Position numbers and translations under genes: made by a program. A model generated the notes under the pieces. The model saw only the letters and a list, made by a program, of their open reading frames with translations, made no database searches and was not told the DNA's origin. DNA of 64,000 bases from Siphonodentalium dalli (Eukaryota > Mollusca > Scaphopoda > Gadilida > Siphonodentaliidae): positions 85,847,980 to 85,911,979 of the forward strand of contig CP136063.1 in assembly GCA_032622095.1 (NCBI GenBank), written 5' to 3'. Numbering within the stretch: position 1 is the stretch's first letter; every line of letters begins with the position of its first letter. This document shows, in pieces, positions 1 to 64,000 of the stretch.

Positions 1-49
1 CATGAAAAATTTTATGATTATCCGACCAAAGGCACGATCTGTAGCCTGT

Positions 50-300
50 GTCAAATGATTTAGTCATGCAAAGAGTAAGATGGCTGCCAGTGGCCATGTT
101 TTATGGCTGAATGACCCCCAAAATGACTCGTTCCCATCTATATGTCAATGTTAATGTTAACATCCATGATAAATTTCATGATGATCAGACAAACAGTATG
201 GCCTGTAAATGGAATGAATTTTGAAATCCATGATGGCCACTGACGGCCATGTTTTTTTTTGCCGAATGACCCCAAAATGACTCATACAGCATTATAACCA
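50..300. repeat. Fragment of the ~165-175 bp mollusc-type minisatellite (pearl/Helentron-like)
   Basis: About one and a half units are present, with the phrases ATGGCTGCCAGTGGCCATG, CCCAAAATGACTCGTTCCCA and CATGATAAATTTCATGATGA, the same unit tandemly repeated at 12.5-14.3 kb but here in mixed orientation. No gene. Confidence 0.6.
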
Positions 301-827
301 CTACAGAGAGCAGGCTTCTCAAAGTACTGATGGTTCCAGACCTATCCGTACCGGGAAGGTTCTGCATGTGGCACCGCGGTTCCGGTTCCGTTACTGAAAG
401 TCTTAATTGATAATATTGTATGTGGCTACTTGGATTTATACAAGTTATATATACAATGTGCCAGGTACGAAATACAGGTTGATCTTACGACTGGAATTAG
501 ATTAACAATGTGGATTTAGAATAATTTAAATAATGAATTTCGCCAATCGAAACCTCCATTGACCATCTGGGCGACATGATGATTTTGGCGCGCCGGACAT
601 GCCCATGGAATAAGCCCCCGGTGGGAGAATAAATCATGGCTTCTAGACAGTACCAGTATAGAGGTGTTTCGGTTGGCAATACAATGCATCTATCCAACCA
701 CTTAATTCCTCCATTGACCATTCTGATTTTTTTCAGTTTACTTCTAATAGCCATCAGCTTCATGATACATCAGCAAAATAAATCATCAATACAAGCCAAA
801 CGGGTGGTCCGATCACACTCCAATCAT

Positions 828-2235
828 TAGGGTCCTGCGAATTGGAGATTATGATCGAATCGAATATCGAATCGAGTCTACGTAAACGAATCGAATATCG
901 AATCGAATCATACCTATGTGTTGCATTCTCAATTAGGCATTTAATTTCAATGATTAGACCATTTGAGAAACGTTCTATGAACTTCCATGAAATTCCATCA
1001 TAACTTGTGTGGCGATCAACTGTCGTTCCCGATACTATTAACTTCAATTGAAAATTGTTGAGAGAAAAAAACAAACAGATTAAAACGTCATTGTGGTCGT
1101 AACGATGATTAGATATATAACCACTAAACGGATTATCGGAATTAAAATCACGCGCAATTTGTAGAGTTTGCATGTATATGCACAATTGCAAATCGGCACT
1201 CGGAAACACTCGTTTTTATAAACTTGAAGATGCAACAACAGTCGCAGAGTAGCCTGCTTATGTAGTGCTGGATGCTTAGATGTCTTGTTGTCTCAGACGC
1301 TTGCGATTTATATACCACGTTGCATTCATCACACGTGTAAGTTTCTGCACTACATGCAGCTTTTATCATGTTTAAAATAAACATGAATAACGGACGACAA
1401 GTTTTAAGGAACGCTCCGAAACTGAAAGTCAACTTCAAAAGAAAACACCGCCACATGCTATCTTCGATGCCGGGAGCATGTGTTGTTTACATTCTCGGCG
1501 ATATTACAGAACGAATGTCGACTGTGACGAATGCGGAGGATGGGAAAGTTACATTTATTTTATTGTTAAATACACTTATTAAGTAACTTCATTTGGTTGT
1601 AACATATATCAACATACCATGCATAAAATCATCTGGCCAATATCCATTTGCATTCATACTTCGTTCGAATGACGAATCACTAGAAAAGGGGTTAGCAGTA
1701 TACTCCATTGGTACCTCGTGTGCACGGTTTTAGACAAAACGAGGAAAGTCGAGTGCGGCGATCTGAATAAACTGATGTTTTTGTTGTACAATTTGAAAAA
1801 GTAGAATTACACCACAAAACTGGATCGAGATATCCATGGTAACTCGAGTAATGACTAATCTGTACAATGCTTTTAAGTATCTCATCGCTGTTATAATTTA
1901 CGTGTGTCGTCGGTCCATCGGCGATCTCTGAGCTTTTGGCTACCATGTTCAAAGCTAGAATTCAGATGTATTTAGTTGTCCTATAGTGGCTAATTATTGG
2001 CTTTACTTATATTTAATAGCATGCGAACATTCGCGATGTATAATAAGAATTATTTTTAAAGGTGCATATATTCATAATTTTCGGGAATTATATGGCACAG
2101 AAACAGCGAAGATCGACGTGTGCACTTGTCCGTAAACAGCTTACTTTTTTGTCAGTGTATATTCAAAATTTCGAGTTGGAAATTTCAAATCGAATTTGAC
2201 TTTCGAATCGAATCTCGAATATTCGCAGGACCCTA
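828..2235. mobile_element. hAT-type DNA transposon remnant, 1,408 bp
   Basis: Perfect 15-bp terminal inverted repeats (TAGGGTCCTGCGAAT) are flanked on both sides by the same 8 bases, CCAATCAT (820-827 and 2236-2243). The 8-bp target duplication is diagnostic of the hAT superfamily. Both ends carry subterminal clusters of CGAATCGAAT motifs. The only coding trace is a BED-like zinc finger on the - strand; the catalytic region is missing, so the element is an internally deleted, non-autonomous derivative. Confidence 0.88.
1265..1333 (-). pseudogene. BED-type zinc finger remnant of the hAT transposase
   Basis: An open frame on the - strand (1456-1148, 102 codons) contains CDECNVVYK, then RHLSIQH: a C-x2-C and H-x4-H pair 13 residues apart, as expected for the BED finger that begins many hAT transposases. 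Positions given span the first Cys to the last His. No DDE domain follows, so this is a relic. Confidence 0.5.
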
Positions 2236-2243
2236 CCAATCAT

Positions 2244-2795
2244 GTACTCGTTTTATTAGTATAAACACTGTTTATCACCAAAAAATATCTGATTGATTAA
2301 CTAGTATTCCAATCCCCTATTCATCTACATTCTGGTTGCATCCATAATGTTAATTAAACTATTGTATGTAGATTAATATCTATTGTGTTTGGGTTATGAA
2401 TAAATAAATGTGTCAATCAACTGACTAATGACGATAACGACACTTGAAAACCGATGTTTTGAAGGACTCGTGACTTTTTTTTTTAAGCAATGGCAGATGC
2501 GTATTTGTTGTGACCTAAAGATGTCTTGTTATCACACATTTGTTCCAATTAGGGTGGCACAACATGTGATGGAAGATATAACCAATTTTAAATGCCATGC
2601 ATATATACCATTGGAAACGAACCAGCAATGTATTTCTATAATAATTCGAAAATATACTATGTATACGGTACATGTATACCATAGTAGTATGGCGTATGTG
2701 CTTTTAGATAATCTCTTCACGATGATACTGCTGCCAGTGCGTTTTATAGTCCGAGTGTTGATCGGACTACGTTGTATTTCTAACCTAGTGTGAAC
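2244..2795. other. No recognisable feature
   Basis: AT-rich sequence. An open frame of 121 codons at 2428-2793 has no recognisable motif, and an opposite-strand frame overlaps it. I see no support for a gene. Confidence 0.5.
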
Positions 2796-3700
2796 TGTAG
2801 CTACTGGGGTCGTTGTCGTAACATTTATAGATAAATGCACACCAGTCTCAGTCGGCACGAGATTGATATGTTGCCGTAAATAATTGCTGTCTGCCTCAAT
2901 TCAGACTATTTTTCTTCAGTACAGACCGTAGTTCTGATAAAGCCATTCTTTTCTCACAGTGACGAAATTGCAATAAAATTGATCATCGGTCGCATAATGA
3001 TCCCAGAACTGGCATTAAACAGGGACAGAAAGAACTGCTTGGTTGTTTGAGCGATGAACGGAAGAAAATGAACTTGCAAAAAAATATCAACACGTGTGCA
3101 TTTATGTAGAAAACACTACGACAATGACCCTGTCACGTGACACTAAGGGGCTTGTTACATGAGCCGGGAAAACTCGGTTAGCCGGGACAACCCGGTCTGC
3201 CAGGACAACTTGATCATGCTGTTATATGAGCCGGGACAACCCAGTTAGCCGGGACAACTCAGTTGACATTCACGCAACTAGCTACCCATCTAGCTGTCAA
3301 TCACGCGTCACGACGTCGGTCAATAATGTTTGCTTGGGTTGTCACTAAACGTCACTCACACGACGCGAGCATTTTATTGGCTAACGTCATGTCAAGTTAC
3401 TACGAATGGTGTTACGTTCTAGACTAATTGTAAGAAGAGCATGAGGATCAGCTCGCGGTTACATGAGCCGAGCTGTCCCGGCTAACCGAGTTGACCCGGC
3501 TCATGTATTATTTTAGTGAGAAAGCACAGAAGACCGAGGCACCCGGCAGAACGGGTTGTCCCGGTTAACCGAATTGTCCCGGCTCATGTAACAAGCCCCT
3601 AAGTGAGACTGGTGTGAATTTATGTATACAGAAATGCACACAGTGTGCATCTATGTATAAAACATTACGACAACGACCCCATTAGCTGCACTGTAGACGA
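2796..3700. mobile_element. Older inverted-repeat element interrupted by a Harbinger MITE
   Basis: 2800-2860 (TACTGGGGTCGTTGTCGTAA...ACACCAGTCTCAG) reappears in inverted orientation at about 3603-3695 (GTGAGACTGGTGTG...ACGACAACGACCCC). A third related copy lies at 3085-3135. Splitting point and family are unclear. Confidence 0.5.
3147..3599. mobile_element. PIF/Harbinger-type MITE, 453 bp
   Basis: The terminal inverted repeats begin GGGGCTTGTTACATGAGCCG and are flanked by TAA on both sides (3144-3146, 3600-3602), the target size and sequence of PIF/Harbinger elements. Inside each end are several copies of the phrase GCCGGGACAACCCGG and variants. No coding capacity. Confidence 0.85.
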
Positions 3701-4649
3701 CTCATGTTTATCATTCATTTGTTCTTTACATATGGATGGAATTGTCTAAATTTTGACTCCACTTTTAGAATTGCTATGTTTTATAGAAATATTCAGTGTT
3801 GAAACTTCGGGTGCCGGGCGAAATATTTTTTTCGGACACTCCGATACAAAATGTCGCATAAATTGTTTGCTCTGCATGGCGAAAAATAGCCCGGGGGGGG
3901 CCCTCATATCAGGATGTTGGATTCGCCACTTGCATGGCTACCGTATATACATATCGCGTGGAATACCAAATTGAAGTCATTTCAACACACAGTTAAAATA
4001 ATACGTTTGAGTTACGGTATGTAAACTGCTGCATTTGCATGCATGTTACTTGTTACTAATGTTAGCAATATTGGCAATCTCACACGACTTCCCCGTCAAG
4101 AACATTTTGGGCTGAAGTTTGGTTTTGTTTACGCTGCAATTGCAAAATAATTCTGATTCCATTTCTGACAAATTCTGGACAATAAATTGAATAATATATT
4201 ATACATAATATTTAATGCAACAATTGTGAGTCTGAAATTTCCATCAGGTTTGTAAGTTTCCCCTTACCAAACTATATATGCACCATGTCAGCTGACCGCG
4301 TGTGAATCCACGTTATGAATATGAATTCAAATTATTGATTTGTCACGACTTGGTATCCAATGTAAATAATGTGTTTGGGAACTACTACCGTTTCCGTTTC
4401 CGTATTGAACGGATAATGCAAAGTTCCATTAGAAAACAAAAAGTAATTGGGAAACGTGAATGTAACAAGGGACGCAATCGATGATAAATGCAGGTGCTTG
4501 TAGTTTGCTCGTAATATTTGGCATTTAATTGTGTTACAGATCGAAATATGTGCGCCATTTACCACTAGAATATAACAGCAGTGAATTGTAGTATGTGTGC
4601 AAGTCGTTCCAGTTCAGATTCAGAATGATTGTTGAGTGGGTGATTTTTT

Positions 4650-4720
4650 GGAGGGGGGGGGGGGGGGGTGTTGGGGTGTAGACTAGTACTAGTAGTAGTA
4701 GTAGTAGTAGTATACTAGTA
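4650..4720. repeat. Simple repeats: poly-G and (TAG)n
   Basis: A run of about 16 G starting near 4653 is followed by seven to eight TAG/AGT triplets around 4687-4712. Confidence 0.9.
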
Positions 4721-5071
4721 ATATGATTACGTCAGTACGTATGGACAACCCAAAACACGTCCATCCATCTATATTACTATAAAATGATAAATGTGTGTTT
4801 CATGGGAGTGCCTGGCGTGTATTTCTGGCCAACTTGGGATATATGATCACGTCAGTATACATGTACGTATGGACGGCGACATGTCTCTATTCCGAAGGTT
4901 CACTATTCCCAGGCCAAGGTTCATTATACTGAAGGTTCGCTATTCCGAAGGTTCTCTATTCCTCGCTATTCAGAAGGTTTTTGTTATTTTGAAATTTCAT
5001 TCGATATTCTAAAGTATTGAGAGGGTTCTTTATCATAAGACTCTTTTTCGATTATGAAGGAAATATCTTAA

Positions 5072-5340
5072 AGGTACTCAATCCGATCAGACGCTCCTAA
5101 ATTACTATTTCTTTCGGTGGTAAAACAATATTTGATTCGAGTCGAGGAACCCACCCATCAAAGCTCATGTTATTAGATATCGATTTTTGCTATTTCTATT
5201 GTTTTATGGGCCTGGTCTTGTCAGAATAAAAGGTCAAACAGATAAAGATGGATAACTGTAAAATCGTGGTAATAATAACCACTTGATTTTTGAGTTGTCC
5301 ATCTTTTCTGGTTAAATAAGCCCATAATAGCAAGCCGAAT
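5072..5340. mobile_element. TTAA-associated MITE fragment (same family as 43009-43459)
   Basis: TTAA at 5068-5071 is followed by AGGTACTCAATCCGATCAGA, identical to the left end of the complete copy at 43009. Later parts (GGGTGGGTTCCTC in reverse, TGGATAACT) also match that copy. Confidence 0.6.
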
Positions 5341-5599
5341 AATGTGCGCCATTTACCACTAGAATATAACAGCAGTGAATTGTAGTATATGATTCTAGTA
5401 TGTGACTGCAAGTCAGAATGATTGTTGAGTGGGTGATTTTTTGGAGGGGGGGGTGTAGTATTACCTTAAGTTATGTTACCTTATGCTGTTAGTGGTCCAC
5501 GTCATCTTCACCGGGCAATCTCACACGACTTCCCCGTCGAGTTAATTTTGGGCTGAAGTTTGTTTTAAAGTGCCGCCAACCTCCCCCAAGCTCACCCAC

Positions 5600-6664
5600 C
5601 CTACTAGTACAAGTGTTTTTTCCTATAGTGTTTTTGAAACGTGTCTCTCTGTGGTGTCATTCTTTTGGTATGCCTGTTATTTAGTAAAGGTAAGATTTTA
5701 CTAAATAACGGGAAGATTAGAGTTATGTTTCTTTGGAAAACTCAAAACATTGATATTGCCCTTCACCGAATTCCTGCACCTATATGTCTTATTGTTATTC
5801 TATCCAACACCCGACAGTCCTGATTCATCTGTGAGTTTGTCCCCTAATCCCATAATTTGCATAAGATGTACCGGTACATGTACCTCAGAACAACAATGCA
5901 AAATTAATCAACTTAATTATGACCGTAACTAATTCCTCCATCAAATCAACCAGTATTCACACCCGATATTTCATTGACCACCTAAAAATACTAGTATTCT
6001 TCACATTCTTGAAAACTATACAAGTATTGCAAGATGATCGCGCAGGTCACAGCAAGAAGACATTAATTAAGATAATCATATTGGCTACCAGATAAAGCAT
6101 AAAAAATGACTACAATATCCATCTCACACCCCGTTTATGAAATCTATTTCACTATTTAAGAATCTAGTGCATAAAGTAAAGACAAATTATGGACTTGTTC
6201 AGATGTGTCAAACTGATAAGTTAGTATTCAGGTGCTATGTCAACTGGAGGAATGCAGCATTCTACTGACATCGCCGAAAATCTGAAAGACGTCAACCAAT
6301 CCACTCCATAGAAAATATCGTCTGAACTACATGCCATTGTAAATATTTACATCTTGATTCGGGACGCATCGGCGGTTAACCAATGCAAATGATTTCGCCA
6401 TCGACAGTCAAATGTTGCATTTAATTAATATATAAAAATGACAGTGTGTGTGTTGTAAATTTTGATTAATATTCGTGAAAATAACTACTTTGAGCAAGAT
6501 TATTCTCCATTTCTATTTGATCACCCTACTGGAGTATTTCACATCACTTTAATACATTTGGAATGAGAATTGCCACCTGAAAGACACTATATTGTTTGAT
6601 AGTCATTTTTGAGTCCATTTATTTCATATAGTTTCAATATTTTAGAGGGAGATCAATAATTAAT
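5600..6664. other. No recognisable feature
   Basis: AT-rich intergenic or 5' intron sequence; only short frames without motifs. Confidence 0.5.
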
Positions 6665-6672
6665 TTGCTGAT

Positions 6673-7112
6673 CAAGCCTGATTTGTAGAATGAGGTGCCC
6701 ATAGGGTTAACTTGGTGATGCTATCCTGCCCTGCAGGCTAGCATCACCAAATTCATTCTCTGAGGACCTCATTCTGATCAGGCCTCAACTGCTATGGGAG
6801 ACCTAGGATCAGATTGAAATTCCCCAGTTGAAGTTGGTGATGTTCACCCATTAGTTACCGGTACATGTACCTCGATTATGCATTTTATCTTCTGCAAATT
6901 ATGGGATATATAAAATTCTCAGAAGGGAAAGGTTTAACTAAAAACAATGTTAATTTGAGACTATAGCTACTTCCCAGAAGATGAGGCTTAAGCAGAATGA
7001 GGTTCACAGAGGTGACTTTGGTGATGTTAGCCCGCTATGTGGGACAGCATCACTAAATTCACCCTCTGGTGACCTCATTCTGCAAACGACAGACACATTA
7101 TAATCAGGCTTG
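6673..7112. mobile_element. Two-hairpin hAT-type MITE (CAAGCCT family), copy 1
   Basis: Begins CAAGCCTGATT and ends AATCAGGCTTG, flanked by TTGCTGAT and TTGTTGAT, an 8-bp target duplication with one mismatch. It contains two palindromic hairpins (6689-6776 and about 6995-7086), each built on the phrase AGAATGAGGTCCCCAGAGGG and its complement, joined by a ~200-bp linker. Confidence 0.82.
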
Positions 7113-7203
7113 TTGTTGATTCAAATAAATTCTATGTGTTGTACATCATTTCAACAGCACCAAATAAGTGAGCTCCAAATGGCAATTAATGTTGATTATT
7201 ACT

Positions 7204-7306
7204 TTGTTAGTTTGATATCAGTCGAGATACTTGTATATCAGCCCTCTGTAACTTCTTATCAGCCTTCAGTCTCAGGACTGATATCTCGGCCGATATCAAA
7301 CTAACC
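7204..7306. repeat. Palindrome
   Basis: GTTAGTTTGATATCAGTCGA and, inverted, TCGGCCGATATCAAACTAAC form a hairpin of about 100 bases, 145 bases before the start codon. It resembles a small fold-back element. Confidence 0.6.
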
Positions 7307-7386
7307 AAGAAATACATCATACCTTTAAATATCTTTATTGTCATCGCAATATCCCATATGCATGATGCGTTTCATCCTATTTTCAG

Positions 7387-7450
7387 ACACTAGACATGAG
7401 CCCCTGCCACTGGTATAATATGTTATCAACATCTGACCCAAAGCTGTAAG
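7387..7450 (+). other. Probable 5' UTR part of the first coding exon
   Basis: A pyrimidine-rich stretch ending in TTTTCAG at 7380-7386 looks like a splice acceptor, so the ATG at 7451 probably lies in an exon starting at 7387, with one or more noncoding exons further upstream or outside the window. The ATG is preceded by CTGTAAG, which gives A at -3. No promoter could be identified. Confidence 0.4.
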
Positions 7451-7725
7451 ATGTCTCTTGCTGCACTGTTAAAGAAATATAACTTTGAGCGGATAACGGA
7501 TAAAGAAAAAGATGCTCTACATGATGAATTGGAACAATTCCGTTGGAAACTGAAGGACGGAGATGCTGATAATGAACCGGGCAAAATTGAACTGACTACT
7601 GATCAGCTGACTGAGGCATTTAAAGTACTCCAGGGGAAGGTATGCGTTCCAACATTTCCTGGACGTCATTCTGAACCTCGTTATGTCTCAGCGGTAGCAT
7701 TAAATTTCCTCACAGATCGAATGGA
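7451..7725 (+). CDS. Coding exon 1 (start codon)
   Basis: This exon encodes residues 1-91 plus two bases, starting MSLAALLKKYNF. It has a charged helical stretch (TDKEKDALHDELEQF) and a second helix (TTDQLTEAFKVLQGK). The donor is GTGAGT at 7726. A GTATGC at 7640 is a weaker candidate donor, but splicing there would put exon 2 in a frame with an immediate TAA. The longer exon joins as GA+C (Asp) and keeps the frame open. Intron phase 2. Confidence 0.8.
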
Positions 7726-10700
7726 GTGAGTATCTACAATTATATTCTCTTGCTTGATTTTTGTAACAGGTCTTTGCCTGTGTAGGTTACAAGATCAACC
7801 CTTGAAATTGGCATTTTTCTTTTACGGCATTGCTTTATATTAATTGCATGAAATCTGTATTAGCTTTTATAGTTTTGACTATGGCAATTGCCTTTTGCCG
7901 CAGCTAATTTTGAGGGATATAGGTGCCATGTTCATCTGTTTGATCTTATCAAAGTTGTATACTAGTATATTATTTTAGTGCCCTGTGCACACACATTATC
8001 TGCACTATTTTAATTACAGCAGTTAATGGTTCAAGTGTAATTGAACGTGTGTTTAATGCCTGGTGTGCGAGAGATGATAAAAGCATATTGGCATTTACAC
8101 TAGACGGAAATTAATTAGGTCTGTGGGACTATATATGAAACTGATAGACTATAGATCAGACACACAGCAAAATAATCTAGTTGTATTCAATGGAAATTGC
8201 AAACTTTCCCTCATCAAAATGACTTAAAATCTACAATCTACGGTTAATCTGATTTCCCAGAATACAACAAAATTCTTGTTGTCGGATTTGTAAATCAAGG
8301 AAGTCTATCGGTACAACATATACATGATATTTTGGAAATAAATACAGTCTCAAATTAAAAAAATTTTGGTTACTTTTTCCCTTCCTGTTCACTTTTTATA
8401 TCCCCTAATTTGCAGAAAAAAAATGCACAATTGAGGCGACAAATGGGTGAACATCATCAACTTCAACTGAGGAACTTCAATCTGATCCTATGTCTCCCAT
8501 AGCAGTTGAGGCCTAAGCAGTATGAGGTCCCCAGAAGGTGAATTAGGTGATGCTAGCCTGCCATCTAAATTCACCCACTCGGGACCTCATTCTGTAAATG
8601 TCATTGATTTCCAGGCCTGTTATTAGTAAAGAAATGGTTAAAACCGATATTTCCAGGCATGCTGGAGCCAGGAGCGGATTGGGGTATAGGGTCACCTGAC
8701 CTAATTTCCATCTGGGACAGTTGTCTGGGAGGCAGAAGAGGGAGAAAGTAGACTTGAGTCGGCTTGAGATAGATTTTAGCTCAACTTGACTTTGTTATCA
8801 TTTGCATTTGGGAAGAATATTGCGTGACCTATATCCATTTTTGTACATGCAAATTGCGGCAGCTTTATATTGTCATTATAGCGATTGCGGGACTGGGATA
8901 TTGGCGAATATTTATTAAACATAATTATGAAGATTCATGAACAAATGAAAATTAAAAAATCACTTGAAAACAATGTTTCTGTTCGAATACAATCAAATGC
9001 TGAGTATTAGACATTAGGCTAGCTGCCAATGAGTCTGACCGCATGGTAAAACCACTTCATTGCAAGTTCATTGGAACTTCATCCACTAAGATTACTCAAA
9101 CTTAGAAGTATAGACCCTGCATATAAAAATCGGGTTCTACAGAGATTGCATACTGCAAATTTCTTTTTGTTTTCTTGGAGCAGAACGAAATGTGCCCAGA
9201 CATCTCATTTACGCATTTCTCGAGTATCCTTACAAGATACTGTCTACAGGTACTACTAGTGAGTTGGACAGTAGATGTCAAATGACCAGGCCGTACTGCA
9301 TTGAAAACGATCATGATTGCATTGATCTTTGCCGACGACTCAGTGCACATGTTTCATGGACATTGGAACATCAGAGATGTCGTCATGCATCTTTGATGTT
9401 AAGCCGCCAAAGCCCGACTATGTAGGCGACATGTAATTTGCGAATTCATGGAAGACTTTTGATCTTGTATCAGTTTTTTTTCTCTTACTTTGAATGCTTA
9501 ATTTCGACTATACCCCTTTGAGTGATAACATTTGTAGCAACATTGATATAGTACACATTTTTTAAAGCTACTGTTGAAAGTCTCACACTGATTAAGGACC
9601 TGAATACGTTAGTTTATGTCCTTGGCATTGCGTGTGTCTATTACATAGTGGTTTATGGGTTGATCGTACTTCAACCGGTTGAGGAGGACGAATCACAGTA
9701 AAAAATAATAATTTGGGTCGGTCAGGATATTGGAAACACAGGTATTATTGTTTTAAGCCTAATCCAAATTCACCTGCAGCTGGCTCGCATTAGAGTGAAA
9801 GTTCATCCAACACAATGGGCTGACTACAAATCGCTCAGCATGAGGCAGACATAATGGGAGATTAGCTCAACTCTGATAAAAAAATAAAAAATCACGGATC
9901 ACTCATGGCTTAGCATGAATAACTCATATGTGTGACCATCCGCCAAGTGATCCATAGACAAAGTAATGTTGAAAATGCTTTTCTCTCTTTTCCCCGCTCT
10001 CTCCTCTTATACTAGCTCTATCTTCGCCCTCCCTCCTATAATAGATATATATATATCTTTCTCTTCTTCATTTTCTCTCCCTCTCACCCTCCCTCTGCCT
10101 CTGTCACAACATTATCATAAACTTGAAAAAAATATTTTTTGGGTGATGAGGGAGGTGCCTTAGAACACAGTATTATTTATTTATGTATTTTGCCTTACTG
10201 TATTGGTATGATATTTGTTTTATAAAATCAGGCATGAGTTGTCATACATTTTAGTGGACCTCTGACCTAACAATTCCGGTTTAGTTACATTATATATGTT
10301 TACCACTTTACTTATATTACAGCACTCTTCTGGAGAATAAGAAGGCAAAGGAAAGCCACTTTGGTTCTGTTCTGTATGATTTCTACATGGCTCTGATGAA
10401 AAGTGGCCCGGGGACAGGACATATAGAGTTAATGGATGAGGTCCTAAAATGTAACGATGTTCTGGAGGATTACTGTAAGGTAAGTATGATTAGGCCAAAT
10501 AAAAAAAGTATTTTGGTTTGGGTTTCCCGACCAACCCTATTTTTTGCGTGCGACCCTAAACATTTTTCCGCCCCACAGGCAAAAAGAAAAAAATCGCGTA
10601 TTATACAGGTATGATTTACCAAAGTATATTACTGGTACGAATTATCGTAAGTATGCACATCCACTGTTATCGGAGTGTATAATGAATACACGCAATACAA

Positions 10701-13700
10701 AACATCCAGTTTTTACGCACTTATATTCCCCAAATGTGAGCATGCAGAACGCAAACAATATTAATAAGAATATCAAGCACACCCAGTATTCTTCAATTCT
10801 TCACCAATAGTTCTGAAAAAAAAAAAAACCTTACCAACCAACCCCATTTTTTCAAACCACAACATAATTATTTTTTTTTTGGCCTTAGTACAACATAATA
10901 ATCCATATCTAAATGTTAACTGTTCCATGACTAGAGATTCCTGAAATTTTCCAAAAAGCCTGTGCCAATGCATTCTCTAACCCCGCTGGACAAAACAAGT
11001 GTCCATTGGCACCACAGTGTATTTGCCGTTCGGCCGCGGTGTCAGAGTTTGTAACTGCAGTTGAGCACCACGGCCGAACGGCAAGTACACCGAGGCCGAA
11101 CGGCAAGTACACTGCGGCCGAACGGCAAGTACACCATTGCAGAAAGGCAACTACAACAGGGACGAATGGCATGTACACTGTGGTTAGATTTCTGGTTTGT
11201 ATCATTTTTTTCAGTTTAATGAACGTACACCGCGGCAACTACACCATGGCCGAATGGCAAGTACACCGCGCCCAACTGTAGTTAGCCGGTGGAGCCCCGG
11301 TGTAGTTGCATTTCGGCCGCAGTGGCAACGCTAACTTTACCGCGGTTAAGTGGACACTTGTTTTGTCCAGCAGGGTATATATAAGAGAATCCACTGTGAT
11401 AGGATCTTTAATACTGCAGCAGCGCAGCTCCCGTCAAGAAAGAGTTAACCTAATATTTAGCAGTAAGGCCAAATAAATAAAAATACTGTGTTCTCACCCA
11501 CCTCCCTCGTCACCTAATAGAGAGCCTCATAAAAAAAACATAAATTGCTATTTCATCTAGAATTTTCCAAGAGTTCAAAACTCATTCTCCAATTTATACA
11601 CAATTTTTAGTTGAAGTTTTAGTTGAAGACATATTGGTTAAACGGCATTGGCAGATTGATTCTGCTTGGAAAACTGTACAATTTTTTACGATCAAATAAC
11701 CCATACCTCCATTAATTTCTAGAATTCTTGGAAAAAATAAAAACCCTTACTTTCTCTTCTAATTTTCCATATGTTATTGCCAGAGGACACAGGTATTTAT
11801 TTCTAACAATCAAGTTTGTTTTGGTTTTACCCCACCCCAATAGACTGCATGTGGACAATATTCATCTGTGTGTGGATGCATCTGTCCACCCCAAATAATT
11901 TCTAGTTCCAGATGATATCAGTACTGAATGCATCCATCAGTAAGCCCAGGGGGGGCCCTTGAATTATTTGAAATTAGAACTTTTTTGTAATTTTTTTATT
12001 TTATTGTGTCATATTTCGATATATCACATGAAACCCCTATTTTATCATAAAAAAGCCATTATATTTCCTTATCTGTCACTAGTGATGAAAAGGCATGTGC
12101 TACATATCACTTGGCATTGCACCAAAAAAATTACCGTGCCTCATCTTTACATTGATTGAGATGGATCAATAGTCTTTCGAAAAGATGCACATTACATCAA
12201 CACCAGACAATGAAAAATGATTGCTTTGTTCATTAAAGGTCAATTCTTGTCCATCTTCGTTGCACTAACGAAAATAGACGCAAAAGCAATGATTCAAATT
12301 GGGTGACTATATTTTCTATCTCCAGCCCTAGAGCGCAATACAATGTACTGTCGTATACGGTTGTGAAGCGTCTCAGCCAATGCTGTAAATATATGCATTT
12401 TGCAACTTCTTTTAAGGATTTTGATTTGTTAAAAAGACATAAAGCACTAGATTTTAGCTCACCTTTACTTTCTAAAGTTTGAGCTATTGCCATGGCTTGG
12501 TACCGTTGTCCATATATGTGTGCATGTATGTGTGTGTGTCAACAATTTCCTTAGCACGGGCTACAGGTCGTACCTTTGGTCGCATCATTGTGAAATTTGT
12601 CATAGCTGTTGACATTGACATGTAGATGAGAACGAGTCATTTTGGGGTTATTGGGCAAAAAAACATGGCTGCCAGCAGCCATCTTGAAATTCAATATTCA
12701 ATCCATTAGCACTGGCTACAGGCTGTATTGTTTGTCTGTTCATCATGAAATTTGTCATGGATGTTAACAATGACATGTAGATTAGAACGAGTAATTTTGG
12801 GGTCATTCGGCAAAAAAACATGGCCGCCAGTGGCCATTTTGGATTTCAAAATTCAATCCATTAGCACAGGCTGGAGGCCGTACTGTTTGTCTGATCATCA
12901 TGAAAATGTTATATTATGTTAATATTGACATGTAGATGGGAACGAGTCATTTTGTGGTGATTCAGCTATAAAACATGACCACCGGCAGCCATCTTGGATT
13001 TTACTCTTTGTATGACTAAATCCTTGTACACAGGCCATACACAGGTTGTACCTTTGGACAGATTGTCATGAAATTTGTCATGGTTGTTAACATTGACATG
13101 TAAATTGGAACGAGTTATATTGAGGTCATTCAGCAAAAAATCATTGCTGCCAGTGGCCATCTTGGATTTCAAAATTCAATCCATCAGCATGGGCTACATG
13201 TCGTACTGTTTGTCTGATCATCATGAAATTTGTCATGGATGTTAATATTTACATGTAGATGGGAGCGAGTCATTTTGGGGTCATTCGGCCATAAAACATG
13301 GCTGCCAGTGGCCATCTTGGATTTCAAAATTCAATCAATTAGCACAGGCTACAGGCCGTACTGTTTGTCTGATCATGATGAAATTTGTCAATTATGTTAA
13401 TATTGACATGTAAATGGGAACGAGTCATTTTGGGGTCATTCAGCAAAAAATCATGGCTGCCAGTGGCCATCTTGGATTTCAAAATTCAATCCATCAGCAT
13501 GGGCTACATGTCGTATTGTTTGTCTGATCATCATGAAATTTGTCATGGATGTTAATATTTACATGTAGATGGGAAACAAGTCATTTTGGGGTCATTCGGC
13601 CATAAAACATCGCCGTCAGCAGCCATCTTGGATTTTACTCTTTGTATGACTAAATCCTTTGACAGGCTACAGGTCGTACCTTTGTTCAGATCATCATGAA

Positions 13701-16700
13701 ATTTGGCTCGGTTGTTAACATTGTCATGTAAATGGGAATGAGTCATTTGGGGTCATTCGGCAAAAAATCATGGCTGCCAGTGGCCATCTTGGATTTCGAA
13801 ATTTATTCCATTAGCATGGGCTACATGTTGTACCTTTTGGTCAGATCATCATGAAATTTGTCATGGATGTTAATATTGACATGCAGATGGGAACTTTTCA
13901 TTTTGGGATCATTCGGCCATAAAACATGGCTGTTGGCAGCCATCTTGGATTTAACTTTTTGCATTAACAATCCTTTGTAACGGGCTACAGGTCGTACCTT
14001 TGTTCGGATCATCATGAAATTTGTCATGTCTGTTAACATTGACATGTAGATGGGAACTAGTCATTTTGGGATCATTTGGCCATAAAACATGTCTGCTGGT
14101 AGCCATCTTGGATTTTACTCTTTGGCACACCCTACAGTCCACTTCCCTCTTCCGATCGTCACCAAACTTCATATTAATCTTTGATATTGATCTACTAGAT
14201 GGAAGCTATCAAATGTTTTTGAATTTCATTGGAAACATAGCCACCAGCAACCATCTTGGATTATACTTTATAGCCATCTCGTCATGTTGATAATCTAGTA
14301 TTACTTAGACATTTCAACTATCCGCATTCCTAATTGCTCCTTTGACTGTAACACATGAAATTTATCCTTTTCCAAGTTAAGCTAAAGTGGCATTGACACT
14401 TTAATTGACCATTTACAAGATCTTCAACTCATTATGTTGGAATATAAGATTTTATGAAACCCGTTTAATAAAATCTTATATCCAAACATAACTCGTTGGA
14501 GATCCTCTATATATATTTTAGATAAAGAGAGCATATTTCTGTGATGTGTACAGTAATGTCCTAATTAATTGACTGCTTAACTAACCACAGCAGAATTGTG
14601 GGTAACTTTTCAGGATTTAGTCGGAAATATGGCTTGTTGCCATTCATAGGAAAGCTTTCGGCGAGAGCTTTCCGATGAATGGCAACAAGCCATATTTCCG
14701 ACTAAATCCTGAAAAGTTACCAATAATTCTGCTGTGGTTAAGCAGTCGATTAATTAGGGCATTACTGTATATGTGCATGAGCTAATCTGATATGAATGTA
14801 CTCACCCTCTAAGTTCTAAAAATGGGGGTGCGCTCATCTTTGAGGACCACCCCATGATTTTTTTGGGAGCAAAAACTTAGACTCAGGGATGTCACTACTG
14901 ATGGTTTATGCAGTACAGTAATGCCCTAATTAATCGACTCCATAACCACAGCAGAATTATGGGTAATTTTTCAGGATTTAGTTGGAAATATGGCTTGTTG
15001 CCATTCATCTCTCGGGAGAGCTTTCCGATGAATGGCAACAAGCCATATTTCCGACTAAATCCTGAAAAATTACCCATAATTCTGCTGTGGTTATGGAGTC
15101 GATTAATTAGGGCATTACTGTATAAAATTCCATTAGTTGGTAGAATTCCATGCTAAGAATTGTTTGTCAACCATGAAATTATTATATTGTCATAGTCAAC
15201 TTTAGAACTTAGTTGATGCGACCATTCCTATAAATTTTAGAGCTATTTATATTGGTGCTTGAGGTCTATAATTCAATGTAGCTTACACAATATTTTTGGG
15301 ATGGGGATTGACGATCAGCCTCATGCGTTATTAAGCAGCGTTATGAATAATCAGATCATGTGGCTTTGAAAATATTTTGGCCTGAGATTTAATCAAACTG
15401 ATTCTTTGTGACCTTCATAAAATGACCTTTAACCTTTCAGGCCATGGATGATAAGAAGGTGGAGAAGTGCATCTCAGATTTACAATTTCCCTACAGTTAT
15501 GAGAAGGAGAGTGTGTTCGGTGATCGTGAGAAGGATGAGCTGTCTACATATACGTCTCTTCTGGAACACTCAATTCGTTATAATTTGTTTGACACTTTAC
15601 TGTAAGTTGATAATCTGATAAGTCTGATTATAAATTTTCAAATGGATTAGGTCATAATGATCTACTGAATTATGATTGGGTAGGTCATTCTAAATTTAGT
15701 AGGTCAATTTAGTGGGGAAATGGTCATAATTAAGCTTAAAGGCTCTCTTAATTTTCGAACCCCCAGATCACATATATAAAATATATGCCATATTATATAC
15801 CATTTGAAAGAGGAAGCTCCAAAACATTGTATTATAAACTTATCCGGTATAATAAACTGTGAACATGTGAACATTTTTGTTGAGTTACCGACGTGTGTTT
15901 GTGTTTCATCTGGTTTTGTTGTGCAAAGTGTATTATTTTCAATGGATGGCGAATAACTCTATATTCTAAAGATAGAATTATTCCGCTTCGATTGAACATA
16001 CAGTTTTGGTTTGAATTCTGTTCCATTCTGGGAGCCATAATGGGGGAAATGATTTCAGCTATTTTCTATCACTCTATGGGCACGTTCTGAGACACAGTTA
16101 TTCCAAATGGTGATGAATTATAGTATCTTAATCATATTTTATGACATAGATTATTATTAAAACCGTATATCAAGACTATACAAAGAATAATCGTTGACTC
16201 AAAAATTAAGTGGGCCTTTGACCTATTGTCTGAAACTTGCTGGTCATAAAACACTGTCCTCATACACTCATATATTGTCATGACCAGTGATGACTACCCA
16301 TCAATTTGCATGATCTGCGATGGATGACATCACATAATTGTAGTTACGTCACCATGGTAAAGGTGTGAATCAGTTCGTAAAATAGGTTTGAAATCAATAA
16401 ATACTGTTACAGTTGATTTGATTTGCAATATTGCACCACAAAAGTATAGACCAAACTCACTTTCAAATAGTTAGTTATCATTATTATGCATAACATGTCG
16501 TAGTTTTAGCATATGTGATAATTTGAATGTAATTAGCAGGTGTGCAATGAGCATAATGATGACAACAGACCAGTACTACCCTAATATGCACAAAAAGACG
16601 TTATTTGACCGAAATAGACACATTTTCCCGCATTTAGGCCCACAGGTATTTACTTGTGATTATGCTGATGAATTATGAGTAACTTTCCAACTACAACTTC

Positions 16701-19700
16701 CAATGATCTCATTGCGTTCCCAAAATGTTTATGCATGTCAATGTCATGCTTACAACATGCACTCACAGCTGCTATTATTATTATTATTATTGAAGTCGCA
16801 CTATTGCGTGGCATGGTGAATTTCGTAACATTGCGTAGAAAATAAGAGACACTGGACGGATACCACAAACAAAACATTGTTAGAAAGGGCAACAATCTTG
16901 TTTATTTCATAAACATGTGTTATCGACATGTGTTTGTAATAAATAATAACAAATTAAATCAATCAGTACATGTGTATCTGATTAAAAACAGCACACCTGT
17001 CGGCATTGTTTCATCAACATTTTTGGGAAAATCCAGGGAAACCCCAAAATAGTAATTGTGATGTCATACATGTGCTGTCTATATTTAGGCTTGGAACATC
17101 TCATTGTGGCCATATTTGTCAGGTCTGCGAATGCAACAATCAATTAGTATCGATACAGAATATCACCCAAATGACATCTAAGTCGCCAACCAATAAAATC
17201 ATTAGCATATCCCCCTAAATATGGTATTAATTAATTAATTCTCTGCCTTCTAAAGCTGTCTGCGGTGGTGAACGTAAATTACTCCCAATGTCCTCACTAC
17301 ATTCCCAAAACATGTATACATGCATGTTGATTCCATGCTTATAACATGCACCCACGGCTATTGTTATTGAATTGACACTGTTGCAGTACAGTGATATCTC
17401 CATCAAAGATATCTTGGACACTGAACTAATGGTTATATATGCTTGGCACATCAAAGAAGAGTTTAAGAGGAAAAAAATTGAGACATGTTTTTCTCCTTAT
17501 ACATGATCTATATCCCTAGGTATTGAAATGGTATGCAATACCTAAGGTACCTTTCCGCATGGTAACTGGAACAAATTCAACAGAATTTCTTGATCTCTGG
17601 TACGTGGTTCAAATTCGAAAAGATGCAGGCCATGTTCGAATTTGGTCACGATCTGATTTTTTTTTACGGAGTTATGCCCCTTCTTTGACTTAGAAATTGC
17701 TGTTTTCGTGTGGTACGCATGGTAACTTGAGCAATATTCAACATAATTTCTTGATATTTGGTAAGTTGTTCACATTTGAGAAGATGCAGGCCAAGATCAA
17801 ATTTGGTCACAGTCCAATGATTTTTGACAGAGTTATGCCCCTTTTTCGACTTACAGATTGCTTTTTCAGAATGATTCTCACAGAGTGAAACATGAGAATC
17901 AAGTTTGATTCTCGCATATATACATGTATCTCTGCTTTGTTATATAAAGACATCATATCATATAGCTATTCGGCCAGGGTGTTTTTTTTTTCAATTGGCC
18001 AATAGTAAATATTTCAAAATTGAAAGCTATACGTGTACAATAAATATTGCAATACTGCATTCCTGTCACATTCACATCAATTCATTTGACTGAAGATACA
18101 GGGAGAGGGTATACTTTTTTAAGATTTGAAAGTAAGATATTACTGTCGAGAAATTGACTCAGTGCATTGAATTTTCAAAACTTTCCCAGGGGATGCCCTT
18201 CAAACGGTCTCTAACATAGAACGAATGACACACCATACCCCCTTCCAACAAACTTGTGGCATAATCAGGATTTCATATTGATTCTCGTACCATCAAACAT
18301 GTGAATCAGCTTTGATTCTCGCAAAAATAGATGGATTTTAAGCCCTGCGTAGCTTGAGCTATAGTAAACAGAATTGATATTTGGCATGTGGTTCTCATTT
18401 GAGAAGACTCAAGCCAAATTATATTTTATTCAGTTTAGAAGTAATATTTGTGTTGTCTCAATGATGAAGAATCTCTTGATATGTACACTTGGTGAGTGGC
18501 TCACATTTGAGAACATGCAGGTCATCATCTAGTTTGAGTCTAATTGTCTAGAATTTGAATTCTTTGTTTATAAAAAATGCCAACGTCCCTAAAAGCCACC
18601 TTGATTCGAGGACGTGGGATCTGAAACCTTCTATTCAATTTGGTCAAAGTTTTTGAAAAATGGCCAATAAAACTCAGAAATGGCCAAAAGAATTTATGAC
18701 CTGGCATGAACCCTGACCTTGGGTCCCTTTGACACATATGCCTATATTTACAGGGCTGTAACCAGGACCACATCATTTATTTGGCCTGTTCATTGATTGT
18801 TGTCTGTTGTACTTGCAGAGTTGCTCATCTCACAAAGCCATCACTTGTCCCTAAGTTCATCGACTTGGGGTACTTTTATTTGGCTCAACACAGAGCAGAT
18901 TCAGAAGAAGATTTCAGAGCTTGCTACGGCGAACTAGTTGAGGGTCTGTTTCGTAAATATGAAGATCATGACCACAATCCGTTCAAGGTATTTAACTAAC
19001 TTATATAAACAGCAATAATGTCTCAAAATATGGTGCCAGAATTTTGCAGAATGAGGTCCCCAGAGGATGAATTTAGTGATGCTATACCTTACAGTGGGTT
19101 AGCTTCACCAAACTCATCCTCTGGGTACCTCATTCTGCATGGCCTCATCTGTTAAGGGAGACCTAGACACAGATTTAAGTTACCAGATGGTGATGTGCAC
19201 CCTTTGGCCACCTCAATTATGCATTGCATCGTCTGTCAATTTGGGGATATAGAGAAACTAAACTAATAAAGAAAACGAAACTTTCAAAGGAAGTTTCTAA
19301 AGAAACTTAAAAACTTAATTTGATAATGTGGATACTTTCCACAGAAGATGAGGCCTAATCAGAATGAGGTCCCCCAGAGGGAGAATTTAGTTATGCTAGC
19401 CCGCTTAATTCACCTTCTGGGGACCTCATTCTGCAAATGTCTGGCACCATATCTTGATGCCTGCTTGAAGAAATCTCAGTTTAGGCCATAATGAGCATAT
19501 GGTCATTTTAAGCCTTTCTATAAGCCTTGAAATAGTGTGTCTGTCATTTGCAGAATGAGGTCCCCAGAGGGTGAATTTAGTGATGCTACCCTGAATAGCG
19601 GGCTAGCATCACCAAATTCACCCTCTGGGAACCTCATTCTGCTGAGGTGTAAGCAGAATGAGGTCTCCAGAGGGTGAATTTGGTGATGCTAGCCCACTAT

Positions 19701-22700
19701 GTGGGGTAGTATCACTCAATTCACCCTCTGGGGACCTCATTCTGCAAATGACAGACACAGTATTTCAAGGCTTGCATTCAACAAATTGGCCAACTTATTA
19801 TCTGAACATTTCTCTCCAATAAATCGGACTCCTTCTGCACTTGTATTATCTGTCATCTGCTTATTTTTTCTGAAAACCCCACCATATGAATATTATATCA
19901 TTCCAATGTATACTTATATGACTGATTGGGAGAATAATATTATGTTGGGATATGAGCTAGAATATAAGTAATATATTAAACCTAATACATCATCATCATC
20001 ATATTCAATGGAACAAGTCCTAAGACTTCTCGTTCCAGTAACATTTATAAATTGTTTAGAATATATACAAAGAGCCTCATCCCCTGGATCCACAGTACTT
20101 ATTAGCTCAACTCAATTCACCAGCAGCCATCTTTGATTTTACTCTTTGCATGACTAAATAATTGGGCACACCCGACATGCCACATCCCTCTTCTGATTGT
20201 CACCAATTGATTCTTCGGGGTGACCTCTAGATGGGAACTATAATTTTTTTACGAAAATTGTTATAAAACATGGCCACCAAATCTTGGATTTCACATTTGA
20301 ATCCATCGGTTTTTTATTCTCTGCAGCCAACATTTATTGGAGAAATGTTTGAAATGAAAATAATTTCATCTACACAATACAATCTCTTTACTAAAACTTC
20401 TTGACTTTCATTATTCTTCAACACACTGTACTTGCTCAAACCTCGTTCTTATTCAGAGGATCACTATACTCTCATGATCCAGTTTGTCTCTAAATCATTG
20501 AAACAAAAGTCGTATTTCAATGAAATTAACCCTTCCATGACTTGAGCTTCCTGAAATTTTGCAAAAACCCTGTGCCAATGCATTCTCTTATATAAGCGAG
20601 TCTCCCATAGGGAGCCTCGCATATATAAGAGTATGCATTGGCCTAACAATATTTAACTTGACCTTGTAAGCCAGTGAACTCTCTTATATATGCGAGGTTC
20701 CCTATGGGAGACTCGCATATATAAGAGAATTCACTGGCACAGGGTCTTTAATGCTGCACCAACGCAGCTCCCTTCATGAAAGGGTTAATGAGTTTTGTAA
20801 AAAAATTCATCTCAGCATTTTTATTTTTTTTAATTTTAGTTGTTGCCAAAGATTGACACTGTGTGCGCATATCTGAGGAAACTTAAAGATCTCTACCTAT
20901 GTGATACATTCTCTGATGATAAAAAATCTGTGGACGAGCTAATCTTTGTGCTCAAAAAGATTTTGGAGTCAAAAGGGTAATGTACTATTATGATTTTGCT
21001 TAACCCTTTCGAGAGTAGCTGTAACGTCATATACATGACGTCATGAGTAAATTTATCATCAATGTCATAGCAATAATTGTTAACAAGTTCTGGTCAAAAG
21101 GATCCAATAATTCGTTTTTATTTATGTGCATTTTTTGTTAACGTGTGAAATCATAATCGATTGCATTTATACATTTGGGACATTATATTAATCAAAATAA
21201 CTCCAATACAAATCATTTATAAATCAGATGATTTATTGAAGTTATGTCTACGTAACATAACACTTCCTGAAACGACATATATGTCGTTCTACTCCTCAAC
21301 CGATAGGCGACATATATGTCGTTCTATTCACCAAAGGGTTAAGGTTATTTTGGTGGAAATACATCATCAATTTACATGTCAAGTACTAAGAATTTGTGAT
21401 AATGAAAGATTTATTGTAATTTACAATATCGTAAGCTACATGTATTCTTTTGACTTGCATCTCAAACAGCTCTCAGTTCAATTTGAGATTTGGATCTATA
21501 TTTAAATCAATATCAGATTTTAAATTAATGAAAAAGTGCTGATTTAAAAGTCTGATATCTTCTTCAAACATAGGGGCCTCTGTAGCTCAGTCGGTAAGGG
21601 TTACAACTCCAATCCGTCTCGCCCTCCAGCGCTGGCGATAAGGGTTCAAATCCACATGTTTCCATCATGGATTTTGTAACTCGAAATCATTATATTATGG
21701 AATTGCTAGTTACTCGCCGATGGCCGGTGGTTTGCCGCACATGGTCGGTGAGTTTATCAATCTTTGAAATCACTGTTAGATTAGGCATAAGTTTGCAGAT
21801 TTCCCCACCACTAAAACTGGCAATGTCGTGATATGGCCTTAGTTGCTGAAAGCGACATTAAACCCCAATCAATCAATCAATCTTCTCCAAACATAGATAT
21901 ATATTCATATTTATATTTGACTGGATATTTTACAGAGAACAAAAGGCTGAAGATGCACTTCTTTGTGAAGCTATAGACTTTATTATCGCATTGGCGCCAA
22001 GGAAGGGAGGAAACTATAAGGAAGTTGACTGGACTACAGGCAGATATTTCTACTATCGGGATAAAACAGTAAAGGTAGTATAGGATAACTTTATTTATAA
22101 AATACATGTCAATATTTTAGCTCACATGACTAGCTAAGCCTAATCTTGACATTCACCATTTCCGATAGTTCCGTCCCCAACATGATAGTTCGCTTCCTAA
22201 TTTGAGCACACCCACTATGGCTGGGAAGATCCAGAAATCTATTTTTAGCATTGCATTCTATTCCAGTGGGGTCACCAAAGGGTGAGTTTGGTGATGCCAG
22301 CCTGCTGTGCCGGGTAGCTCCACTAAATTCACCCTCTGGGGACCTCATTCTGCAAATGTCAGATACACTATTTCAAGGCTTGTAAAGTAAGTACATGAAT
22401 AACAAAAAATAAAAGAGAGCCCCAATAGACTGGATATCATGACATGGAGAGTAGGTCTGAATACGCCACAAGATAAGGAAAGATATTATTAGTTATCTTC
22501 GGCAACATCAGTGGTATATGGAGATTTAATACCTGGATGTCGATTTTGAATCCTGAGGAGAAGCCATGTACCCCACGATGTTGCTCGAGATAACAATTTT
22601 GTCCCCACAACAATAGCCATAGGTTCTCAAATTAATTTCCACCAATAACAATACTAGTAAATCAGTAGCCGACATGGATCTGGCGTCGGGTGGCGTCAAA

Positions 22701-25700
22701 CTTGGCATGCTAGAGCTATATGTCATGATTGGTGGAAACTTCCAGTTCAAGTGTCATTTATATACCCCTGATCTTTTACGTGCTCATATAGCATACATAT
22801 ACCCAGGGTCCGCGCTGGACCGAAATTTACTTTTGCCAAATAATTTGCCAAATGAAAATAATTTTTGCCAAATTATATTAGCATTTGCCAAATGCTTAGC
22901 ATTTGCCAAATGCTATCCTTGATTGTATCATTTTCTGCAACCTTAATTATTATGTTTCGACACTCGCGGGTTGAACGACTTGATATCGATATGAATGCAG
23001 TTAGTTAATAATTATACTCGCATCTATTTTGTGGTTTATCATACAATAATAAACCAATCACCGAAAAATAAAATGGTAGAAGAGTTGCTTCATCAAAAGG
23101 ATAGCACAAGAGGATTAGCTATATATGTAAACACCACCATCACGCTCACTACGGTAATCCCCCACCATCGATAATAATGTTACCAGATTAACTGCATCTT
23201 AACTGAGGTGTTAACTTCTCCAAAACCATATAAAACACTACTAATATAAATCTATTGTAAATAGTTTCCTAAAATTAATGGTATTGATTGACCGATATAT
23301 TTCAACTTTATTGAGAAATGAAAAAGTGACTTGCCAAAAATTTTGCCATATGAAAATATTTTTTGCCAAATGATAATTATTTTCGTCATTGGCAAGTGGC
23401 AGCGCGAACCCTGCATATACCCCCCGATGTTTCACTTAACATGGTGATGTGAACTTGGCATTGTAGCCAATCAGTAGCTAGTTACAACCAGATATGGGAA
23501 CAAGTTCATTTATCAGACTCTCAACTCAAAAATTAATCATTCCAGAAAGCTACAAAATTGTTTAGCCTCCTTGCTCCAAAGTATATAGAGTTGCTGGAAA
23601 AGACAGAGAATCCAGAAGCTGACAAGGAGATGATGGATGGAGTCGCTACTTGCTTGATGGCCTGCCCAGACATGTAAGATTTCTCTCAGCCCTCTTCACC
23701 ACTGAATCGATTCTCACATCTATGTTTATCCCTTTCTGTACTAAATGGTTTCTCCCATTCAGTTATAAAAGTATACACTGGAATTGTCTATTATTCATCT
23801 GGAGGGATGTTCAGGAAATATCAGCAGAATTCATACAAAAGAAAGTTCAGAAGGTTTCGTATTCATTGATTGGAAATGTTCAGATAATAAGTTCCAGTCG
23901 TTTGTGGAACTTATTATGTGAACATTTCCTAAGGTATAACTACTCATCATTGAGTATTAAGTACAGAAAGGGTTAACTTATTTTCTGAACATTTCCTATG
24001 GGATAACTACTCATCAATGAATATTAAGTATAGAAAGGGTTAACTTATTTTCTGAACATTTCCTATGGGATTACTACTCATCAATGAGTATTAAGTATAG
24101 AACGGGTTAACTTATTTTCTGAACATTTCCTATGGGATAACTACTCATCAATGAGTATTAAGTATAGAACGGGTTAACTTATTTTCTGAACATTTCGTTT
24201 GGGATAACTACTCATCAATGAGTATTAAGTATAGAACGGGTTAACTTATTTTCTGAACATTTCCTATGGGATAACTACTCATATATGAGTATTAAGAATA
24301 GAAAGGGTTAACTTATTTTCTGAACATTTCCTATGGGATAACTCAGGGTTTCCGGCTGCGGGTCCGTCCCACGGACCCATTCCCCTCGCAGATGATCTGT
24401 TTGATTCATACATGTACCAAAAGTCAGTAGCAATACATTTGTATGTCATAAAAAATCTGGCTGCAACGGGAGTTCGGGGGGTTAAACAGAATACTGGTGA
24501 AAAAGCAGGTCAATTGAGCACAGTGTGTTACCGGTACAGTGTAACCCTTTGAAATCAAAGCGCCAAAACTACAACGTAATTTTTGGTGTGCATTGAAATA
24601 GCGACGTTATATACAGCGTAATAAATGTCGCGGTAACATCAAAGAATGTCGGACTGCTGAGTACTGATATTATTTGCACTGGATTTCTGTGGTTGAAACT
24701 ACTCACGCTCAGAGATCCCGTGCTATCGTACGATTACATAATTTGATCAAAGAATGCCGAATTGCTGAGTTAGGCAGAGTAGGGATCAACATACGCCAAC
24801 AGGCGGTTCTCCTACCAAAGGAGGTATCTACCTCCGAGATCTCATGCCATCGTACTATTATAATACGGAACCTGTCCCAAATCAGTCTTTATAGCGGGAA
24901 TTCATAGTGACAACACCATTCATTTGACCCATATTACATACATGGAGGATAAACACAAAAAACATACCCCCCCCCAATATGGAGATAAAGTCAAAGTACG
25001 GTCAATAATTACGCCACAACCGTCCAATCTCGATGAGAGTAGCGAGATTGGACGCTTGTGGCGTCAAGGTCAATAATAGTTTCGTTGTCCCGCCTGGGTC
25101 CCCAAACACAAACAACGGCAGACATGTTCCAATTTCCCGCCAAAACTCAATTATATTTTATAACACGTTGGCTAAAACTCTATAGCAGCGGTCGTCAGTT
25201 GTTGGACTAATACAGACTATTGACAAGCTACGTGTTCCGAGTTTGAAAGATTTCGCTACCATTCGTATTTCGCCGCTATAAATATCTCCTGCAGACAAAC
25301 CCTGCAGTATATATTACGTCACAGCGCACAAATAGTTTTACGATTGACAGAATACATGGAATATATCAGTTTCATCTTCACGGAAGCTACTTGAAATTCT
25401 AGGAAATACTTAATTCAATTCTCCCAGCTAGGTATTATTGGACAATGCATAGATGCTTTTTAGTGTTTAGTTTCATTATACCTGTCGGAATCTTATTGTA
25501 AGTTATAAATTTTTAAACACTGTAACTTGTAGCTTGATATAGTCTTCAATCAGACGGCAGTCTTACGTGCATAATTATATGATTAATTATCTGGATACCT
25601 CAACAGAATTAATGCACCCACCGAAAATTATCGACTTGCGTAATATACGTAGCTTTGGATTGCCCGGTCCGGTCCAGGCCATTCCGGTCCGGTACACATG

Positions 25701-28700
25701 TCTGGACCGTCCAAAACGGTCCGGTCCACCTATAATAGGCTATATGTTAATGAATTCTCTGTTTTCTCAAAGTTTTACCTCTGTATAGTAGAAACTATAA
25801 GGTTACTGAGTTCAGTGCATTGCAATGAGTCCATATATGTTAAAACTTACATTGTTTGCCGATTGTATGCATCATTGTCTGTCTCTGGTGGGATATACTG
25901 GGAACGATGCACGATAATAGTATTTCTAGTAATGCGAACATGCACTAATTAAATGTATTGGACAGATATATAGCTAGGGCCAGAATGTGTTATAACCAAT
26001 CTAACATGGCACTCAACTGATCGTATGCATGATTCGTATCATACTTATTTTCATTAAATTGAAATTTATACGAAATAACTATACTGATGACAATTATACA
26101 AATGTGTACTATTATGACTACTACATTAATATTGGAGTCTTGGAGATTGTGATGGCTGTTTGTATAGTCCTGACAATTACAGTTATATACATATATAAGT
26201 ACAACTACTATATATATTAACTACTTGAATGCGTCAATACATCGTTGCTAATTGATATTCGCGATAGTTTATTTTACTGAAGTAAAATAGTGGACCGGAC
26301 CGGAGAGTACCGGACCGGCGGCAAAAAGCGGTCCGGTCCGGTCCAGTGACACCCGGTGTGGACCGCGGACCGGACCGGTCCAAAGCGGTCCGGTCCACAT
26401 CACTAAAGGAAATGGCTACTTTTCAGTGTCAAATAAATTTTTTTTCACCCCAACAGGACGAACCATGGTCGTCCCGTCACGTTATGTGTTTCCCAAATAC
26501 GGACTCGTTAATTTCCCTTTGGCGGAACCCTGGATAAATACTCATCAATGAGTATTAAGTATAGAAAAGGTTAACTTATTTTCTGAACATTTCCTATGGG
26601 ATAACTACTCATCAATGAGTATTAAGTATAGAAAAGGTTAACTTATTATCTGAACATTTCCTATGGGATAACTACTCATCAATGAGTATTAAGTATAGAA
26701 AAGGTTAACTTATTATCTGAACATTTCCTATGGGATAACTACTCATCAATGAGTATTAAGTATAGAACGGGTTAACTTATTTTCTGAACATTTCCTATGG
26801 GATAACTACTCATATATGAGTATTAAGAATAGAAAGGGTTAACTTATTTTCTGAACATTTCCTATGGGATAACTCAGGGTTTCCGGCTGCGGGTCCGTCC
26901 CACGGACCCATTCCCCTCGCAGATGATCTGTTTGATTCATACATGTACCAAAAGTCAGTAGCAATACATTTGTATGTCATAAAAAATCTGGCTGCAACGG
27001 GAGTTCGGGGGGTTAAACAGAATACTGGTGAAAAAGCAGGTCAATTGAGCACAGTGTGTTACCGGTACAGTGTAACCCTTTGAAATCAAAGCGCCAAAAC
27101 TACAACGTAATTTTTGGTGTGCATTGAAATAGCGACGTTATATACAGCGTAATAAATGTCGCGGTAACATCAAAGAATGTCGGACTGCTGAGTACTGATA
27201 TTATTTGCACTGGATTTCTGTGGTTGAAACTACTCACGCTCAGAGATCCCGTGCTATCGTACGATTACATAATTTGATCAAAGAATGCCGAATTGCTGAG
27301 TTAGGCAGAGTAGGGATCAACATACGCCAACAGGCGGTTCTCCTACCAAAGGAGGTATCTACCTCCGAGATCTCATGCCATCGTACTATTATAATACGGA
27401 ACCTGTCCCAAATCAGTCTTTATAGCGGGAATTCATAGTGACAACACCATTCATTTGACCCATATTACATACATGGAGGATAAACACAAAAAACATACCC
27501 CCCCCCCAATATGGAGATAAAGTCAAAGTACGGTCAATAATTACGCCACAACCGTCCAATCTCGATGAGAGTAGCGAGATTGGACGCTTGTGGCGTCAAG
27601 GTCAATAATAGTTTCGTTGTCCCGCCTGGGTCCCCAAACACAAACAACGGCAGACATGTTCCAATTTCCCGCCAAAACTCAATTATATTTTATAACACGT
27701 TGGCTAAAACTCTATAGCAGCGGTCGTCAGTTGTTGGACTAATACAGACTATTGACAAGCTACGTGTTCCGAGTTTGAAAGATTTCGCTACCATTCGTAT
27801 TTCGCCGCTATAAATATCTCCTGCAGACAAACCCTGCAGTATATATTACGTCACAGCGCACAAATAGTTTTACGATTGACAGAATACATGGAATATATCA
27901 GTTTCATCTTCACGGAAGCTACTTGAAATTCTAGGAAATACTTAATTCAATTCTCCCAGCTAGGTATTATTGGACAATGCATAGATGCTTTTTAGTGTTT
28001 AGTTTCATTATACCTGTCGGAATCTTATTGTAAGTTATAAATTTTTAAACACTGTAACTTGTAGCTTGATATAGTCTTCAATCAGACGGCAGTCTTACGT
28101 GCATAATTATATGATTAATTATCTGGATACCTCAACAGAATTAATGCACCCACCGAAAATTATCGACTTGCGTAATATACGTAGCTTTGGATTGCCCGGT
28201 CCGGTCCAGGCCATTCCGGTCCGGTACACATGTCTGGACCGTCCAAAACGGTCCGGTCCACCTATAATAGGCTATATGTTAATGAATTCTCTGTTTTCTC
28301 AAAGTTTTACCTCTGTATAGTAGAAACTATAAGGTTACTGAGTTCAGTGCATTGCAATGAGTCCATATATGTTAAAACTTACATTGTTTGCCGATTGTAT
28401 GCATCATTGTCTGTCTCTGGTGGGATATACTGGGAACGATGCACGATAATAGTATTTCTAGTAATGCGAACATGCACTAATTAAATGTATTGGACAGATA
28501 TATAGCTAGGGCCAGAATGTGTTATAACCAATCTAACATGGCACTCAACTGATCGTATGCATGATTCGTATCATACTTATTTTCATTAAATTGAAATTTA
28601 TACGAAATAACTATACTGATGACAATTATACAAATGTGTACTATTATGACTACTACATTAATATTGGAGTCTTGGAGATTGTGATGGCTGTTTGTATAGT

Positions 28701-31700
28701 CCTGACAATTACAGTTATATACATATATAAGTACAACTACTATATATATTAACTACTTGAATGCGTCAATACATCGTTGCTAATTGATATTCGCGATAGT
28801 TTATTTTACTGAAGTAAAATAGTGGACCGGACCGGAGAGTACCGGACCGGCGGCAAAAAGCGGTCCGGTCCGGTCCAGTGACACCCGGTGTGGACCGCGG
28901 ACCGGACCGGTCCAAAGCGGTCCGGTCCACATCACTAAAGGAAATGGCTACTTTTCAGTGTCAAATAAATTTTTTTTCACCCCAACAGGACGAACCATGG
29001 TCGTCCCGTCACGTTATGTGTTTCCCAAATACGGACTCGTTAATTTCCCTTTGGCGGAACCCTGGATAAATACTCATCAATGAGTATTAAGTATAGAAAA
29101 GGTTAACTTATTTTCTGAACATTTCCTATGGGATAACTACTCATCAATGAGTATTAAGTATAGAAAAGGTTAACTTATTATCTGAACATTTCCTATGGGA
29201 TAACTACTCATCAATGAGTATTAAGTATAGAAAAGGTTAACTTATTTTCTGAACATTTCCTATGGGATAACTACTCATCAATGAGTATTATAAAGTATAG
29301 AAAAGGTTAACTTATTATCTGAACATTTCCTATGGGATAACTACTCATCAATGAGTATTAAGTATAGAAAAGGTTAACTTATTATCTGAACATTTCCTAT
29401 GGGATAACTACTCATCAATGAGTATTATAAAGTATAGAAAAGGTTAACTTATTATCTGAACATTTCCTATGGGATAACTACTCATCAATGAGTATTAAGT
29501 ATAGAAAAGGTTAACTTATTATCTGAACATTTCCTATGGGATAACTACTCATCAATGAGTATTAAGTATAGAAAAGGTTAACTTATTTTCTGAACATTTA
29601 CTATGGGATAACTACTCATCAACGAGTATTAAGTATAGAAAAGGTTAACTTATTATCTGAACATTTCCTGTGGGATAACTACTCATCAATGAGTATAACG
29701 TATAGAGTGGGTTCAAGCCTTGAAATAGGGTGTCTGTCATTTGCAGAATGAGATCCCCAGAGGGTGAATTTAGTGATGCTACCCTGCATAGCGGGCTAGC
29801 ATCACCAAATTCACCCTCTGGGAACCTCATTCTGCTGAGGTGTAAGCAGAATGAGGTCCCCAGATGGTGAATTTGGTGATGCTAGCCCACTATGCGGGGA
29901 AGCGTCACTAAATTCACCCTCTGGGGACCTCATTCTGCAAATGACAGACACCCTATTTCAAGGCTTGAGTGGGTTAACATAATACACTGATATGGTCTAT
30001 TTTTTTGTGATGGGTGTTTTGATAATAAGTGCAGAAAACAGGAGATCCTCATTCATTCATTTGTATCGAGTATTCAGATTATACGTTCAACAAACAACCT
30101 ATATCCTCAAGTGAACTACTTGTAAGTGATTTTTACAGTCATCAATGATACAATTTCGGTGGAAGTGCATTGTGCTGTTCCAATATAACAGTATATCCGT
30201 TCTGTGTCAACCTACAAACACATGTTCAGACTGATACGCAGCTCAACACTCAGTGAAAGGGCTTCGTTTTTAAGAATGTCTCCATAAGCGAGGTAGTTGG
30301 GTCTTAGATACCATCATTGCAGACTGGGCTAGAGGCTGTCGGCACGGGTTCAAACCCTGACTTAGATGAAAATCTGGAGCAATCTTAATCTTAGTTCAGG
30401 GACATCTCAATGTGTCATTCCGATTGATATTTGGCCATTTTGATAAGGATGAGAATTTCATGCTCACTGAAGCAAGCACATTGAAGCAATGAGTCTGGGC
30501 TACATCAGATTGGTGTGGGTTCGAACCCCGGCATTGGCAAAAATCTGGACCGATTTTCAAGCTTGATCTGATTTGAGGGACATCTCAATGTGCCATTCTG
30601 ATCATTACATGGCCATTTCAATAAGAAATGAGAATTTGTTTACGCTCACTGGGTGAACCCTTTTGTTGTTTGGTACGTATATATACATATGACATCATTG
30701 GGTACATTTGTTGTTTAGTACGTAAATTTACTTATTGGGGAATGTTTTGTGTCCAACGAGGAAGGAAACATGTTGTCTATGGCAGTTTTAGTGAATGTGA
30801 CTATTTTAACAGCAATACCCACTGCGAAGGCCACCCGTATCTTTAAGTGTGAAATAACCGAAGTTACTCGTAATTATGTGGCATATTCTGTGGCAATTTA
30901 GCATGAAGTTAGATTATAATACATCATTATGACCGTAATATGTCACTCTTTCCAATGTATATAGCATCATGTATTAATTTGAAGGGTACTCAACTGATAC
31001 ATTGCTAGCTCTTAGCTCCGAAGGGGAGGTCATATCCATCTCCATGTCTTTCTGAAACTATCTATTTTATTGGCAGGGCCTTCAATCCAAGTCACCACTA
31101 TTTGTTTAGTTTGGGCCCTCTGGTAGCTGGCCAACATGTATTAGTCTTATGGTGTAATTACATACATTGGCTTATGGTGATATTGTACATATTGTAGGTT
31201 ATCAGGTCAATCCAGTTCTTTGATTGAGGTGCATAGGAGTGTTTATCTTTCCTCGTGGCCTCCACCTGCCAGAAAATTCTTTATTATACCATATAGTTCA
31301 GTGGGCAAGATAACTTTGACGGAGATACAATATTTTTCAAAATAAGTAAAATATATATCTCCTAGAAGTATCTTGCCCACTGAACTCTGAGCTCCCTCCC
31401 AGGGTTTCGCACCCACCCTGCTCACGAGGAATGTCCTAATGGGGAAAAAGAGGATGAATCAGCTCGGCAATTGGTTTTGTTGGAGATCGGAGATTGGTTT
31501 TGATGGAGATCGGAGATCACGTGGTTGGATAGTACAGGAAGTCAGGAAACATTATAAAAATGTACCATAGAATTTTCGTACCGTTTTCAACTCTGGGGTT
31601 TGTTAACCCTTCCTAGTTAATGTAGGGAATATACCATATAGTTTAGTGGGCAAGGTACTTCTAGGAGATATATATTTTACTTATTTTGAAAAATATTGTA

Positions 31701-34700
31701 TTTAGGTCATTACTGTATTTAGGTGCATTATCCTGTTTATCATACATTTTAATTTTAGGGGACCAAAGCAAGCAGACATGTGGATCAAGATAATAGTTAT
31801 TCTTGTCCGAAACACACACCCTGAGTATGCAAGAACAGCAAGAGCAATTGTCAGGGATATGGCGAAAATACTTGACTGGAAGGTAAGGCCGCAACAATAA
31901 AATGGTTTATGAACATTTGGGTTGAAAACATAGTCGTATAAGAGCGACGTATTTTATCCCAAACTAGATGCTTGAATTTAAACCAAAATTGTGTACAAAC
32001 GCAAACATGTTTGGTAGCAAGATCTTTCACTGGCATAGATCACTACACCATAATGCATGACATTTCAGATAAGTAAGCTATACACTGATGTTGCGAATTA
32101 CTTAGATGAAATTAAAACATAATTATAAAGTTCAGGTATTTTGGCAGTACAGTAATACTATTTAGTTTGCGAGCAGAACAGCATCATGGGAACTATAGTT
32201 TTTGCGGAAAGGATGCGCGAAGCGGTTATGTTAACTTTCTTTCCAATAAATTGATCGGCGAAGCCAGTCGCTTATTTTGAAAACCCTCCCGAATTCTTTT
32301 TTTTTTTTTTTTTGGGAATAGACATTCGATTGATGTCTGCCCCCTATTGGCCTACAGTTGTATGCGGTTATTGTGACTCAAAAAATTGTCACCCACATGT
32401 TTGTATTTGTTACTACTACATTTATTGTATCAGCTTCCTGTAAATAATAATGTTTTTCTAAACAGGTAGCTATTAACGCATTCCAGTTGTTGTATTTCAC
32501 TCTAACCCTGTGGGATAAAAAAGGTAGATGCAGGAGGGTAACAAAATAAAAACAAATGTATGCATCACCACCACAACAATTGACAAATAGCAGAATTTTA
32601 CAACATTTCTGAATTCGATAAGTTTTACTCAAATTATAAAAAAGAAGGTGAAAACAAAAGCGACTCACCCTATAGGAACCTATATAAAATATTTTAATTA
32701 TGAACATTGAGGGAAATTAAGTATTTAACTCTTGGAAAATTTGGGGTGAATTTACAACTAAACATTTTTAGGTCAATTTGATGAACACAAGTTTAAGCTT
32801 ATGGTATGGGTTGGCATCCATCCGTCAGTCTGTCCATCCGTGTGTCTGACAATAATTTCGTTTAGTACACCCTACAGGCCACATCTCTTATCCGAACATC
32901 ACCAAAATTAATTTTGACCTTCGGGGTGACTTCTAAATGGGAGCCATCAATTTTTTCCAAAATTTGTTAAAAAACATAGCCACCAGCAGTCCTCTTTAAT
33001 TTCATATTTGAATCCATTGGCACACCCTGCATTTTGAAATGTTTTGAAAATTGACAGGTATGTTGATGATCACCTCTAGATGGGAGCTATCAAATTTTTA
33101 ACGATTTTCAATGAAAAACATGGCTGGTGTCAGCCATCTCGGATTTTACTCTTTGCATCACTAAATCATTATCACATCCTGCAGAGCATGTCCCTCATTT
33201 GATCATCACCAAACTTCATATGGATCCTCCGGTTGACCTCTAAATGGGTGCTTACCATTTATTCCGAATTCTGTTAAAAAAACATGCTGCCCGCGGCCAT
33301 CATGGATTTTACTCTTTGTATGACTAAATCCTTTAGCACACCTTGCAGGTCACATTGCTCATTAATCATCACCAAACGTCACATGGATCTTCGGGTGACC
33401 TCTAGATGGGAACCTCCCTTTTTTCCCAAAGTTTGTTAAAAAAAACATGGCTGCCAATAATTCTTTTGCAACAGTTCTACTCTTTCTGGCAAAAAAAACT
33501 TGACGACCGCCATCTTCCGATGCACACCCCTTGTTATTATACCCCCACTTTCGAAGAAAATGGGGGGTATACTGGATTGACTGCGTCTGTTCGTCCGTTA
33601 CACTTTCTCCCTCCGTGTGTCCGTCCGTCCATCCGACCTCATAACTCGAACAACTATGAACCGATTTCAATAATTTTTTGTATGCAATCTCCTTAGGACA
33701 GCCTCTCCGCATGATGCTAATTGCGGTGCGGTCCGATTTTCTTTTTTTAAGTTACGCCTTACTTTTCGACTTATTTTGACTTAGAAGATTCTGTCCGACT
33801 TAATAACTTTAACAAATATGAACCGATTTCGATAATTTTTGGTATACATGCTTCTCGCAACACCCTCTCTACATGATGCGGCTCAGGGTTGGCTCGGACT
33901 GTTTTTCCTAACATTACACTTCATTTTCGACTTATTTTGACTTAGAAAATTTTGGGATTTTTTTTTTTGTGGATGCTATATTATTAATCCAAATTTTTCT
34001 TTAAAGTTAAATATCTTTTTTGTTGGGTTTACAGATAATGCGGGTTGAATTTGCCACGGTGGGGGTATGCTAGCACGTGAGTGCACACCTATTGTTTATT
34101 TTGTATAACATATGTTATTTTTCATATTATATCTGTTATTTTACTTATTCTCCCTATTTTCAGGCTAATGTGAATGGAGTTAAGGAAATTGCCAAAGCTA
34201 TGGCCAGCATGAAACTACCTGAAAATAACGAGGAAAATGATAAGACTCTGAGGGATTTAGCTGATGGCTTCAAAAATATCATGCACAAAATACTTTCAAA
34301 ACTTAGGTATATATAATGTTATTGCTGCACAAATTTTATATGCTCATTGTCAATCCAACAACTTTTGCCTTAGTTATAGCTGACTATGGGTTCAGTCCAT
34401 CAAATTTTACCTGAGATATAGCCATAGTTGGGCTTCAAATTAATTTTTTTGGATGATAACTTTAGTATTTGAATTTCGATCAACTCAAAACTTTAAGGTT
34501 TAACTTTAGTGGTTTAAGCACAAGAAAAAAGATGTCAAGTTTGAACATAGGGTTGGTCCAACAAATTTTGCCTGAGTTAAAGCCAGGGTTCACGTTGTCA
34601 CTTGCCAAATTTGCCAATGGCAAAAATAATTCACATTTGGCAAAAAATATTTTCATTTGGCAAAAGTTTTGGCAAGTCACTTTTTAATTCTTCAAGAAAG

Positions 34701-37700
34701 TTTTAAAATATTGGTCAATCAATATCATGCATTTCAGGAAATTTACAATATAATTGTATTAGTGGTATTTTATAAGATTTAGGAAAAGTTAACACCTCTA
34801 TTAATACGCAGTTAATCTGATAGCATTAGTATTGAGGTGAAGTGGTGGAGGGATTACCTGTATTTTGAGTGGTGGTGGTGGTGTTTACATAGGTAATCAT
34901 CTTGTGATGTGCCCTTCTGATGAAGCAACCGTTCCACCATGTTATTGTTCGGTGATTGGTTTATGGATTGATTGTTGTATGAAAAACCACAATAGGGATG
35001 CGAGTATAATTATGATCTGCTTTCCTATCGATATCAAAAGTCATTCAAAACATAAGACGCAAGGCTGCAGATAATGATACTATCAGGGATAGTATTTGGC
35101 AAATGTTAAAAGAATTTGGCAAAAAATGTTTTCATTTGGCAAATTATTTGGCAAAAGTAAATTTCGGTCCAATGCGGACCCTGGTTAAAGCCCTTGTTGG
35201 ACTTATCAGATTTTGTTTATGTCAATTATTATGAGCTCACAACAGGCCTATTAAGCCAGGCTTCAACGCTGTACATGTTCAAAGATCATGTGAGTTGAAT
35301 TCTTTCAGATCAATTGTACCACTATCAGGCCTGAAAATATGGTGCCGGACATTTACAGACTGAGGTCCCCAGAGGGTGAATTTAGGGACGGTACCCCACA
35401 CAATAGGCTAGCATCACCACATTCATCCTCTGTGGACCTCATACTGAATGGCATTATCTGCTATGGGAGACCTAGGCACAGATTTAAGTTCCCAGATGGT
35501 GAAGATGGTGACGTCTGCCAATTTGGCACCTCGATTTTGCATTATGTCAATTTGGGGATACAGAGAAACTAAACTCAAAAAGAAATTTTAAAAGAATTTT
35601 CTAAAGACACTAAAAAACTTTATTTGATAATAAAGATACTTTCCAGTGAAGATGAGACCAAAGCAGAATGATGAATTTAGAATTGAATCTAAGGACTTCA
35701 AGTTATGTCCCAATTTCTACATTTTTAAGGATTGAACAAAATTCTTTTATATTGGAAATATCAGGTGCTGATCCTCCATAATCATGCCTGCAAATAGTGT
35801 GTCTGACATTTGCAGAATGAGGTCCCCAGAGGTCCTACCTTGATACTACCCTGCACAGCAAGCTGGCATCACCAAATTCACCCACTGTGACCTCATTCTG
35901 CCTAGGCCTCATCTTCTGGGAGGTATCTATAGTCTCAAATTAACATTGTTTTAGTTACTTTTTCCCTTCTGTTCTGTCCATATCACCTAATTTTCAGAAT
36001 GATTGATTGGGGTTTATTGTCGCTTTATGGCCCACAGGCGTATTTTGCCATGCCCCAGCAATGCTCTTTTTATTTCAGAGGTACGAAGCAGCTCTCTGAT
36101 GTGACGGGTGAACTCACACTGCTCGTATTAACCTACCTGGGGACTGGTATAGAAATCTTCTGTGATGCGGCTGAAGATCTCGCATCACACATAGATTTCA
36201 AGGTATGTCACCCTGTGTGAAATAACTCTTTCATGACGGAGCGCGCTGGTGCAGCATTAAATATCCATTGCAGTGCATTCTCTTACATGTGAGTCTCCCA
36301 TAGGGAGCCTCACATATATAAGAGAATGCACTGGCTTACAATGTCAAGGCAAATATTGTTAGGCCTATGTATCCTCTTATATTTTTCCGCCAAAGGAAGC
36401 CCTCACACTGAACTATATGGATATATGTCCTGCTTTTGTAAACCATAGTAGGAAAGGGGTTAACTTTTTGGTTACCTACGAATGCACATTGGATTGCTCG
36501 GAATCAGTCACGCATGCGCAGTCCCAATATAACTCACTTTACAGATTGAATTCATCAGTTTATTTTCTGCTACGGAACCGAACGGAAGTCTAAGGGAGTA
36601 TTTTTCCGAATTTGCCGTTTAACAACTAGACAACAAATTAAATTTATCGATACAATAATTACTGGTCCCCTAAGCATTCGTTTTTATAATTATCGTTTTG
36701 AATTCACGGACCGTTTCGCTTCCGACGTACATTTGTTCCGTATTTTCGATCAGGCGGTGCGCGGTGTTTTGTCATTAAAGATTTATAGACTATGAAAATC
36801 TCCATTTCGCCATTTCAAGGCCTTACGACGCGCATCGATTATTGTGAGAAATGCATCTGTGGAATTATTATAGCTCCTATAAGGTATGATAGAATTTGTC
36901 AGATTGAATAATGCCACGTGCTTCGCTACCGGAAGTATCCTAATTTCGTGGGAATTATTAATTGTGACGTTTTAACGTGTGGAAATTTATTTAGCAATAA
37001 TTCCATCGCTACTGACGCTATCTATCATCATGTTATGAACAATGTGCTTTCACATAATACTATGTTGTTTTATGTTTCAATGCAAATGATCCAGATGTGT
37101 TAATCACGTTTGAACTTGAAGTTGATTACACAGTTGATTACATCTTGGTTTATCAATGTCACATGCATAACAATAACTTCGTATGACAGTAGTACCTTAG
37201 TACTATGAATAAATCTCAGCCATGTCATAGATGTATGTCGATTAATAATCTACCTTGTATATAGGTCTAATGAACAATAGCTGCGATTATACACCAGCCG
37301 GTTCAGCAAGCCGGTCTGAACCGGTGGGCTTGTAAATTTCTGAGAAGGATCCAGGGAGGTTTTAATACCTGTTACAGGTTTGGGCGCTCAAACTCTGGAG
37401 ACCCTAAAGTTCTAAAATTCCATGGGGATAGTATTTATTCAAGTTGCTTTTCCATTATTTCAAGGATTTTCTATAATTCAACAACTTGTATTGAAAATCA
37501 GATGAGATAGTCTATGATATAGAGCCTTTATTTTCACCATCTCTGGATCCTTCCCGGCTAGTATTTCTCGGTCGGATCTCTTCTCGGGCAGGAACAGTTC
37601 ACGCTCCCCCTGATTATGCCTCGGCGTTCAATCAATTAGTGGGGAGGCGACCGGTGGCGATGCCATGGTATTTGGGACCCCCAGGACATTTGGTCCCACA

Positions 37701-40700
37701 CCGGTGCGAGCGGTTCTGTGTGCTGAATTTGCCAAATCGCGTGCGAACGTAACGACACCGGCTGGGCGGCCTACGGCAACTTCCGCATAGGGTAGTTAGT
37801 GGCCCTACCCATGCGGTAGCAAGTCTGGTCACGCTCTATCTAAAGACACGGCCTTGCCTGCCTCTCAGCCGTCTTGGGGTTTCTGCTGCAATCGCCTCTA
37901 CCCATCGTTCTGCTTGGACAGGACATTCAGCTTGATCGGGACCACCTGCATTTGGGGGGGGGGGGGGGCTCACCCCGGTCCGATGGCTCCACCTCCTTCC
38001 GGTTATCAGAAGGAACCAGTTTTGGCTATGGGATTCTTCATTTCGACACTGGACTCCAAAATTGGAACTCAGTTTATCAGCCTTTTGCTCAAGCAGTTGG
38101 CCGTACTTAAAATTCCATGGGAGGTATTTACACCTCGATTGAGCCATCGCCGGAATGGGCCTCCCTCTAGTGTTTTGTCGTCCATTATGGACATTGCAGG
38201 TCATTCCGACGCTAGGGCAGGGAGCGACATGCTATCCTTACACCCCAAGGCGTCTGAGGCTTTCGATGACGACCCGTCTGCGCACAATACGTCAGACTGT
38301 GGGTCTTTTCGGTCGTCACAGTCTGGCATCGGTAAGGCAGAAGCTGCGGATCGTGATTTCCTATCCAAGGTTTATCTCATCTATATGCTTCTTCCTACTG
38401 AACTATGTACTCTCAAGCTCGCCTGGCTCGACCTGCGCACTCGTACCACCGCTTCAAAATGCATCGAGAACACGATCTATCTTACCTGTGATATACGTTT
38501 CATAGGTAAGGTACACGACCCACGACTGACGCACTGGTCAATAGACTTCACACATGAATGAAGCACATTTACATGGAAAGCATTTCTCTTGTCACGTGCC
38601 ACAACGACACTGCCAATGGCCTTGCCGACAGAGTACATCTCATGGCTCTTCATACTCCTATTATCAATATCAATTTGATTATCTGGCACATAGAAATAAA
38701 ATTAAAAGGAAGTCGGTCTATGCTGGATTTGTCCTATAGACAATAACACGGGCAAAGACGTTTGCACTGTTCAGCTCAGCTTTCGAGGAAGCTCATTGAC
38801 TAGCATTATAGACCTTTCCTTGCAGGCAGGGGACCACCCAGTCCGAGTGGATCCCAACCACATGGCACCAGCCGCCCAATCATAAGGGCCTTAAACCATG
38901 CTGCCAACTCTGCTCGCTTCGGTCTATGCTGGATTTGTCATATTTTCCTTAAACATGCTTTAAACAGGACCACTTAGGTAGGGGGAGCTCCTCTCTATCA
39001 TGGCTATTAAAATTCAATAAGTACCAACATTATAAAGGGATGTGTGTCCTTTACTAGGAGGATGATAATTTCATTTGTTTCCTTCATAGGCGAGCCATTT
39101 TAGAGCGGGTCTTCCCCTAGTTTGCTGCATGCTTCACACTAACCTACCTATCACACACCTAGGTCGTTCTGCTGCTTGTTTGGGGGAAAAGTGACATGAT
39201 GTTCTGGGCAGAGGCTCAGAACTGAATATTCCGTATGGTGACAATTTACCCGTGTTTATCATCTGATTACATTGTACATCATTTGAACTGATTTCAGTTG
39301 TCGAAGAGACAACTATTTGACTATTTCGTATATCGACACGGTCTGCGCACCTTAATTTCTTAAATTCAGATCGCGGTGGGTATTCCACTGGGAACGTGGA
39401 CTGCTCTCAGGTGCCTAATGGTCGTGGGGGCCTAATAATGGTGTGGGGATTTAGGCTGAACATTATAGTAGTGATTGAAAATTTTGCTATATGTCTTCAT
39501 TACAAATGATGGTGATCATTGGGAATTTTCTCCAAAATTAATACTCGTACAGACGCTATTATTTGGCTCCTGAGAGTAGCGGTTTGCTTCCCGGTGGCTG
39601 CTCTGGTCACCTGCGGTGTTCGGCCATGAGCTCCCGGTGCTTATGGCTGTTAGCCATGTTCTCTGAGGGGCTATATCTCTATATTTAGTGATACATTGGA
39701 TCATGCTAGGGATCTGTGCTCGGGCTCCGCCATTGGATTGATGGACGCAGCTTTGGTAGAGCCTTCTGACATGATCTCATTGCTGACTTATATAATTATC
39801 ACCTTGATATATATTTTACGCGTAAGATTTGTATCACAGGGTTTCTGTCTGATATCTTGTGATGCATAGGTACCTCAGAGACATGTGATCAGGGGGCATG
39901 ACCACCTTGCAAGATGCGGTGGTTGGGGGCAACTTCTGTTCCGATGGCTTGACTCCATTATCGTTGTACAACCCGTTTGGCCTAATGGGTTCTCAACTCG
40001 ATCCCTGTGCCACAAATTTGGCATCAGGTTCTCTGCCATTTTCTTTGGCGAACAGCAGTTAGTTAACTCTTAATGTTGGTTGTCTCGCCATCTTCGGAGT
40101 GGGCCTCCTCCTGTTCAGGTCGTTCTGTCACTACGGCGGAGAGTGAGTTAGTCTCCTACCTTCATGATCCTGCATCATGGGACCTTAGAACCGACAGATG
40201 AATAAGACGACACAGAGAATAACGAAGAGTTTCTTCTTCCGTTATACTTGCTCGGTTCGCTCGCAACTATGAATTGGATGGCACCTCATGGGATGTTTGT
40301 TTCAAAACAAGGGGGACGGTACACATTTGAGCAATATAGCACTCTAACTATATGAGTTATTTCACATAAATAATCCTAACAGATTCATTAAAGAGTTCAT
40401 ATATGGTACAATCTGTTTTAGAAGAGTACCTTTACTCAAAATTTGGCTATTAACTTTATTGCTCGTGCCTCCTCCTGGGCTTGCATTCTAATCCATATAG
40501 TTCAGTGTGAGGGCTTCCTTTGGCGGAAATTTTTTATTTTTAAAAGTATAATACATTTTTCCTTAAAGAAAGCCTGAACACTGAACTATCATAGGGCCCT
40601 CCCATGGCGGTGCCATTCCCAACCCCGCAACTCGCCAATCTCCTGATTGAGTTGAAAATAAACTGATGAATTCAGTCTGTAAAGTGAGTTATATTGGGAC

Positions 40701-43700
40701 TGCGCATGCGTGACTGATTCCGAGCAATCCAATGAGCGTTCGTAGGCGACCAAAAAGTTAACCCCTTTCCTACTATGGTTTACAAAAGCAGGACATATAT
40801 CCATATAGTTCAGTGTTCAGGCTTTCTTTAAGGAAAAATGTATTATACTTTTAAAAATAATATAATGCGAGGGTCCCACGTCAAGGTTGTAGAACAGTTG
40901 TTTAATGTTTCAACCTGAATGACAGAAAACACAGCATAAGAAAGAGCAAGTTCTAGACCGTTATAATGTGAACAGAAAATAAATCAAATGCATGTGATGT
41001 GGTAAATGTACACAAAAATCCACACAGATGTGACATGTCAAAAAGGGACTTAATAATACCATTTGTGTGACAAATGACAATTACCGTTAAATGGCATTGT
41101 TTGTCAAAGCAATACAGATTAAATATAGGTTTACATATAATGGCGTGAAATAAACAATTTATGAATGCGACACGATAGCTCACTAAACTAGAATGCACTC
41201 AGAGAGATGCCAACGTGCGCAAAAATGTAATAAAAAATAATTTCACTGTATTTTACTTAATTTATTTAATTTAATTTAATGTTAGCAAAAAAAGACAATT
41301 ACAATCTTCAATAATTTTATTTAGGGGATAACAGTGTGGTGTTTTGTGATTTCGGAAAGGTACATGGCGAATATACTGTGGCAAATTTAGTTAATGGGCG
41401 ACGGCGGAGCCGGAGCCCATTAACGGGTATTTGCCACAATTATATTCGCCATGTACCTTTCTGAAATCACAAAACACCACACTGTTATCCCCATTCTAAT
41501 GCTCTTCGAACTTAAAAATGTTATTTAGACAAACAAATGGCTCGTAATTATCAACGAAATGTGCGGCCATAGAAAACACTCAGCCAATTCACGACTTTTT
41601 ATTTTAAATTTAATGCGCTAGATAAAATATAGTCCCCCAATTACCATCACTCTTATCGTTAAAAATACCGATAAACATGAAAAATTGCCACCTCAAATAG
41701 AAATAAATATGCACAACAATTAGTTTCTGCATGTACCTGATGTCTTTTTCAGATGTTTACCACTTACAAATTGCGGTTTTGGTTTTACCGCGATCTTGAA
41801 GTTGAATTGAAACAAGGGGAAATTGTTTACTCAATGCGATGTATTTCATGCTGTGTCTGTCGCGGTTTCATGTCAAGAAATTTGGTCAAATGATATCGAG
41901 ACACTGACATTGGTGGGGTATAACGTTGTGGTGTTTTGTATTTTCTGAAAGTACATGTATACAGGGCGAATGTACTGACTGTCAATTTTCGACAAAAGCC
42001 ACATCGCTGGTTTGTTTATATAGCAACGAGCTAGTAACGGAAGTCAGTGCCAAGGGCGTCAACTCTATAATCTACTTCGTAACATCGTCGGCATGTACTG
42101 CGTAAGGGTGACGTCATGGAGTGAAATCGGCAGGGTGACACCAACGTACCTACCTATGAATCTGACTGATCGCCATACTGTTGCGCGAGCGCACGTAACA
42201 ATAACTATAACATATATTGAAGTTTCCACCAATAAGCGTCCACATGCTACATGTAGATAGAAACAAATGTCTGCCACTGTCATTGTGACATGGCTCCGAA
42301 ATTAACAGTTTGTATGATCGTTCATATGAGAATCTTGGTTGATAATAAACAAGGAATAACTGTTCAATAGTTCAATATTCGCTCAATGTGTTCATGTTAA
42401 ATACTCACAGGTTGGCGGGACGTAATTGTATAGTCAATGAATCAATTTATAGAAACAATTATCAAATGGTGAGCCTCACGTAACATCAGGATTGATCCGA
42501 TTGTCAAATTAAGCCTCATTCAGATTTCTCCTGAAAATTCTCGCTTGCATAGACGGAAAATAAATAACTGGTCGTCTGAAACAGAACACCTTATAGTGCC
42601 TCGGGTTATACCGATCACCGTGTGATACAGCATATCAATTGCCATTTCTTCATCTGATGTTGAATAAGAATGTAGTTATATCATTGAGACTTTCACAGAT
42701 AGATAGTTTATTGTTATAAATTGAACATTGAAATTTTACCAACGAAGACATTACAATTCTTTATTTATTAAAAGACAATAAATGATTAAACAAATGATAA
42801 TATTTTATGATGATAGTGATATTCACTAATGCATCAAGAGAGAGTGATGCTCCTTGGTGATGTAACTTACAGGACCCCCCCCCCCCCCCCCCCCTCTCCC
42901 CCCCCCCCCGGCTAATTAGGGGAACGTCAAAATTTTAGTGGTGAACATTCGTATTCATATGAATTATAAATATAAGAAGGTGCGCAACAAAAGAGAAACT
43001 TAAATTAAAGGTACTCAATCCGATCAGACAGTCCCCATATCATCAAGTTACAACATTTCTTCAAAATACCCTTTTGTTATCAGAATCGATTAATTACAAC
43101 AAAATAATGCTAACCGCTGTCAACTATGGTATAAAATTTCCCAAAACGAGATATTTATCAACATGTTGTTAAATGAAATATGGCCATATTATCATTTGCC
43201 TAGCACAACATTTGGCTGTGTTACCACTTGATTTTAGAGTTATCCATTTTCATCCGCAGTTTTGTCCGAGACAATCTGTTTGATGACTTGTTTCTGGGCC
43301 ACAACTAATTACACATTTCGAGAAATAACAAATTTCAAAAATCGATATCTGATCACTCTTGAGCTTTGATGGGTGGGTTCCTCTACTTGAATAAAATATT
43401 TTTCACCCCCGAAGCCAAGGAAATAGTAATTTGGAAGCGTTAATTCGGATAATGCATCTTTAAGCTCCTGTGCTTGTTTAATCCACTTTCCAATCATTCC
43501 ATTTATGTATACAGTAATGCCCTAAATAATCGACTCCTTAACCACAGCAGAATTATGGGTAACTTTTCAGGATTTAGTCGGAAATATGGCTTGTTGCCAT
43601 TCATCGGAAAGCTCTCAGTGCTGTACATGCGCTATTATATTTACTTTTAATTGAATTGATGTTGATGATTTACCCACATGTATGCTATCAGGATTGGAAA

Positions 43701-46700
43701 ATAGATATGTTTACACAAACATACAGGAATTATGAAGGCGGTGCGCGATTGTGTGGGTGTGAGTCAATAAATGTCACTACTGTCAGAGTAAGTCATTGTC
43801 AAATTGTGACATGAAAGCCGACAGAAACTGAGAGCCAGTTGTAATAGTGCCATTTTGGCCAGTCATGCCATTAATGTGGACTCAGCCAGTATTCTGATTA
43901 GTATGGGTAGTGAAAAATAGAAAGTGGATTTCCATCTTCAAAACCATTCCACATGTTGGTCACTTTAATACGTTGATCCCTCATGATGAGCGACACAAGT
44001 ATTTCAAGCTTCACAAGTGTCAGATACAAGCATATTTAGTTATTAACCCTTTCTTTACTAAATACTCATTGACGAGTAGTTCCCATAGAAATGTACAGAT
44101 AAATTGGCCGCTTGTTGAACTTATTAGAGACCTTTCGCAAAACTCACATTCACGATTACGGATACGGATAGGGTACTACATCACCAAAATTTGTGTGCTT
44201 TCTAATCGTTGTCGTATTTTACTATCCATAAGAACGGTTACGATTTCATGGTTTCTAATAAGCTCAAATAACACCTGAAATTTATTTTCTGCAATATATC
44301 ACTTAACTCAGTTCGAGACTTGTCAATATATCTCATGTAAACCATCCAGTTATATTGAGCTACGACCTCTGTGTGCTGTTTAGATTTGCAATCACTGTAC
44401 TCGTCATCATGATTCACGAGCTTCCTATTGAAATAAGTTTGCTATTCACAAAGGATAGTCATCGCTGGCTGCAGACGACACAAAGCCTCACAGTAATCAT
44501 CAAGCTGGAAGTACACAATAAAGCCAGTCGCCAAAAAAATGATCTATTTGGGTAGTAAAAATGTCTCGGCATGGTGCACATCGCATGGACTTTGGTTCGA
44601 TTTGATAGGACCAAAGTAGAAATGATGGCCATCAGCGAGCACATCAACCAATTGTCGCATTTCATAAATCCAAAGAGGTGATAGGCCTGTGAAACCAAAA
44701 TTGCATTCAAATCAAATCACAGACTTGAAGGGGCTTGAAATGATGGCGTCGTGGTTGATGTCAGATACAAATCTAAGAACCCCTCTTCCCTTATCAGCCT
44801 TACATCATCCATGCTAACAACGAACTGAATTTCCACCACATATATATGACCTGGCATTTATACCTGTATTGCTACCATATATCACGAGATTCTCGGGTCG
44901 TACGTCGTGACTGGTCATATATTGTATTGACAATAAACAGGTCATGATTATCGTATTGTTGGATATGAGATGACAAGTGAAGTTTTAGGGGACTGTATAC
45001 CAAACACGCGCTTTGAGTTGTAAAAGTGGTACGAAATAATGATGGTGCGTTTTCGTCAAAACTCTTAGTCGTAGTTTTGCGATAGGACTTTTTGGCAATA
45101 CGGATATATTTACGACTACCAATAGCTATCTGTAATCGTAATTATCTGAACATTTCCCACCAAAAATAGGAATCTTTCTGCACTGTTGTCTGCTTCAATA
45201 TCCCTTCAGATGAATAATAGACAATTCCAGTATATAATTTAAAAATTGAATGGGAGAATCCATTTAGTAAAGAAAGGGGTTAAGTGTTCATGTTAAAGTG
45301 CCGAAATTGTTGCATATCTAACTGGTAATATTTTAAATTATATACCTACTTAAATTACTTTATTGGAGTTCAACGAAGAATTATTTGGAGACAAGATTGT
45401 TAATGGAAAATATTAGATCGACGGGGTTAAATCGATGGGGCATATCTGGGTGATTGGCGATAGTAGTTCACGCGTGATAAGCGTTGATTGATATTGAATC
45501 GATTCAGCACGAGTTTCTCGATTGTTCTAAAGTGTGCTTGAACGCAAACAAGATTTTAGCGCTCATTCTACGTTCAGCTTCTTATGTGTACGGTCAAGGA
45601 AATTATATTGTTAGGCCAATGTAATTTCCTATATATGCGAGGCTTCCTATGGGAGAATCACATATATAAGAGAATACATTGGCAAATGGTTTTCGCAAAA
45701 TGCCAGGAAGCTCCAGTTAGTAACGAAAGGGTTAATTAGAACCTAAAACTAAAAATAGAACCCTCCCACCCAAATTTAGTAACATAGATAATTATTCGAT
45801 TATATTGGCTTTTGAAAAAGTTGATCATCAATACATATGAGAATATAGACTGCAATAGTTTGTTTCATTGCATGATACATGTTTATAGTATGACAGGTCT
45901 TTTGTGATTATTTAATGATAACAATATATATGATGTGCACAGTTTATGTGAAGCAAATTGTTAACCTGAATTTCTAGATTAAAAATTTGTTTATATAATT
46001 CGTAGTCGTTATTCTATAAATCATTTATATTTGTTCGAGTGAAACATGTTAAAACAAAGATTGCCATATTCTTTCAGAAATCACCACAAAGCAGGGAACA
46101 AGCTCTCGAAGCTATTGGAGCACATCTGATTAAAGGCGTTGATGAATCAACCAACTCTGCTATTGAGAAACTTCTTGATAAAGTCCTTGAAAGCTATAAG
46201 TAAGTTTTACTTTTATCAGATTTATATTTTGTACCATTAGCTCAACCCAGTTTTCTTATACATTAGAATTTAAACATAGACTGTGAATTCAATAATAACC
46301 GTTGACACCTAAATTATGACCTTATTAGCATGGCTCGATATATCACAACAAACTTAATTGACCGTAAGAGGGTAATTAAAGGGGGACTGTACAATAAATC
46401 CGGCCATTTATGGGACCATCTCCTATTATACTCAACAGAATATATGCAACAAATGAATGAATTTGACACATGGATGAGTGTAAAATACACTCATTTGCTC
46501 TAAACAACATAGTAATTATAATGAAAATGAGTTTATGACTCAAGTCATAAACTCATTTTCATTATAATTACTATGTTTTTACATTGTTCATAAAGTAATG
46601 AGTGTATTTTGCACTCATCTATGGCTCAAATTCATTCACTTGTTGCATATATTCTGTTCAGTATAATAGAAGATGGTCCTATAAATGGCCGGATTATTGT

Positions 46701-49700
46701 ACAGTCCCCCTTTAAACTGATTTTTCAGTTCGTGAAATATATAAACTTCAGTGTTTCGGCTATTCTTGATGGAATTATCTGGTAGCTTGTGTAACCACAT
46801 ATATCACATAGCCAAACTCAAAAGTATGTTTATGATCCTCAGCTGGCCAATGGTACCTATACTAATTTCAGGGCTCCTAAAGATGTGACTGAGAATGAAA
46901 GCAAGGATTTGATGTCAATCTACACGAATGTTTTGCAGAAGGCTGAAGATCACTTGGGCGAAGAAAGCTCTCTAAATGGGCTGAAATTAGCTGGTCATAT
47001 CTTTGAATGGATAACGACGGTGAGTTGACATACAGCAAGGTGGTTATAACATCGGAAGGCTTATACATATCAGGATATAAATACCCAGATATCATTGTAA
47101 CATAATCACACCTGTATTTTTCTCTTTCATTTTCCTCGATTCTGATTGGACAAGTCCTAACAATGCCTTAACTTGTTGCTTGTATTTCTCAATGAAGATT
47201 TAAATGGCCATGTCACAGGCATAAGAATTTGAGAAGGATTAAAATTCGCATGAGTCGATTGTCCACGGGGCAAATTTACCTAGAGTTTATGATGTGTCCA
47301 TGGTTACCAATCCTTTCTCGGTGAATTGAAAGTGTTCGCTTCAAAGTAAAAACTGATCACTTTGTTGCATTTTTTTTATGATAAAAGATGCCAAATAATA
47401 ATTTATCTCCAAATTGTTGCCAAATAACATGGGTGTAGTGATAACTAGCTTCACCTGTAACAATTAGATGATCAACAGCCTAGTGCGAATTGGAAAACTT
47501 AACTTTCTATTTTTTAAGGCGTAATTTCAAATTCCTGATATAACTGCAGAATGGCAACAATGGATTGGGTGGATTCATGTCAAATTCATAAATTATATTG
47601 TAATTTGTATTTTCCAATTCGAAAAGTGATTTTAATGACACAATTGTTAGTTGTTCCTCCGCGTCAGTTTCATTTAATTTACATTCAAGATTGAACTTGA
47701 CTTGAGTGGTCTTGAACTTCTTTTATCGCGCATTTTGTTTGTTTTGGCAAAATCTTTGTTTATCAGCAAAACAGGATATCTTGAAAAACAACAGTGTTTG
47801 TTAACATATTTTGCTCACTGTAACAAAAGTGTATGTAAACAAAGAAATCAACATGATGTATGGAAAATATGAGTTTACGTTGAAACAGAACACACTGAGA
47901 AATGAGATGGGGAGTAAGAAATTATAGAAAGATTAAAGCGCAAATTCTCATGGCTTCTTTGATTTGTAGCTAACTTCGCTTTTCTTGTAACTTTCTAGGC
48001 ATCACCTGACATTAAATTACAGTCCCTACAGTTCATCAATAAATTGATGGAACATGGAGTCGAAGGAAATGCAGTTGATGTTGTTCATAACCTATTCGAA
48101 GCTATTATAAAGTGTTACAAGTAAGTACATCTGATCGGGTCGTATGTCATACGTTATCAACCTTGACTGACATTGATGTGTCAATTAGTCACAGATCGGA
48201 GGGAGGTTCCTTTTCAACTGAGCCACTTTTCTGATTTGTCTGAAAGTTTTTGGAAGAATTTGTTATGTCAGTGGTCCAGTGTTTTTAAAGGGAGACTACC
48301 TAAATCCAACCATTTAAAAGATGCCTTCTAATATATTCAATGGTAAACGTGAAACAAATAAATGAATTGAATCGAGAATGTATAACTGCAGTCATTTACT
48401 AGGTTGCGTTCTCAGAAAAGTTTCTGCATATGCGACATAACCACAATTGTAATTCAAGTCGAAAATTTGTTGCTGAAACAGGCATTCTGATTGGCCTAGA
48501 GCTGCCTGCCAGGAGTCGCATAATCAAGTCAACCTGAACATTGTTTTCTATAGTTGCGGTTAACAGGAAGATGTTCTGGTGCTGTTACAAGTAACCATAT
48601 GGAACGTATCCATAAATTTGATCACCGAAAAAAGGGATATCTCACTTCAAAGCATGTAATGTTGATAAAAAGTGCTTTTCTTGCCGTTTATTATCCCTCG
48701 CCAAATTAAAAATTTGCAGGGGATATAGTAATGGGTTCCATCCGTCCGTCTGTCCATCTGTCCGTCGCACCGTCCATCTGTCCCGAATTTGTAAGAGTCA
48801 TAACTTGAACAAATGTCAACGGATTTCAAAGATTTGTGGTATATGAGTACACCTGACCATTACCTAGAATGAGTTCGCAAGCCAGGTCCGGCTGGATATT
48901 TTTACCGGAGTTATTGGACTTTGTTTATTATTTTGGTCAAATTTACCAAATAGCAAATAGACGACGTCACAGGGCTCATTTCCACAAATCTCAACGGATT
49001 TCAAAGATATTTGGTACCGTATATGACTTCACCTGACCATTACCTAGAATGAGTTCGCAAGCCAGGTCTGGCCGGATATTTTTACCGGAGTTATTGGACT
49101 TTGTTTATTATTTTGGTCAAATTTACCAAATAGCAAATAGACGACGTCACAGGGCTCATTTCCACAAATCTCAACGGATTTAAAAGATATTTGCTATATG
49201 AGTTCACTTGACCAGTATCTAGAACGAGTTCGCAAACCAGATCCGGCCGGATATTTTCAGCAGAGTTATTGGACTTTTTTTGTGTGCAAATGGACGACGT
49301 CACAGGGCTCATTACCACAAATGTCAACGGATTTAAAAGATTTTTGGTATATGAGTTCACATGACCAGTATCTAGTAAGAGTTCGCAAACCAGGTCCGGC
49401 CGGATATTTTCAGCAGAGTTATTGGACTTGTGCAAATGGACGACGTCACATGGCTAATTTCCACAAATGTCAGTCCTAAAATGAGTTCGCAAGCCAGGCT
49501 TTTTGACAAAATCCCACATCTTGTTTAGCACATACTGAGAACGCAAACATTATTGAGAATGCACTTCCCCAACTGCACATTTCGGCGGGGGATACCGCCA
49601 TCTGCGACTGCTTGTTTTAAATTTGTTAAAGGCCCACTTAATTTTCGAGTCACCGATTATTTTGTTTATAGTGCCTTGATATACGGTTTTAATAACAATA

Positions 49701-52700
49701 TATGCCATAAAATATGATCCAAATACTATAATTCATCACCATTTGAAATGTCTCTGTCTCAGAAAATGCCTATAGAGATATAGAAAACAGCTGAAATCAT
49801 ACAAAGATTACCCCTGTTTTGGCTCCCAGAATGCAACAGAATTCAAACTAAAAATGTATTTTTTAATGGAAGTGGAATAAGTCTATCTTTAAGATTTAAA
49901 GTTATCCCCCTCCATTGAAAATAATAACTACAATCCAGATGAATTTTTTTTTTTAAAGCCCAAATAAATACAAAATTGGCCAAATTAAATCCTCATTTTC
50001 TGGGCGGTTCACAATTGATGACTAAAATATTTGTTTTAAACTATATTTGTTACTCAGAATAAAAACATAATTAAAACAACACAAAAACAACTTTAAAATT
50101 ATACGAACATATCGGTCACATGTTAAAAAGACAGATCAATTTATGTAAGTCAATATTAATTAATGCAAAATAAGACGAGATTTCATAGCTGACCATATAC
50201 AAAAATCACAATGGAAATCAAAGTCAGAAAAGGCCATCATTGCAAACAATGAAACTTACATTCTATATAATTATAATCACATAAATCCGATTAACCAAGT
50301 GCAATAACTCTGTTGCTGACACCAGGGTCTCCAACTAATAAAGTAATGAGCTGTGTTATTTGTTATCGCTATTTTTGCGGAGATAAAAACAAATGTTGCT
50401 TATTAACCTGAGGTGATATGTTGAATATCCACTGATTTCAAATCTTTTATGATGTGAAGCCAGGTTGTTGTTATTAGACGGGAGGCAGTTTATGACACAT
50501 TACGTAACTGATATGCCTTTAAATTAAGTACTGCTCGCTAGTTAAGTACTGCTCGCTTGTACATCCAATTATGGGACAATGCATTTACGTATATTATATT
50601 ACAGACTGCCTAATCAACAAATAATTAAATAACCAGTGTATAGATTAAGCGTTTTGATGATTAGTGTTTTAAATCCAATATTCATTGTGCTCACTGATAA
50701 CAACTCTCTTCAAAGCATATATAAACAAAAAAACACTGATTAGATGTCAAAGAGTTGTGTAATGCCCCCAAATATTTTTTGCCAAATTCTTTTAGAATTT
50801 GCCAAATACTATCCCTTATAGTATAATTTTCTCCAACATTGAGTCTTATTTTGTGGTTTATCGCACCGAACAATAAAATTGTAAAGGGTTGCTTCATCAG
50901 AAGGGCACATTACAAGATGATTAGCTATGTAAACACCACCCACCACACTAAATGCGGGTAATCCCTCACCCATCAATACTAGTTCTATCAGATTAACAGT
51001 ATCTTAATAAAGGTGTTAACTTTTCCTAAACCTTATAAAACACCACTAAGGCCAAAAAAAAAAGGGTTTTGATTCTCGGGCAATTTTTTTTTGAGAATCG
51101 ATGAGGGAGTGAGGGTTTTATTTTTATTTTTTATTTTTGTTATGGGGATAATGCCCATAGTTAGCATGGGTTATTATGCCTTCCCAGGTTAAGAAAATCT
51201 AAGGAGAACATTGTTTTGATATAAACTAATGTATTCCACTATAAAGAATGACCAATGATCACATTATACTACCCGTACATCATATATATATTGTTGGTAT
51301 ATTTGATATATGTATGTACCTTTTTATAGTATATATCTATTTATATCAGACCTGTTTACTTTCATAATTGGAAATAGGGAGATTTGTCCTCAGAAATAGG
51401 GAGATTTAGTGAAAAATAGGGAGATTTTTTTCAATGTCAGTAACATGGAAAACACTTCATATTTTTTATTTAAATGTCATAGACTGTTAGTTGCATTTAA
51501 TTTTAGTTTGCATCTGCCACACCTCAGTTACCTGTTTCTTGATTTTCTGCATTCAAAGGCACACCCGTTCGGTAGTATTCACAGTTTAGTACATCTATGA
51601 TCTATGCGCAATTAACGGCCTTGACACCGACTACCGAGTGTCTCTAGTCTAATTTCTAAAATCACTGAATCATTGGGAATAAAATACGATTTTTCGGTTA
51701 TGGATCATGCTTTATTTCCAACAAGCCAAAATACAACGATTAAAAATATATTTGCACACTTGCTCTCGGATAATTTTGACGCCAAATATATTCAGTAACA
51801 TCGGTGAATTTAAACTTAATTAAAGAGAATACGAATGGACAGATTTGTTTGAGGTCCGTTCGATTCTCGTTCTCTGTTACTGCGTACGTGTATATAAAAC
51901 ACGGAATACAACAAAGACGGAAACGGAACTAAAACAATCAAAGTTTAAATCGGGATTATACATTTTATATCTATCTATATACTTTAATATTTATCCATCT
52001 ATACTATAGTAACTATACATGCTAGCCATAAAAACTTCAAATACTATTAAATTAAACCAGCATACACATTGCCAATACGCACCATATTTCTTTCCGGTTT
52101 GCGTTCCCGAAATTGGAAATCACATAAATGTTTACAGCACGGAAACACATTTGACTTAATAAACTTGGGGTTTGGGCAGCTTGTGGTGACAATATACCTG
52201 GTAGTTATCGTTGAATACCAACACATACACCATTGTATGTCTATCATATTCAATGTTTGAAACGTAACTAATTTTTCTTTTCTAGTTTCCCATTTTCGTG
52301 TTATCATTTGACAGCATCGGTCAATTTGAAAATCGTAATAAAATGCTTCAACGCGGGCCTTTTTTCCAGACGCGGCTATGCCTGAGAATCAAAACCCTTT
52401 TTTTTTTTGGCCTAATATAATTATGTTGTTAGAGTTTCCTCAAATGATTGGCATTGATTGACCAATATTTTTCAACTTTCTTGAGGAATTAAAAAGTGAC
52501 GATGCCAAAACATTTGCCAAATGAAAATATTTTGTGCCAAATGTGAATTATTTTTGCCATTGGCGATGTCCATTTAAATTGGTACTCACACTCTACATGG
52601 AGTGCATATGTTCATCTCAACAGTCATGGACTATCTTGTTTTTTTTTTTCAGAACGGGAAATAACATCTCTGATAAGGAGAACGAGGTGTTCATCTCCAT

Positions 52701-55700
52701 ATTCAAGCTTGTGTTGTCTAAGACAGATGAATTTATTGATGAGTATTCATACGAGCGCTCGATATTTGGATGGATGTATAGCAGAGATCTTCAAATGTGG
52801 ATTGACCGGGTATGAAAACCATTTGTCCAGGCCTGATTTTTAGAAGTGCAATCTTTTATATGCCTTCACCATGCCTAAATTGTAAGGCCCTGGAAATTGG
52901 CCCATTTAAAATATTATCCCGAAATCGTTATCTCGAGTGTATCAAGAGTGAAGAGATGGAGCAATTCTGGAAACACTTACAGTAATGCCCTAAGTAATCG
53001 ACTCCTTAACCACAGCAGAATTATGGGTAACTTTTCAGGATTTAGTCAGAAATATGGCTAGTTGCCATTCATCGGAAAGCTCTCAGTGAGAGAGCTTTCC
53101 GATGAATGGCAACAAGCCATATTTCCGACTAAATTCTGAAAAGTTACCCATAATTATGCTGTGGTTAAGGAGTCGATTACTTAGGGCATTACTGTAAATC
53201 GGTAGCCACATTGATTCAAAAACCTCACAATAATCACAATCATCAATGGATTTTTTATTACCAAATCATAGAGATACGCAGCACGACACGAGTGTGTTAA
53301 TAACTTTGTGGATACGGCGATAGAACGAGAGGCTGTACGTATTGACAAATTAATTAAAACATGTGTTGTTCTGTGTTTATTATACCCGTGCTAGAATCCG
53401 TGAATTAAAAAAAACATGGGCTTGTTTCGTCATGTGTGATGATGCTTTTATTTAATAGTTTTATGGTTGAAGCGAAAGTCATTTAATCAACGGGATGCGT
53501 ATGGAATATGTGTTCGGTACGGATTTGTAAATATGTAACAGAGGAACACTAATTCTGGGAACATGTGTGTAATAATAATGTGCCTTCTACGGAATGGGCT
53601 GTCTACAATTATACGAAAGCAACAAGATATACAGTAAACTAGAATGTACATGCCCTGGCTAACTTCGTGGCTGATCATCGACAACAGGCGACAATTTTGT
53701 GACAGTGCTTCAACTGTAATTTTTCCCCACCTCTTTGAAAGTAACCGGTACATCTTACCGAAATCCGAAAAATTCCATATTACAGTGAAGTAACTTTAGC
53801 TTGCAAAGAGGGTTTTTATTTTTTTCAGAAATTTTATCGGCAGATTCATAATTCAAGTTATTGGGTTGGTCTCGCCTAAATTGATAAAATAACTATTTCA
53901 CTTGCCTGATTTTCTGGAATGCCAGGCTTGTAAACACTATCTTCTGCATTAAAAATGCTATAGATATAAAATTGATGAAAACTAACTTTACTTTTTATTA
54001 TTTTTACAATTTTCCTAACTTTAACCCTTTACCCAACAGAAGGGCCCTGTGCCAATGCATTCTCTTATATATGCGAGTCGACCATAGGTCGCCTCGCATA
54101 TATAAGAGAATGCATTGGCTTAACACATTAAAAATTATAAAATTGTTAAAGAATGTAAGAAAAAATGGTAAAAAGTGTTAAAAACAGATTTATTTTAGGC
54201 CAATGCATTCTCTTATATATGCGAGGCGACCTATGGTCGACTCGCATATATAAGAGAATGCATTGGCACAGGGCATAACTGTAACCATCACAATGTGGTC
54301 AATGAGCCGGTTCCAATGATATCCATATTTGTATGGTTTTATTGAGACAGACCCAAGATAATTTAGGCTGTTGCAGCTTTATTTGGCCGTTTTTGGCCGG
54401 TTTGTTGGGTTAGGGAAAAACTGCAATGAGCACAATTGGGGACATGTTGTTGGTTTGATTAATTACCATGACCATCTGTCTGTCACCATGTAAGTGCAAA
54501 AATTCCAACAAACTTATCTTGTCTATGGTTTTTGCTCATGGATATCCTGGAAGAATTCGCAAACCAATACTGTCTTGATTATTTTTTGTGTTGTGCCTCT
54601 TAGATTGTTTTTCTGATAGATTCGTGATGAAAGCATGATAACAAAAAAACATTGTCCGATTTTGACCAAATTTGGTTTGTGGCTACTACTCATGATCAAG
54701 CACAAATTGCTTTATTATACCACAATGTGACTGTAGCATCTGTGATGCGCTCCTCTTGTTTTTGCATGAGGGGGTTCTTCAGCATACAGAGTAGTGATTT
54801 ACATGGTGAAACTGCTCTACTGGGATATCTGTGCTTCTCTGGTTGTTTCCCATTGACCCTTCCTATACTAAATTGATGAGTATTCCCTTCGGAAATGTTC
54901 AGATAAGAAGTTCCACAAACGACCATTTAACAAATGTAATTTCCTTTGTCCATTTCCGACAAATCTGGTCATTGGCCAATTTAGCCACTCGAGCTAACCA
55001 TTATTACTGACCGCATGAACCCTCGAGCTACCCATTGTTACTGACCGCATGAACCCTCGAGCTAGCCATTATTACTGACCGCATGAACCCTCGAGCTAGC
55101 CATTATTACTGACAGCATGAAACCTCGAGCTAGCCATTGTTACTGACCGCATGAACCCTCGAGCTAGCCATTATTACTGACCGCATGAACCCTCGAGCTA
55201 GCCATTATTACTGACCGCATGAACCCTATTAGCTATAGCCATTATTACTGACCGCATGAACCCTCGAGCTAGCCATTGTTACTGACCGCATGAACCCTCG
55301 AGCTAGCCATTATTACTGACCGCATGAACCCTCGAGCTAGCCATTATTACTGACCGCATGAACCCTCGAGCTAGCCATTGTTACTGACCGCATGAACCCT
55401 CGAGCTAGCCATTATTACTGACCGCATGAACCCTCGAGCTAGCCATTATTACTGACAGCATGAAACCTCGAGCTAGCCATTGTTACTGACCGCATGAACC
55501 CTCGAGCTAGCCATTATTACTGACTGCATGAACCCTCGAGCTAGCCATTATTACTGACCGCATGAACCCTATTAGCTATAGCCATTATTACTGACCGCAT
55601 GAACCCTCGAGCTAACAATGTTACTGACCGCATGAACCCTCGAGCTAGCCATTATTACTGACCGCATGAACCCTCGAGCTAGCCATTGTTACTGACCGCA

Positions 55701-58700
55701 TGAACCCTCGAGCTAGCCATTATTACTGACCGCATGAACCCTCGAGCTAGCCATTATTACTGACAGCATGAACCCTCGAGCTAGCCATTGTTACTGACAG
55801 TATGAACCCTCGTGCTAGCCATTATTACTGACAGCATGAACCCTCGAGCTAGCCATTATTACTGACAGCATGAACCCTCGAGCTAGCCATTGTTACTGAC
55901 AGCATGAAACCTCGAGCTAGCCATTATTACTGACAGCATGAACCCTCGAGCTAGCCATTGTTACTGACAGCATGAAACCTCGAGCTAGCCATTATTACTG
56001 ACAGCATGAACCCTCGAGCTAGCCATTGTTACTGACAGTATGAACCCTCGAGCTAGCCATTATTACTGACCGCATGAACCCTATTAGCTATAGCCATTAT
56101 TACTGACCGCATGAACCCTCGAGCTAGCCATTATTACTGACCGCATGAACCCTATTAGCTATAGCCATTATTACTGACCGCATGAACCCTCGAGCTAGCC
56201 ATTATTACTGACCGCATGAACCCTATTAGCTATAGCCATTATTACTGACCGCATGAACCCTCGAGCTAGCCATTATTACTGACCGCATGAGCCCTCGAGC
56301 TAGCCATTGTTACTAACAGCATGAACCCTCGAGCTAGCCATTGTTACTGACCGCATGAACCCTCGAGCTAGCCATTGTTACTGACCGCATGAACCCTCGA
56401 GCTAGCCATTGTTACTAACAGCATGAACCCTCGAGTTAGCCATTGTTACTGACAGCTAGAACCCTCGAGCTAGCCATTATTACTGACAGTATGAACCCTC
56501 GAGCTAGCCATTGTTACTGACCGCATGAACCCTCGAGCTAGCCATTATTACTGACCGCATGAACCCTCGAGCTAGCCATTGTTACTGACAGCATGAACCC
56601 TCGAGCTAGCCATTATTACTGACCGCATGAACCCTCGAGCTAGCCATTGTTACTGACAGCATGAACCCTCGAGCTAGCCATTATTACTGACCGCATGAAC
56701 CCTCGAGCTAGCCATTGTTACTGACCGCATGAACCCTTGAGCTAGCCATTGTTACTGACAGCATGAACCCTCGAGCTAGCCATTATTACTGACAGCATGA
56801 AACCTCGAGCTAGCCATTGTTACTGACCGCATGAACTCTCGAGCTAGCCATTGTTACTGACCGCATGAACCCTCGAGCTAGCCATTATTACTGACAGCAT
56901 GAACCCTCGAGCTAGCCATTGTTACTGACCGCATGAACCCTCGAGCTAACCATTGTTACTGACAGCATGAACCCTATTAGCTAGCCATTATTACTGACAG
57001 CATGAACCCTCGAGCTAGCCATTATTATTGACAGCATGAACCCTCGAGCTAGCCATTGTTACTGACCACATGAACCCTCGAGCTAGCCATTGTTACTGAC
57101 AGCATGAACCCTCGAGCTAGCCATTATTACTGACCGCATGAACCCTCGAGCTAGCCATTATTACTGACCGCATGAACCCTCGAGCTAGCCATTGTTACTG
57201 ACAGCATGAACCCTATTAGATAGCCATTATTACTGACAGCATGATCCCTATTAGCTAGCCGTTATTACTGAACGCATGAACCCTCGAGCTAGCCATTATT
57301 ACTGACCGCATGAACCCTCGAGCTAGCCATTGTTACTGACCGCATGAACCCTCGAGCTAACCATTGTTACTGACAGCATGAACCCTCGAGCTAGCCATTG
57401 TTACTGACCGCATGAACCCTCAAGCTAACCATTGTTACTGACAGCATGAACCCTCGAGCTAGCCATTATTACTGACCGCATGAACCCTTGAGCTAGCCAT
57501 TATTACTGACAGCATGAACCCTCGAGCTAGCCATTGTTACTGACCGCATGAACCCTCGAGCTAGCCATTATTACTGACCGCATGAACCCTATTAGCTAGC
57601 CATTATTACTGACCGCATGAACCCTCAAGCTAGCCATTATTACTGACCGCATGAACCCTCGAGCTAGCTATTGTTACTGACAGCATGAACCCTCTAGCTA
57701 ACCATTATTACTGACAGCATGAAACCTCGAGCTAGCCATTATTACTGACCGCATGAACCCTCGAGCTAGCCATTGTTACTGACTGTATGAACCCTCGAGC
57801 TAGCCATTGTTACTGACAGTATGAACCCTCGAGCTAGCCATTATTACTGACAGCATGAACCCTATTAGCTAGCCATTATTACTGACAGCATGATCCCTAT
57901 TAGCTAGCCATTATTACTGACAGTATGAACCCTATTAGCTAGCCATTATTACTGACAGTATGAACCCTCGAGCTAGCCATTGTTACTGACAGCTTGAACC
58001 CTCGAGCTAGCCATTGTTACTGACAGCTTGAACCCTCGAGCTAGCCATTATTACTGACAGTATGAACCCTCGAGCTAGCCATTATTACTGACAGCATGAA
58101 CCCTCGAGCTAGCCATTATTACTGACCGCATGAACCCTCGAGCTAGCCATTATTACTGACCGCATGAACCCTCGAGCTAGCCATTATTACTGACCGCATG
58201 AACCCTCGAGCTAGCCATTATTACTGACAGCATGATCCCTATTAGCTAGCCATTATTACTGACAGTATGAACCCTCGAGCTAGCCATTATTACTGACCGC
58301 ATGAACCCTCGAGCTAGCCATTATTACTGACCGCATGAACCCTCGAGCTAGCCATTATTACTGACCGCATGAACCCTCGAGCTAGCCATTATTACTGACA
58401 GTATGAACCCTCGAGCTAGCCATTATTACTGACCGCATGAACCCTCGAGCTAGCCATTATTACTGACCGCATGAACCCTCGAGCTAGCCATTATTACTGA
58501 CAGCATGAACCCTCGAGCTAGCCATTATTACTGACCGCATGAACCCTCGAGCTAGCCATTATTACTGACAGTATGATCCCTATTAGCTAGCCATTATTAC
58601 TGACCGCATGAACCCTCGAGCTAGCCATTATTACTGACAGCATGATCCCTATTAGCTAGCCATTATTACTGACAGCATGAACCCTCGAGCTAGCCATTAT

Positions 58701-61194
58701 TACTGACCGCATAAACCCTCGAGCTAGCCATTATTACTGACAGTATGATCCCTATTAGCTAGCCATTATTACTGACAGTATGATCCCTATTAGCTAGCCA
58801 TTATTACTGACAGTATGAACCCTCGAGCTAGCCATTATTACTGACCGCATGAACCCTCGAGCTAGCCATTATTACTGACCGCATGAACCCTCGAGCTAGC
58901 CATTATTACTGACAGCATGAACCCTCGAGCTAGCTATTATTACTGACCGCATGAACCCTCGAGCTAGCCATTATTACTGACAGTATGATCCCTATTAGCT
59001 AGCCATTATTACTGACCGCATGAACCCTCGAGCTAGCCATTATTACTGACAGCATGATCCCTATTAGCTAGCCATTATTACTGACAGCATGAACCCTCGA
59101 GCTAGCCATTATTACTGACCGCATGAACCCTCGAGCTAGCCATTATTACTGACAGTATGTTCCCTATTAGCTAGCCATTATTACTGACCGCATGAACCCT
59201 CGAGCTAGCCATTATTACTGACAGCATGATCCCTATTAGCTAGCCATTATTACTGACAGCATGAACCCTCGAGCTAGCCATTATTACTGACCGCATGAAC
59301 CCTCGAGCTAGCCATTATTACTGACAGTATGATCCCTATTAGCTAGCCATTATTACTGACCGCATGAACCCTCGAGCTAGCCATTATTACTGACAGTATG
59401 ATCCCTATTAGCTAGCCATTATTACTGACAGCATGAACCCTCGAGCTAGCCATTATTACTGACCACATGAACCCTCGAGCTAGCCATTATTACTGACCGC
59501 ATGAACCATCGAGCTAGCCATTATTACTGACAGCATGAACCCTCGAGCTAGCCATTGTTACTGACAGCATGAACCCTCGAGCTAGCCATTATTACTGACA
59601 GCATGAACCCTCGAGCTAGCCATTATTACTGACCGCATGAACCCTCGAGCTAGCCATTATTACTGACAGTATGATCCCTATTAGCTAGCCATTATTACTG
59701 ACCGCATGAACCCTCGAGCTAGCCATTATTACTGACAGCATGATCCCTATTAGCTAGCCATTATTACTGACAGCATGAACCCTCGAGCTAGCCATTATTA
59801 CTGACCGCATGAACCCTCGAGCTAGCCATTATTACTGACCGCATGAACCCTCGAGCTAGCCATTATTACTGACAGCATGAACCCTCGAGCTAGCCATTAT
59901 TACTGACCGCATGAACCCTATTAGCTATCCATTATTACTGACAGTATGAACCCTCGAACTAGCCATTATTACTGACAGCATGATCCCTATTAGCTAGCCA
60001 TTATTACTGACAGAATGAACCCTCGAGCTAGCCATTATTACTGACCGCATGAACCCTCGAGCTAGCCATTGTTACTGACAGCATGAACCCTCGAGCTAGC
60101 CATTGTTACTGACAGCATGAAACCTCGAGCTAGCCATTATTACTGACAGCATGATCCCTATTAGCTAGCCATTATTACTGACAGAATGAACCCTCGAGCT
60201 AGCCATTATTACTGACCGCATGAACCCTCGAGCTAGCCATTGTTACTGACAGCATGAACCCTCGAGCTAGCCATTGTTACTGACCGCATGAACCCTCGAG
60301 CTAGCCATTATTACTGACCGCATGAACCCTCGAGCTAGCCATTGTTACTGACGGCATGAACCCTCGAGCTAGCCATTGTTACTGACGGCATGAACCCTCG
60401 AGCTAGCCATTGTTACTGACCGCATGAACCCTCGAGCTAGCCATTGTTACTGACCACATGAACCCTCGAGCTAGCCATTGTTACTGACCGCATGAACCCT
60501 CGAGCTAGCCATTGTTACTGACAGCATGATCCCTCGAGCTAGCCATTATTACTGACAGCATGATCCCTATTAGCTAGCCATTATTACTGACCGCATGAAC
60601 CCTCGAGCTAGCCATTATTACTGACCGCATGAACCCTCGAGCTAGCCATTATTACTGACAGCATGAACCCTCGAGCTAGCCATTGTTACTGACAGCATGA
60701 TCCCTATTAGCTAGCCGTTATTACTGACCGCATGAACCCTCGAGCTAGCCATTATTACTGACCGCATGAACCCTCGAGCTAGCCATTGTTACTGACAGCA
60801 TGATCCCTCGAGCTAGCCATTATTACTGACCGCATGAACCCTCGAGCTAGCCATTGTTACTGACAGCATTATCCCTCGAGCTAGCCATTGTTACTGACAG
60901 TATGATCCCTCGAGCTAGCCATTGTTACTGACAGTATGAACCCTCGAGCTAGCCATTGTTACTGACAAATTCTGAATTTTCTTCTGTAGCATGGACAGAG
61001 CAGGACTCTACAGTGCTGTCAAACTTTAGTTCCCCTTCTGATGGATGCTCTGGAAAAATATGTTGACGACTCAAACTTCGACAATGGAAACAGAATGATC
61101 TATGACATAGCCAGAACTGAACCAGAGATAATCGCGGAGCATACAGAAAAGATTATTGAGCTCACAGTCAAACATTTAAATAATGAACTTCTTA
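7451..61194 (+). CDS. Large multi-exon gene for a HEAT/ARM-like alpha-solenoid protein (15 coding exons, 3' end beyond window)
   Basis: Exons: 7451-7725, 10323-10479, 15441-15601, 18819-18987, 20840-20976, 21936-22074, 23546-23673, 31759-31882, 34164-34306, 36079-36202, 46078-46199, 46872-47019, 47999-48120, 52653-52809, 60990-61194. All have AG/GT borders and join in one open frame of 770 codons plus one base. The product is rich in Leu, Lys, Glu and Asp in amphipathic helical patterns, with no signal peptide or membrane segment, so probably an intracellular helical-repeat scaffold. Intron phases alternate 2 and 0 for 14 introns; exon pairs form modules ending near residues 144, 254, 346, 430, 519, 609 and 702. 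I do not recognise the family. A solenoid such as the N-terminal region of Melted/VEPH1 is a weak, unverified alternative. No catalytic motif is visible. The exon chain is firm; the fold is inferred; the function is unknown. Confidence 0.85.
8345..8628. mobile_element. Two-hairpin MITE (CAAGCCT family), partial, intron 1
   Basis: One complete hairpin (8516-8600) plus the linker containing CAATCTGATCCTATGTCTCC and a shortened end (CCAGGCCTG). The other hairpin is missing. Confidence 0.65.
8640..9975. other. Intron 1: no recognisable feature
   Basis: Overlapping frames at 9071-9425 on both strands have no motif and mutually exclusive codon use. I see nothing to support a gene. Confidence 0.5.
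9979..10102 (+). repeat. Pyrimidine-rich tract in intron 1
   Basis: About 120 bases dominated by CT and TC on the + strand (TCTCTCTTTTCCCC, CCTCCCTCTGCCTCTG), 220 bases upstream of exon 2. Confidence 0.7.
10323..10479 (+). CDS. Coding exon 2
   Basis: Residues 92-144. The acceptor is TTACAG and the donor GTAAGT. It encodes a helical segment containing SVLYDFYMALMKSG and ends DVLEDYCK, echoing the YK ends of exons 11 and 13. It closes the first, longer N-terminal exon pair. Intron phase 0. Confidence 0.85.
10920..11444. mobile_element. TTAA-flanked fold-back MITE (piggyBac-like ends) with a nested element, intron 2
   Basis: TTAA at 10916-10919 and 11445-11448. Ends match the element at 20530: left CTGTTCCATGACTAGAG, CTGAAATTTT and GCCTGTGCCAATGCATTCTC; right GCAGCGCAGCTCCCGTCAAG. 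The middle is replaced by a GC-rich element (10981-11375). Confidence 0.75.
10981..11375. mobile_element. Nested GC-rich inverted-repeat element
   Basis: Starts CCCCGCTGGACAAAACAAGT and ends with the complement of CCCTGCTGGACAAAACAAGT. The interior holds about five tandem copies of a 19-21 bp unit, GGCCGAACGGCAAGTACAC, plus inverted and degenerate copies. Flanks are TAA and TAT, so a 3-bp target duplication is possible but imperfect. Confidence 0.7.
11450..12440. other. Intron 2: no recognisable feature
   Basis: AT-rich noncoding sequence. A PolyA-like AATAAA context occurs by chance. Confidence 0.5.
12448..14290. mobile_element. Helentron/pearl-like nonautonomous element with ~165-175 bp tandem units, intron 2
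   Basis: Starts with ATTTTAGCTCACCTTTACTT and AGTTTGAGCTATTGCC, a short hairpin cap like the left ends of mollusc Helentron relatives. About ten head-to-tail units follow, each with ATCATGAAATTTGTCATGG, ACATGTAGATGGGAACGAGT, TTTTGGGGTCATTCGGC and CAGTGGCCATCTTGGATTT. Units alternate between two variants (CAAAATTCAATCCATTAGCA versus TTTTACTCTTTG). The short frames on the - strand are translations of the repeat. Confidence 0.75.
14418..14512. repeat. Palindrome
   Basis: AGATCTTCAACTCATTATG...AATATAAGATTTTAT is followed 12 bases later by its imperfect complement (ATAAAATCTTATATCC...CGTTGGAGATC). Confidence 0.7.
14551..14767. mobile_element. TA-flanked palindromic MITE (mariner/Tc1-type target), copy 1
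   Basis: Nearly perfect ~100-bp arms (CAGTAATGTCCTAATTAATT...CCACAGCAGAATTGTGGGTA) meet at a short loop (GAAAGCTTTCGGCGAGAGC). Flanked by TA on both sides. No coding capacity. Confidence 0.85.
14916..15120. mobile_element. TA-flanked palindromic MITE, copy 2
   Basis: Same family 150 bases downstream; CAGTAATGCCCTAATTAATC to its complement, flanked by TA at 14914 and 15121. The short frames on both strands mirror each other because of the palindrome. Confidence 0.87.
15441..15601 (+). CDS. Coding exon 3
   Basis: Residues 145-197 plus two bases, between CCTTTCAG and GTAAGT. Encodes a Lys/Asp-rich helix (DDKKVEKCISDL), a Tyr-containing linker and a second helix (YTSLLEHSIRYNLFDTLL). First half of module 3+4, which at 110 residues is the longest pair. 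Intron phase 2. Confidence 0.85.
15740..16218. mobile_element. Imperfect inverted-repeat MITE, intron 3
   Basis: Left end AGGCTCTCTTAATTTTCG follows TTAA; the right end is the complement of AAAGGCCCACTTAATTTTTG. The interior (GAGCCATAATGG, CAAATGGTGATGAATTATAG) matches 49630-49935 in the opposite orientation. Confidence 0.65.
16660..17460. repeat. Diverged direct repeat pair in intron 3
   Basis: 16670-16800 and 17250-17375 share CATTGCGTTCCCAAAATGTT-like and TGCTTACAACATGCACTCAC-like phrases. An ATT microsatellite lies at 16774-16791. Confidence 0.5.
17530..17880. repeat. Two ~165-bp tandem units (pearl-type core), intron 3
   Basis: GCATGGTAACTGGAACAAAT / GCATGGTAACTTGAGCAATA, GAAAAGATGCAGGCC / GAGAAGATGCAGGCC and GAGTTATGCCCCTT (twice) recur at ~165-bp spacing. 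A more degraded third part (GTGGCTCACATTTGAGAACA) is at 18490-18520. Confidence 0.65.
18819..18987 (+). CDS. Coding exon 4
   Basis: Residues 198-254, between ACTTGCAG and GTATTT. Encodes a conserved-looking helix pair: KPSLVPKFIDLGYFYLAQHR, then FRACYGELVEGLFRKYED. The hydrophobic spacing fits a HEAT/ARM helix hairpin. Intron phase 0. Confidence 0.85.
19028..19452. mobile_element. Two-hairpin MITE (variant ends ATATGGTGCCAGA), intron 4
   Basis: Ends ATATGGTGCCAGA and TCTGGCACCATAT. Contains two hairpins based on GAGGTCCCCAGAGG. It lies 40 bases after exon 4. Confidence 0.8.
19522..19773. mobile_element. Two-hairpin MITE (CAAGCCT family), short form
   Basis: AAGCCTTGAAATAGTGTGTC to its complement, with two adjacent hairpins separated by CTGAGGTGTAAGCAG. 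No clear target duplication. Confidence 0.75.
20100..20320. repeat. Degraded pearl-type minisatellite unit
   Basis: Contains GCAGCCATCTTTGATTTTAC, TGCCACATCCCTCTTCTGAT and TAAAACATGGCCACCAAATC, matching units at 32.9-33.4 kb. Confidence 0.5.
20530..20784. mobile_element. TTAA-flanked two-hairpin MITE (piggyBac-like ends), intron 4
   Basis: TTAA at 20526-20529 and 20785-20788; ends CCCTTCCATGACTTGAGC and GAGCTCC-type complement CCCTTTCATGAAGGGAGCTG. It contains two hairpins on CAATGCATTCTCTTATATAA/TGCGAG and ends 50 bases before exon 5. Confidence 0.82.
20840..20976 (+). CDS. Coding exon 5
   Basis: Residues 255-299 plus two bases, between TAATTTTAG and GTAATG. Encodes two amphipathic helices (VCAYLRKLKDLYLCDTF and VDELIFVLKKILESKG). 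First half of a 92-residue module. Intron phase 2. Confidence 0.85.
21004..21338. mobile_element. TTAA-flanked element with CGACATATATGTCG repeats, intron 5
   Basis: TTAA on both sides (21000-21003, 21339-21342), ends CCCTTTCGAG and CCAAAGGG. Interior: ACGTCATATACATGACGTCA near the left and two copies of CGACATATATGTCGTTCTA near the right. Confidence 0.65.
21573..21880 (+). mobile_element. tRNA-derived SINE
   Basis: A tRNA-like head with an A box (TAGCTCAGTCGG) and B box (GGTTCAAATCC, 21643-21653), a ~180-bp body and a tail of CGACATTAAACCCCAATCAATCAATCAA. Flanked by a 15-base target duplication with one mismatch (TCTTCTTCAAACATA, 21558; TCTTCTCCAAACATA, 21881), showing LINE-type insertion. 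The tRNA part cannot form a normal acceptor stem, so it is not a working tRNA. Confidence 0.87.
21936..22074 (+). CDS. Coding exon 6
   Basis: Residues 300-346, between ATTTTACAG and GTAGTA. Encodes a helix (DALLCEAIDFIIALAPRK) and an unusual aromatic stretch (WTTGRYFYYRDKTVK) that is less helical than the other exons. A SINE and its target repeat end only 40 bases before this acceptor. Intron phase 0. Confidence 0.85.
22258..22382. mobile_element. Half of a two-hairpin MITE (CAAGCCT family)
   Basis: One hairpin plus the right end TATTTCAAGGCTTG; the left half is missing. Confidence 0.65.
22390..22795. other. Intron 6: no recognisable feature
   Basis: Noncoding sequence between repeats. Confidence 0.45.
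22804..23413. mobile_element. hAT-type nonautonomous element, 610 bp (GCCAAAT family), copy 1
   Basis: Ends CAGGGTCCGCGCTG and its complement CAGGGTTCGCGCTG, flanked by perfect 8-bp CATATACC (22796 and 23414). Both subterminal regions are filled with GCCAAAT/ATTTGGCA motifs. Same family as 34584-35183. Confidence 0.92.
23546..23673 (+). CDS. Coding exon 7
   Basis: Residues 347-388 plus two bases, between CATTCCAG and GTAAGA. Encodes KATKLFSLLAPKYIELLEK and KEMMDGVATCLMACPDM, a HEAT-like hairpin. The following 8.1 kb intron holds the tandem duplication. Intron phase 2. Confidence 0.85.
23870..23932. repeat. Hairpin at the head of the 67-bp minisatellite
   Basis: GGAAATGTTCAGATAATAAG...CTTATTATGTGAACATTTCC forms a stem with a GTCGTTTG-containing loop. 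A related half is at 54890-54945. Confidence 0.65.
23933..24343. repeat. 67-bp minisatellite, first block (about 6 units)
   Basis: Unit: GGGTTAACTTATTTTCTGAA, CATTTCCTATGGGATAACTA, CTCATCAATGAGTATTAAGT, ATAGAAA (67 bp). Each unit carries an internal ACTCATCAATGAGT palindrome. Confidence 0.9.
24344..26532. mobile_element. 2.19 kb inverted-repeat (hAT-like) element, copy A
   Basis: Begins CAGGGTTTCCGGC and ends with the complement of CAGGGTTCCGCC. It is inserted in the minisatellite, with GATAACT on the left and GATAAAT on the right, a 7-8 base target duplication with one mismatch. No transposase is recognisable; the small frames inside carry no motif. A hairpin (25009-25070, ACGCCACAACCGTCCAATC) and a nested GGTCCGGTCC-ended element lie within it. 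Confidence 0.7.
25658..26403. mobile_element. Nested element with CCGGTCCGGTCC ends
   Basis: Clusters of GGTCCGGTCCA at 25663-25730 and their complements at 26291-26400 bracket ~550 bp of AT-rich sequence. The exact ends are uncertain. The same arrangement is repeated at +2,532 in copy B. Confidence 0.55.
26533..26874. repeat. 67-bp minisatellite, second block (about 5 units)
   Basis: Same unit as at 23.9 kb; units vary at AGAAAAGG versus AGAACGGG and TTATTTTCTG versus TTATTATCTG. Confidence 0.9.
26875..29064. mobile_element. 2.19 kb inverted-repeat element, copy B (tandem duplicate)
   Basis: Essentially base-for-base the same as 24344-26532; the difference I found is one extra C in a C-run near 27505. 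It includes the nested GGTCC element (about 28190-28935). Confidence 0.9.
29065..29705. repeat. 67-bp minisatellite, third block (about 9-10 units)
   Basis: Same unit; two units carry a 3-base insertion (TATTATAAAGTATAG), so their period is 70 bp. The block ends where a two-hairpin MITE inserted. Confidence 0.9.
29714..29967. mobile_element. Two-hairpin hAT-type MITE (CAAGCCT family), perfect target duplication
   Basis: Ends CAAGCCTTGAAAT / ATTTCAAGGCTTG, flanked by identical 8-bp AGTGGGTT at 29706 and 29968. Two hairpins side by side, separated by CTGAGGTGTAAGCAG. Confidence 0.92.
30318..30650. mobile_element. Two tandem tRNA-like (SINE-related) units
   Basis: Two ~155-170 bp units share GGGACATCTCAATGTG, CATTC.GAT and TGAGAATTT.  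Each has a B-box-like motif (GGGTTCAAACCCTGAC at 30348; GGGTTCGAACCCCGGC at 30518). An A box is not clear. Confidence 0.5.
30850..31240. other. Intron 7: no recognisable feature
   Basis: Noncoding; nothing recognised. Confidence 0.4.
31289..31704 (+). mobile_element. 3' end of a DIRS-type retrotransposon
   Basis: 31289-31388 is an imperfect palindrome with CCATATAGTTCAGTGGGCAA at one end and its complement at the other, but unlike halves, as expected for an internal complementary region. The second half is the complement of 31634-31700 (CCATATAGTTTAGTGGGCAA...CTTCTAGGAGATATATATTT), the right terminal repeat. The matching left end is absent from the window. Confidence 0.6.
31759..31882 (+). 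CDS. Coding exon 8
   Basis: Residues 389-430, between AATTTTAG and GTAAGG. Encodes MWIKIIVILVRNTHPEYART and a second helix ARAIVRDMAKILDWK. It completes an 84-residue module with exon 7. Intron phase 0. Confidence 0.85.
31883..32800. other. Intron 8, first part: no recognisable feature
   Basis: Contains a T-run of about 19 near 32299. The frames seen have no motif. Confidence 0.45.
32805..33480. repeat. Pearl-type minisatellite, degraded (about 4 units), intron 8
   Basis: Starts with TATGGTATGGGTTGGCATCC and a TCCATCCGTCAGTCTGTCC stretch, then units with CACCAAACTTCATATGGATC, TGACCTCTAGATGGGA and ATTTTACTCTTTG at ~165-bp spacing. Confidence 0.65.
33533..34086. mobile_element. Pearl/Helentron-like nonautonomous element, intron 8
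   Basis: Begins TTATTATACCCCCACTTTCG with a hairpin (ATACCCCC...GGGGGGTAT), then TTCGTCCG/TCCGTCCGTCC, two ~165-bp units (AACTATGAACCGATTTCAAT / AAATATGAACCGATTTCGAT) and ends GGTGGGGGTATGCTAGCACG. It ends 77 bases before exon 9. Confidence 0.65.
34164..34306 (+). CDS. Coding exon 9
   Basis: Residues 431-477 plus two bases, between TATTTTCAG and GTATAT. Encodes VKEIAKAMASMKLPENN and LRDLADGFKNIMHKILSKLR. Highly charged and helical. Intron phase 2. Confidence 0.85.
34584..35183. mobile_element. hAT-type nonautonomous element, 600 bp (GCCAAAT family), copy 2
   Basis: Ends CAGGGTTCACGTTG and the complement of CAGGGTCCGCATTG, flanked by identical 8-bp GTTAAAGC (34576 and 35184). Inverted relative to copy 1 at 22804. 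Confidence 0.92.
35335..35690. mobile_element. Two-hairpin MITE (ATATGGTGCC variant), truncated
   Basis: Starts ATATGGTGCCGGACATTTAC, one hairpin, linker with GCTATGGGAGACCTAGGCAC; the second hairpin breaks off after AAGCAGAATGA. Confidence 0.65.
35786..35998. mobile_element. Two-hairpin MITE fragment
   Basis: AATAGTGTGTCTGACATTTG followed by one degenerate hairpin and part of the linker; ends 80 bases before exon 10. Confidence 0.6.
36079..36202 (+). CDS. Coding exon 10
   Basis: Residues 478-519, between TATTTCAG and GTATGT. Encodes GELTLLVLTYLGTGIEIF followed by an acidic helix (CDAAEDLASHIDFK). Completes an 89-residue module. The next intron is 9.9 kb and holds the DIRS-type element. Intron phase 0. 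Confidence 0.85.
36223..36381. mobile_element. TTAA-class two-hairpin MITE, split by the DIRS-type element (left part)
   Basis: TAACTCTTTCATGACGGAGC and GGTGCAGCATTAAA match the end of the element at 20530. One full hairpin (GTGCATTCTCTTACATGTGA...) and half of the second (GGCCTATGTATCCTCTTATA) are present; the remainder (ATGCGAGGGTCCC) continues at 40862. Confidence 0.6.
36406..36571. repeat. Left inverted terminal repeat of the DIRS-type element
   Basis: Includes ACTGAACTATATGGATATAT, GTAAACCATAGTAGGAAAGG and GTCACGCATGCGCAGTCCCA, each found complemented at 40652-40815. Confidence 0.85.
37854..38561 (+). pseudogene. Frame of 235 codons in the DIRS-type core, possible gag-like remnant
   Basis: The longest frame in the window outside repeats. 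A Gly run comes from the G-tract at 37957. The middle is rich in Ser, Asp and Ala (KASEAFDDDPSAHNTSDCGS), a composition seen in gag-like proteins, but I see no defining motif. Overlapping frames on both strands (37874, 38155, 38204 reverse) show it could be by chance. Its position inside the DIRS-type element argues against a host gene. Confidence 0.3.
38713..38945. repeat. Short direct repeat inside the DIRS-type core
   Basis: TCGGTCTATGCTGGATTTGT occurs at 38713 and again at 38922. Confidence 0.7.
40491..40590. repeat. Internal complementary region (ICR) of the DIRS-type element
   Basis: First half CCATATAGTTCAGTGTGAGG...TTTGGCGGAAA is the complement of the left end (36382-36420); second half ATTTTTCCTTAAAGAAAGCC...CACTGAACTAT is the complement of the right end (40805-40858). 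In DIRS1 such a region templates completion of the circular cDNA. Confidence 0.75.
40652..40858. repeat. Right inverted terminal repeat of the DIRS-type element with its extension
   Basis: Complement of the left repeat to 40815, then a unique extension (TTCAGGCTTTCTTTAAGGAA...TTTTAAAAAT) that matches the second half of the ICR. Confidence 0.8.
41324..41492. mobile_element. Long palindrome (fold-back element), intron 10
   Basis: GGGGATAACAGTGTGGTGTT...GGTACATGGCGAATATACTG and its complement meet at a GGGCGACGGCGGAGCCGGAG loop. A third diverged arm (GGTATAACGTTGTGGTGTTT) at 41917-41975 suggests the full element is longer. Confidence 0.7.
41995..42865. other. Intron 10: no recognisable feature
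   Basis: Noncoding; nothing recognised. Confidence 0.45.
42872..42909. repeat. Poly-C tract
   Basis: About 22 C, then TCT, then a further C-run of about 10. Such tracts are prone to length errors. Confidence 0.9.
43009..43459. mobile_element. TTAA-flanked inverted-repeat MITE, 451 bp
   Basis: TTAA at 43005-43008 and 43460-43463. Left AGGTACTCAATCCGATCAGA; right the complement of AGATGCATTATCCGAATTAA, imperfect inverted ends. A fragment of the same family is at 5072. Confidence 0.7.
43512..43619. mobile_element. TA-flanked palindromic MITE, single arm
   Basis: CAGTAATGCCCTAAATAATC through CATTCATCGGAAAGCTCTCA matches the left arm of the copies at 14551 and 52980; the right arm is missing. 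Confidence 0.8.
44047..45279. mobile_element. piggyBac-like nonautonomous element, 1,233 bp
   Basis: TTAA at both sides (44043, 45280). Ends CCCTTTCTTTACTAAATAC and complement of CCCCTTTCTTTACTAAATGG. TTAA plus CCC-starting ends is the piggyBac signature. No transposase frame is visible. Its left end resembles the 67-bp minisatellite unit. Confidence 0.72.
45610..45730. mobile_element. TTAA-class two-hairpin MITE, right half
   Basis: One hairpin (GGCCAATGTAATTTCCTATA...GAATACATTGGC), then GTTTTCGCAAAATGCCAGGA and a CGAAAGGGTTAA end at 45726-45737. Confidence 0.6.
46078..46199 (+). CDS. Coding exon 11
   Basis: Residues 520-559 plus two bases, between TTCTTTCAG and GTAAGT. Encodes SREQALEAIGAHLIKGVDE and ends VLESYK. 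It aligns over its whole length with exon 13: same start (x-S-P), same GV at the same spacing, same YK at the exon end, and same length (122 bp). Intron phase 2. Confidence 0.87.
46380..46711. mobile_element. TTAA-flanked fold-back element, 332 bp
   Basis: Nearly the whole element is one palindrome: AGGGGGACTGTACAATAAAT to its complement, with arms of about 150 bases meeting at ATGAGTTTATGACTCAAGTC. TTAA at 46376-46379 and 46712-46715. It sits between exons 11 and 12. Confidence 0.88.
46872..47019 (+). CDS. Coding exon 12
   Basis: Residues 560-609, between AATTTCAG and GTGAGT. Encodes KDLMSIYTNVLQKAEDHLGE and LKLAGHIFEWITT. It parallels exon 14, where an acidic linker is followed by a long helix starting in the same position. 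Intron phase 0. Confidence 0.87.
47020..47998. other. Intron 12: no recognisable repeat
   Basis: AT-rich intron without a hairpin or known repeat; unusual here for lacking any recognisable insertion. Confidence 0.45.
47999..48120 (+). CDS. Coding exon 13
   Basis: Residues 610-649 plus two bases, between CTTTCTAG and GTAAGT. Encodes IKLQSLQFINKLMEHGVEG and ends IIKCYK; the apparent paralogue of exon 11 inside the same gene. Intron phase 2. Confidence 0.87.
48688..49616. mobile_element. Pearl/Helentron-like element with four internal units, intron 13
   Basis: Starts TTATTATCCCTCGCCAAATT with a TTTTTAAATTT-type hairpin and a TCCGTCCGTCTGTCC stretch. Units of about 150-185 bp repeat CAACGGATTTCAAAGAT, GAGTTCGCAAGCCAGGTC and GACGACGTCACAGGGCTCAT. 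It ends GGGGGATACCGCCATCTGCG. Confidence 0.75.
49630..49935. mobile_element. Inverted-repeat MITE, related to 15740-16218, opposite orientation
   Basis: TTAA at 49626 then AGGCCCACTTAATTTTCGAG. Shares ATACGGTTTTAATAACAATA- and CATCACCATTTGAAATG-like phrases with the complement of the other copy. Confidence 0.65.
49940..50755. other. Intron 13: no recognisable feature
   Basis: AT-rich, nothing recognised. Confidence 0.45.
50763..52575. mobile_element. hAT-type element (GCCAAAT family), copy 3, split by a Harbinger-type insertion
   Basis: 50770-51046 and 52416-52570 match the two parts of the copies at 22804 and 34584 (GCCAAATACTATCCCTTA..., AGGTGTTAACTTTTCCTAAA, AAAAAGTGACGATGCCAAAA). Both CAGGG ends are eroded. 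Its right end lies about 80 bases before exon 14. Confidence 0.8.
51050..52412. mobile_element. PIF/Harbinger-type element, 1,363 bp, nested
   Basis: Ends GGCCAAAAAAAAAAGGGTTT (followed by TGATTCTCGGGCA) and its complement, flanked by TAA at 51047-51049 and 52413-52415; the unoccupied site is seen in copy 1 (CACTACTAATATAA). It contains three GAAATAGGGAGATTT repeats at 51368-51428. No transposase frame is recognised. Confidence 0.78.
52653..52809 (+). CDS. Coding exon 14
   Basis: Residues 650-702, following a T-rich tract ending TTTTTCAG, donor GTATGA. Encodes KENEVFISIFKLVLSKTDEF and an aromatic stretch (SIFGWMYSRDLQMWIDR). The donor is weaker than the others. The following intron is 8.2 kb and mostly satellite. 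Intron phase 0. Confidence 0.85.
52980..53194. mobile_element. TA-flanked palindromic MITE, copy 4 (complete)
   Basis: CAGTAATGCCCTAAGTAATC to its complement, arms of about 100 bases and a CTCAGTGAGAG loop, flanked by TA at both ends. Confidence 0.87.
53200..54015. other. Intron 14: no recognisable feature
   Basis: AT-rich noncoding; a frame on the - strand at 53487-53753 has no motif. Confidence 0.45.
54025..54274. mobile_element. TTAA-class two-hairpin MITE
   Basis: TTAA at 54021, then CCCTTTACCCAACAGAAGGG. Two hairpins (CCAATGCATTCTCTTATATA + TGCGAGTCGACC and complement) with inverted order at each end and CCCTGTGCC / GGCACAGGG bracketing. The right TTAA is lost. Confidence 0.72.
54280..54850. 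other. Intron 14: no recognisable feature
   Basis: Noncoding. Phrases such as TTGACCAAATTTGG hint at an old pearl-type unit, too degraded to call. Confidence 0.4.
54854..54950. repeat. Solo end related to the 67-bp minisatellite unit
   Basis: GACCCTTCCTATACTAAATT, TGATGAGTATTCCC, GGAAATGTTCAGATAAGAAG: the minisatellite unit in reverse orientation as a single copy. Confidence 0.6.
54985..60966. repeat. Satellite array, 34-35 bp unit, about 175 copies, inside intron 14
   Basis: Unit: GAACCCTCGAGCTAGCCATT, ATTACTGACCGCAT (34 bp). Variable sites: CCGCATG/CAGCATG/CAGTATG; ATTATT/ATTGTT; CTCGAGCTAGCC versus CTATTAGCTAGCC (35 bp) or CTATTAGCTATAGCC (37 bp). The middle third has a higher-order period of 172 bp. 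The units have stops in the frames I checked, so no long frame exists. CTCGAG and GCTAGC palindromes occur in nearly every unit. Confidence 0.97.
60958..60989 (+). promoter_or_regulatory. Splice branch point and acceptor of exon 15, partly supplied by the satellite
   Basis: Only 23 bases separate the last satellite unit (ending 60966) from the exon. They include a pyrimidine-rich TTTTCTTCTGTAG. The satellite's TTACTGAC fits the metazoan branch-point consensus (CTRAC core); its A at 60965 is 25 bases from the exon, a normal distance. Confidence 0.5.
60990..61194 (+). CDS. Coding exon 15 (last one in the window)
   Basis: Residues 703-770 plus one base, between TTCTTCTGTAG and GTAAGT. Encodes three helices: TLQCCQTLVPLLMDALEKY, NRMIYDIARTEPEIIAEH and KIIELTVKHLNNELL. 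It is longer than the other repeat exons (205 bp) and its downstream intron is phase 1, so the alternating pattern ends here. The pattern suggests a terminal or capping part of the solenoid. No further exon is recognisable before 64000. Confidence 0.82.
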
Positions 61195-61215
61195 GTAAGT
61201 ATACTATATTCTACT

Positions 61216-61635
61216 CAAGCCTGAGTTTAGTGTGCCTATCATTTGCAGAATGAGGTCCCCAGAGGTTGAATTTAGTGATGCTACCCTGCATAGCGGGCTA
61301 GCATCACTAAATTCACCCTCTGAGAACCTCATTCTGCATGGCCTCATCTGCTATGGGAGACATAGACTCAGATTGAAGTTTCCCAATGGTGAATATTGTG
61401 ATGCCAATTTGGGGATATAGAGAAACTAAACTAAAAAAGATATAGAATCTATGTGAAGAAGTGTCTGTAGAAATTTGATAATAAAGAAACTTTCCAGAGA
61501 AGATGAGGCCTATGCAGAATGAGGTCCCCAGAGGGTGAATTTAGTGATGCTAGCCCACTATGCGGGATAGCGTCACTTAATTCACCTGCTGAGGATCTCA
61601 TTCCACAAATGACAGGCACACTAAACTCAGACTTG
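61216..61635. mobile_element. Two-hairpin hAT-type MITE (CAAGCCT family), perfect target duplication
   Basis: Ends CAAGCCTGAG / CTCAGACTTG, flanked by identical ATTCTACT (61208, 61636). Two hairpins joined by a ~180-bp linker. It begins 22 bases after exon 15. Confidence 0.92.
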
Positions 61636-61712
61636 ATTCTACTTCACCCATTCTCATAATTGAAACAAAATAGAAAATCATGCATGTGCGGTATATCGAG
61701 GATCTGCAACAA

Positions 61713-61835
61713 GTCCCCAGTTTATAGCAGTATTTACAAAACGAATCCAGTAAATTAGGTCTGGGCCGAGCCTTTGGCAAGGTCCAAACTTAATTTACTG
61801 GACAAGTTTTGTAAATTCTGCTATAAACTGGGGAC
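61713..61835. mobile_element. Fold-back element
   Basis: GTCCCCAGTTTATAGCAG and its complement bracket inner arms (AAATTA / TAATTTACTGG) and a GGGCCGAGCCTTTGGC loop. Confidence 0.75.
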
Positions 61836-62267
61836 GAGTATTGATTCTATTTATTACATGATCCAAAACCTTGATAAACCATACTTAAATAAAAAAATGG
61901 AACATGAAACTAACATTGGCTTCTATAAGGCCTGCGATGACATTTCATGTTAGTATAGGTTGTATACCCATGTAATGAAATGGTCCCAGATAAACTATTC
62001 AAACTCTTCATTTATTAGAGTTTGCTGGAAAAATATTGGAAGCCATAGTATTTTGAGACGTATCGTACGGAATGTAGACAGACAACAAACTGAAAGTCAA
62101 AGGTCACCTGGCACTATTTCCGTTATGCAACGAACGTCGCATATCACAATTTATAGAATGGATTTATTGAATGGAATAAGGGTAGGATCATGTAATAAAC
62201 AATTTTATTTTTTACTCATGGGGCACACGCCAAAGAAGCATTCCACCTCTGCGCCGTTTGAACATAC

Positions 62268-62856
62268 TTTGTTCACACTGGCCCAAACTTTTCTTGAGCC
62301 ACCACCTTAGCCACTTGTGATTTTTTTTAGCTACTTTTAATTTATTTGAGCCACATTTTTTCAACCCATATGTTTTGCAGCCACTTTCATTTATGATTCA
62401 TGTTTTCTAAGATTCAGGTTTAGATTTGAATGTTCGACCTATGGTCACATGTACATATGTAAAATGCGCTATCAAAACACAGGGTACTAACGAGTATTAC
62501 AAGCGGATGTTACTGTTGACAAGAAATACAAGGCCTTTGTTTGACTAATGTTTGGCAGTGTAAAACAATACCATGAATGTGTGTTCTTATCGAGTAGAAA
62601 CAGGAAACCCATGCACTGTACAATAAAATTACAACCAGTCGCTGTGGCATAATCCGAGAATCAAGTAGCAAGTGCTTTCAATCAGCCTGTCTTGTGGCCA
62701 GATAGTGTTGACTGATTGTTAATCTGTCCGACGGCAATTAAGAGCCACACAACCAAATACTTTGAGCCACTTTGTTTAGCCACTAGCACATTTTGTTGAG
62801 CCACTTTTGTTTTTCTTCCGCAATTTACGAAAGTGCCTCATGACAGTGTGAACACT
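62268..62856. mobile_element. Probable inverted-repeat element with GAGCCAC subterminal motifs
   Basis: GTTCACACTGGCCC at the left and its partial complement (CAGTGTGAAC) at 62846. GAGCCAC or TAGCCAC occurs at least eight times, clustered near both ends (62294-62380, 62742-62805). Target duplication not found. Confidence 0.5.
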
Positions 62857-63169
62857 GCTTACCAATTACATTAATGAATCGGAATTTTGAATTGGGTCTG
62901 TTCTATCTCACTTTGTATAAAAAAAACGTAGCACAATTATTTCGTACCGATTAAATATTTTCCTGACAGTTGCAATGCAAATAAAAAAGTTCCATGCACA
63001 TGATTCTGGGACCATGCACGCAGGCCTGATAAATGGGATTGTACTTTGCATGGTCTTATTTAGATGGGTATAAAACTGGTATTGCAAGCCATGTAAAGTA
63101 ATTGACAGGGTCACTGGAACAGGAGGGGTGTGAAGGGGCCAGCTCTGCCACACTGGCCCTCCACAAAGG

Positions 63170-63540
63170 CCTGGATATAGTGTGTCTGACATTTGCAGAA
63201 TGAGATCCCCACAGTGGGCTAGCATCACCAAATCCATCCTCTGGGGATCTCATTCTGCTTATGCCTCATCTTCTGGGAAGTATCTATAGGCTCAAATTTC
63301 CTTCTGTTAAGTTTATATATCCCCTAAGTTGCAGAAGATAAAATGCATAATTTAGGTGACTAATGGGTGAACATCACAAGCTTTAACTAGGGAAATTCAA
63401 TCTGATCCTATGTCTCCCATAGCAGTTGAGGTCTAAGCAAAATGTGGTTCCCAGAGGGTGAATTTGATGATGCTAGATTGCCGTGCAGGATAGTATCACT
63501 AAATTCACCCTCTGGTGACCTCATTCTGAAAATGTCAGAC
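63170..63540. mobile_element. Two-hairpin MITE (CAAGCCT family), worn ends
   Basis: AGGCCTGGATATAGTGTGTC at the left; a reduced hairpin, linker, and full hairpin follow to AATGTCAGAC. Confidence 0.65.
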
Positions 63541-63579
63541 CCGCTTGCCTCCACCAAGGGAAGCACAAAGTGTTTTTAT

Positions 63580-63838
63580 CAAGCCTTGAAATAGTACGCG
63601 TGCCTGTCATTTGCAGAATGAGGTCCCCAGAGGGTGAATTTAGTGATGCTACCCCGCATAGTGGGCTAGCATCACCAAATTCACCCTCTGGGGATCTCCA
63701 TTCTGCTTACACCTCAGCAGAATGAGGTTCCCAGAGGGTGAATTTGGTGATGCTAGCCCACTATGCGGGGTAGCATCACAAAATTCACCCTCTGGGAACC
63801 TCATTCTGCAAATGACAGACACACTGTTTCAAGACTTG
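63580..63838. mobile_element. Two-hairpin hAT-type MITE (CAAGCCT family)
   Basis: CAAGCCTTGAAATAG to TGTTTCAAGACTTG, flanked by GTTTTTAT and GTCTTTAT (8 bp, one mismatch). Two adjacent hairpins. Confidence 0.85.
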
Positions 63839-64000
63839 GTCTTTATGCTTTATACTAGAAATTTACACCTACCTTCACTTAAATATGGGCATCTCATTGG
63901 TCAAGGCGCTTAGATATGCTTGGTAGCAACAATCTCTATCTGGCATCATAAGGCGCAGTGATACTTTAAGAAATTGAGCAACTCAAACCGTCACCCCCAC

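Follow-up and report, generated by a model that had tools for sequence, protein, structure and literature searches.

The 64,000-nt stretch of the Siphonodentalium dalli genome analysed here (the window; C3:85847980-85911979 within the 2.23 Gb assembly) holds the 5' part of a large gene. We consider it probable that this is an ecTIR-DC family 6-like gene, in which a sensor solenoid built from pairs of exons is joined to a homogenised Death-TIR-TIR output module. Invertebrates have no antibodies and carry many TIR proteins of unknown function, and the locus provides a concrete, testable build plan for one invertebrate TIR family: if the reading is correct, a rapidly changing solenoid of exon pairs precedes a conserved signalling end that has an NADase-type TIR and a predicted lipid anchor.

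A 24-exon gene extending beyond the window

All gene models reported here are predictions from genomic sequence, exon borders included. Exons were found with a home-made scan that used generic splice and codon scores and imposed no phase pattern. On the plus strand, this phase-free scan recovered all 15 exons of a preliminary description of the window at the positions given there. In a control scan of a 93.7 kb region, 24 of the 25 internal plus-strand exons above threshold overlapped the gene, and the minus strand of the same region yielded a single internal exon at equal threshold. The end of the gene, previously placed at 61194, proved to be internal: reading a further 30 kb past the window added nine exons and a stop. 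The full model comprises 24 exons and encodes 1683 aa, in-frame throughout and with a single stop; its 3' end lies at C3:85929263, 17.3 kb beyond the window. The product length of 770 residues proposed earlier corresponds to the sum of exons 1-15 (770 codons), but not to the complete protein.

Exon 1 (7451-7725) contains the start codon and ends in phase 2 at the donor AATGGA/gtgagt; homologous first exons with the same end phase are found in three sister genes (paralogues A, B and C; see below). An alternative exon 1 ending in phase 0 at 7639, followed by a mini-exon at 8503-8537, was rejected. The mini-exon belongs to a dispersed repeat, in which its peptide QLRPKQYEVPR recurs, and the longer exon 1 can be aligned in paralogue B, so that the end at 7725 was preferred. 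An open reading frame at 38010-38505 that scored as an exon was discarded as well, since it does not fit the phase order and has neither a counterpart in the paralogues nor a Pfam match.

Domain composition and family assignment

The predicted protein consists of a helical solenoid (exons 1-18), a coiled coil (exon 19), a Death domain (exon 20), a first TIR domain (TIR1, exons 21-22), a linker (exon 23) and a second TIR domain followed by a low-complexity tail (TIR2, exon 24). The Death domain, central in the protein, was identified with Pfam above the cut-off (9.5e-11), and the C-terminal tandem TIR matched the Pfam model TIR_2 in two stretches (1e-42). The TIR1 and TIR2 exons also match each other. 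Inspection by eye of the predicted protein, which terminates in CSVL, a CaaL (prenylation-type) end, gave no obvious sign of a signal peptide or of a membrane helix. The domain identity and exon phases of the predicted gene are firm.

An ARM-like region combined with a Death domain and two TIR domains is the make-up ascribed to family 6 of the ecTIR-DC proteins of Gerdol et al. 2017, which is predicted to be cytosolic (PMC6836662). This family is gill-enriched in a mussel (PMC5549309), and the ecTIR-DC class is apparently absent from vertebrates (PMC6321704). The gene studied here shares with published descriptions of family 6, to which it was compared by description rather than by sequence alignment, the central Death domain and the two C-terminal TIR domains; its long N-terminal region is putatively ARM-like, and to the eye the model lacks any evident signal peptide or membrane-spanning helix. 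Judged by this domain composition, the predicted product is probably an ecTIR-DC family 6-like invertebrate immune protein, presumably cytosolic, which gives a name to a family that the preliminary description had not recognised. Set against the same descriptions, the two-exon phases, the CaaL end and the exon-restricted homogenisation described below are features of the present gene. In a search of the open-access literature, no relevant description of TIR proteins with a CAAX end came up, which does not in itself show that none exists.

The best PDB match of TIR1 is the TIR domain of SARM1 (3e-5), and TIR2 matches the bacterial NAD hydrolase AbTIR. The Glu of the TIR1 motif NCNRE aligns with the E of HKEI, the catalytic Glu of SARM1, and TIR2 carries an equal motif. 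These matches, together with a helical solenoid preceding a TIR domain with a catalytic-type Glu, raise the question of whether the gene is a SARM1 relative, in which an ARM solenoid autoinhibits a TIR NADase. However, SARM1 has two SAM domains, and Pfam detected no SAM between the solenoid and the TIR domains of our protein, which instead carries a coiled coil, a Death domain, two TIR domains and a prenylation-type tail. Membership in the SARM1 family fails on this composition, and we regard such a relationship as very improbable. MyD88 shares the order of Death followed by TIR, but is a short protein with one Death and one TIR domain and lacks the solenoid, the tandem TIR and the CaaL tail of the 1683-aa protein.

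Paralogues on the same chromosome

A genome search with the TIR2 exon returned matches in at least 21 places, all 21 of which are on chromosome C3, and led to three sister genes, all on the minus strand. Paralogue A (C3:85806931-85846566) lies about 9 kb from the gene, head to head with it, paralogue B is located at C3:85736471-85788903, and paralogue C (C3:222998133-223074691) is about 137 Mb away. The phase-free scan found equal phases exon by exon in A, B and C, which have the exon order and the coiled-coil exon in common. The C-terminal tails are of the CaaL type in all four genes (CSVL in our gene; CVIL, CDIL and CVLL in the paralogues).

These comparisons bear on whether the model has fused two adjacent genes, one for the solenoid and one for the Death-TIR-TIR part, as the abrupt step in divergence between exons 19 and 20 (see below) could indicate. 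Arguing against such a fusion, the reading frame is kept at all 23 junctions, exons 15-24 are spaced like the others, the exon order, the phases and the coiled-coil exon recur in all three paralogues, and the fused architecture has been published for other invertebrates (PMC6836662). An artificial fusion is accordingly highly unlikely in our estimation.

The paralogues differ in the number of solenoid exons. Every exon except 12 and 13 was detected in paralogue B, where exon 3 initially escaped detection and its later recovery was weak. Exons 12 and 13, as well as four of those lying between exons 1 and 7, were not detected in paralogue A, and in paralogue C, exon 2 joins directly to exon 9, the intervening exons being undetected. 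The differences total 2 or 6 exons, where absence means failed detection; the absent blocks consist of an even number of exons in all three paralogues, with compatible phases and the frame kept, the split codons at the new junctions being left open. Whole-module gain or loss among the paralogues is likely, as judged from these non-detections; trees are weak on the ancestral state.

A predicted solenoid built at least in part from duplicated exon pairs

With exon 1 ending at 7725, the recomputed phases of introns 1-15 are 2,0,2,0,2,0,2,0,2,0,2,0,2,0,1. The earlier reading of 14 introns alternating between phases 2 and 0, followed by a fifteenth in phase 1, thus holds. If phases are independent, strict two-phase alternation across 14 introns has a chance probability of about 1e-6 to 2e-6. 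Exons 2-14, all on the plus strand, are of the 2-0 type when even-numbered and of the 0-2 type when odd-numbered. Exons of either type are asymmetric, so that a pair is the smallest unit that leaves the frame unchanged. The pairs 3+4 to 13+14 span 330, 276, 252, 267, 270 and 279 nt, in agreement with the 110, 92, 84, 89, 90 and 93 codons reported for them previously.

The exons upstream of the most similar pairs were supported by the scan and by the paralogues to different degrees. Exon 2 (10323-10479) was found by the exon scan and, in paralogue B, without phase constraint, and exon 3 (15441-15601), also found by the scan, has a weak homologue in paralogue B. Exons 4 (18819-18987), 6 (21936-22074), 8 (31759-31882), 9 (34164-34306) and 10 (36079-36202) were obtained in both the exon scan and the paralogue scan, and exon 5 (20840-20976) in the exon scan and by paralogue comparison. 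For exon 7 (23546-23673), the homologue in paralogue B is 43% identical over 37 columns.

We built exon profiles from up to four paralogues and compared them all against all (153 pairs). The best two of the 153 comparisons were exon 12 (46872-47019) with exon 14 (52653-52809; hhalign E 1e-5) and exon 11 (46078-46199) with exon 13 (47999-48120; hhalign E 1.4e-5), in the exact register expected of a single duplication of a two-exon unit. Furthermore, exon 12 of our gene matches exon 14 of paralogue C (E 1.2e-5). The segments SPQSREQALEAI and SPDIKLQSLQFI, which the preliminary description had aligned, are present in pairs 11+12 and 13+14 with the common GV, and YK stands at the phase-2 junction in both. 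A true duplication of the unit 11+12 / 13+14 is supported by these profile matches. The preliminary description had extended this scenario to the whole array, with older pairs diverged, and had proposed aligning the modules by profiles. That comparison bears out 11/13 and 12/14, but the other pairs are not significant, and no module older than these has an individually significant match.

A collective signal is nevertheless discernible. Mean z-scores of global alignments were 1.13 for odd-odd, 0.92 for even-even and 0.27 for odd-even comparisons. The odd/even labelling of exons 3-14 gave a permutation p of 0.0022, near the floor for a balanced partition, and that of exons 3-10 alone a p of 0.026, which is close to the lowest value that 8 exons allow. 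The origin of the older modules by duplication is partly supported by this faint parity signal, each pair being unrecognisable singly by sequence. It could be argued that ancient introns happened to lie in alternating phases in an already complete solenoid, from which the pattern was inherited, and that recent duplication is confined to exons 11-14; after all, 11+12 / 13+14 is the sole pair detectable by profile comparison. We consider this rather unlikely, given that strict alternation across 14 introns would arise by chance with a probability of about 2e-6, that the same-parity likeness extends to the older modules, and that the apparent differences in exon number among the paralogues are even and leave the phases compatible. 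Under the duplication reading, the ancestral unit may have been two exons, or instead a single hairpin exon that was copied before the introns acquired their present phases. No relevant earlier report of intron-phase duplication in HEAT solenoids was found in the open-access literature, which does not establish that there is none.

The helical nature of the region, also proposed earlier, is borne out in part. No HEAT or ARM model of Pfam scored above the cut-off in the solenoid region, and a PDB search with the solenoid alone likewise gave nothing. However, a four-paralogue profile of exons 14-18 matched 2db0 over about 190 residues (E 0.0012), which we take to be a HEAT-like helical repeat protein. 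In single-exon fold predictions of moderate confidence, exon 14 forms one hairpin (helices 7-30 and 33-51), and exon 15 (60990-61194, plus strand, 0-1), recovered by the scan and tandemly duplicated in paralogue A, forms three helices. Searching for similar folds with the model of exon 15 alone was uninformative (best E 2.0). A resemblance to VEPH1/Melted was considered and dropped, as a literature search gave no support.

Discordant divergence of solenoid and output exons

Protein identity among our gene, A and B is 12-49% in exons 1-19, where synonymous sites are saturated (pS 0.59-0.94). In exons 20-24 it amounts to 82-99%, and dS is 0.06-0.39 (exon 24 over the TIR part); dN lies at 0.01-0.04 in exons 20-22 and in the TIR portion of exon 24. 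The step between exons 19 and 20 is sharp. In the comparison with the distant paralogue C, exon 21 is the one output exon with unsaturated synonymous sites (dS 0.38); it encodes TIR1 as far as the catalytic-type Glu. Exons 20, 22 and 24 are saturated (pS 0.75-0.87). Between our gene and A, DNA similarity ends 4-25 nt outside exons 20-24 and the introns are mostly unalignable. Between our gene and B, a 484-nt tract that is 93.6% identical includes more than 200 nt of the intron upstream of exon 22.

The uniformity of the Death-TIR-TIR exons might reflect very strong purifying selection that extends to synonymous sites, rather than gene conversion. The low dN and the end of similarity to A close to the exon borders agree with such selection. 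However, because exons 20, 22 and 24 are saturated against C, synonymous sites are not generally frozen, and the tract shared with B takes in intron sequence. We consider selection of this kind quite improbable as the explanation. Repeated conversion limited to stretches that are still alike is likely to explain the pattern better than general synonymous constraint. Taken together, the comparisons point to a homogenisation that is confined to the exons of the output module, next to a diverged presumed sensor, a pattern reported here as new.

Proposed mechanism

In the mechanism that we propose, each solenoid exon would encode roughly one alpha-hairpin, and the HEAT/ARM-like solenoid would lengthen and shorten by exon pairs. 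The solenoid may be an arm that senses or autoinhibits, comparable to the ARM domain of SARM1. Upon a trigger, the Death and tandem TIR domains would assemble at the membrane, anchored by a geranylgeranyl group on the CaaL cysteine, as predicted from the tail, and the output could be MyD88-like signalling and/or NAD+ cleavage. Recurrent gene conversion or exon-level exchange among the paralogues would hold their output modules alike despite the divergence of the solenoids. We advance more tentatively, as a possibility that we hold slightly less likely than its opposite, that these genes represent an animal intracellular receptor family in which turnover of two-exon sensor modules is combined with exon-by-exon homogenisation of a membrane-anchored output, even across about 137 Mb. 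If this is true, intron phase permits safe changes in sensor length while conversion protects the output.

Additional features of the locus and of the paralogues

In paralogue A, exon 15 is present as a tandem pair (C3:85825553-85826014, minus strand) with 90% DNA identity and 46 nt between the copies, both of which are open and have splice sites. Since exon 15 is of the 0-1 type, the two copies cannot both be used in frame, so that they may be spliced in a mutually exclusive manner, or one of them may be dead. In paralogue C, the 3' end of exon 2 (about C3:223073104-223073355, minus strand) is a 36-bp array of VCNENVFNDYAQ-type units, owing to which exon length and donor choice may be variable.

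Intron 7 of our gene contains a direct duplication, in which the segment 24950-26769 is followed 2532 bases on by a copy that is 98.9% identical; the duplication adjoins 67-bp tandem repeats. A GC-richer stretch of intron 10 (37800-38561) holds a 253-codon open frame with no Pfam match, which is probably a mobile-element remnant. Most of intron 14 is made up of a 34-bp minisatellite of about 175 copies (54988-60966, strand not applicable), which spans six kilobases, ends 23 nt before the acceptor of exon 15 and accounts for the strong GC skew of this interval.
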